From Antedon mediterranea (Eukaryota; Echinodermata; Crinoidea; Comatulida; Antedonidae), in the NCBI RefSeq assembly GCF_964355755.1, contig NC_092672.1:18844501-18908500 (forward strand): a stretch of 64,000 nucleotides of DNA, in the 5' to 3' direction. Positions 1 through 64,000 of the stretch are shown one piece after another. How positions within the stretch are numbered: position 1 is the stretch's first letter; each line of letters begins with the position of its first letter. Below the pieces are notes generated by a model. That model had not been told where the DNA came from. It did no database searches and was given only the letters and a program-made list of their open reading frames with translations. The translations under genes and the position numbers were made by a program.

Positions 1-581
1 GATGGAGATTTAGTCCTACATTAAGCAGAGATCAGTATTTTGTAGATGAAACAGGTCAGCTTTTAACTCTAACAAATCCAACATTTCAACAGAATGGAAC
101 TACTGTAACTTGCCTGGCGGAAAATGAAGTTGGTGAAAATTCGTCAACAATTCGGTTACACGTTGGAAAGTCGAATAGTAATGAGAAAGCAAGTAATGCA
201 GATTCATCTAGAATTCAAAAGTCAAGTGAAACAATAGATTTATCATTGGATGTAATCATAATCATTGCTTCTGGTGTTGTTATCATTATTGTACTTGTTG
301 TTCCCGTATATCATTATTGTTTGTGTGGTAATGATAACACTACAATATTTGATTCTTTAGGAAAAGAAGTAATTCAACCGGAAGTATATTATGAGACAAG
401 AGAGGGAGTTATTTTAAGACATACAGTACAAGATCGTTCATTACCTCGTGTACCCCTACTACAGAAGTATATGGTCATTGGAGACACTCAACAGCTTCAC
501 AGGTTCCTAATCATCTTGAATCGCATAGTTATACTTATATTGACACAGAAAATGATTGATGTCAAAGTAAGGCCCCCGTAA
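1..581 (+). pseudogene. R0: 3' end of family A Ig receptor with frameshifted tail (partial)
   Basis: The gene is cut by the left window edge; its frame runs through position 3. Visible parts are most of Ig domain 3 (a C-x-A-E-N-E-V-G end-of-domain motif), the stalk, the TM helix and the proximal tail with VYYET and RSLPRVP. Compared with R1-R3 it has a 6-base in-frame deletion in the TM segment (VVLVPV becomes VVPV). It also has two extra bases at about 449-451, right after the RVP codons. The frameshift replaces the last ~35 tail residues with an unrelated 42-residue end stopping at 579-581, so the EVYGHW and YTYID tyrosines are lost. It could be a decaying copy or a signalling-altered receptor. 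The 3' flank matches that of R1. Confidence 0.85.
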
Positions 582-1890
582 GTTTAAAGTCATTAGACAC
601 AATTAATAGTTTCTTAATTCAAAATCAAAGAACTTAAACTACTGAGTATAGGCCTAAATCTACCACACATCTATAAATGGGAAATATTAATAATATATAT
701 CACTTACTAGAGGGTGTGTCACGTCACTTCTATCGCTCATCTATTTATAGTATACAGTACGGTTCTGTACTTTGTTTCCATCTAGTAGTCAATTTTAAAA
801 CATGTGTGTAAGTATTTACATGATTTAGAGAGGTTGTTTTTTTTGTGATAACTCATACAGTAGTAGCAGAAACAGAGAGAGAGAGAGCCGTAACTTTACA
901 CATATTTTAGATTAACGATCTTAGATTGTACAGATTAGCGTACTTGTTGGGTTCTAATTGACCAAAAGCTAATTTTCTAGGGTACAATTTCAGGTCAACA
1001 GCCAAGTGCTACTAATTTAGAAACTGCTATTATGTGTTCTTCGCTGTGGAAGGCCTCACTGAAGTCAGTTAAAACCAACTGTCTAAGAGGTTTGAATAAT
1101 CAATTTATAAGACTGTAAAAATGTTTAAGATTCAAGTAAAAGCTGATAAAATATTTACTGAGTACACTGTACATACAGTCTTTATTTTTTCGAAACTATT
1201 ACATTTAATTAACGTTTTTGTATGAAATTCGATTTGGATTCTTTTTCACTTTTGGCTGAATTGAATGGAATTGAGGGCTCTTTAAAATACAAACTAAATA
1301 AAAAGCAACAAATACATTGTGGCATTTCATACTTTATTAAAAATTAAGGGACTCTTTTGTGTTTGTGTATGCAATAACCACACTTACGTCTTTCCATTGT
1401 TTTATTTTGGAGATAAGGGTTTTTATTAGGTCTTCAAAATAAGCAATATATATATATATATATATATAGTAGCCTACTGCGGGCTTAGAACAATAAACAT
1501 CATTTTTAATAAGGAATTTACCTGACACAGACTGGTAGTTATCAAGGAGAAACATTTTAAATTTATTTAGGTTTCTTTTTATATTTGCCTTTTTGATATT
1601 TAAAACATGCTATACAATTAAATTATTGCTTTTAAAAATGTTATTAAGTAAAATAGTGCCACAAAAGAAACCATAAACAATACAAAAATCATATTTTAGC
1701 AATATTTTCATTATTTTAATGCTACAGCACTCAACTTAGAACCCTATACCGAGAATTAACACTTTGAAATTGGTATACCTACTTTACCATACACAGTACG
1801 GCTCAATTTGAACCAAACATGCTTTATTGACGCTGACTTAATTTAAATAATACAAATATGTAACAAGAAAAGTCACACATGTAGAGTACA
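582..1890. other. Family A intergenic spacer
   Basis: No gene seen. The spacer is shared with those before R2, R3 and R4; for example the stretch at 800-900 recurs near 9,850-9,940 and 18,655-18,740. It contains an (AG)n run near 876-890 and a (TA)n microsatellite at about 1,446-1,468. Confidence 0.7.
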
Positions 1891-1906
1891 GAAAACATAA
1901 ATTAGT
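1891..1906 (+). promoter_or_regulatory. Conserved -140 box of R1
   Basis: GAAAACATAAATTAGT, 146 bp before the R1 ATG. It is the family A form of a box found at -117 to -149 of every receptor gene here. The role is inferred from conserved position only. Confidence 0.45.
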
Positions 1907-2036
1907 AATTGTTTGGCCAGAAAAGAAAATCAGATACTGTATATTGAATAGTACCCGCATACTCTCATTGTGTGACAACCAGAAACGCAACAGCCAATTA
2001 CTATAGAAGTGTACTAGTATTTTTTACATCAACGAT

Positions 2037-3392
2037 ATGGAACTGTTCATTTTCTGTATGTTGTGTAGGATTGCATTATTGAATGTAGGCCTACGTACGT
2101 GCTTGGCATCAACAGATTTTCTAGAGGAACCCGAGGATGTTAAAATATTGTTTGCTACAGAACATAGCTTCAAGTGTACAGTTTCTACTAATAGTACTAC
2201 ACTAGGACATTCATTTTCCTGGCATAAAGACGGAATACCAATAGCAGACCAAGATAAAGGAAGATATTTTATTGTTACAAGCAACATTGTTAATATCGAT
2301 GTTTCTATTCTTAAAATTAAAAATGTTAGAACAGAAGATGAAGGATATTATTATTGTTCTGTTGTACAACTAAAAACAATGAAAACATTTTATTCTCGAC
2401 GTGCTATGTTAACAGTTAAATCGTTACCTCGGCCCATGTTTCCAGTATGCTTGCCTGCCAATAGCGTTGATGTTCTTGTTGGTACATCAATAAAACTGTC
2501 GTGTAGAAGTGAAAACGTTTTTCCTGAAGTAAAGTTAAAGTGGTACCAAAATAGGAATGAAATAACTGATGGTGTTCATACATTTAAAGACGATGAATAT
2601 GTCATGTTAGAGCTGCTAGTATCGGTGAAAAAAGAAGAAAATAATGATGTTTTTACTTGTCAACAAACTTCTGAATTAGTACCTAGAAACATTTCTACCT
2701 GTTCCGTGGGACCAATCACCGTTCGTTATAAACCTACTGTCATTATTCAACATACTGACCAGATTCTACCAGGTAGGGATTCTATACTATTCTGCCAAAC
2801 TTTTGCAAATCCACCGGTTACTAATTATAGATGGAGATTTAGTCCTACATTAAGCCGAGATCAGTATTTTGTAGATGAAACAGGTCAGCTTTTAACTCTA
2901 ACAAATCCAACATTTCAACAGAATGGAACTACTGTAACTTGCCTGGCGGAAAATGAAGTTGGTGACAATTCGTCAACAATTCGGTTACACGTTGGAAAGT
3001 CGAATATTAATGAGAAAGCAAGTAATGCAGATTCATCTGGAATTCAAAAGTCAAGTGAAACAATAGATTTATCATTGGATGTAATCATAATCATTGCTGC
3101 TGGTGTTGTTATCATTATTGTACTTGTTGTTCTGGTTCCCATATATCATTATTGTTTGTGTGGTAATGATAACACTATAATAGTTGATTCTTTAGGAAAA
3201 GAAGTAACTCAACCTGAAGTGTATTATGAGACAAGAGAGGGAGTTATTTTAAGACATACAGTACAAGATCGTTCATTACCTCGTGTACCTACTACAGAAG
3301 TATATGGTCATTGGAGACACTCAACAGCTTCACAGGTTCCTAATGATCTTGAATCACATAGTTATACATATATTGACACAGAAAATGATTGA
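2037..3392 (+). CDS. R1: family A three-Ig transmembrane receptor
   Basis: Intact single-exon type I membrane protein of 451 aa. The signal peptide is about 1-24. D1 has C47/C107, W62 and the D-E-G-Y-Y-Y-C motif. D2 has C156/C208 and W169, plus an extra pair, C138 and C222, that could form a second disulfide. D3 has C253/C302 and W266. A Ser/Asn-rich stalk (320-345) leads to the TM helix (about 348-368) and an 82-residue tail with VYYET, RSLPRVP, EVYGHW and a terminal YTYID. C373 and C375 just inside the membrane are possible palmitoylation sites. The ATG is chosen because it opens the signal peptide and is shared with R2 and R3. Ligand and partners are unknown; D2-D3 resemble the nectin/Kirrel-like adhesion class. 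The N-terminus differs from families B-D, while the tail is nearly the same. An AATAAA lies ~350 bp downstream. Confidence 0.93.
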   Translation: MELFIFCMLCRIALLNVGLRTCLASTDFLEEPEDVKILFATEHSFKCTVSTNSTTLGHSFSWHKDGIPIADQDKGRYFIVTSNIVNIDVSILKIKNVRTEDEGYYYCSVVQLKTMKTFYSRRAMLTVKSLPRPMFPVCLPANSVDVLVGTSIKLSCRSENVFPEVKLKWYQNRNEITDGVHTFKDDEYVMLELLVSVKKEENNDVFTCQQTSELVPRNISTCSVGPITVRYKPTVIIQHTDQILPGRDSILFCQTFANPPVTNYRWRFSPTLSRDQYFVDETGQLLTLTNPTFQQNGTTVTCLAENEVGDNSSTIRLHVGKSNINEKASNADSSGIQKSSETIDLSLDVIIIIAAGVVIIIVLVVLVPIYHYCLCGNDNTIIVDSLGKEVTQPEVYYETREGVILRHTVQDRSLPRVPTTEVYGHWRHSTASQVPNDLESHSYTYIDTEND

Positions 3393-3889
3393 TGTCAAAG
3401 TAAGCACCCGTCAGTTTAAAGTCATTAGACACAATTAATAGTTTCTTAATTCAAAATCAAAGAACTTAAACTACTGAGTATAGACCTAAATCTACCACAC
3501 ATCTATAAATGGGAAATAGTAATATATCACTTATTAGTGGGTGTGTCACGTCACTTCTATTCGCTCACCTATTTATAGTATACGGTACGGTTTTGTACCT
3601 TTTTTCATCTAGTAGTCAATTTTTTAAAAAAGACGGAAAAAAATTAAAGATTTTTGTATAAAATAAGATTTGGATTCTTTTTTACTTTTGGGTGAATTGA
3701 ATGGAATTGAGGGCTCTTTAAAATACAAACTAAATAAAAGGCAACAAATATATTGTGGCATTTCATACTTTATTAAAAATTAAAGGACTCTTTTGTGTAT
3801 ACAATAACCACACCGTCTTTTCATTGTTTTATTTTGGAGATAAAAGGGGTTGTATTTTGTCTTCAAAATAAGCAATATATATATATATA
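3393..3889. other. R1 3' flank, family A type
   Basis: No gene. It matches the R0 3' flank and the spacer before R1, and ends in a (TA)n microsatellite interrupted by the element that starts at 3890. Confidence 0.6.
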
Positions 3890-4986
3890 TGTGGGGATTA
3901 ATCTAATCATGTGATAATTAAATACTGCCCCTATAGGTGTTACTGCCCCCTATAATTGTAACAGTCTTTTTCAAATGATTTGCTTTCTTTTGTATTCATG
4001 AACCGGTCAAGGAAACAGATAGTTTTGTCTCTTACTTAATTAAAGATCTGATTAAAAGCTAATTACTCTACTTTATACATATATTACTTTGTTATACATT
4101 TATAAGATTCTGTTATGTTTAAGAAACATTAATGTTGTATTTTAAGATGATTGCATTCATAGGCCTAGACATTTGTTTTGGGTTAACCTTGACTCATGGA
4201 ATGTGCAGTTAGGAAGCCTATTGAATAGTATTGTGTTACAATCTTTGAACTAGAATTTTATGCCATATAATGTTATAATATATACTTTTGTGATAAACCT
4301 TCTTTGTATTAACAAAATATGTTTAGATAGATTTAGTAATGTTTAGTTTATAGAAGATAGTTTCTAGTTAACAGTTTGTATAAAATAGTTCATCCTACAG
4401 TTCACACTTGATTAATTTGTACACACGAGGCTACCATGCTCGTGATAGATCGTCATGTAGTGCGCCCTCTATTTATCATACAAAATGGCTGCGCCCATGG
4501 ATTTGTTATTGTTTATATATTTTACACAAACCTAAGATTATAACTCCTTGATTCAATGAATAGACTAAGTTTAGTATTCAAATAGTGTGAGTAAATTCCA
4601 ACATGCATTTATTCTAGTAATATAATAGTAATATTTAGGCACTTATGATGCAATTGTGTAGGTAATTAATTAGGTATTTGTATACTCTAACAAAGTATAC
4701 AGAGGCTGTTTAGGTAGACGTGCCGTTTGATGTAATAGTCGCAGTCCTCAGAGAGAATCCTTTTTATTAGAGTCGCCTGTTAAGTTGAGGTCGTTACTAA
4801 GAATTGGCTTGTATTTTAGAATATTATTTACTTTTGTTTCTCATTGTATTTATTTTGTGGTTTTCAGGACCATACTGATCTCTATTGTTATGCTAAAAAC
4901 AAATTAAACCCAAATACACCACCGGACCATGGTAAAAGTGAGAAAAGGCGTGTTTTTCCTTTTGTGTTGTCGTCCACATCCTTACA
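3890..4986. mobile_element. Probable solo LTR inserted in a (TA)n tract
   Basis: About 1.1 kb that is absent from the equivalent points of the other family A spacers (near 1,468 and 10,370). It begins TGTGGGG and ends CCTTACA, the TG...CA form of retroviral-type LTRs. It has no coding sequence. The target is an AT repeat, so a target-site duplication cannot be resolved. A non-autonomous DNA element is the main alternative. Confidence 0.5.
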
Positions 4987-5431
4987 TATATATATATAGA
5001 TAGCAGCCTACTGCGGGCCTAGAACAATAAACATTATTTTTGAATAAAGAATTTACATGATACAGACTGGTAATTATCAAGGAGAAACATTTTTAATTTA
5101 TTTAGGTTTTTTTTATTTACTTTTTTGATATTTAAAATATGCTATACAATTAAATTATCGCTTTTTAAAAATGTTATTAAGTAAAAAAAATGCCAAAAAA
5201 GAAACCATAAACAATACAAAAACCATAAACAAATATTTTAGCAATATTTCATTATTTTAATGCAACAGCACTCAACTTAAAACCCTATACCGAGAATTAA
5301 CACTTTGAAATTGGTATACCTACTTTACCATACAGAGTACGGCTCAATTTGGACCAAACATGCTTTATTGACGCTGACTTAATTCAAATAATACAAATAT
5401 GTAACAAGAAAAGATACACATGTAGAGTACA
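4987..5431. other. Family A spacer, continued
   Basis: Resumes the spacer homologous to 1,470-1,890, with the tract around 'gcctactgcgggc'. No gene. Confidence 0.6.
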
Positions 5432-5447
5432 GAAAACATAAATTAGT
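5432..5447 (+). promoter_or_regulatory. Conserved -140 box of R2
   Basis: Same sequence and same distance (146 bp) from the ATG as in R1. Confidence 0.45.
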
Positions 5448-5577
5448 AATTGTTTGGCCAGAAAAGAAAATCAAATACTGTTTAATGAATAGTACCCGCA
5501 TACTCTCATTGTGTGACAACCACAAACGCAACAGCCAATTACTATAGAAGTGTACTAGTATTTTTTACATTAACGAT

Positions 5578-6933
5578 ATGGAACTGTTCATTTTCTGTAT
5601 GTTGTGTAGGATTGCATTATTGAATGTAGGCCTACGTACGTGCTTGGCATCAACAGATTTTGTAGAGGAACCCGAGGATGTTAAAGTATTGTTTGCTACA
5701 GAACATAGATTCAAGTGTACAGTTTCTACTAATAGTACTATAATAAGACATTCATTTTCCTGGCATAAAGACGGAATACCAATAGCAGACCAAGATAAAG
5801 GAAGATATTTCATTGTTACAAGCAACATTGTTAATATCGATCTTTCTATTCTTAAAATTAAAAATGTTAAAACAGAAGATGAAGGATATTACTATTGTTC
5901 TGTTGTACAACTAAAAACAATGAAAACATTTAATTCTCGACGTGCAAGGTTGACAGTTAAATCGTTACCTAGGCACATGTTTCCAGTATGCTTGCATGCC
6001 GATAGCGTTGATGTTCTTGTTGGTACATCAATAAAACTGTCGTGTAAAAGTGAAAACGTTTTTCCTGAAGTAAACTTAAAGTGGTACCAAAATAGGAATG
6101 AAATAACTGATGGTGTTCATACATTTAAAGACGATGAATATGTCATGTTAGAACTGATATTATCTGTGAAAAAAGAAGAAAATAATGATGTTTTTACTTG
6201 TCAACAAACTTCTGAATTAGTACCTAGAAACATTTCTACCTGTTCCGTGGGACCAATCACCGTTCGTTATAAACCTACTGTCATTATTCAACATACTGAC
6301 CAGATTCTACCAGGTAGGGATTCTATACTATTCTGCCAAACTTTTGCAAATCCACCGGTTACTAATTATAGATGGAGATTTAGTCCTACATTAAGCAGAG
6401 ATCAGTATTTTGTAGATGAAACAGGTCAGCTTTTAACTCTAACAAATCCAACATTTCAACAGAATGGAACTACTGTAACTTGCCTGGCGGAAAATGAAGT
6501 TGGTGAAAATTCGTCAACAATTCGGTTACACGTTGGAAAGTCGAATATTAATGAGAAAGCAAGTAATGCAGATTCATCTGGAATTCAAAAGTCAAGTGAA
6601 ACCATAGATTTATCATTGGATGTAATCATAATCATCGCTGCTGGTGTTGTTATCATTATTGTACTTGTTGTTTTGGTTCCCGTATATCATTATTGTTTGT
6701 GTGGTAATGATAACACTATAATAGTTGATTCTTTAGGAAAAGAAGTAACTCAACCTGAAGTGTATTATGAGACAAGAGAAGGAGTTATTTTAAGACATAC
6801 AGTACAAGATCGTTCATTACCTCGTGTACCTACTACAGAAGTATATGGTCATTGGAGACACTCAACAGCTTCACAGGTTCCTAATGATCTTGAATCACAT
6901 AGTTATACTTATATCGACACCGAAAATGATTGA
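5578..6933 (+). CDS. R2: family A three-Ig transmembrane receptor
   Basis: Intact, 451 aa. It is the closest relative of R1, with the same signal peptide (1-24) and the same Cys/Trp positions in D1-D3. Differences cluster in D1 (for example V29 for L29, and IIRH against TLGH before the first tryptophan) and early D2 (HADSVD). From mid-D2 onward the two proteins are almost identical. The tail is complete, with Gly after the juxtamembrane CLC. The 3' flank is shared with R1 up to ~7,130. It is likely a recent tandem duplicate of R1, presenting a different D1 face on the same signalling module. Confidence 0.93.
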   Translation: MELFIFCMLCRIALLNVGLRTCLASTDFVEEPEDVKVLFATEHRFKCTVSTNSTIIRHSFSWHKDGIPIADQDKGRYFIVTSNIVNIDLSILKIKNVKTEDEGYYYCSVVQLKTMKTFNSRRARLTVKSLPRHMFPVCLHADSVDVLVGTSIKLSCKSENVFPEVNLKWYQNRNEITDGVHTFKDDEYVMLELILSVKKEENNDVFTCQQTSELVPRNISTCSVGPITVRYKPTVIIQHTDQILPGRDSILFCQTFANPPVTNYRWRFSPTLSRDQYFVDETGQLLTLTNPTFQQNGTTVTCLAENEVGENSSTIRLHVGKSNINEKASNADSSGIQKSSETIDLSLDVIIIIAAGVVIIIVLVVLVPVYHYCLCGNDNTIIVDSLGKEVTQPEVYYETREGVILRHTVQDRSLPRVPTTEVYGHWRHSTASQVPNDLESHSYTYIDTEND

Positions 6934-8149
6934 TGTTAAAGTAACCTTCAACAGTTTAAAGTCATTAGACACAATTAATAGTTTCTTAATTCAAAATCGA
7001 AGAACCAACTACTGAGTATAGACCTAAATCTACCACAAATCCATAAAAAATATGAACTAGTAATATATCACTTACTAGTGGGTATGTCGTCACGTCACTT
7101 CTATTCGCTCACCTATATATAGTATACAGTACAGTTCTGTACTTTTTTACTTGAGGTACCCGAGTCTAGTACTCTCTCATCTTCTCCTCTTCTTCTTCTT
7201 CTTCCATCTGGACACTATTGAGTAAAAAGTGCGATTTATAAAGTACTATTCCTCCCTTATTCGTTGTAGTATTGAGCTGGGATTTGGCATGAATATACTA
7301 CAGGGACATTTCCTCAAAGCTATATAGAGCCGGATTTTAAAATTTCAAACCGGATGCAGCCATATCACGTCTCGAAGATGGTACTCTATACGAGTATCGC
7401 ACATTCGTGCTTGTTTCATCTAGTAGTCAATTTTAAAATATTTAAATACCTTAGATGGTTCTCGAATACACAGTAATTTCAGCATCAAGTAAAAAAACTG
7501 GCGATTTCAAATGTACGTACCGCAGGACTATAAATACATTGTCGTTTTCAGAAACGAATAAATAGACACGATCATTAATGTAGTCAACTAAAATTAGCAC
7601 TGTGAATTAGGCCTACTTCCGAAGGAGCAAATTGTCTTAAAATGAGTCCAATTTTTTTATTTGAACTCATTTAAACAAACCCAATTTGTATATAACATTA
7701 GAGTTAAGGGATGGGGAATAGGATGAGAAAAACAATTTTTAAATATATTCTTTATCCACTCAGTAACGAAATATTATTTTAAATGTTTTATAGGCCTATC
7801 AATAATATAACACTAAACACAGTAAAACATTTACAATTTAATACTTTTTTTAAACTGTCCCTGTTATAGTCGATTGAAATAGTAAAGTACATGTAACGAT
7901 ACACCACTACGACGTTTATGTTTGTATAATTATTAATTAATACAAACGTTGAGAAGCAACTGTCAGTAATAAAGTTTATATTTGTATATGTATATTTATA
8001 TGTGTTTATATATCCAGCAGTAGAACCTACCCACAGTCACAGTAATAAATGTTTATTATTTTTGTGTTTATATATCTAACAGTAACCACATACACAGTAA
8101 GACAATTTCGATTCAAATGGCGACCAAAAATGGTTAATACGTATTTACA
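6934..8149. other. R2-R3 intergenic, first part
   Basis: No gene supported. It contains a (TCT)n microsatellite at about 7,186-7,204. The stretch around 7,400-8,110 shares words, partly in opposite orientation, with the spacers at 47.9-48.4 and 56.1-56.6 kb (for example the sequence around 'aatagacacg'). Confidence 0.5.
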
Positions 8150-9240
8150 ATACTAGAGGTTGAGCTCGCTTCGCTCGCTCCCCCTCTAGGAAGTGTAGAC
8201 GATGGTTCTCGGAATGATAAAAATGTTCTCCTTGTACGTTTTCTGTCGGTTACCATTATTGAAAATGCTTGACATTCGTAAAACTAAACTACTCTGTTTC
8301 ACAGTGTTTTAGATGATTAATAACATTTTAAAGTATAGTGTTTATTGTTTGGTAGGGCCCTTTGGGAAGGCGGAGTTCATTTGCTTATTCGAGGAATATA
8401 TGTTAATTTTTTTAGTTTTAATAATATGGTAACATTTATAATCAAATGAAATCCTCTAATAGATATGAAAAGTGGTAAAAAAGAATAACAAATTCTTGGT
8501 AAATTGTACATAACAGTGCGATGAATTCTACTACAAATAGTATAATGATTATTATTCAAAGTGATGTTTTATTGGAGAGGCGTTTATTCAAATAAATACC
8601 ATCCTAATAATTATTAATGCATTATTTAATGTAAACATCTTTTGAAACTAACTGCCGTGTAAGAGTGGGCCCAAGAAAGAAGACATTACGGCTTGAAACA
8701 TGGGCAGACATCTCGGTCCTAACGGGACACAGATAGCCTACAGTTATTCCTGCCAGCTTACTCAATCAACTATCGGGATTTCACTCGATTTTCAACAAAA
8801 TGTCTTATCATCAAATCTATGTAATTTTATAATAGTTGAAACCAGGTTGTTGCAAGGTGAACCCGGAAATTACTTTGACCCGCAAAGAATTGAAATTGAG
8901 TTGAAAATCTACTTTCGAAATCATACATTTTGTTAAAAAGCTCTTTATAATATCTTCTTAAGATAGAAATATGGAACAATAGTGCGACATGTGGTATACT
9001 ACTTTACTTGCATCTATTTATTGAATATTATTATTTATTACGATATGGACTTTGTTCTGAAATAAAAGTGAATTGAATTGAATTGAATAGCGTCGATGTG
9101 AAAACTAATGTTATCCAATCTACGTTTCGCGGTACATCTGAGATAGATAAGGTAGGTATCCAAGGCGGAGATTTGTACCGAAGTTTTTGCATTGTGCTCG
9201 CCTATGTCAGAATTAACCATAATTTATATATAGATTATTG
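8150..9240. repeat. Interspersed repeat, copy 1 (pairs with 29,458-30,016)
   Basis: Blocks around 8,160-8,300 and 8,836-9,145 recur at 29,458-29,575 and 29,748-29,960. Near the start is a dyad, 'gctcgcttcgctcgctc'. No coding potential is evident. The copy here contains an extra ~108 bp insert, listed separately. Confidence 0.6.
8983..9090 (+). mobile_element. Short 3' end of a LINE-like element with (GAATT)n tail
   Basis: It is missing from the paralogous repeat copy at ~29,906. It ends in 'gaataaaag'-type sequence followed by (GAATT)n, as truncated non-LTR 3' ends often do. It is bounded by a possible AATAG duplication at 8,978-8,982 and 9,086-9,090. Confidence 0.5.
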
Positions 9241-10735
9241 TCAAAGTATTGCAATACTATATATAAGTTTATTTCTCAAATGGCCCATAAATCTACCTAC
9301 TTGTGTTAGACCAAGGGCTTATAAATTTACCTACAAACTGGGAGTCTGAGAGATTGGAATGTTCCATTCATCGCATACCAATACATTTGTATAAACGTAT
9401 ATTAAATCTATCAAAATAGTGTTTTTTTAAAAAGAAAATCAGCCTGTCTTCAACATTATGATACTGTACGCGAGCTGTTCAACCGGTTTTCAGCTATTAA
9501 AACAATTATCGTAGGAGGATATAGGAAAATGCGAAGCAACCTCGTATTATTGTGTGCAGGTATTTTTCAAGAGGACATCCATTAGACAGTGTATACCACG
9601 ATCGGAAAACACCCCTATTTGGGGCAAATCGCTGAACCTAAATTCGTTTTAATTGTCAATAACCTAACTCAATTTTATTAGTAAACAGCGTTACATCAGG
9701 TGGTTAAAATCAGTACCGAGATTCTGACCAACTTTATATACCATCGAGTAAACATTCTAGAAATAACGCGCGATTTACTGAATTTTGCCCTTACGTATAT
9801 TTATATATAGATTTGAATAATTCATTATTATTTGTAAATCATGAAGTAAAAAGTATTTACATGTTGTAGAGAGATTGTTTCTTTTTTTGATAACTTTTAA
9901 AGTGGTGGCAGATACAGAGAGAGAGAGGGGCGTAACTTTACATATAGTTTATTCAAATTTAGATTAATAGATAATTAATTAGATTTATAGCGTACTTGTT
10001 GGGTACTAATTGACCAAAAGCTAATGACTCAGGGTACATTTTCAGGTCAACAGCCAATTGCTACTAATTTAGAAGCTGCTATTATGTGTTCTTCACTGTG
10101 GAAGGCCTTAATGAAGTCAGTTAAAACCAACTGTCTAAGAGGTTTGAATAATCAATCAAAGTAAAAGGTGATATAAAGAATTGAGGGCACTTTAAAAATA
10201 CCAACTAAACAAAAAGCAACAAATACATTGTGGCGTTTCGTACTTTACTAAAAATTAAAGGACTCTTTGGCGTTTATGCATGCAATAACCACACTTCCGT
10301 CTTTTTATTTTGGAGATAAAATATAAAAATAAAATATTATGTCTTCAAAATAAGCAATATATATATATAGCCTACTGCGGGCCTAGAACAATAAACATTA
10401 TTTTTAATAGCGAATTTACCTAACACAGACTGGTAATTATCAAAAAGAAACATTTTAAATTTATTTAAGTTTTTATTATATTTGCTTTTTTGATATCTAA
10501 AATATGCTATAAAATTGAATTATTGGTTTTTAAAAATGTTATTAAGTAGCATAGTTAGTGCCAAAAAAAAAGAGACCATAAACAATACAAAAACCATACA
10601 AAATATAATAATAATTGGTATACCTACTGTACCATACACAGTACGGCTCAATTTGAACTAATCAGGTTTTATTGACGCTGACTTAATTTAAATAATACAA
10701 ATATGTAACAAAAAAAGTTACACATGTAGAGTACA
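9241..10735. other. R2-R3 intergenic, second part
   Basis: No gene. From about 9,840 it is the family A spacer, with an (AG)n run near 9,917-9,928 and (TA)n near 10,358-10,370. Confidence 0.6.
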
Positions 10736-10751
10736 GAAAACATAAATTAGT
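10736..10751 (+). promoter_or_regulatory. Conserved -140 box of R3
   Basis: GAAAACATAAATTAGT, 132 bp before the R3 ATG. The shorter distance reflects a small deletion in the leader relative to R1 and R2. Confidence 0.45.
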
Positions 10752-10867
10752 AATTGTTTGGCCAGAAAAGAAAATCAAATACTGTTTAATGAATAGTAGC
10801 CGCATACTCTCATTGTGTGACAACCACAACACTATAGAAGTGTACTAGTATTTTTTACATCAACGAT

Positions 10868-12223
10868 ATGGAACTGTTAATTTTCTGTATGTTGTGTAGG
10901 ATTGCATTATTGAATGTAGGCCTTCGTACGTGCTTGGCATCAACAAATTTTCTAGAGGAACCCGAGGATGTTAAAGTATTGTTTGGTACAAAACATAAAT
11001 TCAAGTGTACAGTTTCTAATAATGAAACTATTCTAAGACATTCATTTTCCTGGCATAAAGACGGAACACTTATATCAGATCAAGATGAAGGAAATTATTT
11101 TATTGTTACAAGCAATATCGTTAGTATTGATGTTTCTATTCTAAATATTAAATCTGTTAAAATAGAAGATGATGGATATTATTATTGTTCTGTTGTACAG
11201 TTGAAAACAATGAAAACATTTAATTCTCGACGTGCGAGGTTGACTGTTAAATCGTTACCTAGGCCCATGTTTCCCGTATGCTTGCCTGCCGACAGCGTTG
11301 ATGTTCTTGTCGGTACATCAATAAAACTATCATGTAAAAGTGAAAACGTTTTTCCTGAAGTAAACTTAAAGTGGTACCAAAATAGTAATGCAATAAATGA
11401 TGGTGTTCATACATTTAAAGACGATGAATATGTCATATTAGAACTGATATTATCTGTGAAAAAAGAAGAAAATAATGATATTTTTACTTGTCAACAAACT
11501 TCTGAATTAGTACCTAGAAACATTTCTAGCTGTTCCGTGGGACCAATCAACGTTCGTTATAAACCTACTGTCATTATTCAACATACTGACCAGATATTAC
11601 CAGGTAGGGATTCTATACTATTCTGTCAAACCTTTGCAAATCCACCGGTTACTAATTATATATGGAGATTTAGTCCTAAATTAAGCAGAGATCAATATTT
11701 TGTAGATGAAACAGGTCAGCTTTTAACTCTAACAAATCCAACATTTCAACAGAATGGAACTACTGTAACTTGCCTGGCGGAAAATGAAGTTGGTGACAAT
11801 TCGTCAACAATTCGGTTACACGTTGGAAAGTCGAATATTAATGAGAAAGCAAGTAATGCAGATTCATCTGGAATTCAAAAGTCAAGTGAAACCATAGATT
11901 TATCATTGGATGTAATCATAATCATTGCTGCTGGTGTTGTTATCATTATTGTACTTGTTGTTCTGGTTCCCGTATATCATTATTGTTTGTGTCGTAATGA
12001 TAACACTACAATAGTTGATTCTTTAGGAAAAGAAGTAACTCAACCTGAAGTTTATTATGAGACAAGAGAAGGAGTTATTTTAAGACATACAGTACAAGAT
12101 CGTTCATTACCTCGTGTACCTACTACAGAAGTATATGGTCATTGGAGACACTCAACAGCTTCACAGGTTCCTAATGATCTTGAATCACATAGTTATACTT
12201 ATATTGACACAGAAAATGATTGA
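10868..12223 (+). CDS. R3: family A three-Ig transmembrane receptor
   Basis: Intact, 451 aa, with the R1 layout. D1 is the most changed part: TKHKFKC, NNETILRH, ISDQDEGNYF and a D-D-G-Y-Y-Y-C motif. D2 has YQNSNAIND, shared with R4 rather than with R1 or R2. The CLC motif is followed by Arg, not Gly, and the next variable site is Thr; this R/T tail haplotype also occurs in family D. The 3' flank starts with ~90 bp shared with R4 (12,224-12,320) and then returns to the R1-type flank, so the gene end is itself a mosaic. Confidence 0.93.
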   Translation: MELLIFCMLCRIALLNVGLRTCLASTNFLEEPEDVKVLFGTKHKFKCTVSNNETILRHSFSWHKDGTLISDQDEGNYFIVTSNIVSIDVSILNIKSVKIEDDGYYYCSVVQLKTMKTFNSRRARLTVKSLPRPMFPVCLPADSVDVLVGTSIKLSCKSENVFPEVNLKWYQNSNAINDGVHTFKDDEYVILELILSVKKEENNDIFTCQQTSELVPRNISSCSVGPINVRYKPTVIIQHTDQILPGRDSILFCQTFANPPVTNYIWRFSPKLSRDQYFVDETGQLLTLTNPTFQQNGTTVTCLAENEVGDNSSTIRLHVGKSNINEKASNADSSGIQKSSETIDLSLDVIIIIAAGVVIIIVLVVLVPVYHYCLCRNDNTTIVDSLGKEVTQPEVYYETREGVILRHTVQDRSLPRVPTTEVYGHWRHSTASQVPNDLESHSYTYIDTEND

Positions 12224-12551
12224 TAGCAACTTTCCATTTGAAGAACGTAATAATGGGAATATGATTAACGTATATGCCTACCATTATGAGAAACAATATA
12301 ATTGTATTTATTCTAATTTATGATTGATATCAAAGATAGCACCCGTCAGTTTAAAGTCATTGGACACAATTAATAGTTTCTTAATTCAAAATCAAAGAAC
12401 TTAAACTACTGAGTATAGGCCTAATTCTACCACACATCTATAAATGGCAAATATTAATAATATATATCATTTACTAGAAGGTGTGTCACGTCATTTCTAT
12501 CGCTTACCTAGTTCTGTACTTTGTTTCCATCTAGTAGTCAATTTGAAAAAC
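12224..12551. other. R3 3' flank up to the Penelope insertion
   Basis: No gene. A block shared with the R4 3' flank is followed by family A spacer, which breaks off at the target site of the Penelope-like element. Confidence 0.6.
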
Positions 12552-12567
12552 ATTTGTATAAGTATTT
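12552..12567. repeat. Target-site duplication, left copy
   Basis: ATTTGTATAAGTATTT, repeated exactly at 18,649-18,664. Beyond it the family A spacer resumes, so the two copies frame the inserted element. Confidence 0.8.
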
Positions 12568-12577
12568 TTGTGGATTT

Positions 12578-13114
12578 TTACTTTATGTTGAACCAAAGAA
12601 ACGAAAAGGAATAAATTACCTTCGTGACGTTTCGTCGACAATCTGTCGACTGCTTCAGACTAAAGCCTGGGTTGGAATGGTCTGGTTTTTTATAAGTGAC
12701 GCTGAAAAGCGCTACCAGCCGTCTGGTTGGTATTGACGGTAGAGCGTCTCCGTTGGCCCCCTCCTGCTTCAACTTTTTCCAGCAAACTATCATATGTATG
12801 TGGTGGTCATACCCACCAATGTCTCTGTTGATGTTATGTGGTCTTTTTCTTATGCAGATAGATTCTTTTATCTTTCTTTTGTCTGTCTGTGCTTCCTTTT
12901 CAATCACTCTCGCATTCCAATTTGGAATATGGTCATTCCCTATAGCGTGGTCTGTTATGGCGGACTTATGTAAAACCTGGGAAGAATTTCTATTTGCACG
13001 TGTTCTAACAACTTGGTTGTGTGTTGATACGTCTTTCTTATGTTCCCCAATTCTTGTATTTAGTGCCCTTCCGGTCTCTCCTATATATACTTTCTCACAG
13101 TTTAGACAGTTCAC
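12578..13114 (-). pseudogene. PLE C-terminal GIY-YIG endonuclease part
   Basis: 178 aa. It starts with a cysteine motif, C-L-N-C, followed by V-Y-I-G-E-T-G-R and R-I-G-E-H, the GIY-YIG signature with its downstream Arg and His. There is no ATG of its own as a gene; it is the 3' part of the PLE reading frame. The segment after ~residue 130 (TRRLVALFSV and onward) overlaps the repeated terminal sequence of the element. In PLEs this domain nicks target DNA for reverse transcription. Confidence 0.85.
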
Positions 13115-13885
13115 TTCGTATTATATCCCCGCACATGTCTTCCGTTTTTATTCTATCTTTTGGGTGAACCAGTCCATTCTTTAATTTATTACTTGGAATG
13201 AAGAAAGTGTTTACTTTGTGCTTAGCAAATGTGCGTCGAATCTTTTAAGAAATTCCGTGTATGTATGGGATCCATGTGAGCTTTCATCTTCTCCATTTCC
13301 CTTCTTTGACATTCTTCTGGCTTGTTTTTTGACTTTTGTTCTTTTCTTTTGCTTACGACTCTGTCCACTGACCATTTTGGATAGTTACAAATTTTCAACT
13401 CCTGTTTTTTATCTTCCTCTTCACTAACAATTGTGTTTGCTCTATTCACCAACGTGTTAACCACGCTTAGTTTGTGTTCTCGGTTTTCGGTATACCTTGG
13501 TAGCGAGTGTTCCTTCATGTTTAATCCTGATAATCATGTCCAACAATAGTATTTGTTTCTCTGACATTATTTCTGTGGTAAACTTGATGTTGCCGACGGG
13601 TCAATGGTATCAAGATGGCGATTATTGAGGTGGAGATGTGCATTTGTATGGACAATGGCAAAAACATCATCAACATACCGTCTCCAAAAACGTGGTTTGA
13701 TGGTTCCATCTGCGCTTTTAATGGCATCTTCTCTAACCATTATAAATAGATATTCGCTATCAGAGGGCTTACCGGAGATCCCATTGCAATACCTTCGTGC
13801 TGTTCATATATCTGTTGTTGAAATGTGAAATATGTTGCATCAATCAACTGGTATATGAGTTCCATGATGTCTTCCACTGTTAATT
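13115..13885 (-). pseudogene. PLE reverse transcriptase, 3' half
   Basis: Pieces in shifting frames. The G-I-A-M-G-S-P-V-S-P motif lies at about 13,765-13,800, and the catalytic R-Y-V-D-D at about 13,665-13,680. After these comes a basic segment, LPRYTENREHK, at 13,222-13,518. At least one frameshift separates YVDD from the basic segment, and a stop follows the AMGSPVSP region. It joins the 16,111-16,766 part across the LINE insertion. Confidence 0.78.
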
Positions 13886-13889
13886 TCGG

Positions 13890-16010
13890 TTTTTTTTTTC
13901 AAAAACTTTTATTTTTTTTTCCTTTTATCAAAAACATTACACTTTACAGAACGAAACAAAAAGAAAAACCAAAGACGTTTGAGGACGTCACATTATCTCA
14001 ATCGTCATTCTCTTTTTTCTTATCTCTGTCAATGTTTGATTATACCACAATACCTCATCATAATCATTTCTTAGTTTAAACCAGGCTATTATAACATCTT
14101 GTCAAAAATGATTACCAAGTTTTGCATTTTCAACTCTCATTCCTTGATTTGGTTTACAATACATTTTTTAATATGGACATTATACTTATTTCTATTTTTT
14201 GCAATATTATTCACCACAGTTTCTGTAAAGAGTACCCAGTCTTTAACGTGTTTGAAATGAAGAGGACTTTTATGAATCTTGCATTTATATATATATCTCT
14301 TAGTAAGAAGTAAAAACATGTTAATAAAAGTTGAAAATTTATATTCAAAGATACCAAAGCATATGTCTATATAATTTATTTTAAAAGGGATGTCTAATTT
14401 CCTGAACCAATAAAACACATCATCCCACAATTTAGAAGTTTTCTCGCAAGACCACATTAGATGTACTACTGTTTCTTTTTCCTTACTACAAAGAGAACAT
14501 TTTATTATCTTGAACCAGGCCAATTTTGTGCAATAACTTATTTGTAGGAAGAATTATATGTATAAATCTGAATTGCAGGTACTGTGTTTTAGTGTCAAGA
14601 CAATCAACATTAAAAAGATCAGAAAAGAAGAAGAAAGAAAACCAAAGAGGTGTGAGGACGTCACATTATTATGTTTGATTATACCACAATACCTCATCAT
14701 AATCATTTCTTAGTTTAAACCAGGCTATTATAACATATTGACAATAATAGTTACAAAGTTTTGCATTATCAACTCCTATACCTTGATTTGGTTTACAAAG
14801 TCAAATCCTTTCCTTTCCCCCATATCCATAATTCATTTGTAGGAAGAATTCTATGTATAAATTTGAATTGCAGGTACTGTGTTTTATGGTATCAAGATTA
14901 CATTCGTAAGGCCTCCTATAAATTAAACTCTAATTAACATTAAGACGTTTATCTCAATCGTCATTCTCTCTTTTTTTTTTATCCATTTCAATGTTTGATT
15001 ATACCACAATACCTCATCATTATTGCAGTTGCTTGTGGGTGTATTTCATTTCAATTGTCGTTATCTCTTTCTAATAATGGTTTCCATTTTTAAATATGGA
15101 CATTATACTTATTTTTATTTTTTGTGCGATATTATTCTCCACAGTTTCTGTAAAGAGTACCCATCTTTTAAAGTGAATGAAGTTAAGAGGAATTTCATTA
15201 ATCTTGCATTTATATATATCTCTTAGTAAGAAGTAAAAACATGTTGATAAAAGTTGAAAATTTATATTCAAAGATACCAAAGCATATGTCTATATAATTT
15301 GTTTTAAAAGAGATGTCTAATTTCCTGAACCAATAAAACACATCATCCCACAATTTAGAAGTTTTCTCGCAAGACCACATTAGATGTACTACTGTTTCTT
15401 TTTCCTTACTGCAAAGAGAACATTTATTATCTTGAATCAGGCCAATTTTGTGTAATAACTTATTTGTAGGAAGAATTCTATGTATAAATCTGAATTGCAG
15501 GTACTGTGTTTTGGTATCAAGAGTACATTCATAGGCATCCTATAAATTGAACTCCAATTAACCTTAACAAGATTAGGCTCTTGGTTAAATTCATTACTCC
15601 ATTTTCTATAAGCCTTTGGGGTTTTCTTAAATATATTATTGGGCAAATCATACACAAAGGCTGTTGTTTTTTTTTTAACTTCCATTAATTGTATTAAAAC
15701 TGGCGATTCTCTTGTAGGGTTGGGATTAGCTAATTTTTTCCGGTAATTTTGAGAGATAACATTAACTAAATAAAAAAAAAAGAATAAAGTTGCAATTTAT
15801 AGCATAGGTATTTTTAAATTCAGTATATGTCATAAAGTGTTGGTTGTTAAGCCTTACATCTGAAATATAATTTACACCTTTTAAGCTCCATGATCTATGA
15901 AATTTAGTTTTCTTATTAATTTTAATGTTTTGTTTATACCACAATACCTCATCAGATGCATCATCACCATAATCATTTCTTAGCTTAAACCAGGAATTTC
16001 GTTCTATTAT
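13890..16010 (-). mobile_element. LINE 3' fragment (L1/Tx1-like) nested in the PLE
   Basis: A non-LTR retrotransposon 3' end on the minus strand. It has a poly(A)-like end at 13,890-13,920 (T-rich on the + strand) and a possible AATTTCG duplication at 13,882-13,888 and near 16,003-16,010. Minus-strand peptides carry typical LINE C-terminal features: C-S-L-C...V-H-L-M-W-S-C (zf-RVT-like) at 14,137-14,523, W-S-S-I-Y-R-M-P at 15,437-15,685, and F-H-R-S-W-S-L-K-G at 15,762-15,944. Blocks of the 3' region occur two or three times (around 14,100-14,560, 14,640-14,900 and 14,960-15,520), so the copy is internally rearranged. Confidence 0.75.
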
Positions 16011-16766
16011 GTAGTGTTGTATCTTTTTCCAATTATGATCTTACAACCTCCAAGGCTTGACCTGTGGGTGTTTTTGTAAACAAGGAGATGACGTCAAAAG
16101 ACACCATCACCTAATTTTCGAAGAGGTTCAGCTGTTTTAGGTTTTCCGCCAGTTCTTTCGAATTGGTCACATGATATTTACTTAGACCAACCAAGGGGCT
16201 TAACACCTCCTTTGCGATAAACTTAGACACGTGATAATAAACAGAGTTGATGTTGTCAACTATAGGTCTGTGAGGCCAATCCGGTTTATGGATTTTAGGC
16301 AGACAGTAAATTCTAGGTACTACTTCTGCGGTGGGGTACAAACTACATTTTTGTGCCCATGTGATCTTTTCTTCTTTTAGAAGTCTACCCAGTGTCTGTA
16401 TTAGTTTATCCTTGTATTTCTTGGTCGGATTGGTAGTCAAATTCCATATACCTTTTTATCACTCAGCATTCGATTGACTTTATTTACATAATCCTCTGTG
16501 TTTATCACCACCGTTGCACGGCCTTTGTCAGCTGGCAATATCATAACTTCTTTATCTTTTTTTAACCCTTCAAAAGCATTTCTTTCTGTTCTACTTAAAT
16601 TGGGGAGTGGGGGTTTAGATGATTTAAGAATGCTAGTTACCTTTCCTCTGATGGTATCCTTCTCATCCAATGGTATGCTATCCAATTTACATATCATTTC
16701 CGTTGAAACAATTATTTCTTCAATTGACCTGCTGTTGTTTCGATCGCCGCTAACCGCGTAGTTCAA
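16011..16766 (-). pseudogene. PLE reverse transcriptase, 5' half
   Basis: Two adjoining frames. 16,437-16,766 holds the I-L-P-A-D-K-G-R-A-T-V-V motif and the D-Y-V-N-K...M-L-S-D region. 16,111-16,440 holds P-R-I-Y-C-L-P-K-I-H-K-P and R-P-I-V-D-N-I-N-S, both hallmarks of PLE RTs. A frameshift lies near 16,438. Just after it (16,020-16,110) V-S-F-D-V, the first RT aspartate motif, is still readable around a stop codon. Upstream (minus strand) the ORF is cut by the repeat starting near 16,786. Confidence 0.85.
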
Positions 16767-16785
16767 TCCCTTACTTAGTCTGGGC

Positions 16786-17745
16786 TCCAGACGGAGTTTT
16801 GTCTTAATATTAGTAAAAATATAAATTTTTGCACATATGGCGTTTCATACGTGTATTACTTGAGTTTGGATACTCCGTCTGGAGAAACACGCATAAGTCA
16901 CGTGGTTTGACACCAAGAATTCTTGGTGCATAAATTATCCAGTTGACTAGTTTCAGCCGCATGCCATTGGCTACTCACTCGCAGGCAGTTTTAATATTCA
17001 TATTTCAGAATTTCAAAGACTCAACATCTAAGGTGATACGCATGCGCTATGCTACGTTTAGACAATGTGTACTTGGGTACATTGATGAAAGTTTCTGAAG
17101 GCTATAAATGATTTTATATGCCTAGTAGTCTGGTAAACATTTGATGGAATTTTTCCCAAGAACATGAAAACTCGTCTTGATATGATAGGCATAGCTTCTC
17201 CGCCAAATCAAACATTGAATGGATCATATTATGCGGAGATAATTTGATTTTATAATTCCCACCCAAACCCTGTCCTGTTCTGTGTTTGTGGTGGTGTAGC
17301 CCTGTTGTGTGCCGGTCGGTGGTGGTATGTACCTTATTTATTGGCGTTTTATCTGGCAGGTCATACGTACGAGTTGAGTAGCCCTACGAAGGAGGCCTAG
17401 GCCAGGACTGAACAATTAATAAACAAAACAACTTGGCAACACGATTTTATATTTCATCAACAGTTGTTCAGTCTCGATCGTACATTCAGCACTGTACGTA
17501 CTCGATCTTTTTCATTTTGAAACAAAATGATCATTGGTTGATTCGAAATCCATATTTACATACCGCCCGCCCCATATAGCCAAATACGGTATGATAACCT
17601 ACGTCATTCTTATCGGATGTTTACGGTCTGCAAATCGATTTCTATACGTGTTTCACAAGTCTGTATTTTCAGACAAAAATCGCGGTCGAAATAAAAAAAA
17701 ATAAAAAAAAAAAAGACAATAAATACAGACTTGGGGCAAGTCTAT
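16786..17745. repeat. Non-coding repeat nested in the PLE
   Basis: It separates the PLE N-terminal ORF from the RT. Near one edge a 14-bp inverted pair 'ctccagacggagt'/'actccgtctggag' lies at 16,789 and 16,872; the other edge has 'agacttggggcaagtct'. A short, internally deleted version (both ends only) occurs at about 39,240-39,350. This looks like a MITE-type family; exact borders are uncertain. Confidence 0.5.
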
Positions 17746-18404
17746 CCCTTATTGAGCACCACCCACTTTTCTTTCAACAATTTTCCACTTAAATCGATTT
17801 CCGTTTGTAAACTTGTATATATTTTCTTTGCTTTGTCTCCACCATTTTAGCTTCTTTATCTGTCTGGCTTTAACACGTGCAAATTCCAATTCTTTGACAT
17901 TGTTTAAATGCTTCCGGGTGTTGTCGCGAACGACATGGCTACTTGAACTGACGCCAATATCGGCTTAGGCCTGTTATTATTATTATTACGCACGTCGTTG
18001 AAACTCTCGTCTAACCTTTGTTCCATTTCTTTTTCCTGCCTTTTTAATACTTTTATTGATTCTGTCGATTTTCGAATACTTTCTCTTACTAATCTCTTTT
18101 CCGCATCTTTTATTATCTTTTCTGCGTTGCTGGGATTTATAGGGCATTTTAATTGTAGGCCCTTCGGCGTGATGTTGAGCCGCTTACAATGTAAAGCAAA
18201 CACTCGGTGGTTTCGTGTTCGGGCTGCCTTCCTCACGATCTTTTTTTGAGCACGCACTAATTTTACAGTATCTTGACCGTATTTCGATCTGATGATATTG
18301 AATAAATTCATCTGGTTCCAAATAATATTTTTGTGGATTTTTACTTTATGTTGAACCAAAGAAACGAAAAGGAATAAATTACCTTCGTGACGTTTCGTCG
18401 ACAA
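17746..18404 (-). pseudogene. PLE N-terminal ORF
   Basis: The frame at 17,904-18,404 encodes a basic, helical region (QMNLFNIIRSKYGQDTVKLV, then ARTRNHRVFALHCKRLNITP and PINPSNAEKIIKDAEKRLV) typical of the domain before the PLE RT. It continues past a break into a segment with IKKLKWWRQSKENIYK (about 17,770-17,870). The first residues shown by the open frame lie inside the terminal repeat, so the true start is unclear. Confidence 0.7.
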
Positions 18405-18648
18405 TCAGCCAGCCGCCTGGTTGGTATTGACGGTAGAGCTCTACCGTCAATACCAACCAGACGGCTGGTGGCGCTGTTCAGCGTCACTTACAAAAAACCA
18501 GACCATTCCAACCCAGGCTTTAGTATGAAGCAGTCGACAGATTGTCGACGAAATGTCACGAAGGTAATTTATTCCTTTTCGTTTCTTTGGTTCAACATAA
18601 AGTAAAAATCCACAAAATATCATTTGGAACCAGATGAATTTATTCAAT
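18310..18648. repeat. Inverted terminal duplication of the PLE
   Basis: Two facing arms, about 18,312-18,440 and 18,441-18,645, meet at a palindrome ('ggtagagctctacc'). Both match the other end of the element (12,568-12,740). PLEs are known for such pseudo-LTR arrangements. Confidence 0.75.
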
Positions 18649-18664
18649 ATTTGTATAAGTATTT
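18649..18664. repeat. Target-site duplication, right copy
   Basis: ATTTGTATAAGTATTT, identical to 12,552-12,567. Confidence 0.8.
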
Positions 18665-20062
18665 ACATGATGTAGAGAGATTGTTTCTTTTGTGATAACT
18701 TTTACAGTAGTGGCAGATACACAGAGAGAGGCGTAACTTTACATATAGTTTATTCAAATTTAGATTAACAATCTTAGATAGTACAAATTTATAGCGTTCT
18801 AATTGACCAAAAGCTAATGATCTAGGGTACAATTTCAGGTCTACAGGCAAGTGTTACTAATTTAGAAACTGCTATTATGTATTCTACACTGTTTTGAAGG
18901 CCTTACTGAAGTCAGTTAAAACCAAGATTTGAATAATCAATTTATAAGAATGTAAAAATGTTTAATATTCAAGTAAAAGCTGATAAAATATGAACAGGAC
19001 ATGCAGTGTTTATTAAAATTTAATTAACGTTTTTGTATGAAATTCGATTTGGATTCTTTTTAAATTTGGCTGAATTTAAAAGAATTTTTTTTTGTGCCGT
19101 ATTATGATTAAAGCCCCTGTTTCGTTCATAGTTAAATAGTTGCGCTGTACTACTTTCGAATCTTTGGCTTTTGATGCCAACTCTCCGAGCCGAAAAAACC
19201 CTGAAACGCTGTAAGAAATAATGCTTCAAGCAACTGACGATGGGATAGTAATGGTTCTATAAATTGCAATGCACCGAGTAGCCTAATCAAGACTCCTTTT
19301 GTGATCGGAATCTGTGAGTCCACTCTTGGCGCCCTAGAATGAATCCTGCGGATAATTTTTGAACGAGGAAAAACCCGCTAGAATACGGTAGGCCCACTAA
19401 CTTGTGTACGAACGAGATTCATACATGAAAATCAATCTTTTATTTTCGATATGAAACGTGTCTAATCGTCGGGTGACAAAATCAAAATATCCCTACACTC
19501 AACCCACCCCGCTTCCCGACAATCAGCATGAGAAATGGACGAATAACTGTATTGTAGTTCCTAGGAATAGTTGTGGTCATCAATGTTTGGGCAGTTTTTG
19601 GGAGAGGTACATTTCATTTCTCAAATGAATAGTTTGCATTGTGTAGTTATTTCCAAAAGCGAGCATAATAATTATATGTAGATAATCTACTTAAAACTTT
19701 AACATAATTTTTCATAGGAAATTTATATGACGCAGATGTCGTTATCGAGGAAAAATATTTATTGCAGTGACTTATTATATTTGTTTTTAACACCTAAAAT
19801 ATTATATTAAAACATCACTTTAGGTAAATAGTAAAAAGAAAGAATAAACAACTTTAAAAATCATATCAAATATACAATATTCTCATTATTTTGCTAGATA
19901 CAGCACTTTTTCAATTTAGAACCCTGAATTCGCAATTAATACATTGTTATTAGTATACCTACTTTCATAGTACAACTCATCTTGACTACGACCAACCTTA
20001 TTGGCGTTTACTTATTATAACTAAAATATGCCATAAAAGTTACAAAAAATTTATAAATACAG
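18665..20062. other. Spacer before R4
   Basis: No gene supported. The first ~400 bp is family A spacer matching 800-1,230. From ~19,670 to the box is a more diverged match to the leader regions of R1-R3. The stretch 19,080-19,650 is unassigned. Confidence 0.55.
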
Positions 20063-20078
20063 GAAACACAAATTCTTA
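20063..20078 (+). promoter_or_regulatory. Conserved -140 box of R4
   Basis: GAAACACAAATTCTTA, 149 bp before the ATG. It bridges the family A form and the family D form (GAGAAACACAACTTT). Confidence 0.45.
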
Positions 20079-20211
20079 ACTGTATGGCCACACAAGAAGA
20101 CCAGATAATATTATAATGATTGGTATACTTAATTTCCGACCACTGCTACTACAACACTGCAACTGACATCGTTAGTAGAAGTTTGGTAGTATTTTTGTTC
20201 ACAATATCGAT

Positions 20212-21576
20212 ATGAACCTTTTACGTGTCTCAATGTTTTGTACGATAATATTATTGAATATAGGCCTTACGTGCTTGGCTTCAGCAAAGGATTTTCTTGA
20301 GGAACCTGAGGATGTTAAAGTATTGTTTGCTACAGAACATAGATTCAAGTGTACAGTTTCTACTAATAGTACTATACTAAGACATTCATTTTCATGGGTC
20401 AAAGATGGTGTGCTCATAGAAGATCAAGATGATATATATGAAGGAAGATATTTTATTTTTACAAGCAATATTGTTAGCAATGACGTTTCTGTTCTAAATA
20501 TTAAAGCCGTTAAAATAGAAGATGAAGGGTATTATCATTGTTCTGTTGTACAGTTAAAAACAATGAAAACATTTGATTCTCGACGTGCGAGGTTGACAGT
20601 TAAATCGTTACCTAGGCCAATGTTTCCAGTATGCTTGCCTGCCGATAGCGTTGATGTTCTTGTTGGTACATCAATAAAACTCTCGTGTAAAAGTGAAAAC
20701 GTTTTTCCTGAAGTAAATTTAAAATGGTACCAAAATAGTAATGCAATAAATGATGGAGTTCATACATTTAAAGACGATGAATATGTCATATTAGAACTGA
20801 TATTATCTGTGAAAAAAGAAGAAAATAATGATGTTTTTACTTGTCAGCAAACTTCTGAATTAGTACCTAGAAACATTTCTAGCTGCTCTGTCGGACCAAT
20901 CACCGTTCGTTATAAACCTACTATCATTATTCAACATACTGACCAGATATTACCAGGTAGGGATTCTATACTTTTCTGCCAAACCTTTGCAAATCCGCCG
21001 GTTACTAATTATAAATGGATATTTAGTCCTAAATTAAACAGAGACCAGTATTTTGTAGATGAAACAGGTCAGCTTTTAACTCTAACAAATCCAACATTTC
21101 AACAGAATGGAACTACTGTAACTTGCCTGGCGGAAAATGAAGTTGGTGAAAATTCGTCAACAATTCGGTTACACATTGGAAAGTCGAATATTAATGAGAA
21201 AGCAAGTAATGCAGATTCATCTGGAATTCAAAAGTCAAGTGAAACCATAGATTTATCATTGGATGTAATCATAATCATTGCTGCTGGTGTCGTTATCATT
21301 ATTGTACTTGTTGTTCTGGTTCCCATATATCATTATTGTTTGTGTCGTAATGATAACAATATAATAGTTGATTCTTTAGGAAAAGAAGTAACTCAACCTG
21401 AAGTTTATTATGAGACAAGAGAGGGAGTTATTTTAAGACATACAGTACAAGATCGTTCGTTACCTCGTGTACCTACAACAGAAGTATATGGTCATTGGAG
21501 ACATTCAACAGCTTCACAGGTTCCTAATGATCTTGAATCACATAGTTATACTTATATTGACACAGAAAATGATTGA
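20212..21576 (+). CDS. R4: diverged family A three-Ig receptor
   Basis: Intact, 454 aa. The signal peptide differs from R1-R3 (starts MNLLRVSMFC). D1 has a three-residue insertion after EDQD (DIYEGRYF) and a Y-Y-H-C motif at the second cysteine. From D2 on it follows R3 closely (YQNSNAIND and NISSC), and the TM/tail has Arg after CLC and an N-I pair at the usual T-[TI] site. The start ATG and signal peptide are clear. The upstream region is diverged, but the 3' flank is shared with R3, so conversion has probably affected the 3' end more recently than the 5' end. Confidence 0.92.
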   Translation: MNLLRVSMFCTIILLNIGLTCLASAKDFLEEPEDVKVLFATEHRFKCTVSTNSTILRHSFSWVKDGVLIEDQDDIYEGRYFIFTSNIVSNDVSVLNIKAVKIEDEGYYHCSVVQLKTMKTFDSRRARLTVKSLPRPMFPVCLPADSVDVLVGTSIKLSCKSENVFPEVNLKWYQNSNAINDGVHTFKDDEYVILELILSVKKEENNDVFTCQQTSELVPRNISSCSVGPITVRYKPTIIIQHTDQILPGRDSILFCQTFANPPVTNYKWIFSPKLNRDQYFVDETGQLLTLTNPTFQQNGTTVTCLAENEVGENSSTIRLHIGKSNINEKASNADSSGIQKSSETIDLSLDVIIIIAAGVVIIIVLVVLVPIYHYCLCRNDNNIIVDSLGKEVTQPEVYYETREGVILRHTVQDRSLPRVPTTEVYGHWRHSTASQVPNDLESHSYTYIDTEND

Positions 21577-22089
21577 TAGCAACTTTCAATTTGAAGAACG
21601 TAATAATGGGAATATGATTAACGTATGTGCCTACCATTATGAGAAACAATATAATTGTATTTATTCTAATTTATTCACACTAAAGAACTTCATCCTTAGC
21701 ATTGTACATACGTTTGAGATTTGTTGAATTACGTCATCTTTCCATCTATTATAAGTTATTCAGAAATAAGTACAGCTATGAATTATCTGGTCTTGATTAT
21801 GAAGCATTCATTCACTCATTTCTTATATTTTGGTCAGTAGGCCTACATAATCCAAACCAAACTTTAATACAGTAACTTGATTTCTTATAAAAAATAAGTA
21901 TTTCCTATATATTCTAAATTAAGGTCTATTTCTAAGTCATATAATAATTATATTTATGTCTTTTTTAGGGACATAAACACCATTGTATTTTAGATGGTTA
22001 TTCATTTTATTTTTATTTCGAAAACTCTGTTCCATAGAAAGTAAATTACATATAAATGAAATAAATATAATAAACAAAATTACTACTAC
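21577..22089. other. R4 3' flank
   Basis: The first ~110 bp match the R3 flank. The rest is AT-rich with no gene seen. Confidence 0.6.
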
Positions 22090-22960
22090 TCATCTCAGGA
22101 TGGCATTCCATCTGGAGAGCATCTTCGACTTAACTAAGACGTTGCTTATAATCGTTGAGATTAAAATATTTTTGCTTGCATTAAGTCTACACATCAGGCC
22201 ATATATTGATATTCTTAACAATTCATAAAAAGAGGGAATTCTACATTCCGTAAACATGAGGCCGGCACTGCAATGTCGAGGCCTTTGCAACAACATTTTT
22301 AAACCATTATTGTAGCATACCTGGAGAGATCGCAAGGTACCTTGATTATAGTTGCACCATAATGTAGCACAATACATATTTACACAATATGTTCTAAATA
22401 AGAGACATTTCACATTGATAGAACACATACTAAATTTTCTGACCAAGGAGTTGGCTCGGATACACAAAGATCTGTATTGCCGCTTTATATCAAACTCATC
22501 ACATACATCCAAGGATATAACATGACCAAGATATGTGGTTGAGTCAACATATTCTAAGCTTTTGCCATTAATGGTAATACTATGTTTCAATTGAATCCTC
22601 CGTGACTTAGGACAGATTATCATACAAGATGATTTCTTAGCATTGTAAACAATATCATTTTTGGCCGCAAAGCATTCAGAAATTTCAATTAGATGTTGCA
22701 ACCCTGATGCAGAAGGTGATATAAGCACCATGTCATCTGCATACGATAGGTTGTTAAATTTAATATTATTTAACTCACACCCTTCTTTGCTGTTGCTAAG
22801 CTTAATGATAAGATCATTTATATATATATTATACAGATGGGGAGACATCACTCCTCCCAGTCTAACACCATTTGATACAACATGAAAGGGCTCCGAAAAG
22901 GATTTGCCCCATTTAACAATGAAAGTGTTACGTTTATTGGTAGTCTGTTATCTTTATAAA
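22090..22960 (-). pseudogene. 5'-truncated LINE reverse transcriptase (Jockey/CR1-like group)
   Basis: A minus-strand frame of ~290 codons with no host start. V-K-W-G and S-N-G-V-R-L-G-G-V-M-S-P (about 22,840-22,930) are followed by N-L-S-Y-A-D-D (catalytic) at about 22,730-22,750. Then come the thumb region with T-T-Y-L-G-H and a C-terminal connection domain. It ends at a stop near 22,090. Endonuclease and 5' parts are missing. The frame is fairly intact, so the insertion is not very old. Exact clade assignment needs a tree. Confidence 0.82.
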
Positions 22961-23663
22961 TCAAGTAGTTCTCACTAGGCTCACAACCCAAGACGTAAAT
23001 ACAATGTAAGTGATTTGACCAATCATAAGCAATTGATTTTTCGAACTGTCCCTTGTTTGGTCAACACACTTGCGTTGCGTCTATGCCATTGCGTTGAGTC
23101 TCTAGTGTGGAAACCATGCCTTAGATTTTGAAATACGTCTGGATTTAGGAGCAACATGTATAGTCAAGAATGATTCATTCAGAGTTGTTAATTGGAAATT
23201 GAAAACATGACTTCTTATTTAAAGGCATTTGACCTATTATTTTTTTTACCAGAAAGATCTTTATTACGTTCACAGCCTATTAAAAATATTTTTTTACCTA
23301 TATTTATACTATTATGTATGTATAGTTATTTGTTTTTAAAAAACAATTACAGTTTCAATATCAGCTTTATGCTTAATTCATTCGCAATTTGTCAAGTTTC
23401 ACTACTAGATTTATATAATTATAAATATACAAGTTCCAGGCTAGTCAATTAATAGGCAATGGATTTAAGAGGTTTCTATAGTCGTGTTTATTGTCATTGT
23501 TCTCCTTTCATATGTGTTAAGTTTTTAAATGTATTTTTCTTTACTTTGAAAATTCATGTTTTAAAATTATTTAAAAAATATCTTGAAAAGAAGTAGTAAT
23601 ACCCTAAAATACAAATAATTATGAAGGCTGTGACATGAGTAAACATTGCAAGCACTAAAACGC
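22961..23663. other. LINE-R5 spacer
   Basis: AT-rich, no gene supported. I see no family A spacer here; this is where the array changes to family B. Confidence 0.5.
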
Positions 23664-23679
23664 GTAACACAACACAATT
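23664..23679 (+). promoter_or_regulatory. Conserved -140 box of R5
   Basis: GTAACACAACACAATT, 117 bp before the chosen ATG. The same core occurs before R6. Confidence 0.42.
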
Positions 23680-23780
23680 ACTGTAGAGCCACTATCTTAA
23701 TGTTATGAAGAGTTAACAATGTGTATAATTGACATACGGTTTTGCAGGCAATCGTCATTACTTTTCTTATAGTTTCAAGA

Positions 23781-25112
23781 ATGAGTTCTATTTTACTTCT
23801 TTTAGTTATATTATTGTCGCATTTGGAAAATTGTAAAGGAATAATTACAACACAACCTTTAGATGAAACCGTTAAAAAAGGAAAAAATCATTGGTTTCCC
23901 TGTGTTGCTGATGGAATTGAAAGTGATCAATCACTGCAATGGTTTCGAAATGGAAAGAGGTTGAACGAAGAACCAAGAATAACTATTGAGAATAATGAAA
24001 GTGGGACAAGTAGCATGCTATATATTACTGGAATTATCCCAAGTGATGCAGGTCAGTATTATTGCGCAGTTGTAAAATCATCAACGGACGAAAAAATTGC
24101 TTCATCAAGAACTGCAACTCTCGTTGTCAAATCACTTCCCTCGTCCCAGTATCCATATTGTATTTTAGAAACAATACCGATCATTGCTGGATCAAATTTA
24201 AAATTATTATGTTTATCGGAGAAAGTGGTACCTCCAGTAACGTTAGATTGGATGTATCCAATAGATATTCGATATAAAAACACACAACTTATGGAAGATG
24301 GAAAAAATATATCGTTAGAGTTAAGCATGACAGCTAAAAAACAATATAACGGTATTGTGTTTAGTTGTAAACAAGAATCAACTTTAGTACAAAATAACTA
24401 CACATTATGTTCTGTGGGTCCTTTGGATGTATTATATAAACCAGATACTGCTGTACAGTACGCTAGTCCAGCACTACCAGGTCGTGAGACAATTGTATTT
24501 TGTCAAACCTCTTCAAATCCACCTGTAACCTCCTACCGCTGGTTATTTGATCCGCAACTGTCAGAAGATGAATACAATATAGATGAATCTGGACAAATTT
24601 TAAAACTGTTAAATCCAAAAATCAAGCAAACTGGAACTAATATATCATGTGTTGCCACAAACGAAGTAGGTTACGGGTCATCATCTGTAAATTTGCATGT
24701 GTCATATAACCAGGTGGATTCTGAACATGGATCGACGACAGGTGATGAAAATCGTAACGAATTTCAAAGTAAGGAACGCGATATTGGTTTATCATTGGAT
24801 GTAATTATAATCATTGCTGCTGGTGTTGTTATCATTATTGTACTTGTTGTTCTGGTTCCCGTATATCATTATTGTTTGTGTCGTAATGATAACACTATAA
24901 TAGTTGATTCTTTAGGAAAAGAAGTAACTCAACCTGAAGTATATTATGAGACAAGAGAAGGAGTTATTTTAAGACATACAGTACAAGATCGTTCATTACC
25001 TCGTGTACCTACTACAGAAGTATATGGTCATTGGAGACACTCAACAGCTTCACAGGTTCCTAATGATCTTGAATCACATTGTTATACTTACATTGATACA
25101 GAAAATGATTGA
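23781..25112 (+). CDS. R5: family B three-Ig transmembrane receptor
   Basis: Intact, 443 aa. The start at 23,781 opens a clean signal peptide (about 1-20, MSSILLLLVI...). The frame is open 39 bases further upstream but has only a TTG there, and that part contains an acceptor-like TTTTGCAG. D1 has C41/C95 and W54 with D-A-G-Q-Y-Y-C. D2 keeps its tryptophan (LDWMYP) and the extra cysteines (YPYC, TLCSVGP). D3 has FCQTSSNPPV and CVATNEVG. Many N-glycosylation sequons are present. The TM/tail is nearly identical to the other families, except for a Cys in SHCYTY where others have SHSYTY. AATAAA follows ~110 bp after the stop. Confidence 0.92.
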   Translation: MSSILLLLVILLSHLENCKGIITTQPLDETVKKGKNHWFPCVADGIESDQSLQWFRNGKRLNEEPRITIENNESGTSSMLYITGIIPSDAGQYYCAVVKSSTDEKIASSRTATLVVKSLPSSQYPYCILETIPIIAGSNLKLLCLSEKVVPPVTLDWMYPIDIRYKNTQLMEDGKNISLELSMTAKKQYNGIVFSCKQESTLVQNNYTLCSVGPLDVLYKPDTAVQYASPALPGRETIVFCQTSSNPPVTSYRWLFDPQLSEDEYNIDESGQILKLLNPKIKQTGTNISCVATNEVGYGSSSVNLHVSYNQVDSEHGSTTGDENRNEFQSKERDIGLSLDVIIIIAAGVVIIIVLVVLVPVYHYCLCRNDNTIIVDSLGKEVTQPEVYYETREGVILRHTVQDRSLPRVPTTEVYGHWRHSTASQVPNDLESHCYTYIDTEND

Positions 25113-26085
25113 CATCCAATTTCTTTGACTACATAATACATTGGAAAACAATTAATTATAAATATGTGTATGATGAAAGTTCGGGGAACATACTGTACAT
25201 TCTAATAATTAATTTAGTTTAAATAAATAATTGAAATGTGTTTTTTTATGTCAATTGAAATCTAATGCAAAATTAGGCCCTACTATAATCAGGAATGATG
25301 GTTTGTATGCATTGGTAATATACAAATACAATTAAAGAACACTTACTAGTTTGGGTGAACATGTCTGTGTTATCAACAACCGTCCTCAGTTTGAACACAG
25401 TTGTTAAACGATGATGGCCGAAATAATAATATTTCAAATAACTGGTAAATGTTGTTGACTTGTTTTATTTTTTCCCTGAAGTATAATCATTCTAATAGAT
25501 TGCTTTGATTATTCAAGTTTTCTTTTTGATTGTTTGAATGCAATCGCAAAAATTTACTTTTGGAGAAAAAATCCAAATTCAAAAACAGTTTATTTTAAAT
25601 ATTTTGTATGTGATCAAAATTACGAGAAATGTAGTTTTGTGGAACATAATGTTCATCTAGAATATTGTACGCACACCCAAAACATTTTTTGTTGAGAAAC
25701 ATTTCAAAGTATCCAGTGTCAGACAAAAAATATATAACACTCGATAAATCATCATAATTTAACCTGTGTTCCTAAATATTAACTTTCAATTTTGTAGCCA
25801 GTTTTATTTTTAAACGGTGTCACGTTTATTGTAATATAAAACAAATAATAAGATAACTAACTATGGGATAGGAAATTAAATTTTCTATTGTTGTATAAAA
25901 ACTATAGTATACATTCCTGTCAAGTTTATAAGTCTATATTTAAAATTAATTGAATTTGTTTAGTATTCAGATTGACATTAGAATTGTAACTTTATTGTAA
26001 TAAAATCTTAAATAGAATTACAAAATTACATAAATGTACAGATACAAATATTAGAGATTTTTTTCTAAAACAAAAACTAGAAGGC
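25113..26085. other. R5-R6 intergenic
   Basis: AT-rich, no gene seen; includes the R5 poly(A) signal near 25,224. Confidence 0.6.
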
Positions 26086-26101
26086 GTAACACAACACATT
26101 T
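26086..26101 (+). promoter_or_regulatory. Conserved -140 box of R6
   Basis: GTAACACAACACATTT, 136 bp before the chosen ATG, followed by TGTAGAGCC as in R5. Confidence 0.42.
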
Positions 26102-26221
26102 TTTGTAGAGCCTACATCTTGGTTATAATAGGTGCATGCAGGAAATCTTGAATACGATTATAAGGTCACCACTGATATCTTTTTATGTATAAAATACAGA
26201 CATTGTAAATTAGTACCGATA

Positions 26222-27550
26222 ATGAGTGTTATTCTGTTTCTAATTTTGTCAGCGTGTTTAAAAAGAATATATTGTGAAGGATTATTTAGAACTCAACCTT
26301 CAGATGGTGAAGTACTAAATGGAGAAACCCATTGGTTTTCCTGTGATTTTAACGAAATTCAAAGTGGTCAATCATTACAATGGTTCCGAAATGGAAAGAG
26401 GTTGAATGAAGAACCAAGAATAACAATTAATAGTAAGAATAGTGGGACAAGTTTGTTATATATTGCTGGAACTATCCCAAGTGATGCAGGTCAGTATTAT
26501 TGCGCAGTTGTAAAATCATCAACGGATGAAACAATTGCTTCATCAAGAACTGCAACTCTCGTTGTCAAATCACTTCCCTCGTCCCAGTATCCATATTGTA
26601 TTTTAGAAACAATACCGATCATTGCTGGATCAAATTTAAAATTATTATGTTTATCGGAGAAAGTGGTACCTCCAGTAACGTTAGATTGGATCTATCCAAT
26701 AGATATTCGATATAAAAACACACAACTTATGGAAGATGGAAAAAATATATCGTTAGAGTTAAGCATGACAGCTAAAAAACAATATAACGGTATTGTGTTT
26801 ACTTGTAAACAAGAATCAACTTTAGTACAAAATAACTACACATTATGTTCTGTGGGTCCTTTGGATGTATTATATAAACCAGATACTGCTGTACAGTACG
26901 CTAGTCCAGCACTACCAGGTCGTGAGACAATTGTATTTTGTCAAACCTCTTCAAATCCACCTGTAACCTCCTACCGCTGGTTATTTGATCCGCAACTGTC
27001 AAAGGATGAATACAATATAGATGAATCTGGACAAATTTTAAAACTGTTAAATCCAAAAATCAAGCAAACTGGAACTAATATATCATGTGTTGCCACAAAC
27101 GAAGTAGGTTACGGGTCATCATCTGTAAATCTGCATGTGTCATATAACCAGGTGGATTCTGAACATGGATCGACGACAGGTGATGAAAATCGTAACGAAT
27201 TTCAAAGTAAGGAACGCGATATTGGTTTATCATTGGATGTAATCATAATCATTGCTGCTGGTGTTGTTATCATTATTGTACTTGTTGTTCTGGTTCCCGT
27301 ATATCATTATTGTTTGTGTCGTAATGATAACACTATTATAGTTGATTCTTTAGGAAAAGAAGTAACTCAACCTGAAGTATATTATGAGACAAGAGAAGGA
27401 GTTATTTTAAGACATACAGTCCAAGATCGTTCATTACCCCGTGTACCTACTACAGAAGTATATGGTCATTGGAGACACTCAACAGCTTCACAGGTTCCTA
27501 ATGATCTTGAATCACATAGTTATACTTACATTGACACTGATAATGATTAA
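26222..27550 (+). CDS. R6: family B three-Ig transmembrane receptor
   Basis: Intact, 442 aa from ATG 26,222. The frame stays open 90 bases upstream, but only from a GTG and without a signal peptide. The signal peptide is about 1-20 (MSVILFLILS...). The first ~45 residues of the mature protein differ from R5 (FRTQPSDGEVLNGETHWFSC). From SLQWFRNGKR to the end the two are almost the same protein and almost the same DNA. D1-D3 cysteines are as in R5. The tail ends YIDTDND instead of YIDTEND, and the stop is TAA rather than TGA. AATAAA lies near 27,614. The R6 3' flank is duplicated after the relic at 38.4-39.0 kb. Confidence 0.92.
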   Translation: MSVILFLILSACLKRIYCEGLFRTQPSDGEVLNGETHWFSCDFNEIQSGQSLQWFRNGKRLNEEPRITINSKNSGTSLLYIAGTIPSDAGQYYCAVVKSSTDETIASSRTATLVVKSLPSSQYPYCILETIPIIAGSNLKLLCLSEKVVPPVTLDWIYPIDIRYKNTQLMEDGKNISLELSMTAKKQYNGIVFTCKQESTLVQNNYTLCSVGPLDVLYKPDTAVQYASPALPGRETIVFCQTSSNPPVTSYRWLFDPQLSKDEYNIDESGQILKLLNPKIKQTGTNISCVATNEVGYGSSSVNLHVSYNQVDSEHGSTTGDENRNEFQSKERDIGLSLDVIIIIAAGVVIIIVLVVLVPVYHYCLCRNDNTIIVDSLGKEVTQPEVYYETREGVILRHTVQDRSLPRVPTTEVYGHWRHSTASQVPNDLESHSYTYIDTDND

Positions 27551-28427
27551 AATAAACAGTTTGTTTTTGTTTTTTCTAATCATAGTAATGATTAAAAAAT
27601 ATTATTTTAACAAATAAAACAATGTATTTGTCAGATGTTTTTCAATACTCCGACGTAATTTCACTGAATATACATGTATTGACTATCCAATAATATTACG
27701 TAAGTACTATTAGAAGTGTTTGGCAACACCTATAGCCGTGCCGATTCATTAAAAATCCGCTTCGTAGTTTCTGTAGACTGAAGTTGAACAAATTAGGATC
27801 GGTAGGAAAAATTATACAGACGTTTAAGTTGGCATATTAATTTGATTATTGTTTGATACATTTTCTATTAGGTAGTCTGTTATACTATGAATATAATTGT
27901 GTTACAAATAATTTATTTGTAGCATACATTATTTTTCGAATTCTACAAAGAGAATTTCAATAATTCGTTTTATTTATTAACTAAAATTATTGAAATGTAT
28001 TATATATCAGACACATGACCTGATTGTGTTTCTTTACAAATGACGTTGACTGCTAAATTTACTTGGCCAGTATCCATAATTTGTGAATTGTTGTTATACT
28101 ATTAATTTTCCTACGAAGAACCAAAAGTCAATAACTTTAGTTTAGATCCGCCCTCTTAGAGGACGAACTCAATCATAATGTATGCCACGGGTCGCATAGT
28201 AACTCATCTTACGATCTGTGGTCTATGACGCTCGACTCAATGAGGTTCTTGACAGAGGAATTTTATCAAACTATATTATTGGACTTTAGCCGTTGTGGGC
28301 TATATGCTAGCAGAAAAATTGTTACAATATTAAATTAAAAGATTTCTCATTTAAACGATTTATTACTTTTCATTAAATCTATCTTACCAAACTATAGACG
28401 GATTTGGGATTCACTCAAAACAAATGG
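27551..28427. other. R6 3' flank
   Basis: The first ~180 bp recur at 38,984-39,170. No gene in the rest. Confidence 0.6.
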
Positions 28428-28689
28428 GAACTAGAAAGTCACTCCGAGAGTGCATACCCCCGTCTACTGTAAAATGGTTATGTAACCAGCCTTTCAACTA
28501 AAAATAGATTCTGTTGACTAAAAATAGAACAGCAACGCCAAAAACAAACGGGTGAATTTAAAAAGAAATAGTTTATTTAAACTACTCGTAGCAAAAAACC
28601 CTGTAATTTAAATCAATTTATGTTTTAAAATTTCAAATCACAAATTATAACTCTTGCCTCTTGTACAAAAAGTTTTTTGGACACAAGTA

Positions 28690-28935
28690 AAAAAGGTAAA
28701 GGTGAGTCCCGTATTCTCTGAACGTAGGGGAATGAGCTGTTAGGAGCTCATTGTACTAAGCCTCGGCATTATGTGGTAGGGTGGCCAGTTCCTTTCCACG
28801 CCGCCTTTTTTCTCCCTAGTATTTTTCAACCAGGTACTCATTTACAGCTGAGTGGACTGGGAGTTGTCGGGAATTGAACCCGGGTCTATCTGTATGACAG
28901 TCAAGTGTCCTAACCACTCGGCTATCAACAACTCC
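28690..28935 (-). mobile_element. tRNA-derived SINE
   Basis: Read on the minus strand, it starts with a tRNA-like head (28,860-28,935) and continues ~170 bp into a non-tRNA body that ends near 28,690. It is flanked by imperfect duplications TTTGGACACAAGTA (about 28,675-28,690) and TTTGGACAAGTA (28,936-28,947). The related repeats at 46.86 and 55.03 kb lack the insert, which confirms insertion. Confidence 0.72.
28860..28935 (-). repeat. tRNA-like head of the SINE
   Basis: Perfect 7-bp acceptor pairing (GGAGTTG/CAACTCC), A box TAGCCGAGTGG and B box GGTTCAATTCC. The anticodon arm pairs poorly, so this is a Pol III promoter-bearing SINE head and not a working tRNA. Confidence 0.7.
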
Positions 28936-29457
28936 TTTGGACAAGTAGTTCTCGAAAAAAGGCAATTTCAGTTTAATTGTTACTTTCAGACTGCTCGTCG
29001 GCATTTGAAAATGATGTCCTATCTTTTAACACTAGCAGGTCTGAAAATAATACTAAAAAGTGGTCCAAAATTGGGACCGTAGTCCGGATTGCCTCCAAAA
29101 TTCTTGACCACATAATTATCAGTATTTTCATTTTGGTAAAGATCTTGTAATTACTTTTTGAGTAATTCTGCTAACAAACAAACAAACGCGATCGATTACC
29201 TATACCCCTCTTGGCGGAGGTAAACGATCGATTACATACCTCTTTGGCGGAGGTAACTTAATGAAAATCTAAAACGCATGTGTACAATGTATGTTGTTTC
29301 TTTCGCCCTTTCACGTTGAAGTTTCTGGGGATCTCCAAGCTACAAAAATGTGCATAAAATAAGCAGTTTCTGAGAAATTATAAAAATGAAAAAATATGAG
29401 AAAATATCGAAAATGCGCTGTATAATTTCAAAGCCAATTTAAAAAAAAATTACGTTA

Positions 29458-30016
29458 ACTAGAGGGTGAGGTCGCTTCGCTCGCTCCCCTCTAGGAAGTG
29501 TAGACGATGATTCTCGGAATGATAATGTTCCATTATTGAAAATGTTTGACATTCGTAAAACTAAACTACTCTTTGGCTTAAATGGCTATGACTAATGGCC
29601 AAATTAAGCTCCAGTTCTAGTATCTGTTTTTTTTCTGCTGTCTTCCAAAGGGACACTGTATTGATTGATGGAAAGTGCCTGTTTCCAGTCACCTTTAGGG
29701 TCAAATCTATTACTTTAACTGCTCCCTTGTGTATAAAAGAGAGAAAATAGTTGAAACCAGGTTGTTGCAAGGTGAACTCATCGTAAACCCTAAAATTACT
29801 TTGACCGCGAAGAATTGAAATTGAGCTGAAAATCTACTGTTGAAATAATAAATTTTGTTAAAAAACTCTTTATAATATTTTCCTAAGATAGAAATATGGA
29901 ACAATAGCGTCGAACTGAAAACTAATGTTATCAAATCTACGTTTCGCGGTACATCTGAGAAGTGTTTCCATTGTGCTCGCCTATGTCAGAATTAACCATA
30001 ATTTATATATAGAGTA
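29458..30016. repeat. Interspersed repeat, copy 2 (pairs with 8,150-9,240)
   Basis: Same blocks as copy 1 in the same order with internal deletions and without the (GAATT)n insert. Confidence 0.6.
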
Positions 30017-30399
30017 CGCAAAAAATTAATGGGTCAACCTCTCACTTTCGAAGACTCATATCGAAGAACATATTTATGTAATATTATTTGGAACTTAAAT
30101 CTATTTCTTTACAATTTTTCTTTATCTTTACGATTAAAAACGCATTGTATGTTTTTTTTTTTAAATTACATGGAAATGAATAGGGAAACATATGTGTAAT
30201 TATAGCCTTTTTTTGATGTTTTTCATAATAACCATGTAGCCTATAAAAAGATATAAAAGAACCTTCGAATAAGGTAAAAGTAATGTTTATTTTGAACTGA
30301 ATAAAATAAACATTTGAATGTTGTTTTCCACACAGTATTTACAATATTTCAAACTGACAAATTTAAGTATTATTTAATTTCAAAGACACTTAAGTACGT
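30017..30399. other. Spacer before R7
   Basis: Part (about 30,030-30,390) matches the spacer before R10 (39,350-39,740). No gene. Confidence 0.6.
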
Positions 30400-30452
30400 G
30401 TAACAATTTGTTATATTGATGTGTCCTTTCTGAATACCAGTACTTTATAAAA
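30400..30452 (+). promoter_or_regulatory. R7 promoter region: -140 box and TATA-like site
   Basis: GTAACAATTTGTTATATT starts at -138, and TATAAAA lies at 30,446-30,452 (-92). Both recur in R10. Start of transcription is inferred to lie ~30 bp after the TATA-like site. Confidence 0.5.
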
Positions 30453-30537
30453 TGCAGGGCATACGCTATTTATTACCTCTTACATAGGTGAGCAATGAGG
30501 AAATCTATTATAGTTTTGAACTATTGAACATTTCAAC

Positions 30538-31893
30538 ATGGAAAGAAACGTTTTATTTTTTCTCTTAGTAAATAATTTTGCAATGTTTTGTTTACACCAT
30601 TGTAAGGCTACGATTGGATTTAAAGATCAGCCTTCTGACGCTCGCGTGGATCTTGGAAAGGATCACACCTTTTCCTGTATAGTTAATGGCATGGATAATC
30701 AACAAAATTTGGCTTGGTTAAAAGATGGAGTACTAATACGAACTCAAGAAGATGATAATAGAATAACAATTGGATATAGCAACATCATCAAGATTGGAAA
30801 ATTAACAACTTTGACTTTAAATAACCTTTTAAAATCTGACAGGGGACGTTATCAATGTGTCGTTATATCAACTGAAACAAATTCAGTAGAGGAACGTTCA
30901 TTGGAGGCTATACTTACAGTGTTATCTCAACCGTCATCGATATATCCACTGTGTTCTGGACATGAAGATAACATTGCCATTGGATCAGTTATAACAATTT
31001 CTTGTATTTCAGAACGTGTTGAACCTCCTGTAAATTTAACAATTTCTCGTAACATGAATATAGTTAAAAATGGTGTCTCGTTTGTAGAAAATGAAAAGTT
31101 ACAAATGCTATTAAAAACAAGAAAAGAAGATAATCGAGCTATTTTCACATGCCATCAGACTTCACCACTAGCTCCCGAATCAGAATCTACGTGTTCTATT
31201 GGCCCGTTAAATGTTCAATATAAACCAGAAATACAGCTTCAATACACCAATCCTGTTATATCAGAAAGGGAGACAATTTTATTTTGTCAGACATCGTCTA
31301 ACCCACCTGTTGGGACTTATAATTGGAAAATTGAACCAAACTTTGCAAAAAGTGACTACAGTATTGATGAAACTGGACAGGTACTAAAACTAATCAAACC
31401 TTCGATAGTGCACAACGGAACAAATATTACATGCACCGCTGTAAATAAAATCGGTAAATCATCATCAACCGTTACGATATTAGTTGAATCTCCGAATATT
31501 TTAAAAAGTAATGAGCAAAATGGCAAACTACGAAATCAAAATTCAGGTAATAACATGACTGGAAAAAAATTATCATTGGATGTTATCATCGTAATCGCTT
31601 CTGGTGTTGTTATCATTATTGTACTTGTTGTTCTGGTTCCCGTATATCATTATTGTTTGTGTGGTAATGATAACACTATTATAGTTGATTCTTTAGGAAA
31701 AGAAGTAACTCAACCTGAAGTGTATTATGAGACAAGAGAGGGAGTTATTTTAAGATATACAGTACAAGATCGTTCATTACCTCGTGTACCTACTACAGAA
31801 GTATATGGTCATTGGAGACACTCAACAGCTTCACAGGTTCCTAACGACCTTGAATCGCATAGTTATACTTACATTGATACAGAAAATGATTGA
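30538..31893 (+). CDS. R7: family C three-Ig transmembrane receptor
   Basis: Intact, 451 aa. The signal peptide is about 1-24 (ends HHCKA). D1 has C47/C107, W60 and D-R-G-R-Y-Q-C. D2 lacks the canonical tryptophan (LTISRN) but has its Cys pair and the extra pair (YPLC, STCSIGP). D3 has the FCQTSSNPPVGTYNW core and CTAVNKIG. The TM begins VIIVIASGVV, and the tail has Gly after CLC and Ile at the next variable site. One change, H to Y (ILRYTV), adds a tyrosine to the tail. AATAAA is at about 32,002. The closest paralogue is R10. Confidence 0.93.
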   Translation: MERNVLFFLLVNNFAMFCLHHCKATIGFKDQPSDARVDLGKDHTFSCIVNGMDNQQNLAWLKDGVLIRTQEDDNRITIGYSNIIKIGKLTTLTLNNLLKSDRGRYQCVVISTETNSVEERSLEAILTVLSQPSSIYPLCSGHEDNIAIGSVITISCISERVEPPVNLTISRNMNIVKNGVSFVENEKLQMLLKTRKEDNRAIFTCHQTSPLAPESESTCSIGPLNVQYKPEIQLQYTNPVISERETILFCQTSSNPPVGTYNWKIEPNFAKSDYSIDETGQVLKLIKPSIVHNGTNITCTAVNKIGKSSSTVTILVESPNILKSNEQNGKLRNQNSGNNMTGKKLSLDVIIVIASGVVIIIVLVVLVPVYHYCLCGNDNTIIVDSLGKEVTQPEVYYETREGVILRYTVQDRSLPRVPTTEVYGHWRHSTASQVPNDLESHSYTYIDTEND

Positions 31894-32730
31894 GTAGTAC
31901 TGTACCTATGAACTTTGTTTCAGCTGATAACATTTATATTTTGCTATAATTATTATTAACCAAATGATTATTGTTGTGTTTTTTTATCTGTATTTATTAA
32001 TTCAATAAACAGTGATTCCTAAGATAGATAAACACGATATTTTACAGTGGGATTTTTACAAATAAATACACAAACACCCAATACATGTAATGTAAAATAA
32101 TTGTAAGTTGGGCAGTTGTTATTCAACCAGGTTACCAACATTTGGTTGTACTCAAATCGTCAGAATGAATAAACGACTTCTAATCTTTTAGTGTTGATTT
32201 AAATTCTCCCAACTTTTAGGCAAGTGCAGATTTAAAATTTGAGTGAATTTGTACAAAAACCTATCCATGCCACTTGAGTATAAAAAATGCCGATATGGTA
32301 GGTCTAAATATCAATATCATATTATGTCGAAACCATGAATGACTTGTAATAGAACAATGATTCATTTGAAGAGAACGAAAAAATATGCTTTAATTTGAAC
32401 GCAGCACAACTCGGATATGTGACGGGAAAATTATTACTATAATCTTAAAGATATTTTAATAATTTCCTATGTTTTAGCTGATTAACTATTTACAAACCAA
32501 CATCATAATCTAAGGTCAACAGGGAAAAAAATGTTTAACCTCATACAATGTTTGCCCATTAAAATATAGCGTTTATTTATAAGTGTCTAATATTTCAATA
32601 AATTATTATAATATTATAAAAACAGTTATTATTAACTACCATCCGAAAGGAACAACTTTATGAACGAAATTAGATATATGTTTTATAGTTTCAAAAATTC
32701 AAAATAGTATTTTAAAGAAAATTAGAAAAC
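31894..32730. other. R7-R8 intergenic
   Basis: AT-rich, no gene supported; R7 poly(A) signal near 32,002. Confidence 0.6.
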
Positions 32731-32746
32731 GAGAAACATAACTTTT
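32731..32746 (+). promoter_or_regulatory. Conserved -140 box of R8
   Basis: GAGAAACATAACTTTT, 132 bp before the ATG; TATAATAG at 32,791 follows. Confidence 0.45.
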
Positions 32747-32862
32747 AATATATTGATACAATGTCTTAATCGGTACTGTAAAGGCACTTATATAATAGTT
32801 ACATTTCTCATTTTAAACCTGATAGTGTATCTGTATGTATGAAAAGGTAAACTACATTAGCA

Positions 32863-34212
32863 ATGGTTTTTTTATTGAGTATTAAGTTGTTTGTGATAAC
32901 GTTTATTGTGGTCCGTGGTGATTTAATTAAATTTATAGATGAACCTTTAAATGGATATGTTGATATTGGAAAGGACCACTCTTTGACTTGTGTTGTTAGC
33001 GGGTTAATTAATGAAGAACTTACATGGCATAAAAATGGCGTACAGTTACTTTTTGAGGACGAAGACGTTAAATTACACATTTCTAAAACCAACAATGAAA
33101 TATCAATCGGAAATATTACAACATTGGCTGTTTTAAATGCTTTACGAAGTGATACCGGTTTATACCAATGTGTTGTTATATCATTGGAATCTGGAATAAT
33201 TTTGAAAAAGTCGCGTAAAGCGGAATTAATTGTGCGTTCTTTTCCTTCTCCACAGTATCCCATTTGTCATCAACCTAGAGCTGACATTCCCTTGGGATCT
33301 ACTATATCAATGTCATGTGTTTCTGAGAAAGTTAACCCACCTGTAACTCTACAATTCATACGTAATTCTCAAAGTTTAAACGCTGGAACGATAAAACAAG
33401 AAATTGAAAAGTTTGTAAAATTTCGGCTTAAATTAAACGCGACGAAAGATGACAATGGAGCTGTTTACGAATGTCACCAGTATTCATCATTTGATTCAAG
33501 TTATCGCAAATCATGTTCAATGAAACCTCTGAATATACAATATAAACCTGAGATTAAGATACAACACACTAATCCAGTGTTACCTGGACGAGAGACGATT
33601 CTGTTCTGCCAAACGTTTGCTAATCCACCTGTCTCACAATACCGTTGGACATTAGTGCCTCCAATAAAAGATGAAGATATTATTGTTGACAAAACTGGAC
33701 AAACATTAAAACTTGTGCGACCTTTAATTGAACAAAGTAGAACCAATATAACATGTACTGCTACTAATGAAATTGGACAGGTATCATCGTCTGTAGTATT
33801 AACAGTTTGAAATACTATCATTAACTCAGATAATTCGTACGAACCATCGAGTAATACAAACTTAAATAATTCCCAGAAAGAAATAAATTTATCATTAGAT
33901 GTTGTTATCATCATCGCTGCTGGTGTTGTTATCATTATTGTACTTGTTGTTCTGGTTCCAGTATATCATTATTGTTTGTGTCGTAATGATAACACTACAA
34001 TAGTTGATTCTTTAGGAAAAGAGGTAACTCAACCGGAAGTATATTATGAGGCAAGAGAGGGAGTTATTTTAAGACATACAGTTCAAGATCGTTCATTACC
34101 TCGTGTACCTACTACAGAAGTATATGGTCATTGGAGACACTCAACAGCTTCACAGGTTCCTAATGATCTTGAATCGCATAGTTATACTTATATTGACACA
34201 GAAAATGATTGA
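32863..34212 (+). pseudogene. R8: family D receptor with a single nonsense codon before the TM
   Basis: The 450-codon frame is complete except for one TGA at 33,808-33,810, where R11-R14 have TCA in the same context. Up to that point it encodes 315 aa: signal peptide (about 1-20), D1 (C43, D-T-G-L-Y-Q-C), D2 without tryptophan, and D3 ending SSSVVLTV. Downstream the stalk, TM and tail (33,811-34,212) stay in frame with no other lesion; the tail has one E-A-R for E-T-R change. As written the product would be a secreted three-Ig protein. It may instead be a young pseudogene, or a stop bypassed by readthrough. The box and TATA-like sites upstream look normal. Confidence 0.88.
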
Positions 34213-35439
34213 TATCGGGGTATTATTATAATTATTATTCTTTATTGACTGGGAATAACATTGTCCAGCATAGCACACAAACAGGACAGTAAGCATAACA
34301 AAGTCATATACATGGCTGCAGTCGCGTGCTCAAATTTGAGTTAGTGTTTACCGACCAACCGACCGACCGACCAACCGACCAACATAGTGAGTTGTAGAGT
34401 CTAAAATAGCACTTATATATAGCAATAATATTTTCACTAATTTTACCTAGTTTCTGTTTTTTTTTCAATTTCACACTCTGATTATCACTGCCTTTACGGA
34501 AGGGAGTGGTCTGTGATCAGTGTTCGTTGAGCATCACCAAGATCTGGATTCGAAGTATCGTCATCATTTGAATGTTGTGCAATTGTGGTGAATGTATCAC
34601 AAATGCTTTAATATTTTTATGCCCATTTAAGTATTCCAGGCATTGGTATTTTATACATTTTACATTCATAGTTTATGCACAGTATTCATCTTAAACCGGA
34701 TATTACTAGTGGCAAAACATACCCTTAGATAAATTTTAATGAAAGTCTTTGACCTTGGGCAATACTTTTATACTTTTAAGTGTATTGTATGTTTTAAAGA
34801 ATGACTCATGTTGCAATAAATTTCTCGACAGAATAGGATCTCGTCCATCTACTAGGAAAATTGTTGATTGGATGTCTAAATTTGGAAAAAATATTAGACT
34901 CACTGGGATTTCTCACCAAATCCTCAATTTGTGAGTTTAGTTAGGTTCAGAACAAATTTCCTATGGAACTTCTTCCGATGAATTACCTGGTTGGAGTTTC
35001 TTATGGAGACACACCTAGACAATTCTCTAGTTCTGTTCTGACCACAGAGAAAAGGCATATCCAAGTTTTAGGAATACTCACTATAGGTATCCAATCAAAA
35101 CAGAATGTCAACCAACATCTAAATCGTTAGTTTTAGACTCTAGTTTCAATGTACAGGGTCACCATTGTACTAAAGGTTGTAAAACCTAAAAAACTAGATC
35201 TATGTCTAGGCTTCGCAGATTACTGACCGAGGATTGTTTCAGTAACTCTGTTAGTAGCTCTAGTCTGATGGACTACAGCTCTAGTAATAATGAGAGTAGT
35301 ACAAGTGACAAAATAGTGATCAGGATAGGGCTTATAGTAATATAGTATAGTAATATAGTAATATTCTACGAGTACCATTCAATCCAAAAGACGACACTCG
35401 CATAGGCATTCCCACCGATCACAAAAACCTAAAATCACA
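34213..35439. other. R8 3' flank and unassigned sequence
   Basis: The first bases resemble the R9/R14 flanks ('gatatcgggg'). At about 34,253-34,400 a repeat with (CCGACCAA)-type units appears in opposite orientation to those at 47.8 and 56.0 kb. 34,480-35,430 has no gene I can support. Confidence 0.5.
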
Positions 35440-35556
35440 ACATTTACCTCGTGTATCTACTAAAGAAGTATATGGTCATTGAAGACACTCAACAGCTTCA
35501 CAGGTTCCTAATGATCTTGAATTACATAGTTTTACTTATATTGATAAATATTGATA
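35440..35556 (+). pseudogene. Orphan receptor tail fragment
   Basis: It matches only the last ~38 codons of the shared tail (from LPRV to the end). The tryptophan codon of EVYGHW is TGA, and the C-terminus is shortened. No TM or ectodomain lies directly upstream. Confidence 0.8.
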
Positions 35557-35839
35557 TACCAAGGCACCTAGCAATCATTTCTATTTTCAATAAACAGCAG
35601 ATATCTTATGAATAGATAGCTTAGTATCTCCTTTATGTAGTTATGTTTTCTGTTGGTACATACTTTCAAAAACATTATGCACCATTGCAATCATTGTTAA
35701 TAAACATACGTCATAGATTGTTATCTTTAAATACCTTACTTATTATATTTTAATTCAACAGCCACAATGTAAAAATAGTAATAGTTTTTCAATCTTCTGC
35801 ATGGTTATTTACCTGTTCTTAAGAAAACGGTACAGTAAA

Positions 35840-36388
35840 ATGACAATATTATTTGTTAACAGTAATTCTTACCTTCTTGTGTTGAAGCTATTAGTTTATA
35901 TATGAAAGAGAATCATTCTTTTTCGTTGTATTGTTAGTGGATTAAAGAATAAAAATCTTACATGGTTTGAAAATGGTGGACAGATATATATCAATGAAGA
36001 AGAATGACAAATGTCTGTAATCCACAGAAATTCATTCGAAAATTTAACTACCTTTGTTACTATAGATGCATTTTTATCAATGCGCTCTTATGTCATTGGA
36101 ATCTGGAAGAGTATTGTAAAGTTCACGTAAAACGGAATTACTGGTGTGTTCACTACCTTCATTGGTCGTCAATCAAAAGGTAACATTATCTTAGGTTCTA
36201 CAAAATGTTTCTGAAAACGTTACCACCTCCCCCTCCCTGTAATTTTACAATTTACTAGTAATTATCAAAATGTAAACTCTAGAATATCAACTGCAGAGAC
36301 AGAAACTTAGTAGAAGTTCAATTTAAATTGAACGCAAACAAATATGAAAATTGAGCTACTGTATATACGAATGTCATAGATTCGAGAT
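35840..36388 (+). pseudogene. Relic of a family D receptor (D1 and D2 only)
   Basis: It has the family D leader (ATG at 35,840 in the R11-type context), a decayed signal peptide, a D1 remnant (35,928-36,110) and a D2 remnant (36,140-36,388). Several stops and frameshifts are present, and D3, TM and tail are missing. The D1 remnant, with GGQIY, resembles R12 more than R11 or R13. It lies directly before the R9 promoter. Confidence 0.8.
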
Positions 36389-36432
36389 ACTTTGTCAGAT
36401 CTGACTATGAAAAACAGATTTGAAATGTAAAC

Positions 36433-36520
36433 GAGAAACACAACTTTGTTATATATTGGCACAGCGTCATAACGGTAGGCTACTGACAATATTCTTGTTA
36501 CTGGTACTGATATAAAAAAT
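36433..36520 (+). promoter_or_regulatory. R9 promoter region: -140 box and TATA-like site
   Basis: GAGAAACACAACTTTG starts at -146. TATAAAAAAT at 36,511-36,520 is preceded by GGTACTGA, a pair also seen in the other family D genes. Confidence 0.5.
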
Positions 36521-36578
36521 AGAACTATAATTGTCTACCGTACCATTTATCTGCAAGTAAATAATAAAATAAATTGAT

Positions 36579-37919
36579 ATGGTGTTACCATTGAGTCTTA
36601 CGCTTACATTTTTTTTGGTTGTTTGTGACGCGTTTTTTCAGTTTATAGATGAACCTTCGAACGGACAAGTTGATCTAGGAAAAGACCATTCTTTGTCATG
36701 TGTTGTTAGTGGCTTATTGACTGAGCAGCTTACTTGGGTTAAAGATGGTAATCGAATACTTTTCAATAACGAAGAAGAATCACGGATATCTAAAGGTAAT
36801 AGTGAAATATCAACTGGAAATTTGACAACATTGGTTATTGACAATACATTGCGAAGTGATGCAGGTTTTTATCAATGCGTTGTTATATCGATGGAATCTG
36901 GAAGGATATTGAAAACATCACGTAACGCGGAATTAATTGTGCGTTCTTTACCTTCTTCAAAGTATCCACTTTGTTATCAATCAAAATCTGACATTCTTTT
37001 AGGATCTGTAATTTCAATGTCATGTGTTTCAGAGAAAGTTACCCCACATGTAACTTTAAAAATTACGCGTAATTCTCAAAATATAAATTCTGGAATGCCA
37101 ACACCAGGAACAGGGAACATGGTGACAGTTCAACTTACATTAAACGCAACGAAAAGAGACAATGGAGCAGTATACGAATGTCACCAGCATTCATCATTTG
37201 ATTCAAATTATCAGAAATCATGTTCAATGAAACCTCTGAATATACAATATAAACCTGAGATAAAGATACAACACACTAATCCAGTGTTACCTGGACGAGA
37301 GACGATTCTATTCTGCCAAACTTTTGCTAATCCACCTGTCTCACAATACCATTGGAAATTAGTGCCTCCAATAAAAGATGAAGATATTTTTGCTGACAAA
37401 ACTGGACAAACATTAAAACTGTTACGACCTTCAATAAAACATAGTGGAACAAATATAACATGTACTGCTACTAATGAAATTGGACAGATATCATCGTCTG
37501 TAGTATTAACAGTTTCTAATACTATAATTAACTCAGATAATTCGTATGAACCATCGAGTAATACAAACTTACACAATCCTGAGAAAGGAATAAGTTTATC
37601 ATTAGATGTTGTTATTATCATCGTTGCTGGTGTTGTTATTATTATTGTACTTGTTGTTCTGGTTCCCGTATATCATTATTGTTTGTGTCGTAATGATAAC
37701 ACTACAATAGTTGATTCTTTAGGAAAAGAAGTAACTCAACCGGAAGTATATTATGAGACAAGAGAGGGAGTTATTTTAAGACATACAGTACAAGATCGTT
37801 CATTACCTCGTGTACCTACTACAGAAGTATATGGTCATTGGAGACATTCAACAGCTTCACAGGTTCCTAATGATCTTGAATCACATAGTTATACTTATAT
37901 TGACACTGAAAATGATTGA
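36579..37919 (+). CDS. R9: family D three-Ig transmembrane receptor
   Basis: Intact, 446 aa. The signal peptide is about 1-18. D1 has C41/C100 and W53 with D-A-G-F-Y-Q-C. D2 has C149/C201 without tryptophan, and an extra pair C132/C215. D3 has C246/C295 and W259. The TM is about 344-363, followed by the shared tail with Arg after CLC and Thr at the next variable site. D1 carries unique changes (NRILFNNEEE). D3 and the stalk differ from R11-R14 at scattered sites (YHWKLVPP, NLHNPEKG). The 3' flank is shared with R14, and an AATAAA lies ~100 bp after the stop. Confidence 0.93.
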   Translation: MVLPLSLTLTFFLVVCDAFFQFIDEPSNGQVDLGKDHSLSCVVSGLLTEQLTWVKDGNRILFNNEEESRISKGNSEISTGNLTTLVIDNTLRSDAGFYQCVVISMESGRILKTSRNAELIVRSLPSSKYPLCYQSKSDILLGSVISMSCVSEKVTPHVTLKITRNSQNINSGMPTPGTGNMVTVQLTLNATKRDNGAVYECHQHSSFDSNYQKSCSMKPLNIQYKPEIKIQHTNPVLPGRETILFCQTFANPPVSQYHWKLVPPIKDEDIFADKTGQTLKLLRPSIKHSGTNITCTATNEIGQISSSVVLTVSNTIINSDNSYEPSSNTNLHNPEKGISLSLDVVIIIVAGVVIIIVLVVLVPVYHYCLCRNDNTTIVDSLGKEVTQPEVYYETREGVILRHTVQDRSLPRVPTTEVYGHWRHSTASQVPNDLESHSYTYIDTEND

Positions 37920-38356
37920 TATCGGGGTTTATGGCCCGATCTAAGATCAAATTTTCTTCAATTGATACGATAGATGAAATAAATAACATTTAAGCATCAT
38001 TCTAAAGAAAAATTTAGTAAGTATTAATAAATGTTCTATTAATTTGATATTGTTAATTACTTTAACGCAATAGGCCTATTCAAATTGGATTTAATTATCC
38101 TCCGTGTAGATATCTCTGATGTCGAGGACCATAGTATGCTTTGATAATTACACGTTTTCACCTAATTGTGGTAACGAAGTAATGCTAATCCTTTTCTTTG
38201 TAATCATATTGTCAGTTTGTAGAGCCATGTCATGTCATGTCATGAATAGTTAACAATGTGTATAATAAGGTATTATGCAGGTATGTATTATGTATCAAAG
38301 AATAATGACATACGGTTTTGCAGGCAATCGTCATTACTTTTCAAGTAGTTTTAAGA
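37920..38356. other. R9 3' flank and leader of the next relic
   Basis: The first ~250 bp match the R14 flank. 38,240-38,356 matches the R5 leader, including the TTTTGCAG. Confidence 0.65.
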
Positions 38357-38983
38357 ATGAGTTCCATTTTAATTCTTTTTATTATATTATTGTCGCATTT
38401 GGAAAATTGTAAAGGAATATTTACAACAGAGCCTTTAGATGAAACCGTTAAAAAGGAAAAAATCATTGGTTTCTCTGTGTTGCTGATGGAATTGAAAGTG
38501 ATCAATCACTGCAATGGTTTCAAAATGGAAAAAGGTTGAACGAAAAACCAAGAATAACTATTCAGAATAATGAAAGTGGGACATATTATTATATAAACCA
38601 GATAGTACGCTAGTCCAGCACTGCCAGGTCGTGAGACAATTGTATTTTGTCAAACCTCTTCAAATCCACCTGTAACCTTGTACCGCTGGTTATTTGATAC
38701 GCAACTGTCTGAATACAAAATAGGATGTATCTGGAAAAAATTTAAAACTATTAAATCCAATCCATTAGATCCAGCAAACTGGAACTAATATAACCTATGT
38801 TGCCACAAACGAAGTAGGTTACGGGTCATCATCTATAAATTTGCATGTGTCATATAACCAGGTGGATAATATGGATCGACGACAGGTGATGGAAATCGTA
38901 ACGAATTTCAAGTAACAAACACGATATTGGTTTGTCATTGGATGTAATCTTAATAATGATAATAATAATCCGACTTTCTGTAG
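38357..38983 (+). pseudogene. Family B receptor pseudogene with internal deletions
   Basis: It starts like R5 (ATG 38,357, signal peptide SSILILFIIL). A one-base loss follows in the VKKG codons. After mid-D1 it jumps to the start of D3 (about 38,585), so the D1 end and all of D2 are gone. D3 is recognisable to ~38,850 with small indels. The TM is reduced to a few codons (38,928-38,970) and the tail is absent. The 3' flank is R6-type, so it derives from an R5/R6-like locus. Confidence 0.85.
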
Positions 38984-39748
38984 AATGATTAAAATGCAAC
39001 AATTGTTTTTTCTAATCATTAGTAATGATTAAAAAATATCATTTTAACAAATAAAACAATGTATTTGTCAGATGTTTTTCAATACTCCGACGTACAGTAA
39101 TTTCACTAAATATACTCAGTACATGTACTGACTATCCAATACTGTTACGAAAGAGTTTGGCAACACTTCTAACCGTACTAATTGATTAATAATCTGCTTC
39201 GAGTTTTTGTAGACTGAAAAAAGATAAATATTTTGGTACATTACATATGGCGTTTCACACGTATACTACTTGAGCTTGGATATTTGACAAAAATCGAAAT
39301 AAAAACAAATAAATAAAAAAAAAAGACAATGAATACAGACATGAGGCAAGTCTAACGAAGACTCTGAAAACATATTTATAGAATATTTGTTAAGCTTAAA
39401 TCTAATTCTTTACGATTTTTTTAAAACGTATCGATTTTGGCAATTACATGGAAATGAATAGGGAAACATGTGTGTAATTATAGCTATCCCCCAAATGGCA
39501 TTTTTTTGATGTTTTTCATAATAACCATGTAGCCTATAAAAAATATTTAAAAACCTTGAAAATAGGTAAAAGTAATGTTTATTTTGAACTGAATAAAATA
39601 AACATTTAAATGTTGTTTTCCACTTCCACATTAAGGTAATAATCTGAAAAACATCAAAAGATGTCGTGGCCTTGAATATCACAATAGTTACAATATTACA
39701 AACTGACAAATTTAAGTATTATTTAATTTCAAAGACATTTAAGTACGT
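38984..39748. other. R6-type 3' flank, small repeat, R7-type spacer
   Basis: 38,984-39,170 matches the R6 flank. 39,240-39,350 is the short form of the repeat nested in the PLE. 39,360-39,740 matches the R7 spacer. Confidence 0.65.
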
Positions 39749-39801
39749 GTAACATTTTTATTTATTGTTGTGTCCTTTCGGAATACCAGTACTTTATAAA
39801 A
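39749..39801 (+). promoter_or_regulatory. R10 promoter region: -140 box and TATA-like site
   Basis: GTAACATTTTTATTTA starts at -137, and TATAAAA at 39,795-39,801. Same layout as R7. Confidence 0.48.
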
Positions 39802-39885
39802 TACAGGGCATACGCTATTTATTACCTCTTACATAGGTAAGAAATGCGCAAATCTTTTATAGCTTGAACTTTTGAACATTTCAAA

Positions 39886-41217
39886 ATGAGAAGAAACGTT
39901 TTATTTTTGTTCTTATTATTATGTTTACACCATAGTAAGGCTACGATTGAATTCAAAGAGCAACCTTCTGACGGTCGCGTGGATCTTGGAAAGGATCATA
40001 CTTTTTCCTGTATAGTTAATGGTATGGATAATCAACAATATTTGGCTTGGTTAAAAGATGGAGTACTAATACGAACTCAGGAAGCTAGAATAACAATTGG
40101 ATATAGCAATATCAAGATTGGAAAATTAACAACTTTGACTTTAAATAAACTTTTAAAATCTGACAGGGGACGTTATCAATGTGTCGTTATATCAACTGAA
40201 ACAAATTCAATAGAGGAACGCTCATTGGAGGCTATACTTACAGTGTTATCTCAACCGTCATCGATATATCCACTGTGTTCTGGACATGAAGATAACATTG
40301 CCATTGGATCAGTTATAACAATTTCTTGTATTTCAGAACGTGTTGAACCTCCTGTAAATTTAACAATTTCTCGTAACATGAATATAGTTAAAAATGGTGT
40401 CTCGTTTGTAGAAAATGAAAAGTTACAAATGCTATTAAAAACAAGAAAAGAAGATAATCGAGCTATTTTCACATGCCATCAGACTTCACCACTAGCTCCC
40501 GAATCAGAATCTACGTGTTCTATTGGCCCGTTAAATGTTCAATATAAACCAGAAATACAGCTTCAATACACCAATCCTGTTATACCAGAAAGGGAGACAA
40601 TTTTATTTTGTCAGACATCGTCTAACCCACCTGTTGGGACTTATAATTGGAAAATTGAACCAAATTTTGCAAAAAGTGACTACAGTATTGATGAAACTGG
40701 ACAGGTACTAAAACTAATCAAACCTTCGATAGTGCACAACGGAACAAATATTACATGCACCGCTGTAAATAAAATCGGTAAATCATCATCAACCGTTACG
40801 ATATTAGTTGAATCTCCGAATATTTTAAAAAGTAATGAGCAAAATGGCAAACTACGAAATCAAAATTCAGGTAATAACATGACTGGAAAAAAATTATCAT
40901 TGGATGTTATCATCGTAATCGCTTCTGGTGTTGTTATCATTATTGTACTTGTTGTTCTGGTTCCCGTATATCATTATTGTTTGTGTGGTAATGATAACAC
41001 TATTATAGTTGATTCTTTAGGAAAAGAAGTAACTCAACCTGAAGTGTATTATGAGACAAGAGAGGGAGTTATTTTAAGACATACAGTACAAGATCGTTCA
41101 TTACCTCGTGTACCTACTACAGAAGTATATGGTCATTGGAGACACTCAACAGCTTCACAGGTTCCTAATGATCTTGAATCACATAGTTATACTTACATTG
41201 ACACTGAAAATGATTGA
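39886..41217 (+). CDS. R10: family C three-Ig transmembrane receptor
   Basis: Intact, 443 aa. It is the near-twin of R7. It is shorter by eight residues because of a shorter signal peptide (about 1-18, MRRNVLFLFLLLC...) and two small D1 gaps (TQEARITIGYSNIKIG). From mid-D1 to the end the protein is almost identical to R7, with I/P at the D3 start and the standard ILRHTV tail. D2 again lacks the tryptophan. The tail is Gly/Ile type. AATAAA is at about 41,273. R7 and R10 are separated by two family D genes and two relic classes, so block duplication or transposition within the array is implied. Confidence 0.93.
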   Translation: MRRNVLFLFLLLCLHHSKATIEFKEQPSDGRVDLGKDHTFSCIVNGMDNQQYLAWLKDGVLIRTQEARITIGYSNIKIGKLTTLTLNKLLKSDRGRYQCVVISTETNSIEERSLEAILTVLSQPSSIYPLCSGHEDNIAIGSVITISCISERVEPPVNLTISRNMNIVKNGVSFVENEKLQMLLKTRKEDNRAIFTCHQTSPLAPESESTCSIGPLNVQYKPEIQLQYTNPVIPERETILFCQTSSNPPVGTYNWKIEPNFAKSDYSIDETGQVLKLIKPSIVHNGTNITCTAVNKIGKSSSTVTILVESPNILKSNEQNGKLRNQNSGNNMTGKKLSLDVIIVIASGVVIIIVLVVLVPVYHYCLCGNDNTIIVDSLGKEVTQPEVYYETREGVILRHTVQDRSLPRVPTTEVYGHWRHSTASQVPNDLESHSYTYIDTEND

Positions 41218-41787
41218 TATCAAAGCATCTATAAGAGCAACAACACTGGTTCCGATTATTACACTTTTGCTAAATAAATTATTAAATTATTTACTTTATG
41301 TTGTTCTTGATATCGACATTTTATATGTATTATTTTGAAGGTATCATTCATTTTTAAGTATATGTTTCAAATGTTTTTCTTGTTGTCATGCTTGTTCTTT
41401 CAAGTATCATAATTCCTATTACATCTTCTATTGAATGGACATTTTAATTGATAGAAATTAAACACAACTTCCAATAGGAAAACATATATTACATTTCAAA
41501 TGATAAACAGGGTACATCAAGCAATTAAGGCTACGTGACTGTTAATTAGTGATCGACAGTTTTAGAATTATAATCCGATTCTTGGTATTGTGTCTAGATT
41601 TCTCCTATATCGTAGGAATATTCGGCAATACAACTTCACAAGTGTGTCACGTATATTGCCTATAGTATAGACAATAACCTAACACCTAACTACTGTAACC
41701 TTACATGATACAAGCACCAAATGTGATACACATGATATCTTATATTACTGAATATTCCTGATACAGGACAATTGTGAAGATACATAC
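41218..41787. other. R10 3' flank
   Basis: No gene; poly(A) signal near 41,273. Confidence 0.6.
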
Positions 41788-41986
41788 AATGATTCTTTAA
41801 GAAAAGAAGTAACTCAACCTGAAGTGTATTATGAAACAAGAGATGGAGTTATTTTAAGACATACAGTAAAGAGATCGTTCATTATCTTGTGTACCTACTA
41901 CAGAGGTATAGGGTCATTGGAGACACTCAACAGCTTCACATCTTGAATCACATAGTTATATTTACATTGACACTGAAAATGATTGA
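41788..41986 (+). pseudogene. Orphan receptor tail fragment
   Basis: It covers the shared tail from VDS to the C-terminus, with one inserted base in the QDRS region, a VYR-stop instead of VYGHW, and a deletion of the QVPND codons. No ectodomain is attached. Its 3' flank resembles that of the 35.4 kb tail fragment. Confidence 0.82.
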
Positions 41987-42865
41987 TGTCAAGGTACTTA
42001 GAAATCTAGGATCATTTCAATTTTTTTTGTAATTATCAACAGATATCTGCTGAAATTAGTTTAGTAATTTCTATTGTGTTATTATGTTTCAGTTGAGACA
42101 TACTTTACATAAATAACCTTATACACCAACCATTGTTAATAACATTGCGTCTAATAAGAATTGATGACTTTATTTAAAGATGTATTGTCCCTTTGACAAA
42201 TTCCAACAAAATAAAAATTAAAAGATTTCGAAAAAAAGTGGGTAATTTTGAACTATCATAATAGTTAATAACTTTCACAAAAAATTTGTCGAAAAAAAAA
42301 TCATTTAACTGAAATACAGACGTTTTTTGGTTAAAAAAATAACTTTGACTTCCAGTCAAAGTTTTCAATCAAAACATACGCATAATCATAAAACTTCCTC
42401 GCGATCTGTGTGAAAACAACTTCTTAACCGTGACAAGTTGTAAACAATCCTAATTAGCATCATGCATAATGCATACTCATGGTTTGAAATCTTTGTTTAC
42501 TTTCGCTCGCGACTATTTTCCAGACGAAATGTAATAAAATTAATTTAGCTGTTAATTACGTAAAATTGTTGTACTTGGCTTGAATTTTCGACTTAAAGTG
42601 AATAATTTTAATATTACTTTGATATGGCCAATTAAAATTTAGTATATTTTGACCTTCATTTTTTTTGTGTTTTAAGGGACAATACATCTTTAACATTTAC
42701 AATAATTGTATTCAATCGCTATAATGCAAAAATAGTAATATTCCGATTAAATTCAATAAAATATTTAAAATTATTATTAGCTTCCTATAGAAAAAAATCA
42801 TTATATAAATGACTCCTTTAGATTCATTTTGAAAATGGTGTGTTGTAAAGTTTTTTGAGGAAAAC
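41987..42865. other. Spacer before R11
   Basis: No gene. It contains a short inverted pair ('gatgtattgtccctt' near 42,179 and 'aagggacaatacatc' near 42,675), which may bound a ~510 bp inserted element. Confidence 0.5.
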
Positions 42866-42881
42866 GAGAAACACAACTTTC
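42866..42881 (+). promoter_or_regulatory. Conserved -140 box of R11
   Basis: GAGAAACACAACTTTC, 136 bp before the ATG; TATAATAG near 42,940 follows GGTACTGA. Confidence 0.48.
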
Positions 42882-43001
42882 TAATATACTGGTACAACGT
42901 CATAACCGATAGACTACAGGATTTCCATGCTGGTACTGATATAATAGATTCGCAACCCTCTGCATGATTATTTACCTGTTCATAAGAAATGATACAGTAA
43001 A

Positions 43002-44351
43002 ATGAGCACTTTGTTAACAGTGATTCTTACATTGATTATGACAACGGGTTTTGTAATTTGTGACGGACCTATTACGTTTATAGATGAACCCATAAACGGA
43101 TATGTTGATATTGGAGAAGATCATTCTTTTTCTTGCATTGTTAGTGGGTTAATGAATGAGAAGCTTACATGGTATAAAGATGAAAGTCTGATGATGTTAA
43201 ATGAAGAAGAATCTAGAATATCTGAAGTCCAAAATGAAGTATCAATCGGAAATTTTACAACATTGATTATTGACAATACATTGCAAAGTGATACCGGTTT
43301 CTATCAATGTGTTGTTATATCATTATCGTATGGAGGAATATTGAAACGTTCTCGTAAAGCGGAATTAATTGTTCGTTCTTTACCTTCTCCAGAATATCCC
43401 CTTTGTCATCAATCAAAACCTGACACTCTGTTAGGTTCTACAATGTCAATGTCGTGTGTTTCTGAAAACGTTAACCCTCCTGTAACTTTACAATTTACAC
43501 GTAATTCTAAGAATGTGAACTCTGGAATACCAATGAAAGAGAAAGGAAACTTAGTAACAGTTCAACTTACAAAAAACACGACGAAAGATGATAATGGTGC
43601 AGTATACGAATGTCACCAGCATTCATCATTTGATTCAAGTTATCACAAATTATGTTCAATGAAACCTCTGAATATACAATATAAACCTGATATAAAGATA
43701 CAACACACTAATCCAGTGTTACCTGGACGAGAGACGATTCTATTCTGCCAAACATTTGCTAATCCACCGGTCTCACAATATCGTTGGACATTAGTGCCTC
43801 CAATAAAAGATGAAGATATTTTTGTAGACAAAACTGGACAAACATTAAAACTGTTACGACCTTCAATAGACCAAAGTGGAACAACTATAACATGTACTGC
43901 TGCTAATGAAATTGGACAGGTATCATCGTCTGTAGTATTAACAGTTTCAAATTCTATCATTAACTCAGATAATTTGTACGAACCATCGAGTAATACAAAC
44001 TTAAACAATTCCCAGAAAGGAATAAGTTTATCATTAGATGTTGTTATTATCATCGCAGCTGGTGTTGTTATCATTATTGTACTTGTTGTTCTGGTTCCCG
44101 TTTATCATTATTGTTTGTGTGGTAATGATAACACTATAATAGTTGATTCTTTAGGAAAAGAAGTAACTCAACCTGAAGTGTATTATGAGACAAGAGAGGG
44201 GGTTATTTTAAGACATACAGTACAAGATCGTTCGTTACCTCGTGTACCTACTACAGAAGTATATGGTCATTGGAGACACTCAACAGCTTCACAGGTTCCT
44301 AATGATCTTGAATCACATAGTTATACTTACATTGACACAGAAAATGATTGA
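43002..44351 (+). CDS. R11: family D three-Ig transmembrane receptor
   Basis: Intact, 449 aa. The signal peptide is about 1-20 (MSTLLTVILT...). D1 (SLMMLNEEESRISEVQ) is shared with R13, while D3, stalk, TM, tail and 3' flank are shared with R12. D2 lacks tryptophan and has KNTTKDDNGAVYEC. The tail has Gly after CLC and Ile at the next variable site, unlike R8, R9 and R14. It is the first unit of the receptor-LINE-spacer duplication. Antisense frames that look long here are shadows of the conserved sense sequence. Confidence 0.93.
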   Translation: MSTLLTVILTLIMTTGFVICDGPITFIDEPINGYVDIGEDHSFSCIVSGLMNEKLTWYKDESLMMLNEEESRISEVQNEVSIGNFTTLIIDNTLQSDTGFYQCVVISLSYGGILKRSRKAELIVRSLPSPEYPLCHQSKPDTLLGSTMSMSCVSENVNPPVTLQFTRNSKNVNSGIPMKEKGNLVTVQLTKNTTKDDNGAVYECHQHSSFDSSYHKLCSMKPLNIQYKPDIKIQHTNPVLPGRETILFCQTFANPPVSQYRWTLVPPIKDEDIFVDKTGQTLKLLRPSIDQSGTTITCTAANEIGQVSSSVVLTVSNSIINSDNLYEPSSNTNLNNSQKGISLSLDVVIIIAAGVVIIIVLVVLVPVYHYCLCGNDNTIIVDSLGKEVTQPEVYYETREGVILRHTVQDRSLPRVPTTEVYGHWRHSTASQVPNDLESHSYTYIDTEND

Positions 44352-44488
44352 TAGGAAGGTAGCTAAAAGTAAGTCTAGGATCAAATTAATTTACATAAGG
44401 GAAAAATTAGGTAAATCGTCAGTTACTTACAGAATTTTTACTCGATGGTATATACAGTTGGCTCATATTTTCGGTACTGTTTACTAAT

Positions 44489-46640
44489 TAAGATTATGGC
44501 GACAATGTAAGATTAATTAATGATGTAATTCAGTATATGGATAACGGCAGGTTAACAGGAGCTCTTGTTAGCGTAGATTTTAGTAAAGCCTTTGACACTG
44601 TAAATAGACATTTTCTTGTAAGTACCTTGCGTTCTTTCAATTTTGGTTCTTCTTTCATTTCATGGGTGAACGTACTGTATTCAGATACAGAATGTGTAAT
44701 AATGAATAACGGTTGGTGTTCAAAAAGCTTCAAAATGCATAGAGGGATCAGACAAGGCTGTCCCCTTTCTGCCTTACTATTCATTTTAGTAGCAGAAATA
44801 ATGGCTTTAAGAATTAAAAGTGATCAAAATATCGAAGGGATTGCCCTTCCAGGCAAGGATGACTATACAACTGAAGTCAAAATTGCACAATTAGCAGATG
44901 ACACAGTTTTATTTCTAAAAAATGAAAACAGTATAAAGAATAGCATTGATAAAATCGTTGAATTTGGTCTAGTATCAGGTTTAAAGCTAAACAAAGAAAA
45001 AACCAATGCCAGGGCGTTGGAAAAACAGAAAGAAGAACGAAAATGTGTTCAACATCAATTGGGTGTACAGTAGTTTTAAGATTCTAGGTATACATGTTGG
45101 CCATGACAAAGAAATATGTTTTACTAAAAACTGGTCTGAAAAAATTCAATCTTTTAAAAAAATGCTTGATACATGGCACAAAAGAAACCTCTCGATATTT
45201 GGCAAAGTTATGATTTTAAAAACACTGGGTTTAGCAAAGTTAATCTACAATGCAAGTATTATAGATACCCCGGAATGCGTTTTAAATGAAGTCGATAAAA
45301 TTGTATTCGATTTTATTTGGAATAATAAAACAGAAAAGATAAAAAGATTAACATTAATCAATGATTATAATACTGGTGGAATAAATGCTCCAGACTTCAG
45401 ATGTCAACTCAAGGCACTACAAATGTCATGGCTTAAAATATTGTACAATGATGACACTTCAAAATGGAAGTGTTTACCTAAAATGTATTTTAACAAAATA
45501 GGTCCAAGAGAGGTTATTGAAAATATATCATATGTAAAATATAAAGAAACACATTACAGTAGTATGCCTTTATTATATAAATAAACAAAGAAACACATTC
45601 AATCAATATTCTGTCAAAATGTCACTTTCCTATGAACAAATGATAGAACAACCTATATGGGGCAACAACTTGATAACACACAATGGTTTCTCACTCCTTT
45701 ATAGGAATTGGATCTGGTATAACAAAGATGAAACATTATAATAATAATAATTATAATTGATAACAGATTTATTAATACAAATGAATTACTATTTTTGTTA
45801 AATATCAAATCGAATTGGATTGCTGAATTGTCATGTCTACTAAAAGCAATACCACGAGAATGGAAAGATATAATTTATTCAAAAATTGATAATGTAAAAG
45901 TTAACGAAGTTATATCAATACAGTATAGTAAAATGAGTTGTAAAAAAATTCGTCTCCTTTTTATCAAAAAAAAAATGTAAAGAACCAACCAAGAGTAAAA
46001 CAAAGTGGGAAACACATTTTAATATAGCGAACGATTGGACACTGACATGGAAAAGAAAAGTAAATGATATTAAAGATAACAAACTTAAACAGCTAAATTT
46101 CAAACTATTGCATTGTAATATTCCTACCAATAGAAGGCTCTTTAAATGGAATATCAATAATACAGACACTTGCCTGCAATGTAATGTAATAGAAGATGAT
46201 AAACACTTCTTTTACCAATGTACTGAAGCAAATGATTTATGGAAATACATTAATGTTTATACCACATATAAGTTTGGAATTGAGGCAAACTTTCAAAATA
46301 TTGTACTCGGTACCGGAAACAGATATGTTGACCACATGTTCTCTCTTGGATGCTTCTGTATCTATAAAGCACACATTTTGAAAAAAGTAAAGAAATGGAA
46401 TTATGGTTCACTTTCTCGCCTCTTTTTGGCAGAAAAAAAATAATAGGTTATACCTTAACCGACTATTATAATACGGTATATTCTACAGAGGTTTATATAA
46501 CGCTGTACAATGCCAATAGGTGGTTAAATCTTTATATAGAATTATTTTAAAAAAATGAAAATAAATGAAATAAATATTAAAAACAAAACGAAACGTAACA
46601 TATAAGTAAGCAACAAATATAACCATGAGACACAAACATA
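44489..46640 (+). mobile_element. LINE remnant (L1/Tx1-like), copy 1
   Basis: A 5'-truncated non-LTR element. The RT starts at about 44,500 with V-D-F-S-K-A-F-D-T-V, R-G-I-R-Q-G-C-P-L-S and the catalytic Q-L-A-D-D (about 44,890). The frame breaks near 45,010-45,070 and continues (45,006-45,584) with the thumb/connection region (F-K-I-L-G-I, N-L-S-I-F-G-K). The end (46,108-46,443) has C-L-Q-C...H-F-F-Y-Q-C, the zf-RVT-like motif. Extra lesions not in copy 2 lie at about 45,582 and 45,715. It cannot be active. Confidence 0.85.
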
Positions 46641-49629
46641 AAACTGTTTGTGATTTAGGCTAATTTCACTACAAGATGTGTATGCGAGTTTGGTGTAAAG
46701 GTATAACAAACTTTTCAATTAATTATAGCTTCAGTTGACTAACAATAGAACAGCAACGCGAAAATCAAAAGAGTGAATTTGAAAAGAAATAGGTTTTTTA
46801 AAACTACTCGCATCAAAAAAGTGCATGTTAAATCAAATTATGTTTTAAAATTACAAATAACAAATTATAACTCGTTTTTTAAACAAGTAGTTCTCGAAAA
46901 AATGCAATTTCAGTTTATTTGTTACTTTAAGACTGCTCGCCGGCTTTTGAAAAATCTGTCGTATCGTTTAACCCTAGCAGGTCTGAAAATAATTATAAAA
47001 AGTGGTCCAGAATTGGGAGTTTTATAGAATGTGTAATTTTATTGTCACATAATAGTTATTCACGTTAACCAAACAATTATTTATCTGAAAAAATGTAATT
47101 TAAAGCAAAAAAATATTTAAATTGTCTGTCAGACAATGGGTTGTTGGGTTATAATTAAACGTTTCGTTACGTTAATTATACTAAATAAATATTTTTTTGT
47201 TGTTACAGAAGTGAATAACTTGTTTCTGAAGTAAAATACAACAAGAATTCCTACTTTGATATGAAACAGACTCAATTTCGGTCACTGTCAAGTCTGGGGT
47301 CACTTCATCAAGCCTAGATACTTTAAGTGTAAAGTATCCTATTACAAACAAAATCTTTAATGGACTGTTTTGATAATAATTCAATGATTATCTGACTGCT
47401 TTGCTTTGGGATTTGTAATTTTAGCATGACGTGTCCTAGTAAAAAATAAAGAAAAAACGTCGGCCTCTACTATAACTACTGCTTACTTTCACCTTTTGAA
47501 TGAGTAGTCCTCTTGGGACGTAGCTGGCTAAAGCAGCAGCGTGAAACAAATACTATACTATGTACTAAATAGATTTAGACCTACATACGTTTATAGAAAC
47601 GTATTGCTTAGGGATAAATGGAACATTCTAATCTCTTAGTCTTTTTTACCATCATTATTTGGTATAACACAAGTAGATAAGACCTAGACCTACATTTTAA
47701 TAGCAGACATAAATAGTATTGCAAAAGTTAGTTAAAATAGTGTATAACAAATGTTGACAATAAATATAAACCATTTTTAGTCGCTTGCAACGCGACTATG
47801 CGGCTCACTATGTCGGTCGGTTGGTCGGTCGTTCGGTAAACACTAACTTGAGCATGCGAATGCAGCCATCTATATTTCCTTGTTTTTCTTACTGTGAGTG
47901 TGGGTACTGTTAGATACATGAACACATATACAAATAAACATTATTACTGACAGTTTTTTGTATTAGGCCTATTATTAATAATATATAACATATAAACGTC
48001 TTAGTAGTGTATCGTTACATAATACTTTACTATTTCAATCGACTATGGCAGTGACAGTTTCAATAAAGTATTACGTCGCAAATGTTTTACTGTGTTTAGT
48101 GGTACATTATTTATAAAACATGAAAACAAATTAATTCCGTTACTGAGTGGATAAAGAATATATCTAAAATTGTTCGTCTTTGCACTTCCCCATCCCTCAA
48201 CTCTAATGTTATGTACAAAATACAAATTTGGTTTGTTTAAGTTTGACCAAATTGTTTTCTCTTTCGGAAGAAATTCCCATGATGCTAAGTTTAGTTGTTG
48301 ACTAAATAAATCACCGTGTCTATTTATTCGTTCATGTAAATGACATGTATAGTCCTATGGTACCAACTTAGCATTGCGTACTTTTAAAAATCGCCAGTTT
48401 TTTACGCTAAAATTACTGTGCATTCGAGAACCATTTTTGGGCACGACCTAGATGGTACGAAGCGAGGCAAGCGTACCATTTAGTATTTTCAATTAACAGA
48501 AATCTGCTGAATATAGCTTATTAATCTCTACTGTGTTATTTTATGTTCTGTTGAGACATACTTTATACATGTTGGAATAAATATTTTCTCCATACTTTGT
48601 ATAAATATAACTTGAACTTTTGTTTAAAATTTTAATTGAAAGAGGTGTATCTCTGTAGGTAATATCTTACGACACTGGTATGGTAATCAATAATTTGTTG
48701 TTAAATGGGAAAATTGTGTTTCTTCACCATTTTTTTTTCTGTTATTAGCCGTGTGCGTCAAATGGGTGTAATGTCTCCGTTGCTTTACAGTATATGACGA
48801 TCTTAATGCACAACTTAAAGAGAGTCCAAATTATTGGGGTAGGCCTACTATTTGTGATAAAAAGGTAAATTGTCTCAGCTACGCTAATAACATGGTTCCC
48901 ATGGCTCCTTCTGCTATTGGTGTACATATAATAATCTCATTAATGTGTGTGTGATCTTTTTGCTATGAATTGATATATTTTGTATAATTCTATAAAACTC
49001 AAGTGTATGGTATTATTTCTTATTATTGTAAGTTACGAACCACACTGTTCTCGAAATTGTTGATAGTATAACATATTACTTAGGTATGTGATTTGTAACT
49101 AATGCTGATATTAAGAAATAGTATTGAGCTTTGTGCATCAGAGCTAATAATTTTATATTATGCAGGACATTTTCCAAATTAGTTATTTAAAAACGTATTT
49201 CCTTAATGTATGACTCCATGGAGTAAATTCAAGGTGAAAGGTACTGTGAACTCATTTAGAGTTTGCTTTAATAACGGGTTACCAAGAAAGCACAAGCATA
49301 ATGTTTGTTGTTACGAATTACGTTCCCCCAATTTATGAATATTGAGAACTCCATCCTTATTTTACTGAATTCATGACAATTGTAATAATAGCTTATTTAA
49401 AACAATAGTCAATGCAAAATCCAACCTGCATCAGCGTTGGTGCGAATTGATATTTTAGGGTGTTTTTGTGGTAGATGCTATCTAAAAGAGTAATATTTTG
49501 TATAATCCAATACAATATTTAAGATTTCCATTAACTTCTAATAGAAAAACATTTATAAGCGTTTCCTTAGATTCATTTTAATTAAGTATATAATGTGATA
49601 ATGATGTTTTATAAAGTTTTTGAGAAAAC
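46641..49629. repeat. Duplicated spacer, copy 1 (pairs with 54,808-57,805)
   Basis: Nearly identical to the spacer before R13, offset ~8.17 kb. It contains a 5'-truncated copy of the dispersed repeat (46,641-47,030) and GGTCGGTTGGTCGG-type units at 47,810-47,840. At 48,487-48,590 it has a flank resembling that of the orphan tail fragments. No gene is seen. Confidence 0.75.
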
Positions 49630-49645
49630 GAGAAACACAACTTTG
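49630..49645 (+). promoter_or_regulatory. Conserved -140 box of R12
   Basis: GAGAAACACAACTTTG, 134 bp before the chosen ATG; CATAATAG near 49,711 follows GGTACTGG. Confidence 0.48.
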
Positions 49646-49763
49646 TAATATACTGGTACAACGTCATAACGTAATAACGATAAACTACTGAATAGTTCTG
49701 TAGGTACTGGCATAATAGCTTCGCATGATTATTTACCTGTTCGTAAGAAAACGATACAGTAAA

Positions 49764-51113
49764 ATGAGCACTTTGTTAACAGTGATTCATACATTGATTA
49801 TGACAACGGTTTGTGTAGTTTGTGACGGACCTATTACGTTTATAGATGAACCCATAAACGGATATGTTGATATTGGTGAGGACCACTCTTTGTTTTGTAT
49901 TGTTAGTGGATTAATTAATGAGAAGCTTACATGGTTTAAAGATGGTGGACAAATATATTTAAACGAAGAAGAATCACGAAAATCTGTTGTTCACAGTGAA
50001 AGATCATTAGGAAATTTAACAACACTGGTTATTACAGATGCTTCGCGACGTGATGCCGGTTTTTATCAATGTGTTGTTTTATCACTCAATTCTGCGAGAA
50101 TAATTGAAAGTTCACGTAAAGCGGAATTAATTGTGCGTTCTAAACCTTCTCCAGAGTATCCTCTTTGTCATCAATCAAAACCTGACACTCTGTTAGGTTC
50201 TACAATGTCAATGTCGTGTGTTTCTGAAAAGGTTAACCCTCCTGTAACTTTACAATTCACACGTAATTCTAAGAATATAAATTCTGGAATACCAATGACA
50301 AAGAAAGGAAACTTGGTAAAAGTTCAACTTACGTTAAACGCGACGAAAGGTGACAATTCAGCAGTTTACGAATGTCACCAGTATTCATCATTTGATTCAA
50401 ATGATCACAAATCATGTTCAATGAAACCTCTGAATATACAATATAAACCTGAGATAAAGATACAACACACTAATCCAGTGTTACCTGGACGAGAGACGAT
50501 TATATTCTGCCAAACATTTGCTAATCCACCTGTCTCACAATATCGTTGGACATTAGTGCCTCCAATAAAAGATGAAGATATTTTTGTAGACAAAACTGGA
50601 CAAACATTAAAACTGTTACGACCTTCAATAGACCAAAGTGGAACAACTATAACATGTACTGCTGCTAATGAAATTGGACAGGTATCATCGTCTGTAGTAT
50701 TAACAGTTTCAAATTCTATCATTAACTCAGATAATTTGTACGAACCATCGAGTAATACAAACTTAAACAATTCCCAGAAAGGAATAAGTTTATCATTAGA
50801 TGTTGTTATTATCATCGCAGCTGGTGTTGTTATCATTATTGTACTTGTTGTTCTGGTTCCCGTTTATCATTATTGTTTGTGTGGTAATGATAACACTATA
50901 ATAGTTGATTCTTTAGGAAAAGAAGTAACTCAACCTGAAGTGTATTATGAGACAAGAGAGGGGGTTATTTTAAGACATACAGTACAAGATCGTTCATTAC
51001 CTCGTGTACCTACTACAGAAGTATATGGTCATTGGAGACACTCAACAGCTTCACAGGTTCCTAATGATCTTGAATCACATAGTTATACTTACATTGACAC
51101 AGAAAATGATTGA
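49764..51113 (+). CDS. R12: family D three-Ig receptor, mosaic
   Basis: Intact, 449 aa from ATG 49,764. An in-frame ATG 39 bases upstream adds a basic stretch (RKRYSK) before the signal peptide; it is out of frame in R11 and R13, so the downstream start is preferred. Signal peptide about 1-20. D1 (GGQIYLNEEESRKSVVHSER) differs clearly from R11 and R13 and is closest to the relic at 35.9 kb. From mid-D2 to beyond the stop it matches R11 (Gly/Ile tail, LINE downstream). The upstream spacer matches R13. It therefore looks like a conversion or unequal-exchange product. Confidence 0.92.
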   Translation: MSTLLTVIHTLIMTTVCVVCDGPITFIDEPINGYVDIGEDHSLFCIVSGLINEKLTWFKDGGQIYLNEEESRKSVVHSERSLGNLTTLVITDASRRDAGFYQCVVLSLNSARIIESSRKAELIVRSKPSPEYPLCHQSKPDTLLGSTMSMSCVSEKVNPPVTLQFTRNSKNINSGIPMTKKGNLVKVQLTLNATKGDNSAVYECHQYSSFDSNDHKSCSMKPLNIQYKPEIKIQHTNPVLPGRETIIFCQTFANPPVSQYRWTLVPPIKDEDIFVDKTGQTLKLLRPSIDQSGTTITCTAANEIGQVSSSVVLTVSNSIINSDNLYEPSSNTNLNNSQKGISLSLDVVIIIAAGVVIIIVLVVLVPVYHYCLCGNDNTIIVDSLGKEVTQPEVYYETREGVILRHTVQDRSLPRVPTTEVYGHWRHSTASQVPNDLESHSYTYIDTEND

Positions 51114-51250
51114 TAGGAAGGTAGCTAAAAGTAAGTCTAGGATCATATTAATTTACATAAGGGAAAAATTAGGTAAATCGTCAGTTACTTACAGAATTTT
51201 TACTCGATGGTATATACAGTTGGCTCATATTTTCGGTACTGTTTACTAAT

Positions 51251-53495
51251 TAAGATTATGGTGTCAATGTAAGATTAATTAATGATGCAATTCAGTATAT
51301 GGATAACGGCAGGTTAACAGGAGCTCTTGTTAGCGTAGATTTTAGTAAAGTCTTTGACACTGTAAATAGACATTTTCTTGTACGTACCTTGCGTTATTTC
51401 AATTTTGGTTCTTCTTTCATTTCATGGGTGAACGTACTGTATTCAGATACAGAATGTGTAATAATGAATAACGGTTGGTGTTCAAAAAGCTTCAAAATGC
51501 ATAGAGGGATCAGACAAGGCTGTCCCCTTTCTGCCTTACTATTAATTTTAGTAGCAGAAATAATGGCTATAAGAATTAAAAGTGATCAAAATATCGAAGG
51601 GATTGCCCTTCCAGGCAAGGATGACTATACAACTGAAGTCAAAATTGCACAATTAGCAGATGACACAGTTTTATTTCTAAAAAATGAAAACAGTATAAAG
51701 AATAGCATTGATAAAATCGTTGAATTTGGTCTAGTATCAGGTTTAAAGCTAAACAAAGAAAAAACCAATGCCAGGGCGTTGGAAAAACAGAAAGAAGAAC
51801 GAAAATGTGTTCAACATCAATTGGGTGTACAGTAGTTTTAAGATTCTAGGTATACATGTTGGCCATGACAAAGAAATATGTTTTACTAAAAACTGGTCTG
51901 AAAAAATTCAATCTTTTAAAAAAATGCTTGATACATGGCACAAAAGAAACCTCTCGATATTTGGCAAAGTTATGATTTTAAAAACACTGGGTTTAGCAAA
52001 GTTAATCTACAACGCAAGTATTATAGATACCCCTGAATGCGTTTTAAATGAAGTCGATAAAATTGTATTCGATTTTATTTGGAATAATAAAACAGAAAAG
52101 ATAAAAAGATTAACATTAATCAATGATTATAATAGTGGTGGAATAAATGCTCCAGACTTCAGATGTCAAGTCAAGGCACTACAAATGTCATGGCTTAAAA
52201 TATTGTACAATGATGACACTTCAAAATGGAAGTGTTTACCTAAAATGTATTTTAACAAAATAGGTCCAAGAGAGGTTATTGAAAATATATCATATGTAAA
52301 ATATAAAGAAACACATTACAGTAGTATGCCTTTATTATATAAATCAATGTTAAAGTATTTAGCTGAATTCAATCAATATTCTGTCAAAATGTCACTTTCC
52401 TATGAACAAATGATAGAACAACCTATATGGGGCAACAACTTGATAACACACAATGGTTTCTCACTCCTTTATAGGAATTGGATTAGATCTGGTATAACAA
52501 AGATGAAACATATTATAATTGATAACAGATTTATTAATACAAATGAATTACTATTTTTGTTAAATATCAAATCGAATTGGATTGCTGAATTGTCATGTCT
52601 ACTAAAAGCAATACCACGAGAATGGAAAGATATAATTTATTCAAAAATTGATAATGTAAAAGTTAACGAAGTTATATCAATACAGTATAGTAAAATGAGT
52701 TGTAAAAACATTCGTCTCCTTTTTATCAAAAAAAAAATGTAAAGAACCAACCAAGAGTAAAACAAAGTGGGAAACACATTTTAATATAGCGAACGATTGG
52801 ACACTGACATGGAAAAGAAAAGTAAATGATATTAAAGATAAACTTAAACAGCTAAATTTCAAACTATTGCATTGTATTATTCTTACCAATAGAAGGCTCT
52901 TTAAATGGAATATTAATAATACAGACACTTGCCTGCAATGTAATGTAATAGAAGATGATAAACACTTCTTTTACCAATGTACTGAAGCAAATGATTTATG
53001 GAAATACATTAATGTTTATACCCCATATAAGTTTGGAATTGAGGCAAACTTTCAAAATATTGCACTCGGTACCGGAAACAGATATATTGACCACATGTTC
53101 TCTCTTGGATGATTCTGTATCTATAAAGCACACATTTTGAAAAAAGTAAAGAAATGGAATTATGGTTCACTTTCTCGCCTCTTTTTGGCAGAAAAAAAAT
53201 AATAGGTTATACCTTAACCGACTATTATAATACGGTATATTCTACAGAGGTTTATATAACGCTGTACAATGCCAATAGGTGGTTAAATCTTTATATAGAA
53301 TTATTTTTAAAAAATGAAAATAAATGAAATAAATATTAAAAACAAAACGAAACGTAACATATAAGTAAGCAACAAATATAACCATGAGACATAAAACTAA
53401 AACACAAGAGTAAGGAAAGAATTTTTTTAAGCTCACTATAATTATTTGAATTTTATATTTTTATTTATGTTCTTATTGTAAAAAAAAAAAAAAAA
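51251..53495 (+). mobile_element. LINE remnant (L1/Tx1-like), copy 2
   Basis: A copy of the 44.5 kb remnant made by the segmental duplication, offset ~6.76 kb. The main frames are 51,299-51,835 (RT palm with LADD) and 51,768-52,742 (longer than in copy 1, no internal deletion). A third, 52,867-53,112, has the C-L-Q-C motif. The break between the first two frames is shared with copy 1, so the insertion was already dead before duplication. The 3' UTR runs to a poly(A) at about 53,479-53,494, absent from copy 1. Confidence 0.85.
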
Positions 53496-53940
53496 CAGAA
53501 TTAAGAATAATAATTGTATTGCATTTTATATATTGTAAATATTTATTTATTTATATACCTTTGTCGTGGGTATGTATTTTTGCATGTGTGCAATCATGTA
53601 CTCGAATATATGTATGCACTTGTGTGTTTTGTACAGAGACATAGACCTATTGTAGAAAGGAATAGTTAAAATAAAAGAAAATAATTAAAAAAGTGGATAA
53701 TACATATAAAAGTGCAGGCAGCACTTGCCAGCTTTATACTATGACGTTATCCAAATTCCTTCACTTGCACTGATGAAGGGCTAGTGTTGCCCGAACGCTC
53801 TGCTAACTTTTCTGGCTGTTTACTTTATCGTTTTGATTTAGCTTTTCGCTTTTTATTTTTGTATCTCCATTGAGATCCAGCCACTGATACCCACAGCATT
53901 GTCATTTTTTTCAATGATGTTGCGTAGCACTGTGTAAATT
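53496..53940. repeat. Unique spacer insert with ribozyme-like, PLE-type 3' end
   Basis: Absent between the LINE and spacer in copy 1. At 53,770-53,796 it has CTGATGA, a GGGC/GCCC hairpin (53,778-53,781 with 53,789-53,792) and GAA, a near match to the hammerhead core found at the ends of some PLEs. No protein. Confidence 0.45.
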
Positions 53941-54300
53941 ATATATAAATCATACTGTAAATTATAGAAACAGTGCTCATATTCGGAACATGATCTCATA
54001 ATCGCGTCGAGCATAGCTCATTGGCGAAAGTTCCGTATTTTTTTAGTTGTATGAAAAAATGTCTCTGGCGGGATTCGAACCTGCAACCTCTCGCTTACAG
54101 GGCGAGTATCATACCACTAGACCACAGAGCCATGTATGGTATTATCACAGAGGTTGCAGGTTCGAATCCCGCCAGAGACATTTTTTCATACAACTAAAAA
54201 AATACGGAACTTTCGCCAATGAGCTATGCTCGACGCGATTATGAGATCATGTTCCGAATATGAGCACTGTTTCTATAATTTACAGTATGATTTATATATA
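53941..54300. repeat. Large palindrome containing a tRNA-like sequence
   Basis: Arms 53,941-54,091 and 54,149-54,300 are inverted copies of about 150 bp around a 57-bp centre. The arms include the 3' half of the tRNA-like unit, so that half is present twice in opposite orientations. (TA)n follows the right arm. Confidence 0.85.
54060..54133 (-). pseudogene. tRNA-like sequence (tRNA-Pro-like body, UGU anticodon loop)
   Basis: Minus strand. Acceptor arm with one mismatch, A box TGGTCTAGTGG, a 5-bp anticodon stem CTCGC/GCGAG, and B box GGTTCGAATCC. The loop, CCTGTAA, has C instead of U at position 33, and the T stem has one mismatch, so it is judged a pseudogene. The D arm and anticodon stem resemble metazoan tRNA-Pro. 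Confidence 0.6.
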
Positions 54301-54711
54301 TATATATATATATATATTTGACCGAATTGTTTCGATCAAATCGTACTAAAGATAAAAGAAAGTACAAGAAAATAACAGAACAGAATAACAAGGGAATGTA
54401 TATTTGGATGAAGTGTAAAATCATTGTATTGATCATTTGAGAATGAAATGAATAAAATAGTGGTTAACGCCACAAAAGAGAAAAAAAAATTAAGATTAGT
54501 TAGATAATAATATTAGTTATTGACAATTAAAAAGAATTTAGATTCAACGATTTCCCGCCAATTATGGGTGTTTTTCGATCGTGGGATACTGTCTAATGGA
54601 TGTCGATGCTAAAAAATACGTATTTACCTATCTCCTTCTAAAAATAATTGTTTTAAAATCTGAAAACAGCTCGAGTACAGAATCATGATGTTGAAGACAA
54701 ACCCATATTTA
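54301..54711. other. Spacer after the palindrome
   Basis: (TA)n to ~54,317, then AT-rich sequence without a gene. Confidence 0.5.
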
Positions 54712-55200
54712 AACTAGAAAGCCACTCCGGGAGTGCATACCTCCGCCAACTGTAAAATTCTCCTACATAAGATTCTCCGGGGAAAAAAAATATATTTGTG
54801 TGTGTCTTAATGCTGTTTGTGATTTAGGCTAATTTCACTACAAGATGTGTATGCGAGTTTGGTGTAAAGGTATAACAAACTTTTCAATTAATTATAGCTT
54901 CAGTTGACTAACAATAGAGCAGCAACGCGAAAATCAAAAGAGTGAATTTGAAAAGAAATAGGTTTTTTTAAAACTACTCGCATCAAAAAGGTGCATGTTA
55001 AATCGAATTATGTTTTAAAATTACAAATAACAAATTATAACTCGTTTTTTAAACAAGTAGTTCTCGAAAAAATGCAATTTCAGTTTACTTGTTACTTTAA
55101 GACTGCTCGCCGGCTTTTGAAAAATCTGTCGTATCGTTTAACACTAGCAGGTCTGAAAATAATTATAAAAAGTGGTCCAGAATTGGGAGTTTTATAGAAT
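54712..55200. repeat. Dispersed repeat, copy without the SINE
   Basis: It starts 'actagaaagccactccggg' like 28,428 and continues without interruption through the point (near 55,050) where the 28.4 kb copy carries the SINE. The copy at 46,641 lacks its first ~100 bp. Confidence 0.65.
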
Positions 55201-57805
55201 GTGTAATTTTATTGTCACATAATAGTTATTCACGTTAACCAAACAATTATTTATCTGAAAAAATGTAATTTAAAGCAAAAAATATTTAAATCGTCTGTCA
55301 GACAATGGTTGTTGGGTTATAATTAAACGTTTCGTTACGTTAATTATACTAAATAAATATTTTTTGTTTGTTACAGAAGTGATTAACTTGTTTCTGAAGT
55401 AAAATACAACAAGAATTCCTACTTTGATATGAAACAGACTCAATTTCGGTCACTGTCAAGTCTGGGGTCACTTCATCAAGCCTAGATACTTTAAGTGTAA
55501 AGTATCCTATTACAAACAAAATCTTTAATGGACTGTTTTGATAATAATTCAATGATTATCTGACTGCTTTGCTTTGGGATTTGTAATTTTAGCATGACGT
55601 GTCCTAGTAAAAAATAAAGAAAAAACGTCGGCCTCTACTATAACTACTGCTTACTTTCAGCTTTTGAATGAGTAGTCCTCTTGGGACGTAGCTGGCTAAA
55701 GCAGCAGCGTGAAACAAATACTATACTATGTACTAAATAGATTTAGACCTACATACGTTTATAGAAACGTATTGCTTAGGGATAAATGGAACATTCTAAT
55801 CTCTTAGTCTTTTTTTACCATCATTATTTGGTATAACACAAATAGATAAGACCTAGACCTACATTTTAATAGCAGACATAAATAGTATTGCAAAAGTTAG
55901 TTAAAATAGTGTATAACAAATGTTGACAATAAATATAAACCATTTTCAGTCGCTTGCAACGCGACTATGCGGCTCACTATGTCGGTCGGTTGGTCGGTCG
56001 TTCGGTAAACACTAACTTGAGCATGCGAATGCAGCCATCTATATTTCCTTGTTTTTCTTACTGTGAGTGTGGGTACTGTTAGATACATGAACACATATAC
56101 AAATAAACATTATTACTGACAGTTTTTTGTATTAGGCCTATTATTAATAATATATAACATATAAACGTCTTAGTAGTGTATCGTTACATAATACTTTACT
56201 ATTTCAATCGACTATGGCAGTGACAGTTTCAATAAAGTATTACGTCGCAAATGTTTTACTGTGTTTAGTGGTACATTATTTATAAAACATGAAAACAAAT
56301 TAATTCCGTTACTGAGTGGATAAAGAATATATCTAAAATTGTTCCTCTTTGCACTTCCCCATCCCTCAACTCTAATATTATGTACAAAATACAAATTTGG
56401 TTTGTTTAAGTTTGACCAAATTGTTTTCTCTTTCGGAAGTAATTCCCATGATGCTAAGTTTAGTTGTTGACTAAATAAATCACCGTGTCTATTTATTCGT
56501 TCATGTAAATGACATGTATAGTCCTATGGTACCAACTTAGCATTGCGTACTTTTAAAAATCGCCAGTTTTTTACGCTAAAATTACTGTGCATTCGAGAAC
56601 CATTTTTGGGCACGACCTAGATGGTACGAAGCGAGGCAAGCGTACCATTTATTATTTTCAATTAACAGAAATCTGCTGAATATAGCTTATTAATCTCCAC
56701 TGTGTTATTTTATGTTCTGTTGAGACATACTTTATACATGTTGGAATCATAAATATTTCCTCCATACTTTGTATAAATATAACTTGAACTTTTGTTTAAA
56801 GTTTTAATTGAAAGAGGTGTATCTCTGTAGGTAATATCTTACGACACTGGTATGGTAATCAATAATTTGTTGTTAAATGGGAATTTTGTGTTTCTTCACC
56901 ATTTTTTTCTGTTATTAGCGGTGTGCGTCAAATGGGTGTAATGTCTCCGCTGCTTTACAGTATATATGACGATCTTAATGCACAACTTAAAGAGAGTCCA
57001 ATTATTGGGGTAGGCCTACTATTTGTGATAAAAAGGTAAATTGTCTCAGCTACGCTGATAACATGGTTCCCATTGCTCCTTCTGCTATTGGTGTACATAT
57101 AATAATCTCATTAATGTGTGTGTGATCTTTTTGCTATGGATTGATATATGTTGTATAATTCTATAAAACTCAAGTGTATGGCATTATTTCTTATTATTGT
57201 AAGTTACGAACCACACTGTCCTCGAAATTGTTGATTGTATAACATATTAGTTAGATATGTGATTTGTAACTAATGCTGATATTAAGAAAGAGTATTGAGC
57301 TTTGTGCATCAGAGCTAATATATTATGCAGGACATTTTCCAAATTAGTTATTTAAAAACGTATTTCCTTAATGTATGACTCCATTGAGTAAATTCAAGGT
57401 GAAAGGTACTGTGAACTCATTTAGAGTTTGCTTTAATAATGGGTTACCTGTTACAATGATAGCACAAGCATAATGTTTGTTGTTAAGAATTATTACGTTC
57501 CCCCAATTTATGAATATTGAGAACTCCATCCTTATTTTACTGAATTCATGACAATTGTAATAATAGCTTATTTAAAACAATAGTCAATGCAAAATCCAAC
57601 CTGCATCAGCGTTGGTGCGAATTGATATTTTCGGGTTGTTTTTGTGGTAGATTCTATCTTAAAGAGTAATATTTTGTATAATTCAATACAATATTTAAGA
57701 TTTATATTAACTTCTAATAGAAAAAAATTTATAAGCGTTTCCTTAGATTCATTTTAATTAAGTATATAATGTGATAATGATGTTTTATAAAGTTTTTGAG
57801 AAAAC
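55201..57805. repeat. Duplicated spacer, copy 2
   Basis: Pairs with 47,030-49,629, with only scattered substitutions and short indels. No gene. Confidence 0.75.
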
Positions 57806-57821
57806 GAGAAACACAACTTTG
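57806..57821 (+). promoter_or_regulatory. Conserved -140 box of R13
   Basis: GAGAAACACAACTTTG, 126 bp before the ATG; ATAATAG near 57,881. Confidence 0.48.
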
Positions 57822-57931
57822 TAATATACTGGTACAACGTCATGACCGATAGACTATTGAACAGTTCTGTAGGTACTGGCATAATAGCTTTGCATGATTC
57901 TGTACCTGTTCGTAAGAAATGATACAGTAAA

Positions 57932-59281
57932 ATGAGCACTTTGCTAACAGTGATTCTTACATTGATTATGACAACGGGTTGTGTAGTTTGTGACGGACCT
58001 ATTACGTTTATAGATGAACCCATAAACGGATATGTTGATATTGGAGAAGATCATTCTTTTTCTTGCATTGTTAGTGGGTTAATGAATGAGAAGCTTACAT
58101 GGTATAAAGATGAAAGTCTGATGATGTTAAATGAAGAAGAATCTAGAATATCTGAAGTCCAAAATGAAGTATCATTTGGAAATTTTACAACATTGGTTAT
58201 TGACAATACATTGCAAAGTGATACCGGTTTCTATCAATGTGTTGTTATATCATTAGCGTATGGAGGAATATTGAAACGTTCTCGTAAAGCGGAATTAATT
58301 GTTCGTTCTTTACCTTCTTCAGAATATCCCCTTTGTCATCAATCAAAACCTGACACTCTGTTAGGTTCTACAATGTCAATGTCATGTGTTTCTGAAAAGG
58401 TTACCCCACCTGTAACTTTACAATTTACACGTAATTCTAAAAGTACAAACTCTGGAATACCAATGCCAGAGGAAGGAAACTTGGTAACAGTTCAACTTAC
58501 AAAAAACACGACGAAAGATGATAATGGTGCAGTATACGAATGTCACCAGCATTCATCATTTGATTCAAATTATCACAAATCATGTTCAATGAAACCTCCG
58601 AATATACAATATAAACCTGAGATAAAGATACAACACACTAATCCAGTGTTACCTGGACGAGAGACGATTCTATTCTGCCAAACATTTGCTAATCCACCTG
58701 TCGCACAATACCGTTGGACATTAGTGCCTCCAATTAAAGATGAAGATATTTTTGTAGAAAAAACTGGACAAACATTAAAACTGTTACGACCTTTAATAAA
58801 ACAAAGTGGAACCAATATAACATGTACTGCTACTAATGAAATTGGACAGGTATCATCATCTGTTTTATTAACAGTTTCAAATACTATCATTAACTCAGAT
58901 AATTCGTACAAACCATCGAGTAATACCAACTTAAACAATTCTAAGAAAGGAATAAGTTTATCATTAGATGTTGTTATTATCATCGTTGCTGGTGTTGTTA
59001 TCATTATTGTACTTGTTGTTCTGGTTCCCGTATATCATTATTGTTTGTGTCGTAATGATAACACTATAATAGTTGATTCATTAGGAAAAGAAGTAACTCA
59101 ACCTGAAGTGTATTATGAGACAAGAGAGGGAGTTATTTTAAGACATACAGTACAAGATCGTTCATTACCTCGTGTACCTACTACAGAGGTATATGGACAT
59201 TGGAGACATTCGACAGCTTCACAGGTTCCTAATGATCTTGAATCACATAGTTATACCTATATTGACACAGAAAACGATTGA
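57932..59281 (+). CDS. R13: family D three-Ig transmembrane receptor
   Basis: Intact, 449 aa. Signal peptide and D1 are near-identical to R11 (SLMMLNEEESRISEVQ). D2 has its own changes (KSTNSGIPMPEEG). D3 has VAQYRW and EKTGQ, where relatives have VSQYRW and DKTGQ. The tail combines Arg after CLC with Ile at the next variable site, a combination not found elsewhere in family D. The 3' flank is different from R11/R12, with no LINE remnant, so the duplication block ends within this gene. AATAAA is at about 59,344. Confidence 0.93.
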   Translation: MSTLLTVILTLIMTTGCVVCDGPITFIDEPINGYVDIGEDHSFSCIVSGLMNEKLTWYKDESLMMLNEEESRISEVQNEVSFGNFTTLVIDNTLQSDTGFYQCVVISLAYGGILKRSRKAELIVRSLPSSEYPLCHQSKPDTLLGSTMSMSCVSEKVTPPVTLQFTRNSKSTNSGIPMPEEGNLVTVQLTKNTTKDDNGAVYECHQHSSFDSNYHKSCSMKPPNIQYKPEIKIQHTNPVLPGRETILFCQTFANPPVAQYRWTLVPPIKDEDIFVEKTGQTLKLLRPLIKQSGTNITCTATNEIGQVSSSVLLTVSNTIINSDNSYKPSSNTNLNNSKKGISLSLDVVIIIVAGVVIIIVLVVLVPVYHYCLCRNDNTIIVDSLGKEVTQPEVYYETREGVILRHTVQDRSLPRVPTTEVYGHWRHSTASQVPNDLESHSYTYIDTEND

Positions 59282-59990
59282 TGTCAAGGTACATAGCGAT
59301 CTAGGTTCCTGTATTTTTGTTACTGATCTTGAACAATAATAATTGAATAAATTGTGTTATTTGCACTAATAAATTATTGTCTATATTCGTAAAGCAGCAC
59401 ATTGATTTACTAATTGGCAGAGACAACCGGAAGCATTATACAGATGGTTTGATATTCTCTTTTATTTAGATTTATTAGCCCCAACCAGAATGTGTTTACG
59501 TTTTCATTCTGTGGTTCGTTGATGAATTTAAAGCAGCTATTACTAAGCAATAACTAACACATCCGACTTAGGGAAAAATGAACTGTGTTTAAATAAATAG
59601 AAATGAATGTCGTTCATCAATTTAATTTTATTCAATATTGTCAAAACTAACCAAATGCATGTTTTCACATGTAAATTGTTTAATCGTTTATTTTACATTA
59701 ACAAAACACAACAAAAATAAATGAATGAGTGTGCCTTAGAATTAGATTATTATTGTAAGATTATGAAAGCAAATTACATTTCAGCATCCTTTTAAATATC
59801 ACTTTAGTATATTTATGAATAATATATGTACAGCTTCTATTGAATTTATATTGTTAAATACCTCAACACAGTTTTCAAATTGGATTTAATTATTATATAC
59901 GTTTAAGATATATCGAAGAAATTTATAAAATCTTCTTTTGGGTATAGTTTATAAATTATGAAATAATGTTTTTCACAATATCTTAAAAAC
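59282..59990. other. R13-R14 intergenic
   Basis: AT-rich, no gene; R13 poly(A) signal near 59,344. Confidence 0.6.
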
Positions 59991-60006
59991 GAGAAACATA
60001 ACTTAT
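59991..60006 (+). promoter_or_regulatory. Conserved -140 box of R14
   Basis: GAGAAACATAACTTAT, 145 bp before the ATG; same variant (ACATAACTT) as R8. Confidence 0.46.
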
Positions 60007-60135
60007 AAATTAATAGGCACAAATTTGTACCATTATCTGAACATGTCTATGTTAATCTTATTTATGAATAAATAGCTAATAATCAGTTTCTGCATTAGCT
60101 TGTACCTGTTTATATAAAAATAAAAGATTTGAAAT

Positions 60136-61476
60136 ATGTTGTTATCTTTGAGTTTTGCGTTGGTTATAACACCGTTTTATGTTATTTGTGATGCGGTTAT
60201 TCAGTTTATAGATGAACCATTAAACGGACAAGCAGATCTTGGTGAGGACCACTCTTTGTATTGTGTCGTTAGTGGGTTAATTAATGAAGAGCTTACTTGG
60301 TTTAAAAATGGTGGATTGATAGCTTTTGTTGAAGACTCACGGATATCTAAAGGTAATAGTGAAATATCCACCGGAAATATAACAACATTGGTCATTGACA
60401 AAACATTGCGAAGTGATGCAGGCTTTTATCAATGTGTCGTTATATCATTGGAATCTGAGAGGGTATTAGAAAGTTCACGAAAAGCGGAATTAATTGTGCG
60501 TTCTGTTCCTTCTCTAGAATATCCCGTTTGTAATCAAACCAAAGGTGACATTTTATTGGGTTCTACTATATTAATTTCATGTGCTTCTGAAAAGGTTACC
60601 CCTCCTGTAACTTTACAATTTACACGTAATTCTAAAATTATAAACTCTGGAATACTAATGCAAGAGACAGGAAACTTAGTAAGAGTTCAATTTACGTTAC
60701 AGGCGACGAAAGATGACAATGGAGCTGTTTACGAATGTCACCAGTATTCATCATTTGATTTAAATTATCACAAATCATGTTCAATGAAACCTCTGAACAT
60801 ACAATATAAACCTGAGGTAAAGATACAACACACTAATCCAGTGTTACCTGGACGAGAGACGATTCTATTCTGCCAAACTTTTGCTAATCCACCTGTCTCA
60901 CAATACCGTTGGACATTAGTGCCTCCAATAAAAGATGAAGATATTTTTGTAGACAAAACTGGACAAACATTAAAACTGTTACGACCTTCAATAAAACAAA
61001 GTGGAACTACTATAACATGTACTGCTACTAATGAAATTGGACAGGTATCATCGTCTGTAGTATTAACAGTTTCAAATAATGTCATTAACTCAGATAATTC
61101 GTACGAACCATCGAGTAATACAAACTTAAACAATTCCCAGAAAGAAATAAGTTTATCATTAGATGTTGTTATTATCATCGCTGCTGGTGTTGTTATTATT
61201 ATTGTACTTGTTGTTCTGGTTCCCGTATATCATTATTGTTTGTGTCGTAATGATAACACTACAATAGTTGATTCTTTAGGAAAAGAAGTAACTCAACCTG
61301 AAGTTTATTATGAGACAAGAGAGGGAGTTATTTTAAGACATACAGTACAAGATCGTTCATTACCTCGTGTACCTACTACAGAAGTATATGGTCATTGGAG
61401 ACACTCAACAGCTTCACAGGTTCCTAATGATCTTGAATCACATAGTTATACTTATATTGATACTGAAAATGACTGA
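60136..61476 (+). CDS. R14: family D three-Ig transmembrane receptor
   Basis: Intact, 446 aa. The signal peptide is about 1-19 (ends VICDA). D1 is distinct (GGLIAFVEDSRISKGNSEIS), sharing the SRISKGNSEIS block with R9. D2 lacks tryptophan and has QFTLQATKDDNGAVYEC. D3 and stalk match R11/R12 (QYRWTLVPP, NSQKEISL). The tail is Arg/Thr type. The 3' flank ('gatttcggggtatatggc') is R9-type, so R9 and R14 look like sister loci at both ends of the gene despite lying 23 kb apart. AATAAA-like signals are near 61,587. Confidence 0.93.
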   Translation: MLLSLSFALVITPFYVICDAVIQFIDEPLNGQADLGEDHSLYCVVSGLINEELTWFKNGGLIAFVEDSRISKGNSEISTGNITTLVIDKTLRSDAGFYQCVVISLESERVLESSRKAELIVRSVPSLEYPVCNQTKGDILLGSTILISCASEKVTPPVTLQFTRNSKIINSGILMQETGNLVRVQFTLQATKDDNGAVYECHQYSSFDLNYHKSCSMKPLNIQYKPEVKIQHTNPVLPGRETILFCQTFANPPVSQYRWTLVPPIKDEDIFVDKTGQTLKLLRPSIKQSGTTITCTATNEIGQVSSSVVLTVSNNVINSDNSYEPSSNTNLNNSQKEISLSLDVVIIIAAGVVIIIVLVVLVPVYHYCLCRNDNTTIVDSLGKEVTQPEVYYETREGVILRHTVQDRSLPRVPTTEVYGHWRHSTASQVPNDLESHSYTYIDTEND

Positions 61477-62692
61477 TTTCGGGGTATATGGCACAATCTA
61501 AGATCAAATTTACGGTAGATCTTGAAAAATACTAATAATGAAAAAAATCACATTTAAGCATCATTCTAAAGAAAAACTTTAGTATGTAATAATAAATTTA
61601 CTATTAATTTGATATTGTTAATTACTTAAATGCAATATTCAAATTGGATTTAATTATTCTCCGTGTAGGTATCTCTGATGTCAAGAACATATATTTTCTG
61701 TAGAATAAAATAAATTACCATATTATATTATGCTTCAACGTTTTCGCGTATATATTATGGTAACGAAGTAATGCTACTCATTTTCTGAAATGTTTTGCAA
61801 GACTGTCTTTTCTTAATGTCAACAATTGATTACGTGTACAATCGGGTTGAAGTTACATTATTTATTGTTGTAATCAATTTTACGACGTCACCTTTACGAT
61901 AATATATGGAAAACATGAATTTGAGATACAATAGTTGGTTAAACGTGCATACATTAAAAATGGACATAAGAGAAATCACGACGAAAAAATAAATTCTTGG
62001 TAAAAAATACCGAATTCCACATATTTTCACTAACTAACTAAAACAGTCGGACTTTGTTCGATATTTTGGTAAGCTGCTGATAAAGATAAAAAAACGAACT
62101 GTTGGTGGATAATTGTTGATAGCGCAGAAATAAAAATCTTGAATAAAAAACTGATTCAAATCAACCATTTCTCTCTATACACTCTCTATTAACAACGTTT
62201 GTGTTTAAAACAATATGGGATTTACCTAGGTAATTTTAACTACATCTCACTGATACAACGTGCTTATTTACTCCAAATGATTAGAAAGTGCAACAAAATC
62301 TCAACTAGATTTGAAGTTTTCATTTTGTAGGAGGTTATCCAGGCAAACTTCTTTAAATAATAGCATTTCATAACATCGCGCGTAAATTACGCTTTGAAAA
62401 TTTGACTTCATAAAAAAGTAGCGAGAATTAGAAAAAAGATAAAGAAAGAAAACCCGAAAATAACGTTTACAATTAATTAGGCTTATAAGTTATTAATAAA
62501 CTAATAAAGCATAATTTTTGTAGGTTTTGAACAACATGTTGTTGATACTTACTACGAAGTAGTTTATGAAGTTCATTATTAATAAGAGATCCTGATTTAG
62601 AATGAGATACAATAAAATAATAATTATTAAATTAGTTTCCGATTCAATTATAATAATGTACGACAATTTGCATTTACTTGAAGGTACTGTTT
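61477..62692. other. R14 3' flank
   Basis: The first ~330 bp resemble the R9 3' flank. The rest is AT-rich with no gene supported. Confidence 0.55.
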
Positions 62693-62895
62693 AGCCTGTT
62701 TTCCTGTCGACGTTATTCGACACTATCGTCGTTGATCGTTAACAGTTCAACGACGATCGTTTGAAAACGATCAAGTTGAAATGATAACGATAGCGAGTAC
62801 CTTTTCCTGTAAATCGTTTCATTTCAATGTTTACGTAGAAGATCGCCGATTATTGTTATCTATAGCGTCGACTAACGTCGACAGGAAAACAGGCT
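62693..62895. mobile_element. Small MITE-like element with 23-bp perfect inverted ends
   Basis: The ends at 62,693-62,715 and 62,873-62,895 are exact inverted copies (starting AGCCTGTTTTCCTGTCGACG). The interior of ~157 bp has further dyads (around 'cgttgatcgttaacagttcaacg'). No ORF. The target duplication is unclear. Confidence 0.7.
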
Positions 62896-64000
62896 TTACA
62901 TGATTCGTTTTTCTCTTTATACTTTTTAACGAAATGTTTCTGTCTTTTTAAATAAAATTGATACTGTCATAGGTTCCATTAAATGGATCTTCTCCTCCAG
63001 GTGCCAACAGTATAATGATATAAAACAATGACACATCATTATCTTGACACAATTGCACTCACAATGGATCTTCATTCTATCATTTTTCATCAATTTTTTT
63101 TAATTCATCAAATATCTATTACAAATAGTGGCTTAAGGGCCAAATTGCTTAGAACATTACATTTAAAAAGTAGTCAGCACAATATAAACATACAAAAAAT
63201 CAAATAAAACATTACAAAAATACAAAAAGGACCAATAAGAATCACATAGCTGTTTGTTTGTGACTACAATTTGACAACAATCTTTTGCATAATTTTAAAT
63301 GCCAATACATAGTTTCATTCTATTGTACAATATGTCCAGCTTTCCTGAAAACACCCTTGTGTACTGTAGTACAGTGTTGTAGTCTGATACTTGTTATTGT
63401 CAATGCATTCAGTACCTAAAACATGTCAAAGTTTCTAGTGGTATTGATAATAAATCTCGAGAAATATATATTGTTTTATTATCTACACTGGCAACAGACG
63501 TGTATATGTATAAGTTTTGTCAGTGACATTAAAAATGATATTCAACAGTGTTACGGAATAATGACAATGAATTGGTCTATTATAGTTGTCTCTGATACCT
63601 TTTATTACATGATTGTACTTGCACCCGGATAGAATGAGGTTTAATCTAGTTATTATTATATTAATTGTGTTGTATTTTTTTTTTATATCTAGGGTGTATT
63701 TATTTGATTATACATGTGACCATTATTACACCCAAACAAAATAAACGCCATCCCTGAATAAATAAATGCCCGGGCCTTTTATTCGGGTAACTACGGTAAG
63801 TTACTTCTAGCATTCTTAACTGTTGAGCTCGACGTTTCTATCAAAATGTTTGATCGGAGGTCAACAATACTTTCTAGCATTATTATAAGCAAAGGTACAA
63901 TTACAAACAGTAAAGGATTGTTTTAATTCCAATAATGAAACCATTAAAGCATTAATTATTGCATAACATTACTGTCTAAGGATAAGTTGTGTAGAGATAT
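62896..64000. other. Right end of window
   Basis: No gene, Ig fragment or clear repeat recognised; a short frame at 63,423-63,632 has no supporting feature. Confidence 0.5.

Follow-up and report, generated by a model that had tools for sequence, protein, structure and literature searches.

The analyzed window (64,000 nt; C3:18844501-18908500; GC content 30–36%) in the 354-Mb genome of the crinoid Antedon mediterranea carries an array of receptor genes in one orientation (Table 1). Thirteen intact single-ORF genes, each encoding a signal peptide, three Ig domains, a transmembrane (TM) helix, and a cytoplasmic tail, lie on the forward strand where the first-pass annotation had placed them. Also borne out are a D-type copy interrupted by one in-frame TGA codon and four relic loci on the same strand as the intact genes. 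A left-edge locus, listed as partial, does exist, but it is in fact a frameshifted pseudogene; its upstream half, beyond the window, is split into several frames. As originally proposed, four ectodomain families are combined with one constant TM/tail: A (g01–g04), B (g05, g06), C (g07, g09), and D (g08, g10–g13).

The window also contains reverse-transcriptase frames, with RVT_1 matched by Pfam in 44537-45070 and 22093-22851. Those adjacent to g10 and g11 each begin 186 bp past the stop codon of the gene, and they are copies from one segmental duplication. Another frame, without a Pfam match, has a YIGETGR-type motif that recalls GIY-YIG/Penelope elements.

Table 1. Features of the window (positions within the window), family clusters in the genome (chromosomal positions), and a member of a second Ig family. 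Cluster dS values are medians computed over 88 genes, in the order Ig1 / Ig2 / Ig3 / TM+tail.
Feature	Position	Strand	Remarks
Frameshifted pseudogene, A-type (Ig3, TM, tail)	3..556	+	frame change in tail near 452-470
g01, family A	2037..3392	+	451 aa; SP-Ig1-Ig2-Ig3-TM-tail
Homogenized TM + cytoplasmic tail cassette, example in g01	3075..3392	+	same ~105-codon segment terminates every intact copy
g02, family A	5578..6933	+	451 aa
g03, family A	10868..12223	+	451 aa
Frame with YIGETGR-type motif	12578-13114	-	
g04, family A	20212..21576	+	454 aa
Reverse-transcriptase frame	22090-22851	-	
g05, family B	23781..25112	+	443 aa; start refined to 23781
g06, family B	26222..27550	+	442 aa; start refined to 26222
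g07, family C	30538..31893	+	451 aa
D-type nonsense copy	32863..34209	+	TGA 33808-33810 before stalk; frame otherwise open to tail end
Relic, tail	35393..35545	+	
Relic, Ig1-Ig2	35927..36357	+	frame-broken
g08, family D	36579..37919	+	446 aa
Relic, B-like fragments	38396..38911	+	
g09, family C	39886..41217	+	443 aa
Relic, tail	41782..41983	+	frameshifted
g10, family D	43002..44351	+	449 aa; mosaic, Ig1 like g12, 3' end/flank like g11
Reverse-transcriptase frame	44537-45584	+	
g11, family D	49764..51113	+	449 aa; start refined to 49764
Reverse-transcriptase frame	51299-52742	+	
g12, family D	57932..59281	+	449 aa
g13, family D	60136..61476	+	446 aa
Cluster alpha (includes window)	C3 18.83-18.914 Mb	+	16 intact; dS 1.42 / 1.51 / 1.62 / 0.16
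Cluster beta	C3 18.73-18.76 Mb	-	15 intact; dS 2.07 / 1.50 / 1.61 / 0.14
Cluster gamma	C3 18.766-18.785 Mb	+	9 intact; dS 1.35 / 1.06 / 0.20 / 0.09
Cluster delta	C3 18.70-18.718 Mb	-	10 intact; dS 1.09 / 0.14 / 0.09 / 0.11
Cluster epsilon	C3 11873680-11903608 (11.87-11.90 Mb)	+	18 intact; dS 1.33 / 0.82 / 0.71 / 0.29
Dispersed-family member L105	3015-7061 (within C5:20705200-20713000)	-	

Ectodomain fold and tail motifs

In the six window proteins scanned with Pfam, the Ig_3 and I-set matches are far above the cut-off, and no sushi domain is found. These proteins also differ from FREPs and VCBPs, as the same scan detects no fibrinogen or chitin-binding domain and the proteins end in a TM helix and a tail. 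The six cysteines of Ig1–Ig3, corresponding to the B–F disulfides of the Ig superfamily, are kept in 88/88 genes read genome-wide, as is one tail tyrosine; therefore, the pattern is far beyond chance. A second cysteine pair in Ig2 (C138 and C222 of g01), present in 86/88 genes, suggests an extra disulfide.

In the AlphaFold2 model, the three Ig domains are predicted with confidence (pLDDT mostly above 90), residues 347-378 form the helix of a single TM segment, and the tail is disordered. The nearest solved ectodomains are D1–D3 of nectins and nectin-like proteins (nectin-1 TMt 0.70–0.77 in Foldseek; 3u82_B with Z 17.5 and rmsd 2.8 over 270 residues), followed by LRIG1, titin, SYG (SYG-2/Rst), DIP, and SIRP (2wng, Z 15.3). 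The three-Ig fold of nectins is thus present, a weak indication, since this fold is common to many IgSF proteins. These matches point to an adhesion-like architecture of three Ig domains, without making the family a nectin.

The tail usually comprises about 65–115 residues, with one of 185, and has the consensus IAQPDVYFEPKD...W.RS.G.QVP. The invariant tyrosine (Y396 of g01) occurs in the context QPDVYFEPKD or QPEVYYETRE, and Q433 is kept in 87/88 tails. The motif P[DE][VI]YFEP has 51 matches in the genome, 50 of them on C3, compared to 0 for the reversed control; the lone match elsewhere, on C8, has no frame and is attributed to chance. Another tyrosine, near the C-terminus, is present in 76/88 genes, usually as YxEI/V of the YxxI/V/L class and as YTYI in alpha. 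In epsilon, it is replaced by asparagine in 11/11 genes read, which perhaps changes the signalling output. We take YxxP and YxEI to resemble Crk/Nck-type and Src-type SH2 ligands, respectively.

The canonical ITIM (S/I/V/LxYxxI/V/L) is absent from the window tail tested, which reads HSYTYI, with no S/I/V/L at position -2. ITIM-like SxYxxI/V near the C-terminus is found in only about 12 single genes, and the clustered genes have no canonical ITIM. The ITAM pattern (YxxL/I x6-12 YxxL/I) occurs in 1/88 tails, and the tails of the window do not follow the canonical form. All 13 window genes end in TEND or TDND, and not in the afadin-binding E/A-x-Y-V. Seven single genes (L055, L059, L060, L072, L076, L080, L103), unlike the clustered ones, end in x-Y-V/I, resembling the nectin/afadin PDZ ligands.

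Single-exon structure and genomic distribution

Using one window gene, two relatives, and then the tail alone as queries, we found at least 95 intact family genes in the genome, 93 of them on C3 (a tally over the search tables, with the best candidates scored). Five clusters were identified, and about 27 scattered single genes lie outside them, approximately 25 on C3 and two on C10. The alpha cluster overruns the window, starting 13.5 kb to the left and ending 5.9 kb to the right. The genes multiply by tandem duplication within strand-coherent clusters, in agreement with the local expansion suggested earlier.

In all 88 genes read, a single frame stays open from the ATG to the stop codon, which supports the single-exon structure initially reported for the window. 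All 94 candidates from the tail-only search were scored, yielding 93 matches, each within a frame of 429–536 aa except for the TGA pseudogene and one relic; this search of the genome revealed no intron-separated tail exon and no intron-bearing parent. The frames of the 150 best Ig_3 matches in the genome have a median length of 122 aa, and 127/150 are at most 220 aa. The single-exon structure of the family appears to be real and, because other Ig domains there occupy such short frames, exceptional in its genome. Combined with the lack of an intron-separated tail exon in the genome search, the short frames elsewhere point to a founder that would have lost its introns, or never had them, before the family radiation. 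A retrogene and intron loss both fit such a founder.

A second, dispersed family of single-frame Ig genes comprises about 10 frames on C1, C5, C6, C9, and C10, each with a strong Ig_3 match. Most of these frames are 1342–1377 aa long, the shortest being 747 aa. The N-terminal part of the L105 protein (1348 aa) is long, and the protein's two Ig-like domains lie in the C-terminal third. This family is apparently unrelated to that of the window. Ig_3 matches are also dense, in short frames, in the regions C8:4.70–5.78 Mb and C8:0.49–1.92 Mb, which represent other Ig gene expansions, apparently intron-bearing.

Variable and constant parts of the genes

Between the ectodomain families of the window, dS for Ig1–Ig3 is about 1.2 or more and often saturated, whereas for the cytoplasmic tail it is 0.12–0.16, approximately the same as within families. 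The place where the variable part gives way to the constant one depends on the cluster: alpha and beta have this border at the TM, as does epsilon with a less sharp transition; gamma has it near the Ig2 end, and delta at the Ig1/Ig2 hinge. In alpha, the final 60 nt of the coding sequence are 95% identical and the following 60 nt are 32% identical, and thus the homogeneity ends at the stop codon. Both the 5' and 3' flanks are near background, diverged like the ectodomain (medians 0.43–0.58). In the single genes, tail divergence equals ectodomain divergence; therefore, the low dS of tails characterizes the clusters and does not stem from the tail code. This is the layout of a variable/constant multigene receptor, with diverse 5' domains and a homogenized 3' part.

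The tails within clusters are kept alike by gene conversion, since the ectodomains are saturated at synonymous sites, the tails have low dS, and the flanks are unrelated. With ectodomain dS above 1.2 between families, these observations show that the likeness of the tails is no leftover of recent origin. It is gene conversion that gives the variable/constant design inside one exon. Every cluster forms a single clade in the ectodomain tree as well as in the tail tree, and alpha and beta are sisters; the tail clades mean that homogenization occurs inside clusters. Run tests at third codon positions, which can be inflated by mutation-rate differences along the gene, yield significant common tracts, mostly in tails but also within Ig1–Ig3. 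An Ig1 segment of approximately 300 bp has moved between g10, g11, and g12. Identity between g10 and g11 is 98–100% in Ig3, the stalk, the tail, and the 3' flank, where it extends beyond 1.2 kb and includes the same LINE; g11 and g12 are alike in the 5' flank (95%), whereas Ig1 of g10 is 98.7% identical to that of g12 and only 79% to that of g11.

Crossing-over is disfavored as the main homogenizer, as the 3' flanks do not accompany the tails. Another scenario dispenses with conversion and treats the genes as recent tandem duplicates with hypermutated or relaxed 5' halves. It likewise predicts similar tails and divergent ectodomains, but we consider it very improbable, given that divergence in both flanks matches that of the ectodomain, that synonymous sites are saturated, that the border shifts from cluster to cluster, and that Ig1 of g10 matches g12 while the flanks do not. 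Recent duplication with hypermutation is rejected because the flanks are unrelated. The array, larger than first claimed, is thus part of a receptor family of variable/constant layout that gene conversion maintains.

Close pairs give w values of 0.44 for Ig1, 0.38 for both Ig2 and Ig3, and 0.13 for TM+tail. The tail is kept by selection, judging from w of about 0.13 against 0.44 in Ig1; among the Ig domains, Ig1 shows the highest value. The top local w, nominally 1.19, is at the Ig1 B–C loop. Pervasive positive selection is unsupported, as w is below 1 in all domains.

Candidate function and known receptor systems

Judging from the sequences, a germline-encoded family of recognition receptors, with a role in defense or self/non-self recognition, is the most likely explanation (probability about 0.6). 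The tail tyrosines, the highest w in Ig1, the conversion mosaics, and the single frames speak for it. Against it are w below 1 in all domains, the lack of a canonical ITIM in the clustered genes, and the best solved-structure matches, which are adhesion molecules; the Ig fold, however, is poorly diagnostic. The membrane-distal Ig1, or the whole ectodomain in alpha and beta, would bind ligands that differ from receptor to receptor and are carried by microbes or by other cells. Src-type kinases would then phosphorylate two tail tyrosines, the invariant one (YFEP or YYxT) and the second one that most tails carry (YxxI/V/L), and the phosphorylated tyrosines would recruit SH2 adaptors. Many specificities would thereby feed one conserved output. 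Gene conversion homogenizes the 3' part per cluster, sets the place of the border, and moves Ig1 segments between neighbors. The receptors would most likely serve in defense or self/non-self recognition in coelomocyte-like cells.

The main rival, possible but clearly less probable, is a cell-identity or adhesion code similar to clustered protocadherins, Dpr/DIP, or nectins, in which homophilic or heterophilic tags share a common cytoplasmic output in the nervous system or epithelia. The top structural matches, being ectodomains of nectin/necl, SYG-2/Rst, and DIP, agree with such a code, as do the nectin-like ends of the seven single genes and the protocadherin precedent of a variable ectodomain paired with a conversion-homogenized 3' part. 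However, the turnover of pseudogenes and relics, the Ig1 swaps, and Ig1 being the fastest Ig domain better fit changing ligands, and no window gene has the PDZ-type end. A third reading, an unlikely one, is that sexual conflict has diversified receptors for recognition between gametes or in reproduction. Such receptors usually evolve fast at the N-terminus and lie in tandem arrays, yet a family of some 95 genes whose signalling tails keep their tyrosines is large for gamete adhesion. Least probable of all, the frames could be long exons of bigger spliced genes or mostly non-functional copies. Against this reading stand the purifying selection on the tail and the extent of each frame, which opens with a predicted signal peptide and closes at a conserved end and a stop codon, with polyA-like signals downstream.

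A recognition-receptor family of this kind shares features with several known systems. The nectin/CADM/PVR proteins likewise have three Ig domains in a similar arrangement, a type I TM segment, and a short tail. Nectins, however, are few and intron-bearing, and their C-terminus is an afadin PDZ ligand, absent from the window genes, whereas this family, at 18–22% identity, numbers about 95 genes, each a single exon with tyrosines in the encoded tail. The intronless TLRs of sea urchins provide an ambulacrarian example of a large, tandem, single-exon family with a variable ectodomain and a conserved signalling part, but these are LRR-TIR proteins without Ig domains or a tyrosine tail. Clustered protocadherins have large uninterrupted variable coding units in tandem and a conversion-homogenized membrane-proximal part. 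They differ in the cadherin fold and in a constant region joined by splicing, while in the window family each exon contains its own constant part.

Among Ig receptors, LILR, KIR, and SIRP are likewise clustered multi-Ig proteins with tyrosine tails, and SIRP-alpha also has three Ig domains; these families are multi-exon, follow ITIM/ITAM-adaptor logic, and have no specific sequence link to the window family. Hydractinia Alr is a type I Ig receptor family in a recognition complex, but is multi-exon and cnidarian. The Botryllus FcoR proteins are Ig receptors with tyrosine motifs (ITIM, hemITAM, and the core YxxI/L/V) encoded in a self/non-self locus, with a sushi domain between the Ig domains and alternative splicing (PMC12065747); the sushi domain and the lack of a single-exon structure distinguish them from the window family. 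In the literature searched, whose coverage was partial, we found no description of such a family or of such receptors in crinoids.

By what means animals without rearranging receptors come to link many specificities to a single output is an open question, and much of the answer can here be read from the germline: single-exon genes, sharp cluster-specific conversion borders, and a traceable Ig1 swap. We give about even odds to a new route to variable/constant receptors, by which, in an invertebrate deuterostome repertoire of about 95 single-exon Ig receptors, biased gene conversion, and not splicing or somatic rearrangement, enforces the constant signalling region and exchanges Ig1, with a cluster-specific border. 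Requiring no splicing, the family is a compact and tractable test case of how conversion diversifies receptors in ambulacrarian deuterostomes, and the array is a strong candidate for an immune or allorecognition locus in crinoids.

As to genome context, C2 has a Hox cluster of ten genes, ordered Hox1 through Hox11/13 and including Hox4, a Hox6-like gene, Hox9/10, and the deuterostome posterior genes, the names being our presumptive reading of the homeodomains. The same ten-gene order was described in the feather star Anneissia (GC content 33.2%), and the loss of Hox4 or Hox6 in other echinoderms is lineage-specific (PMC7351957).
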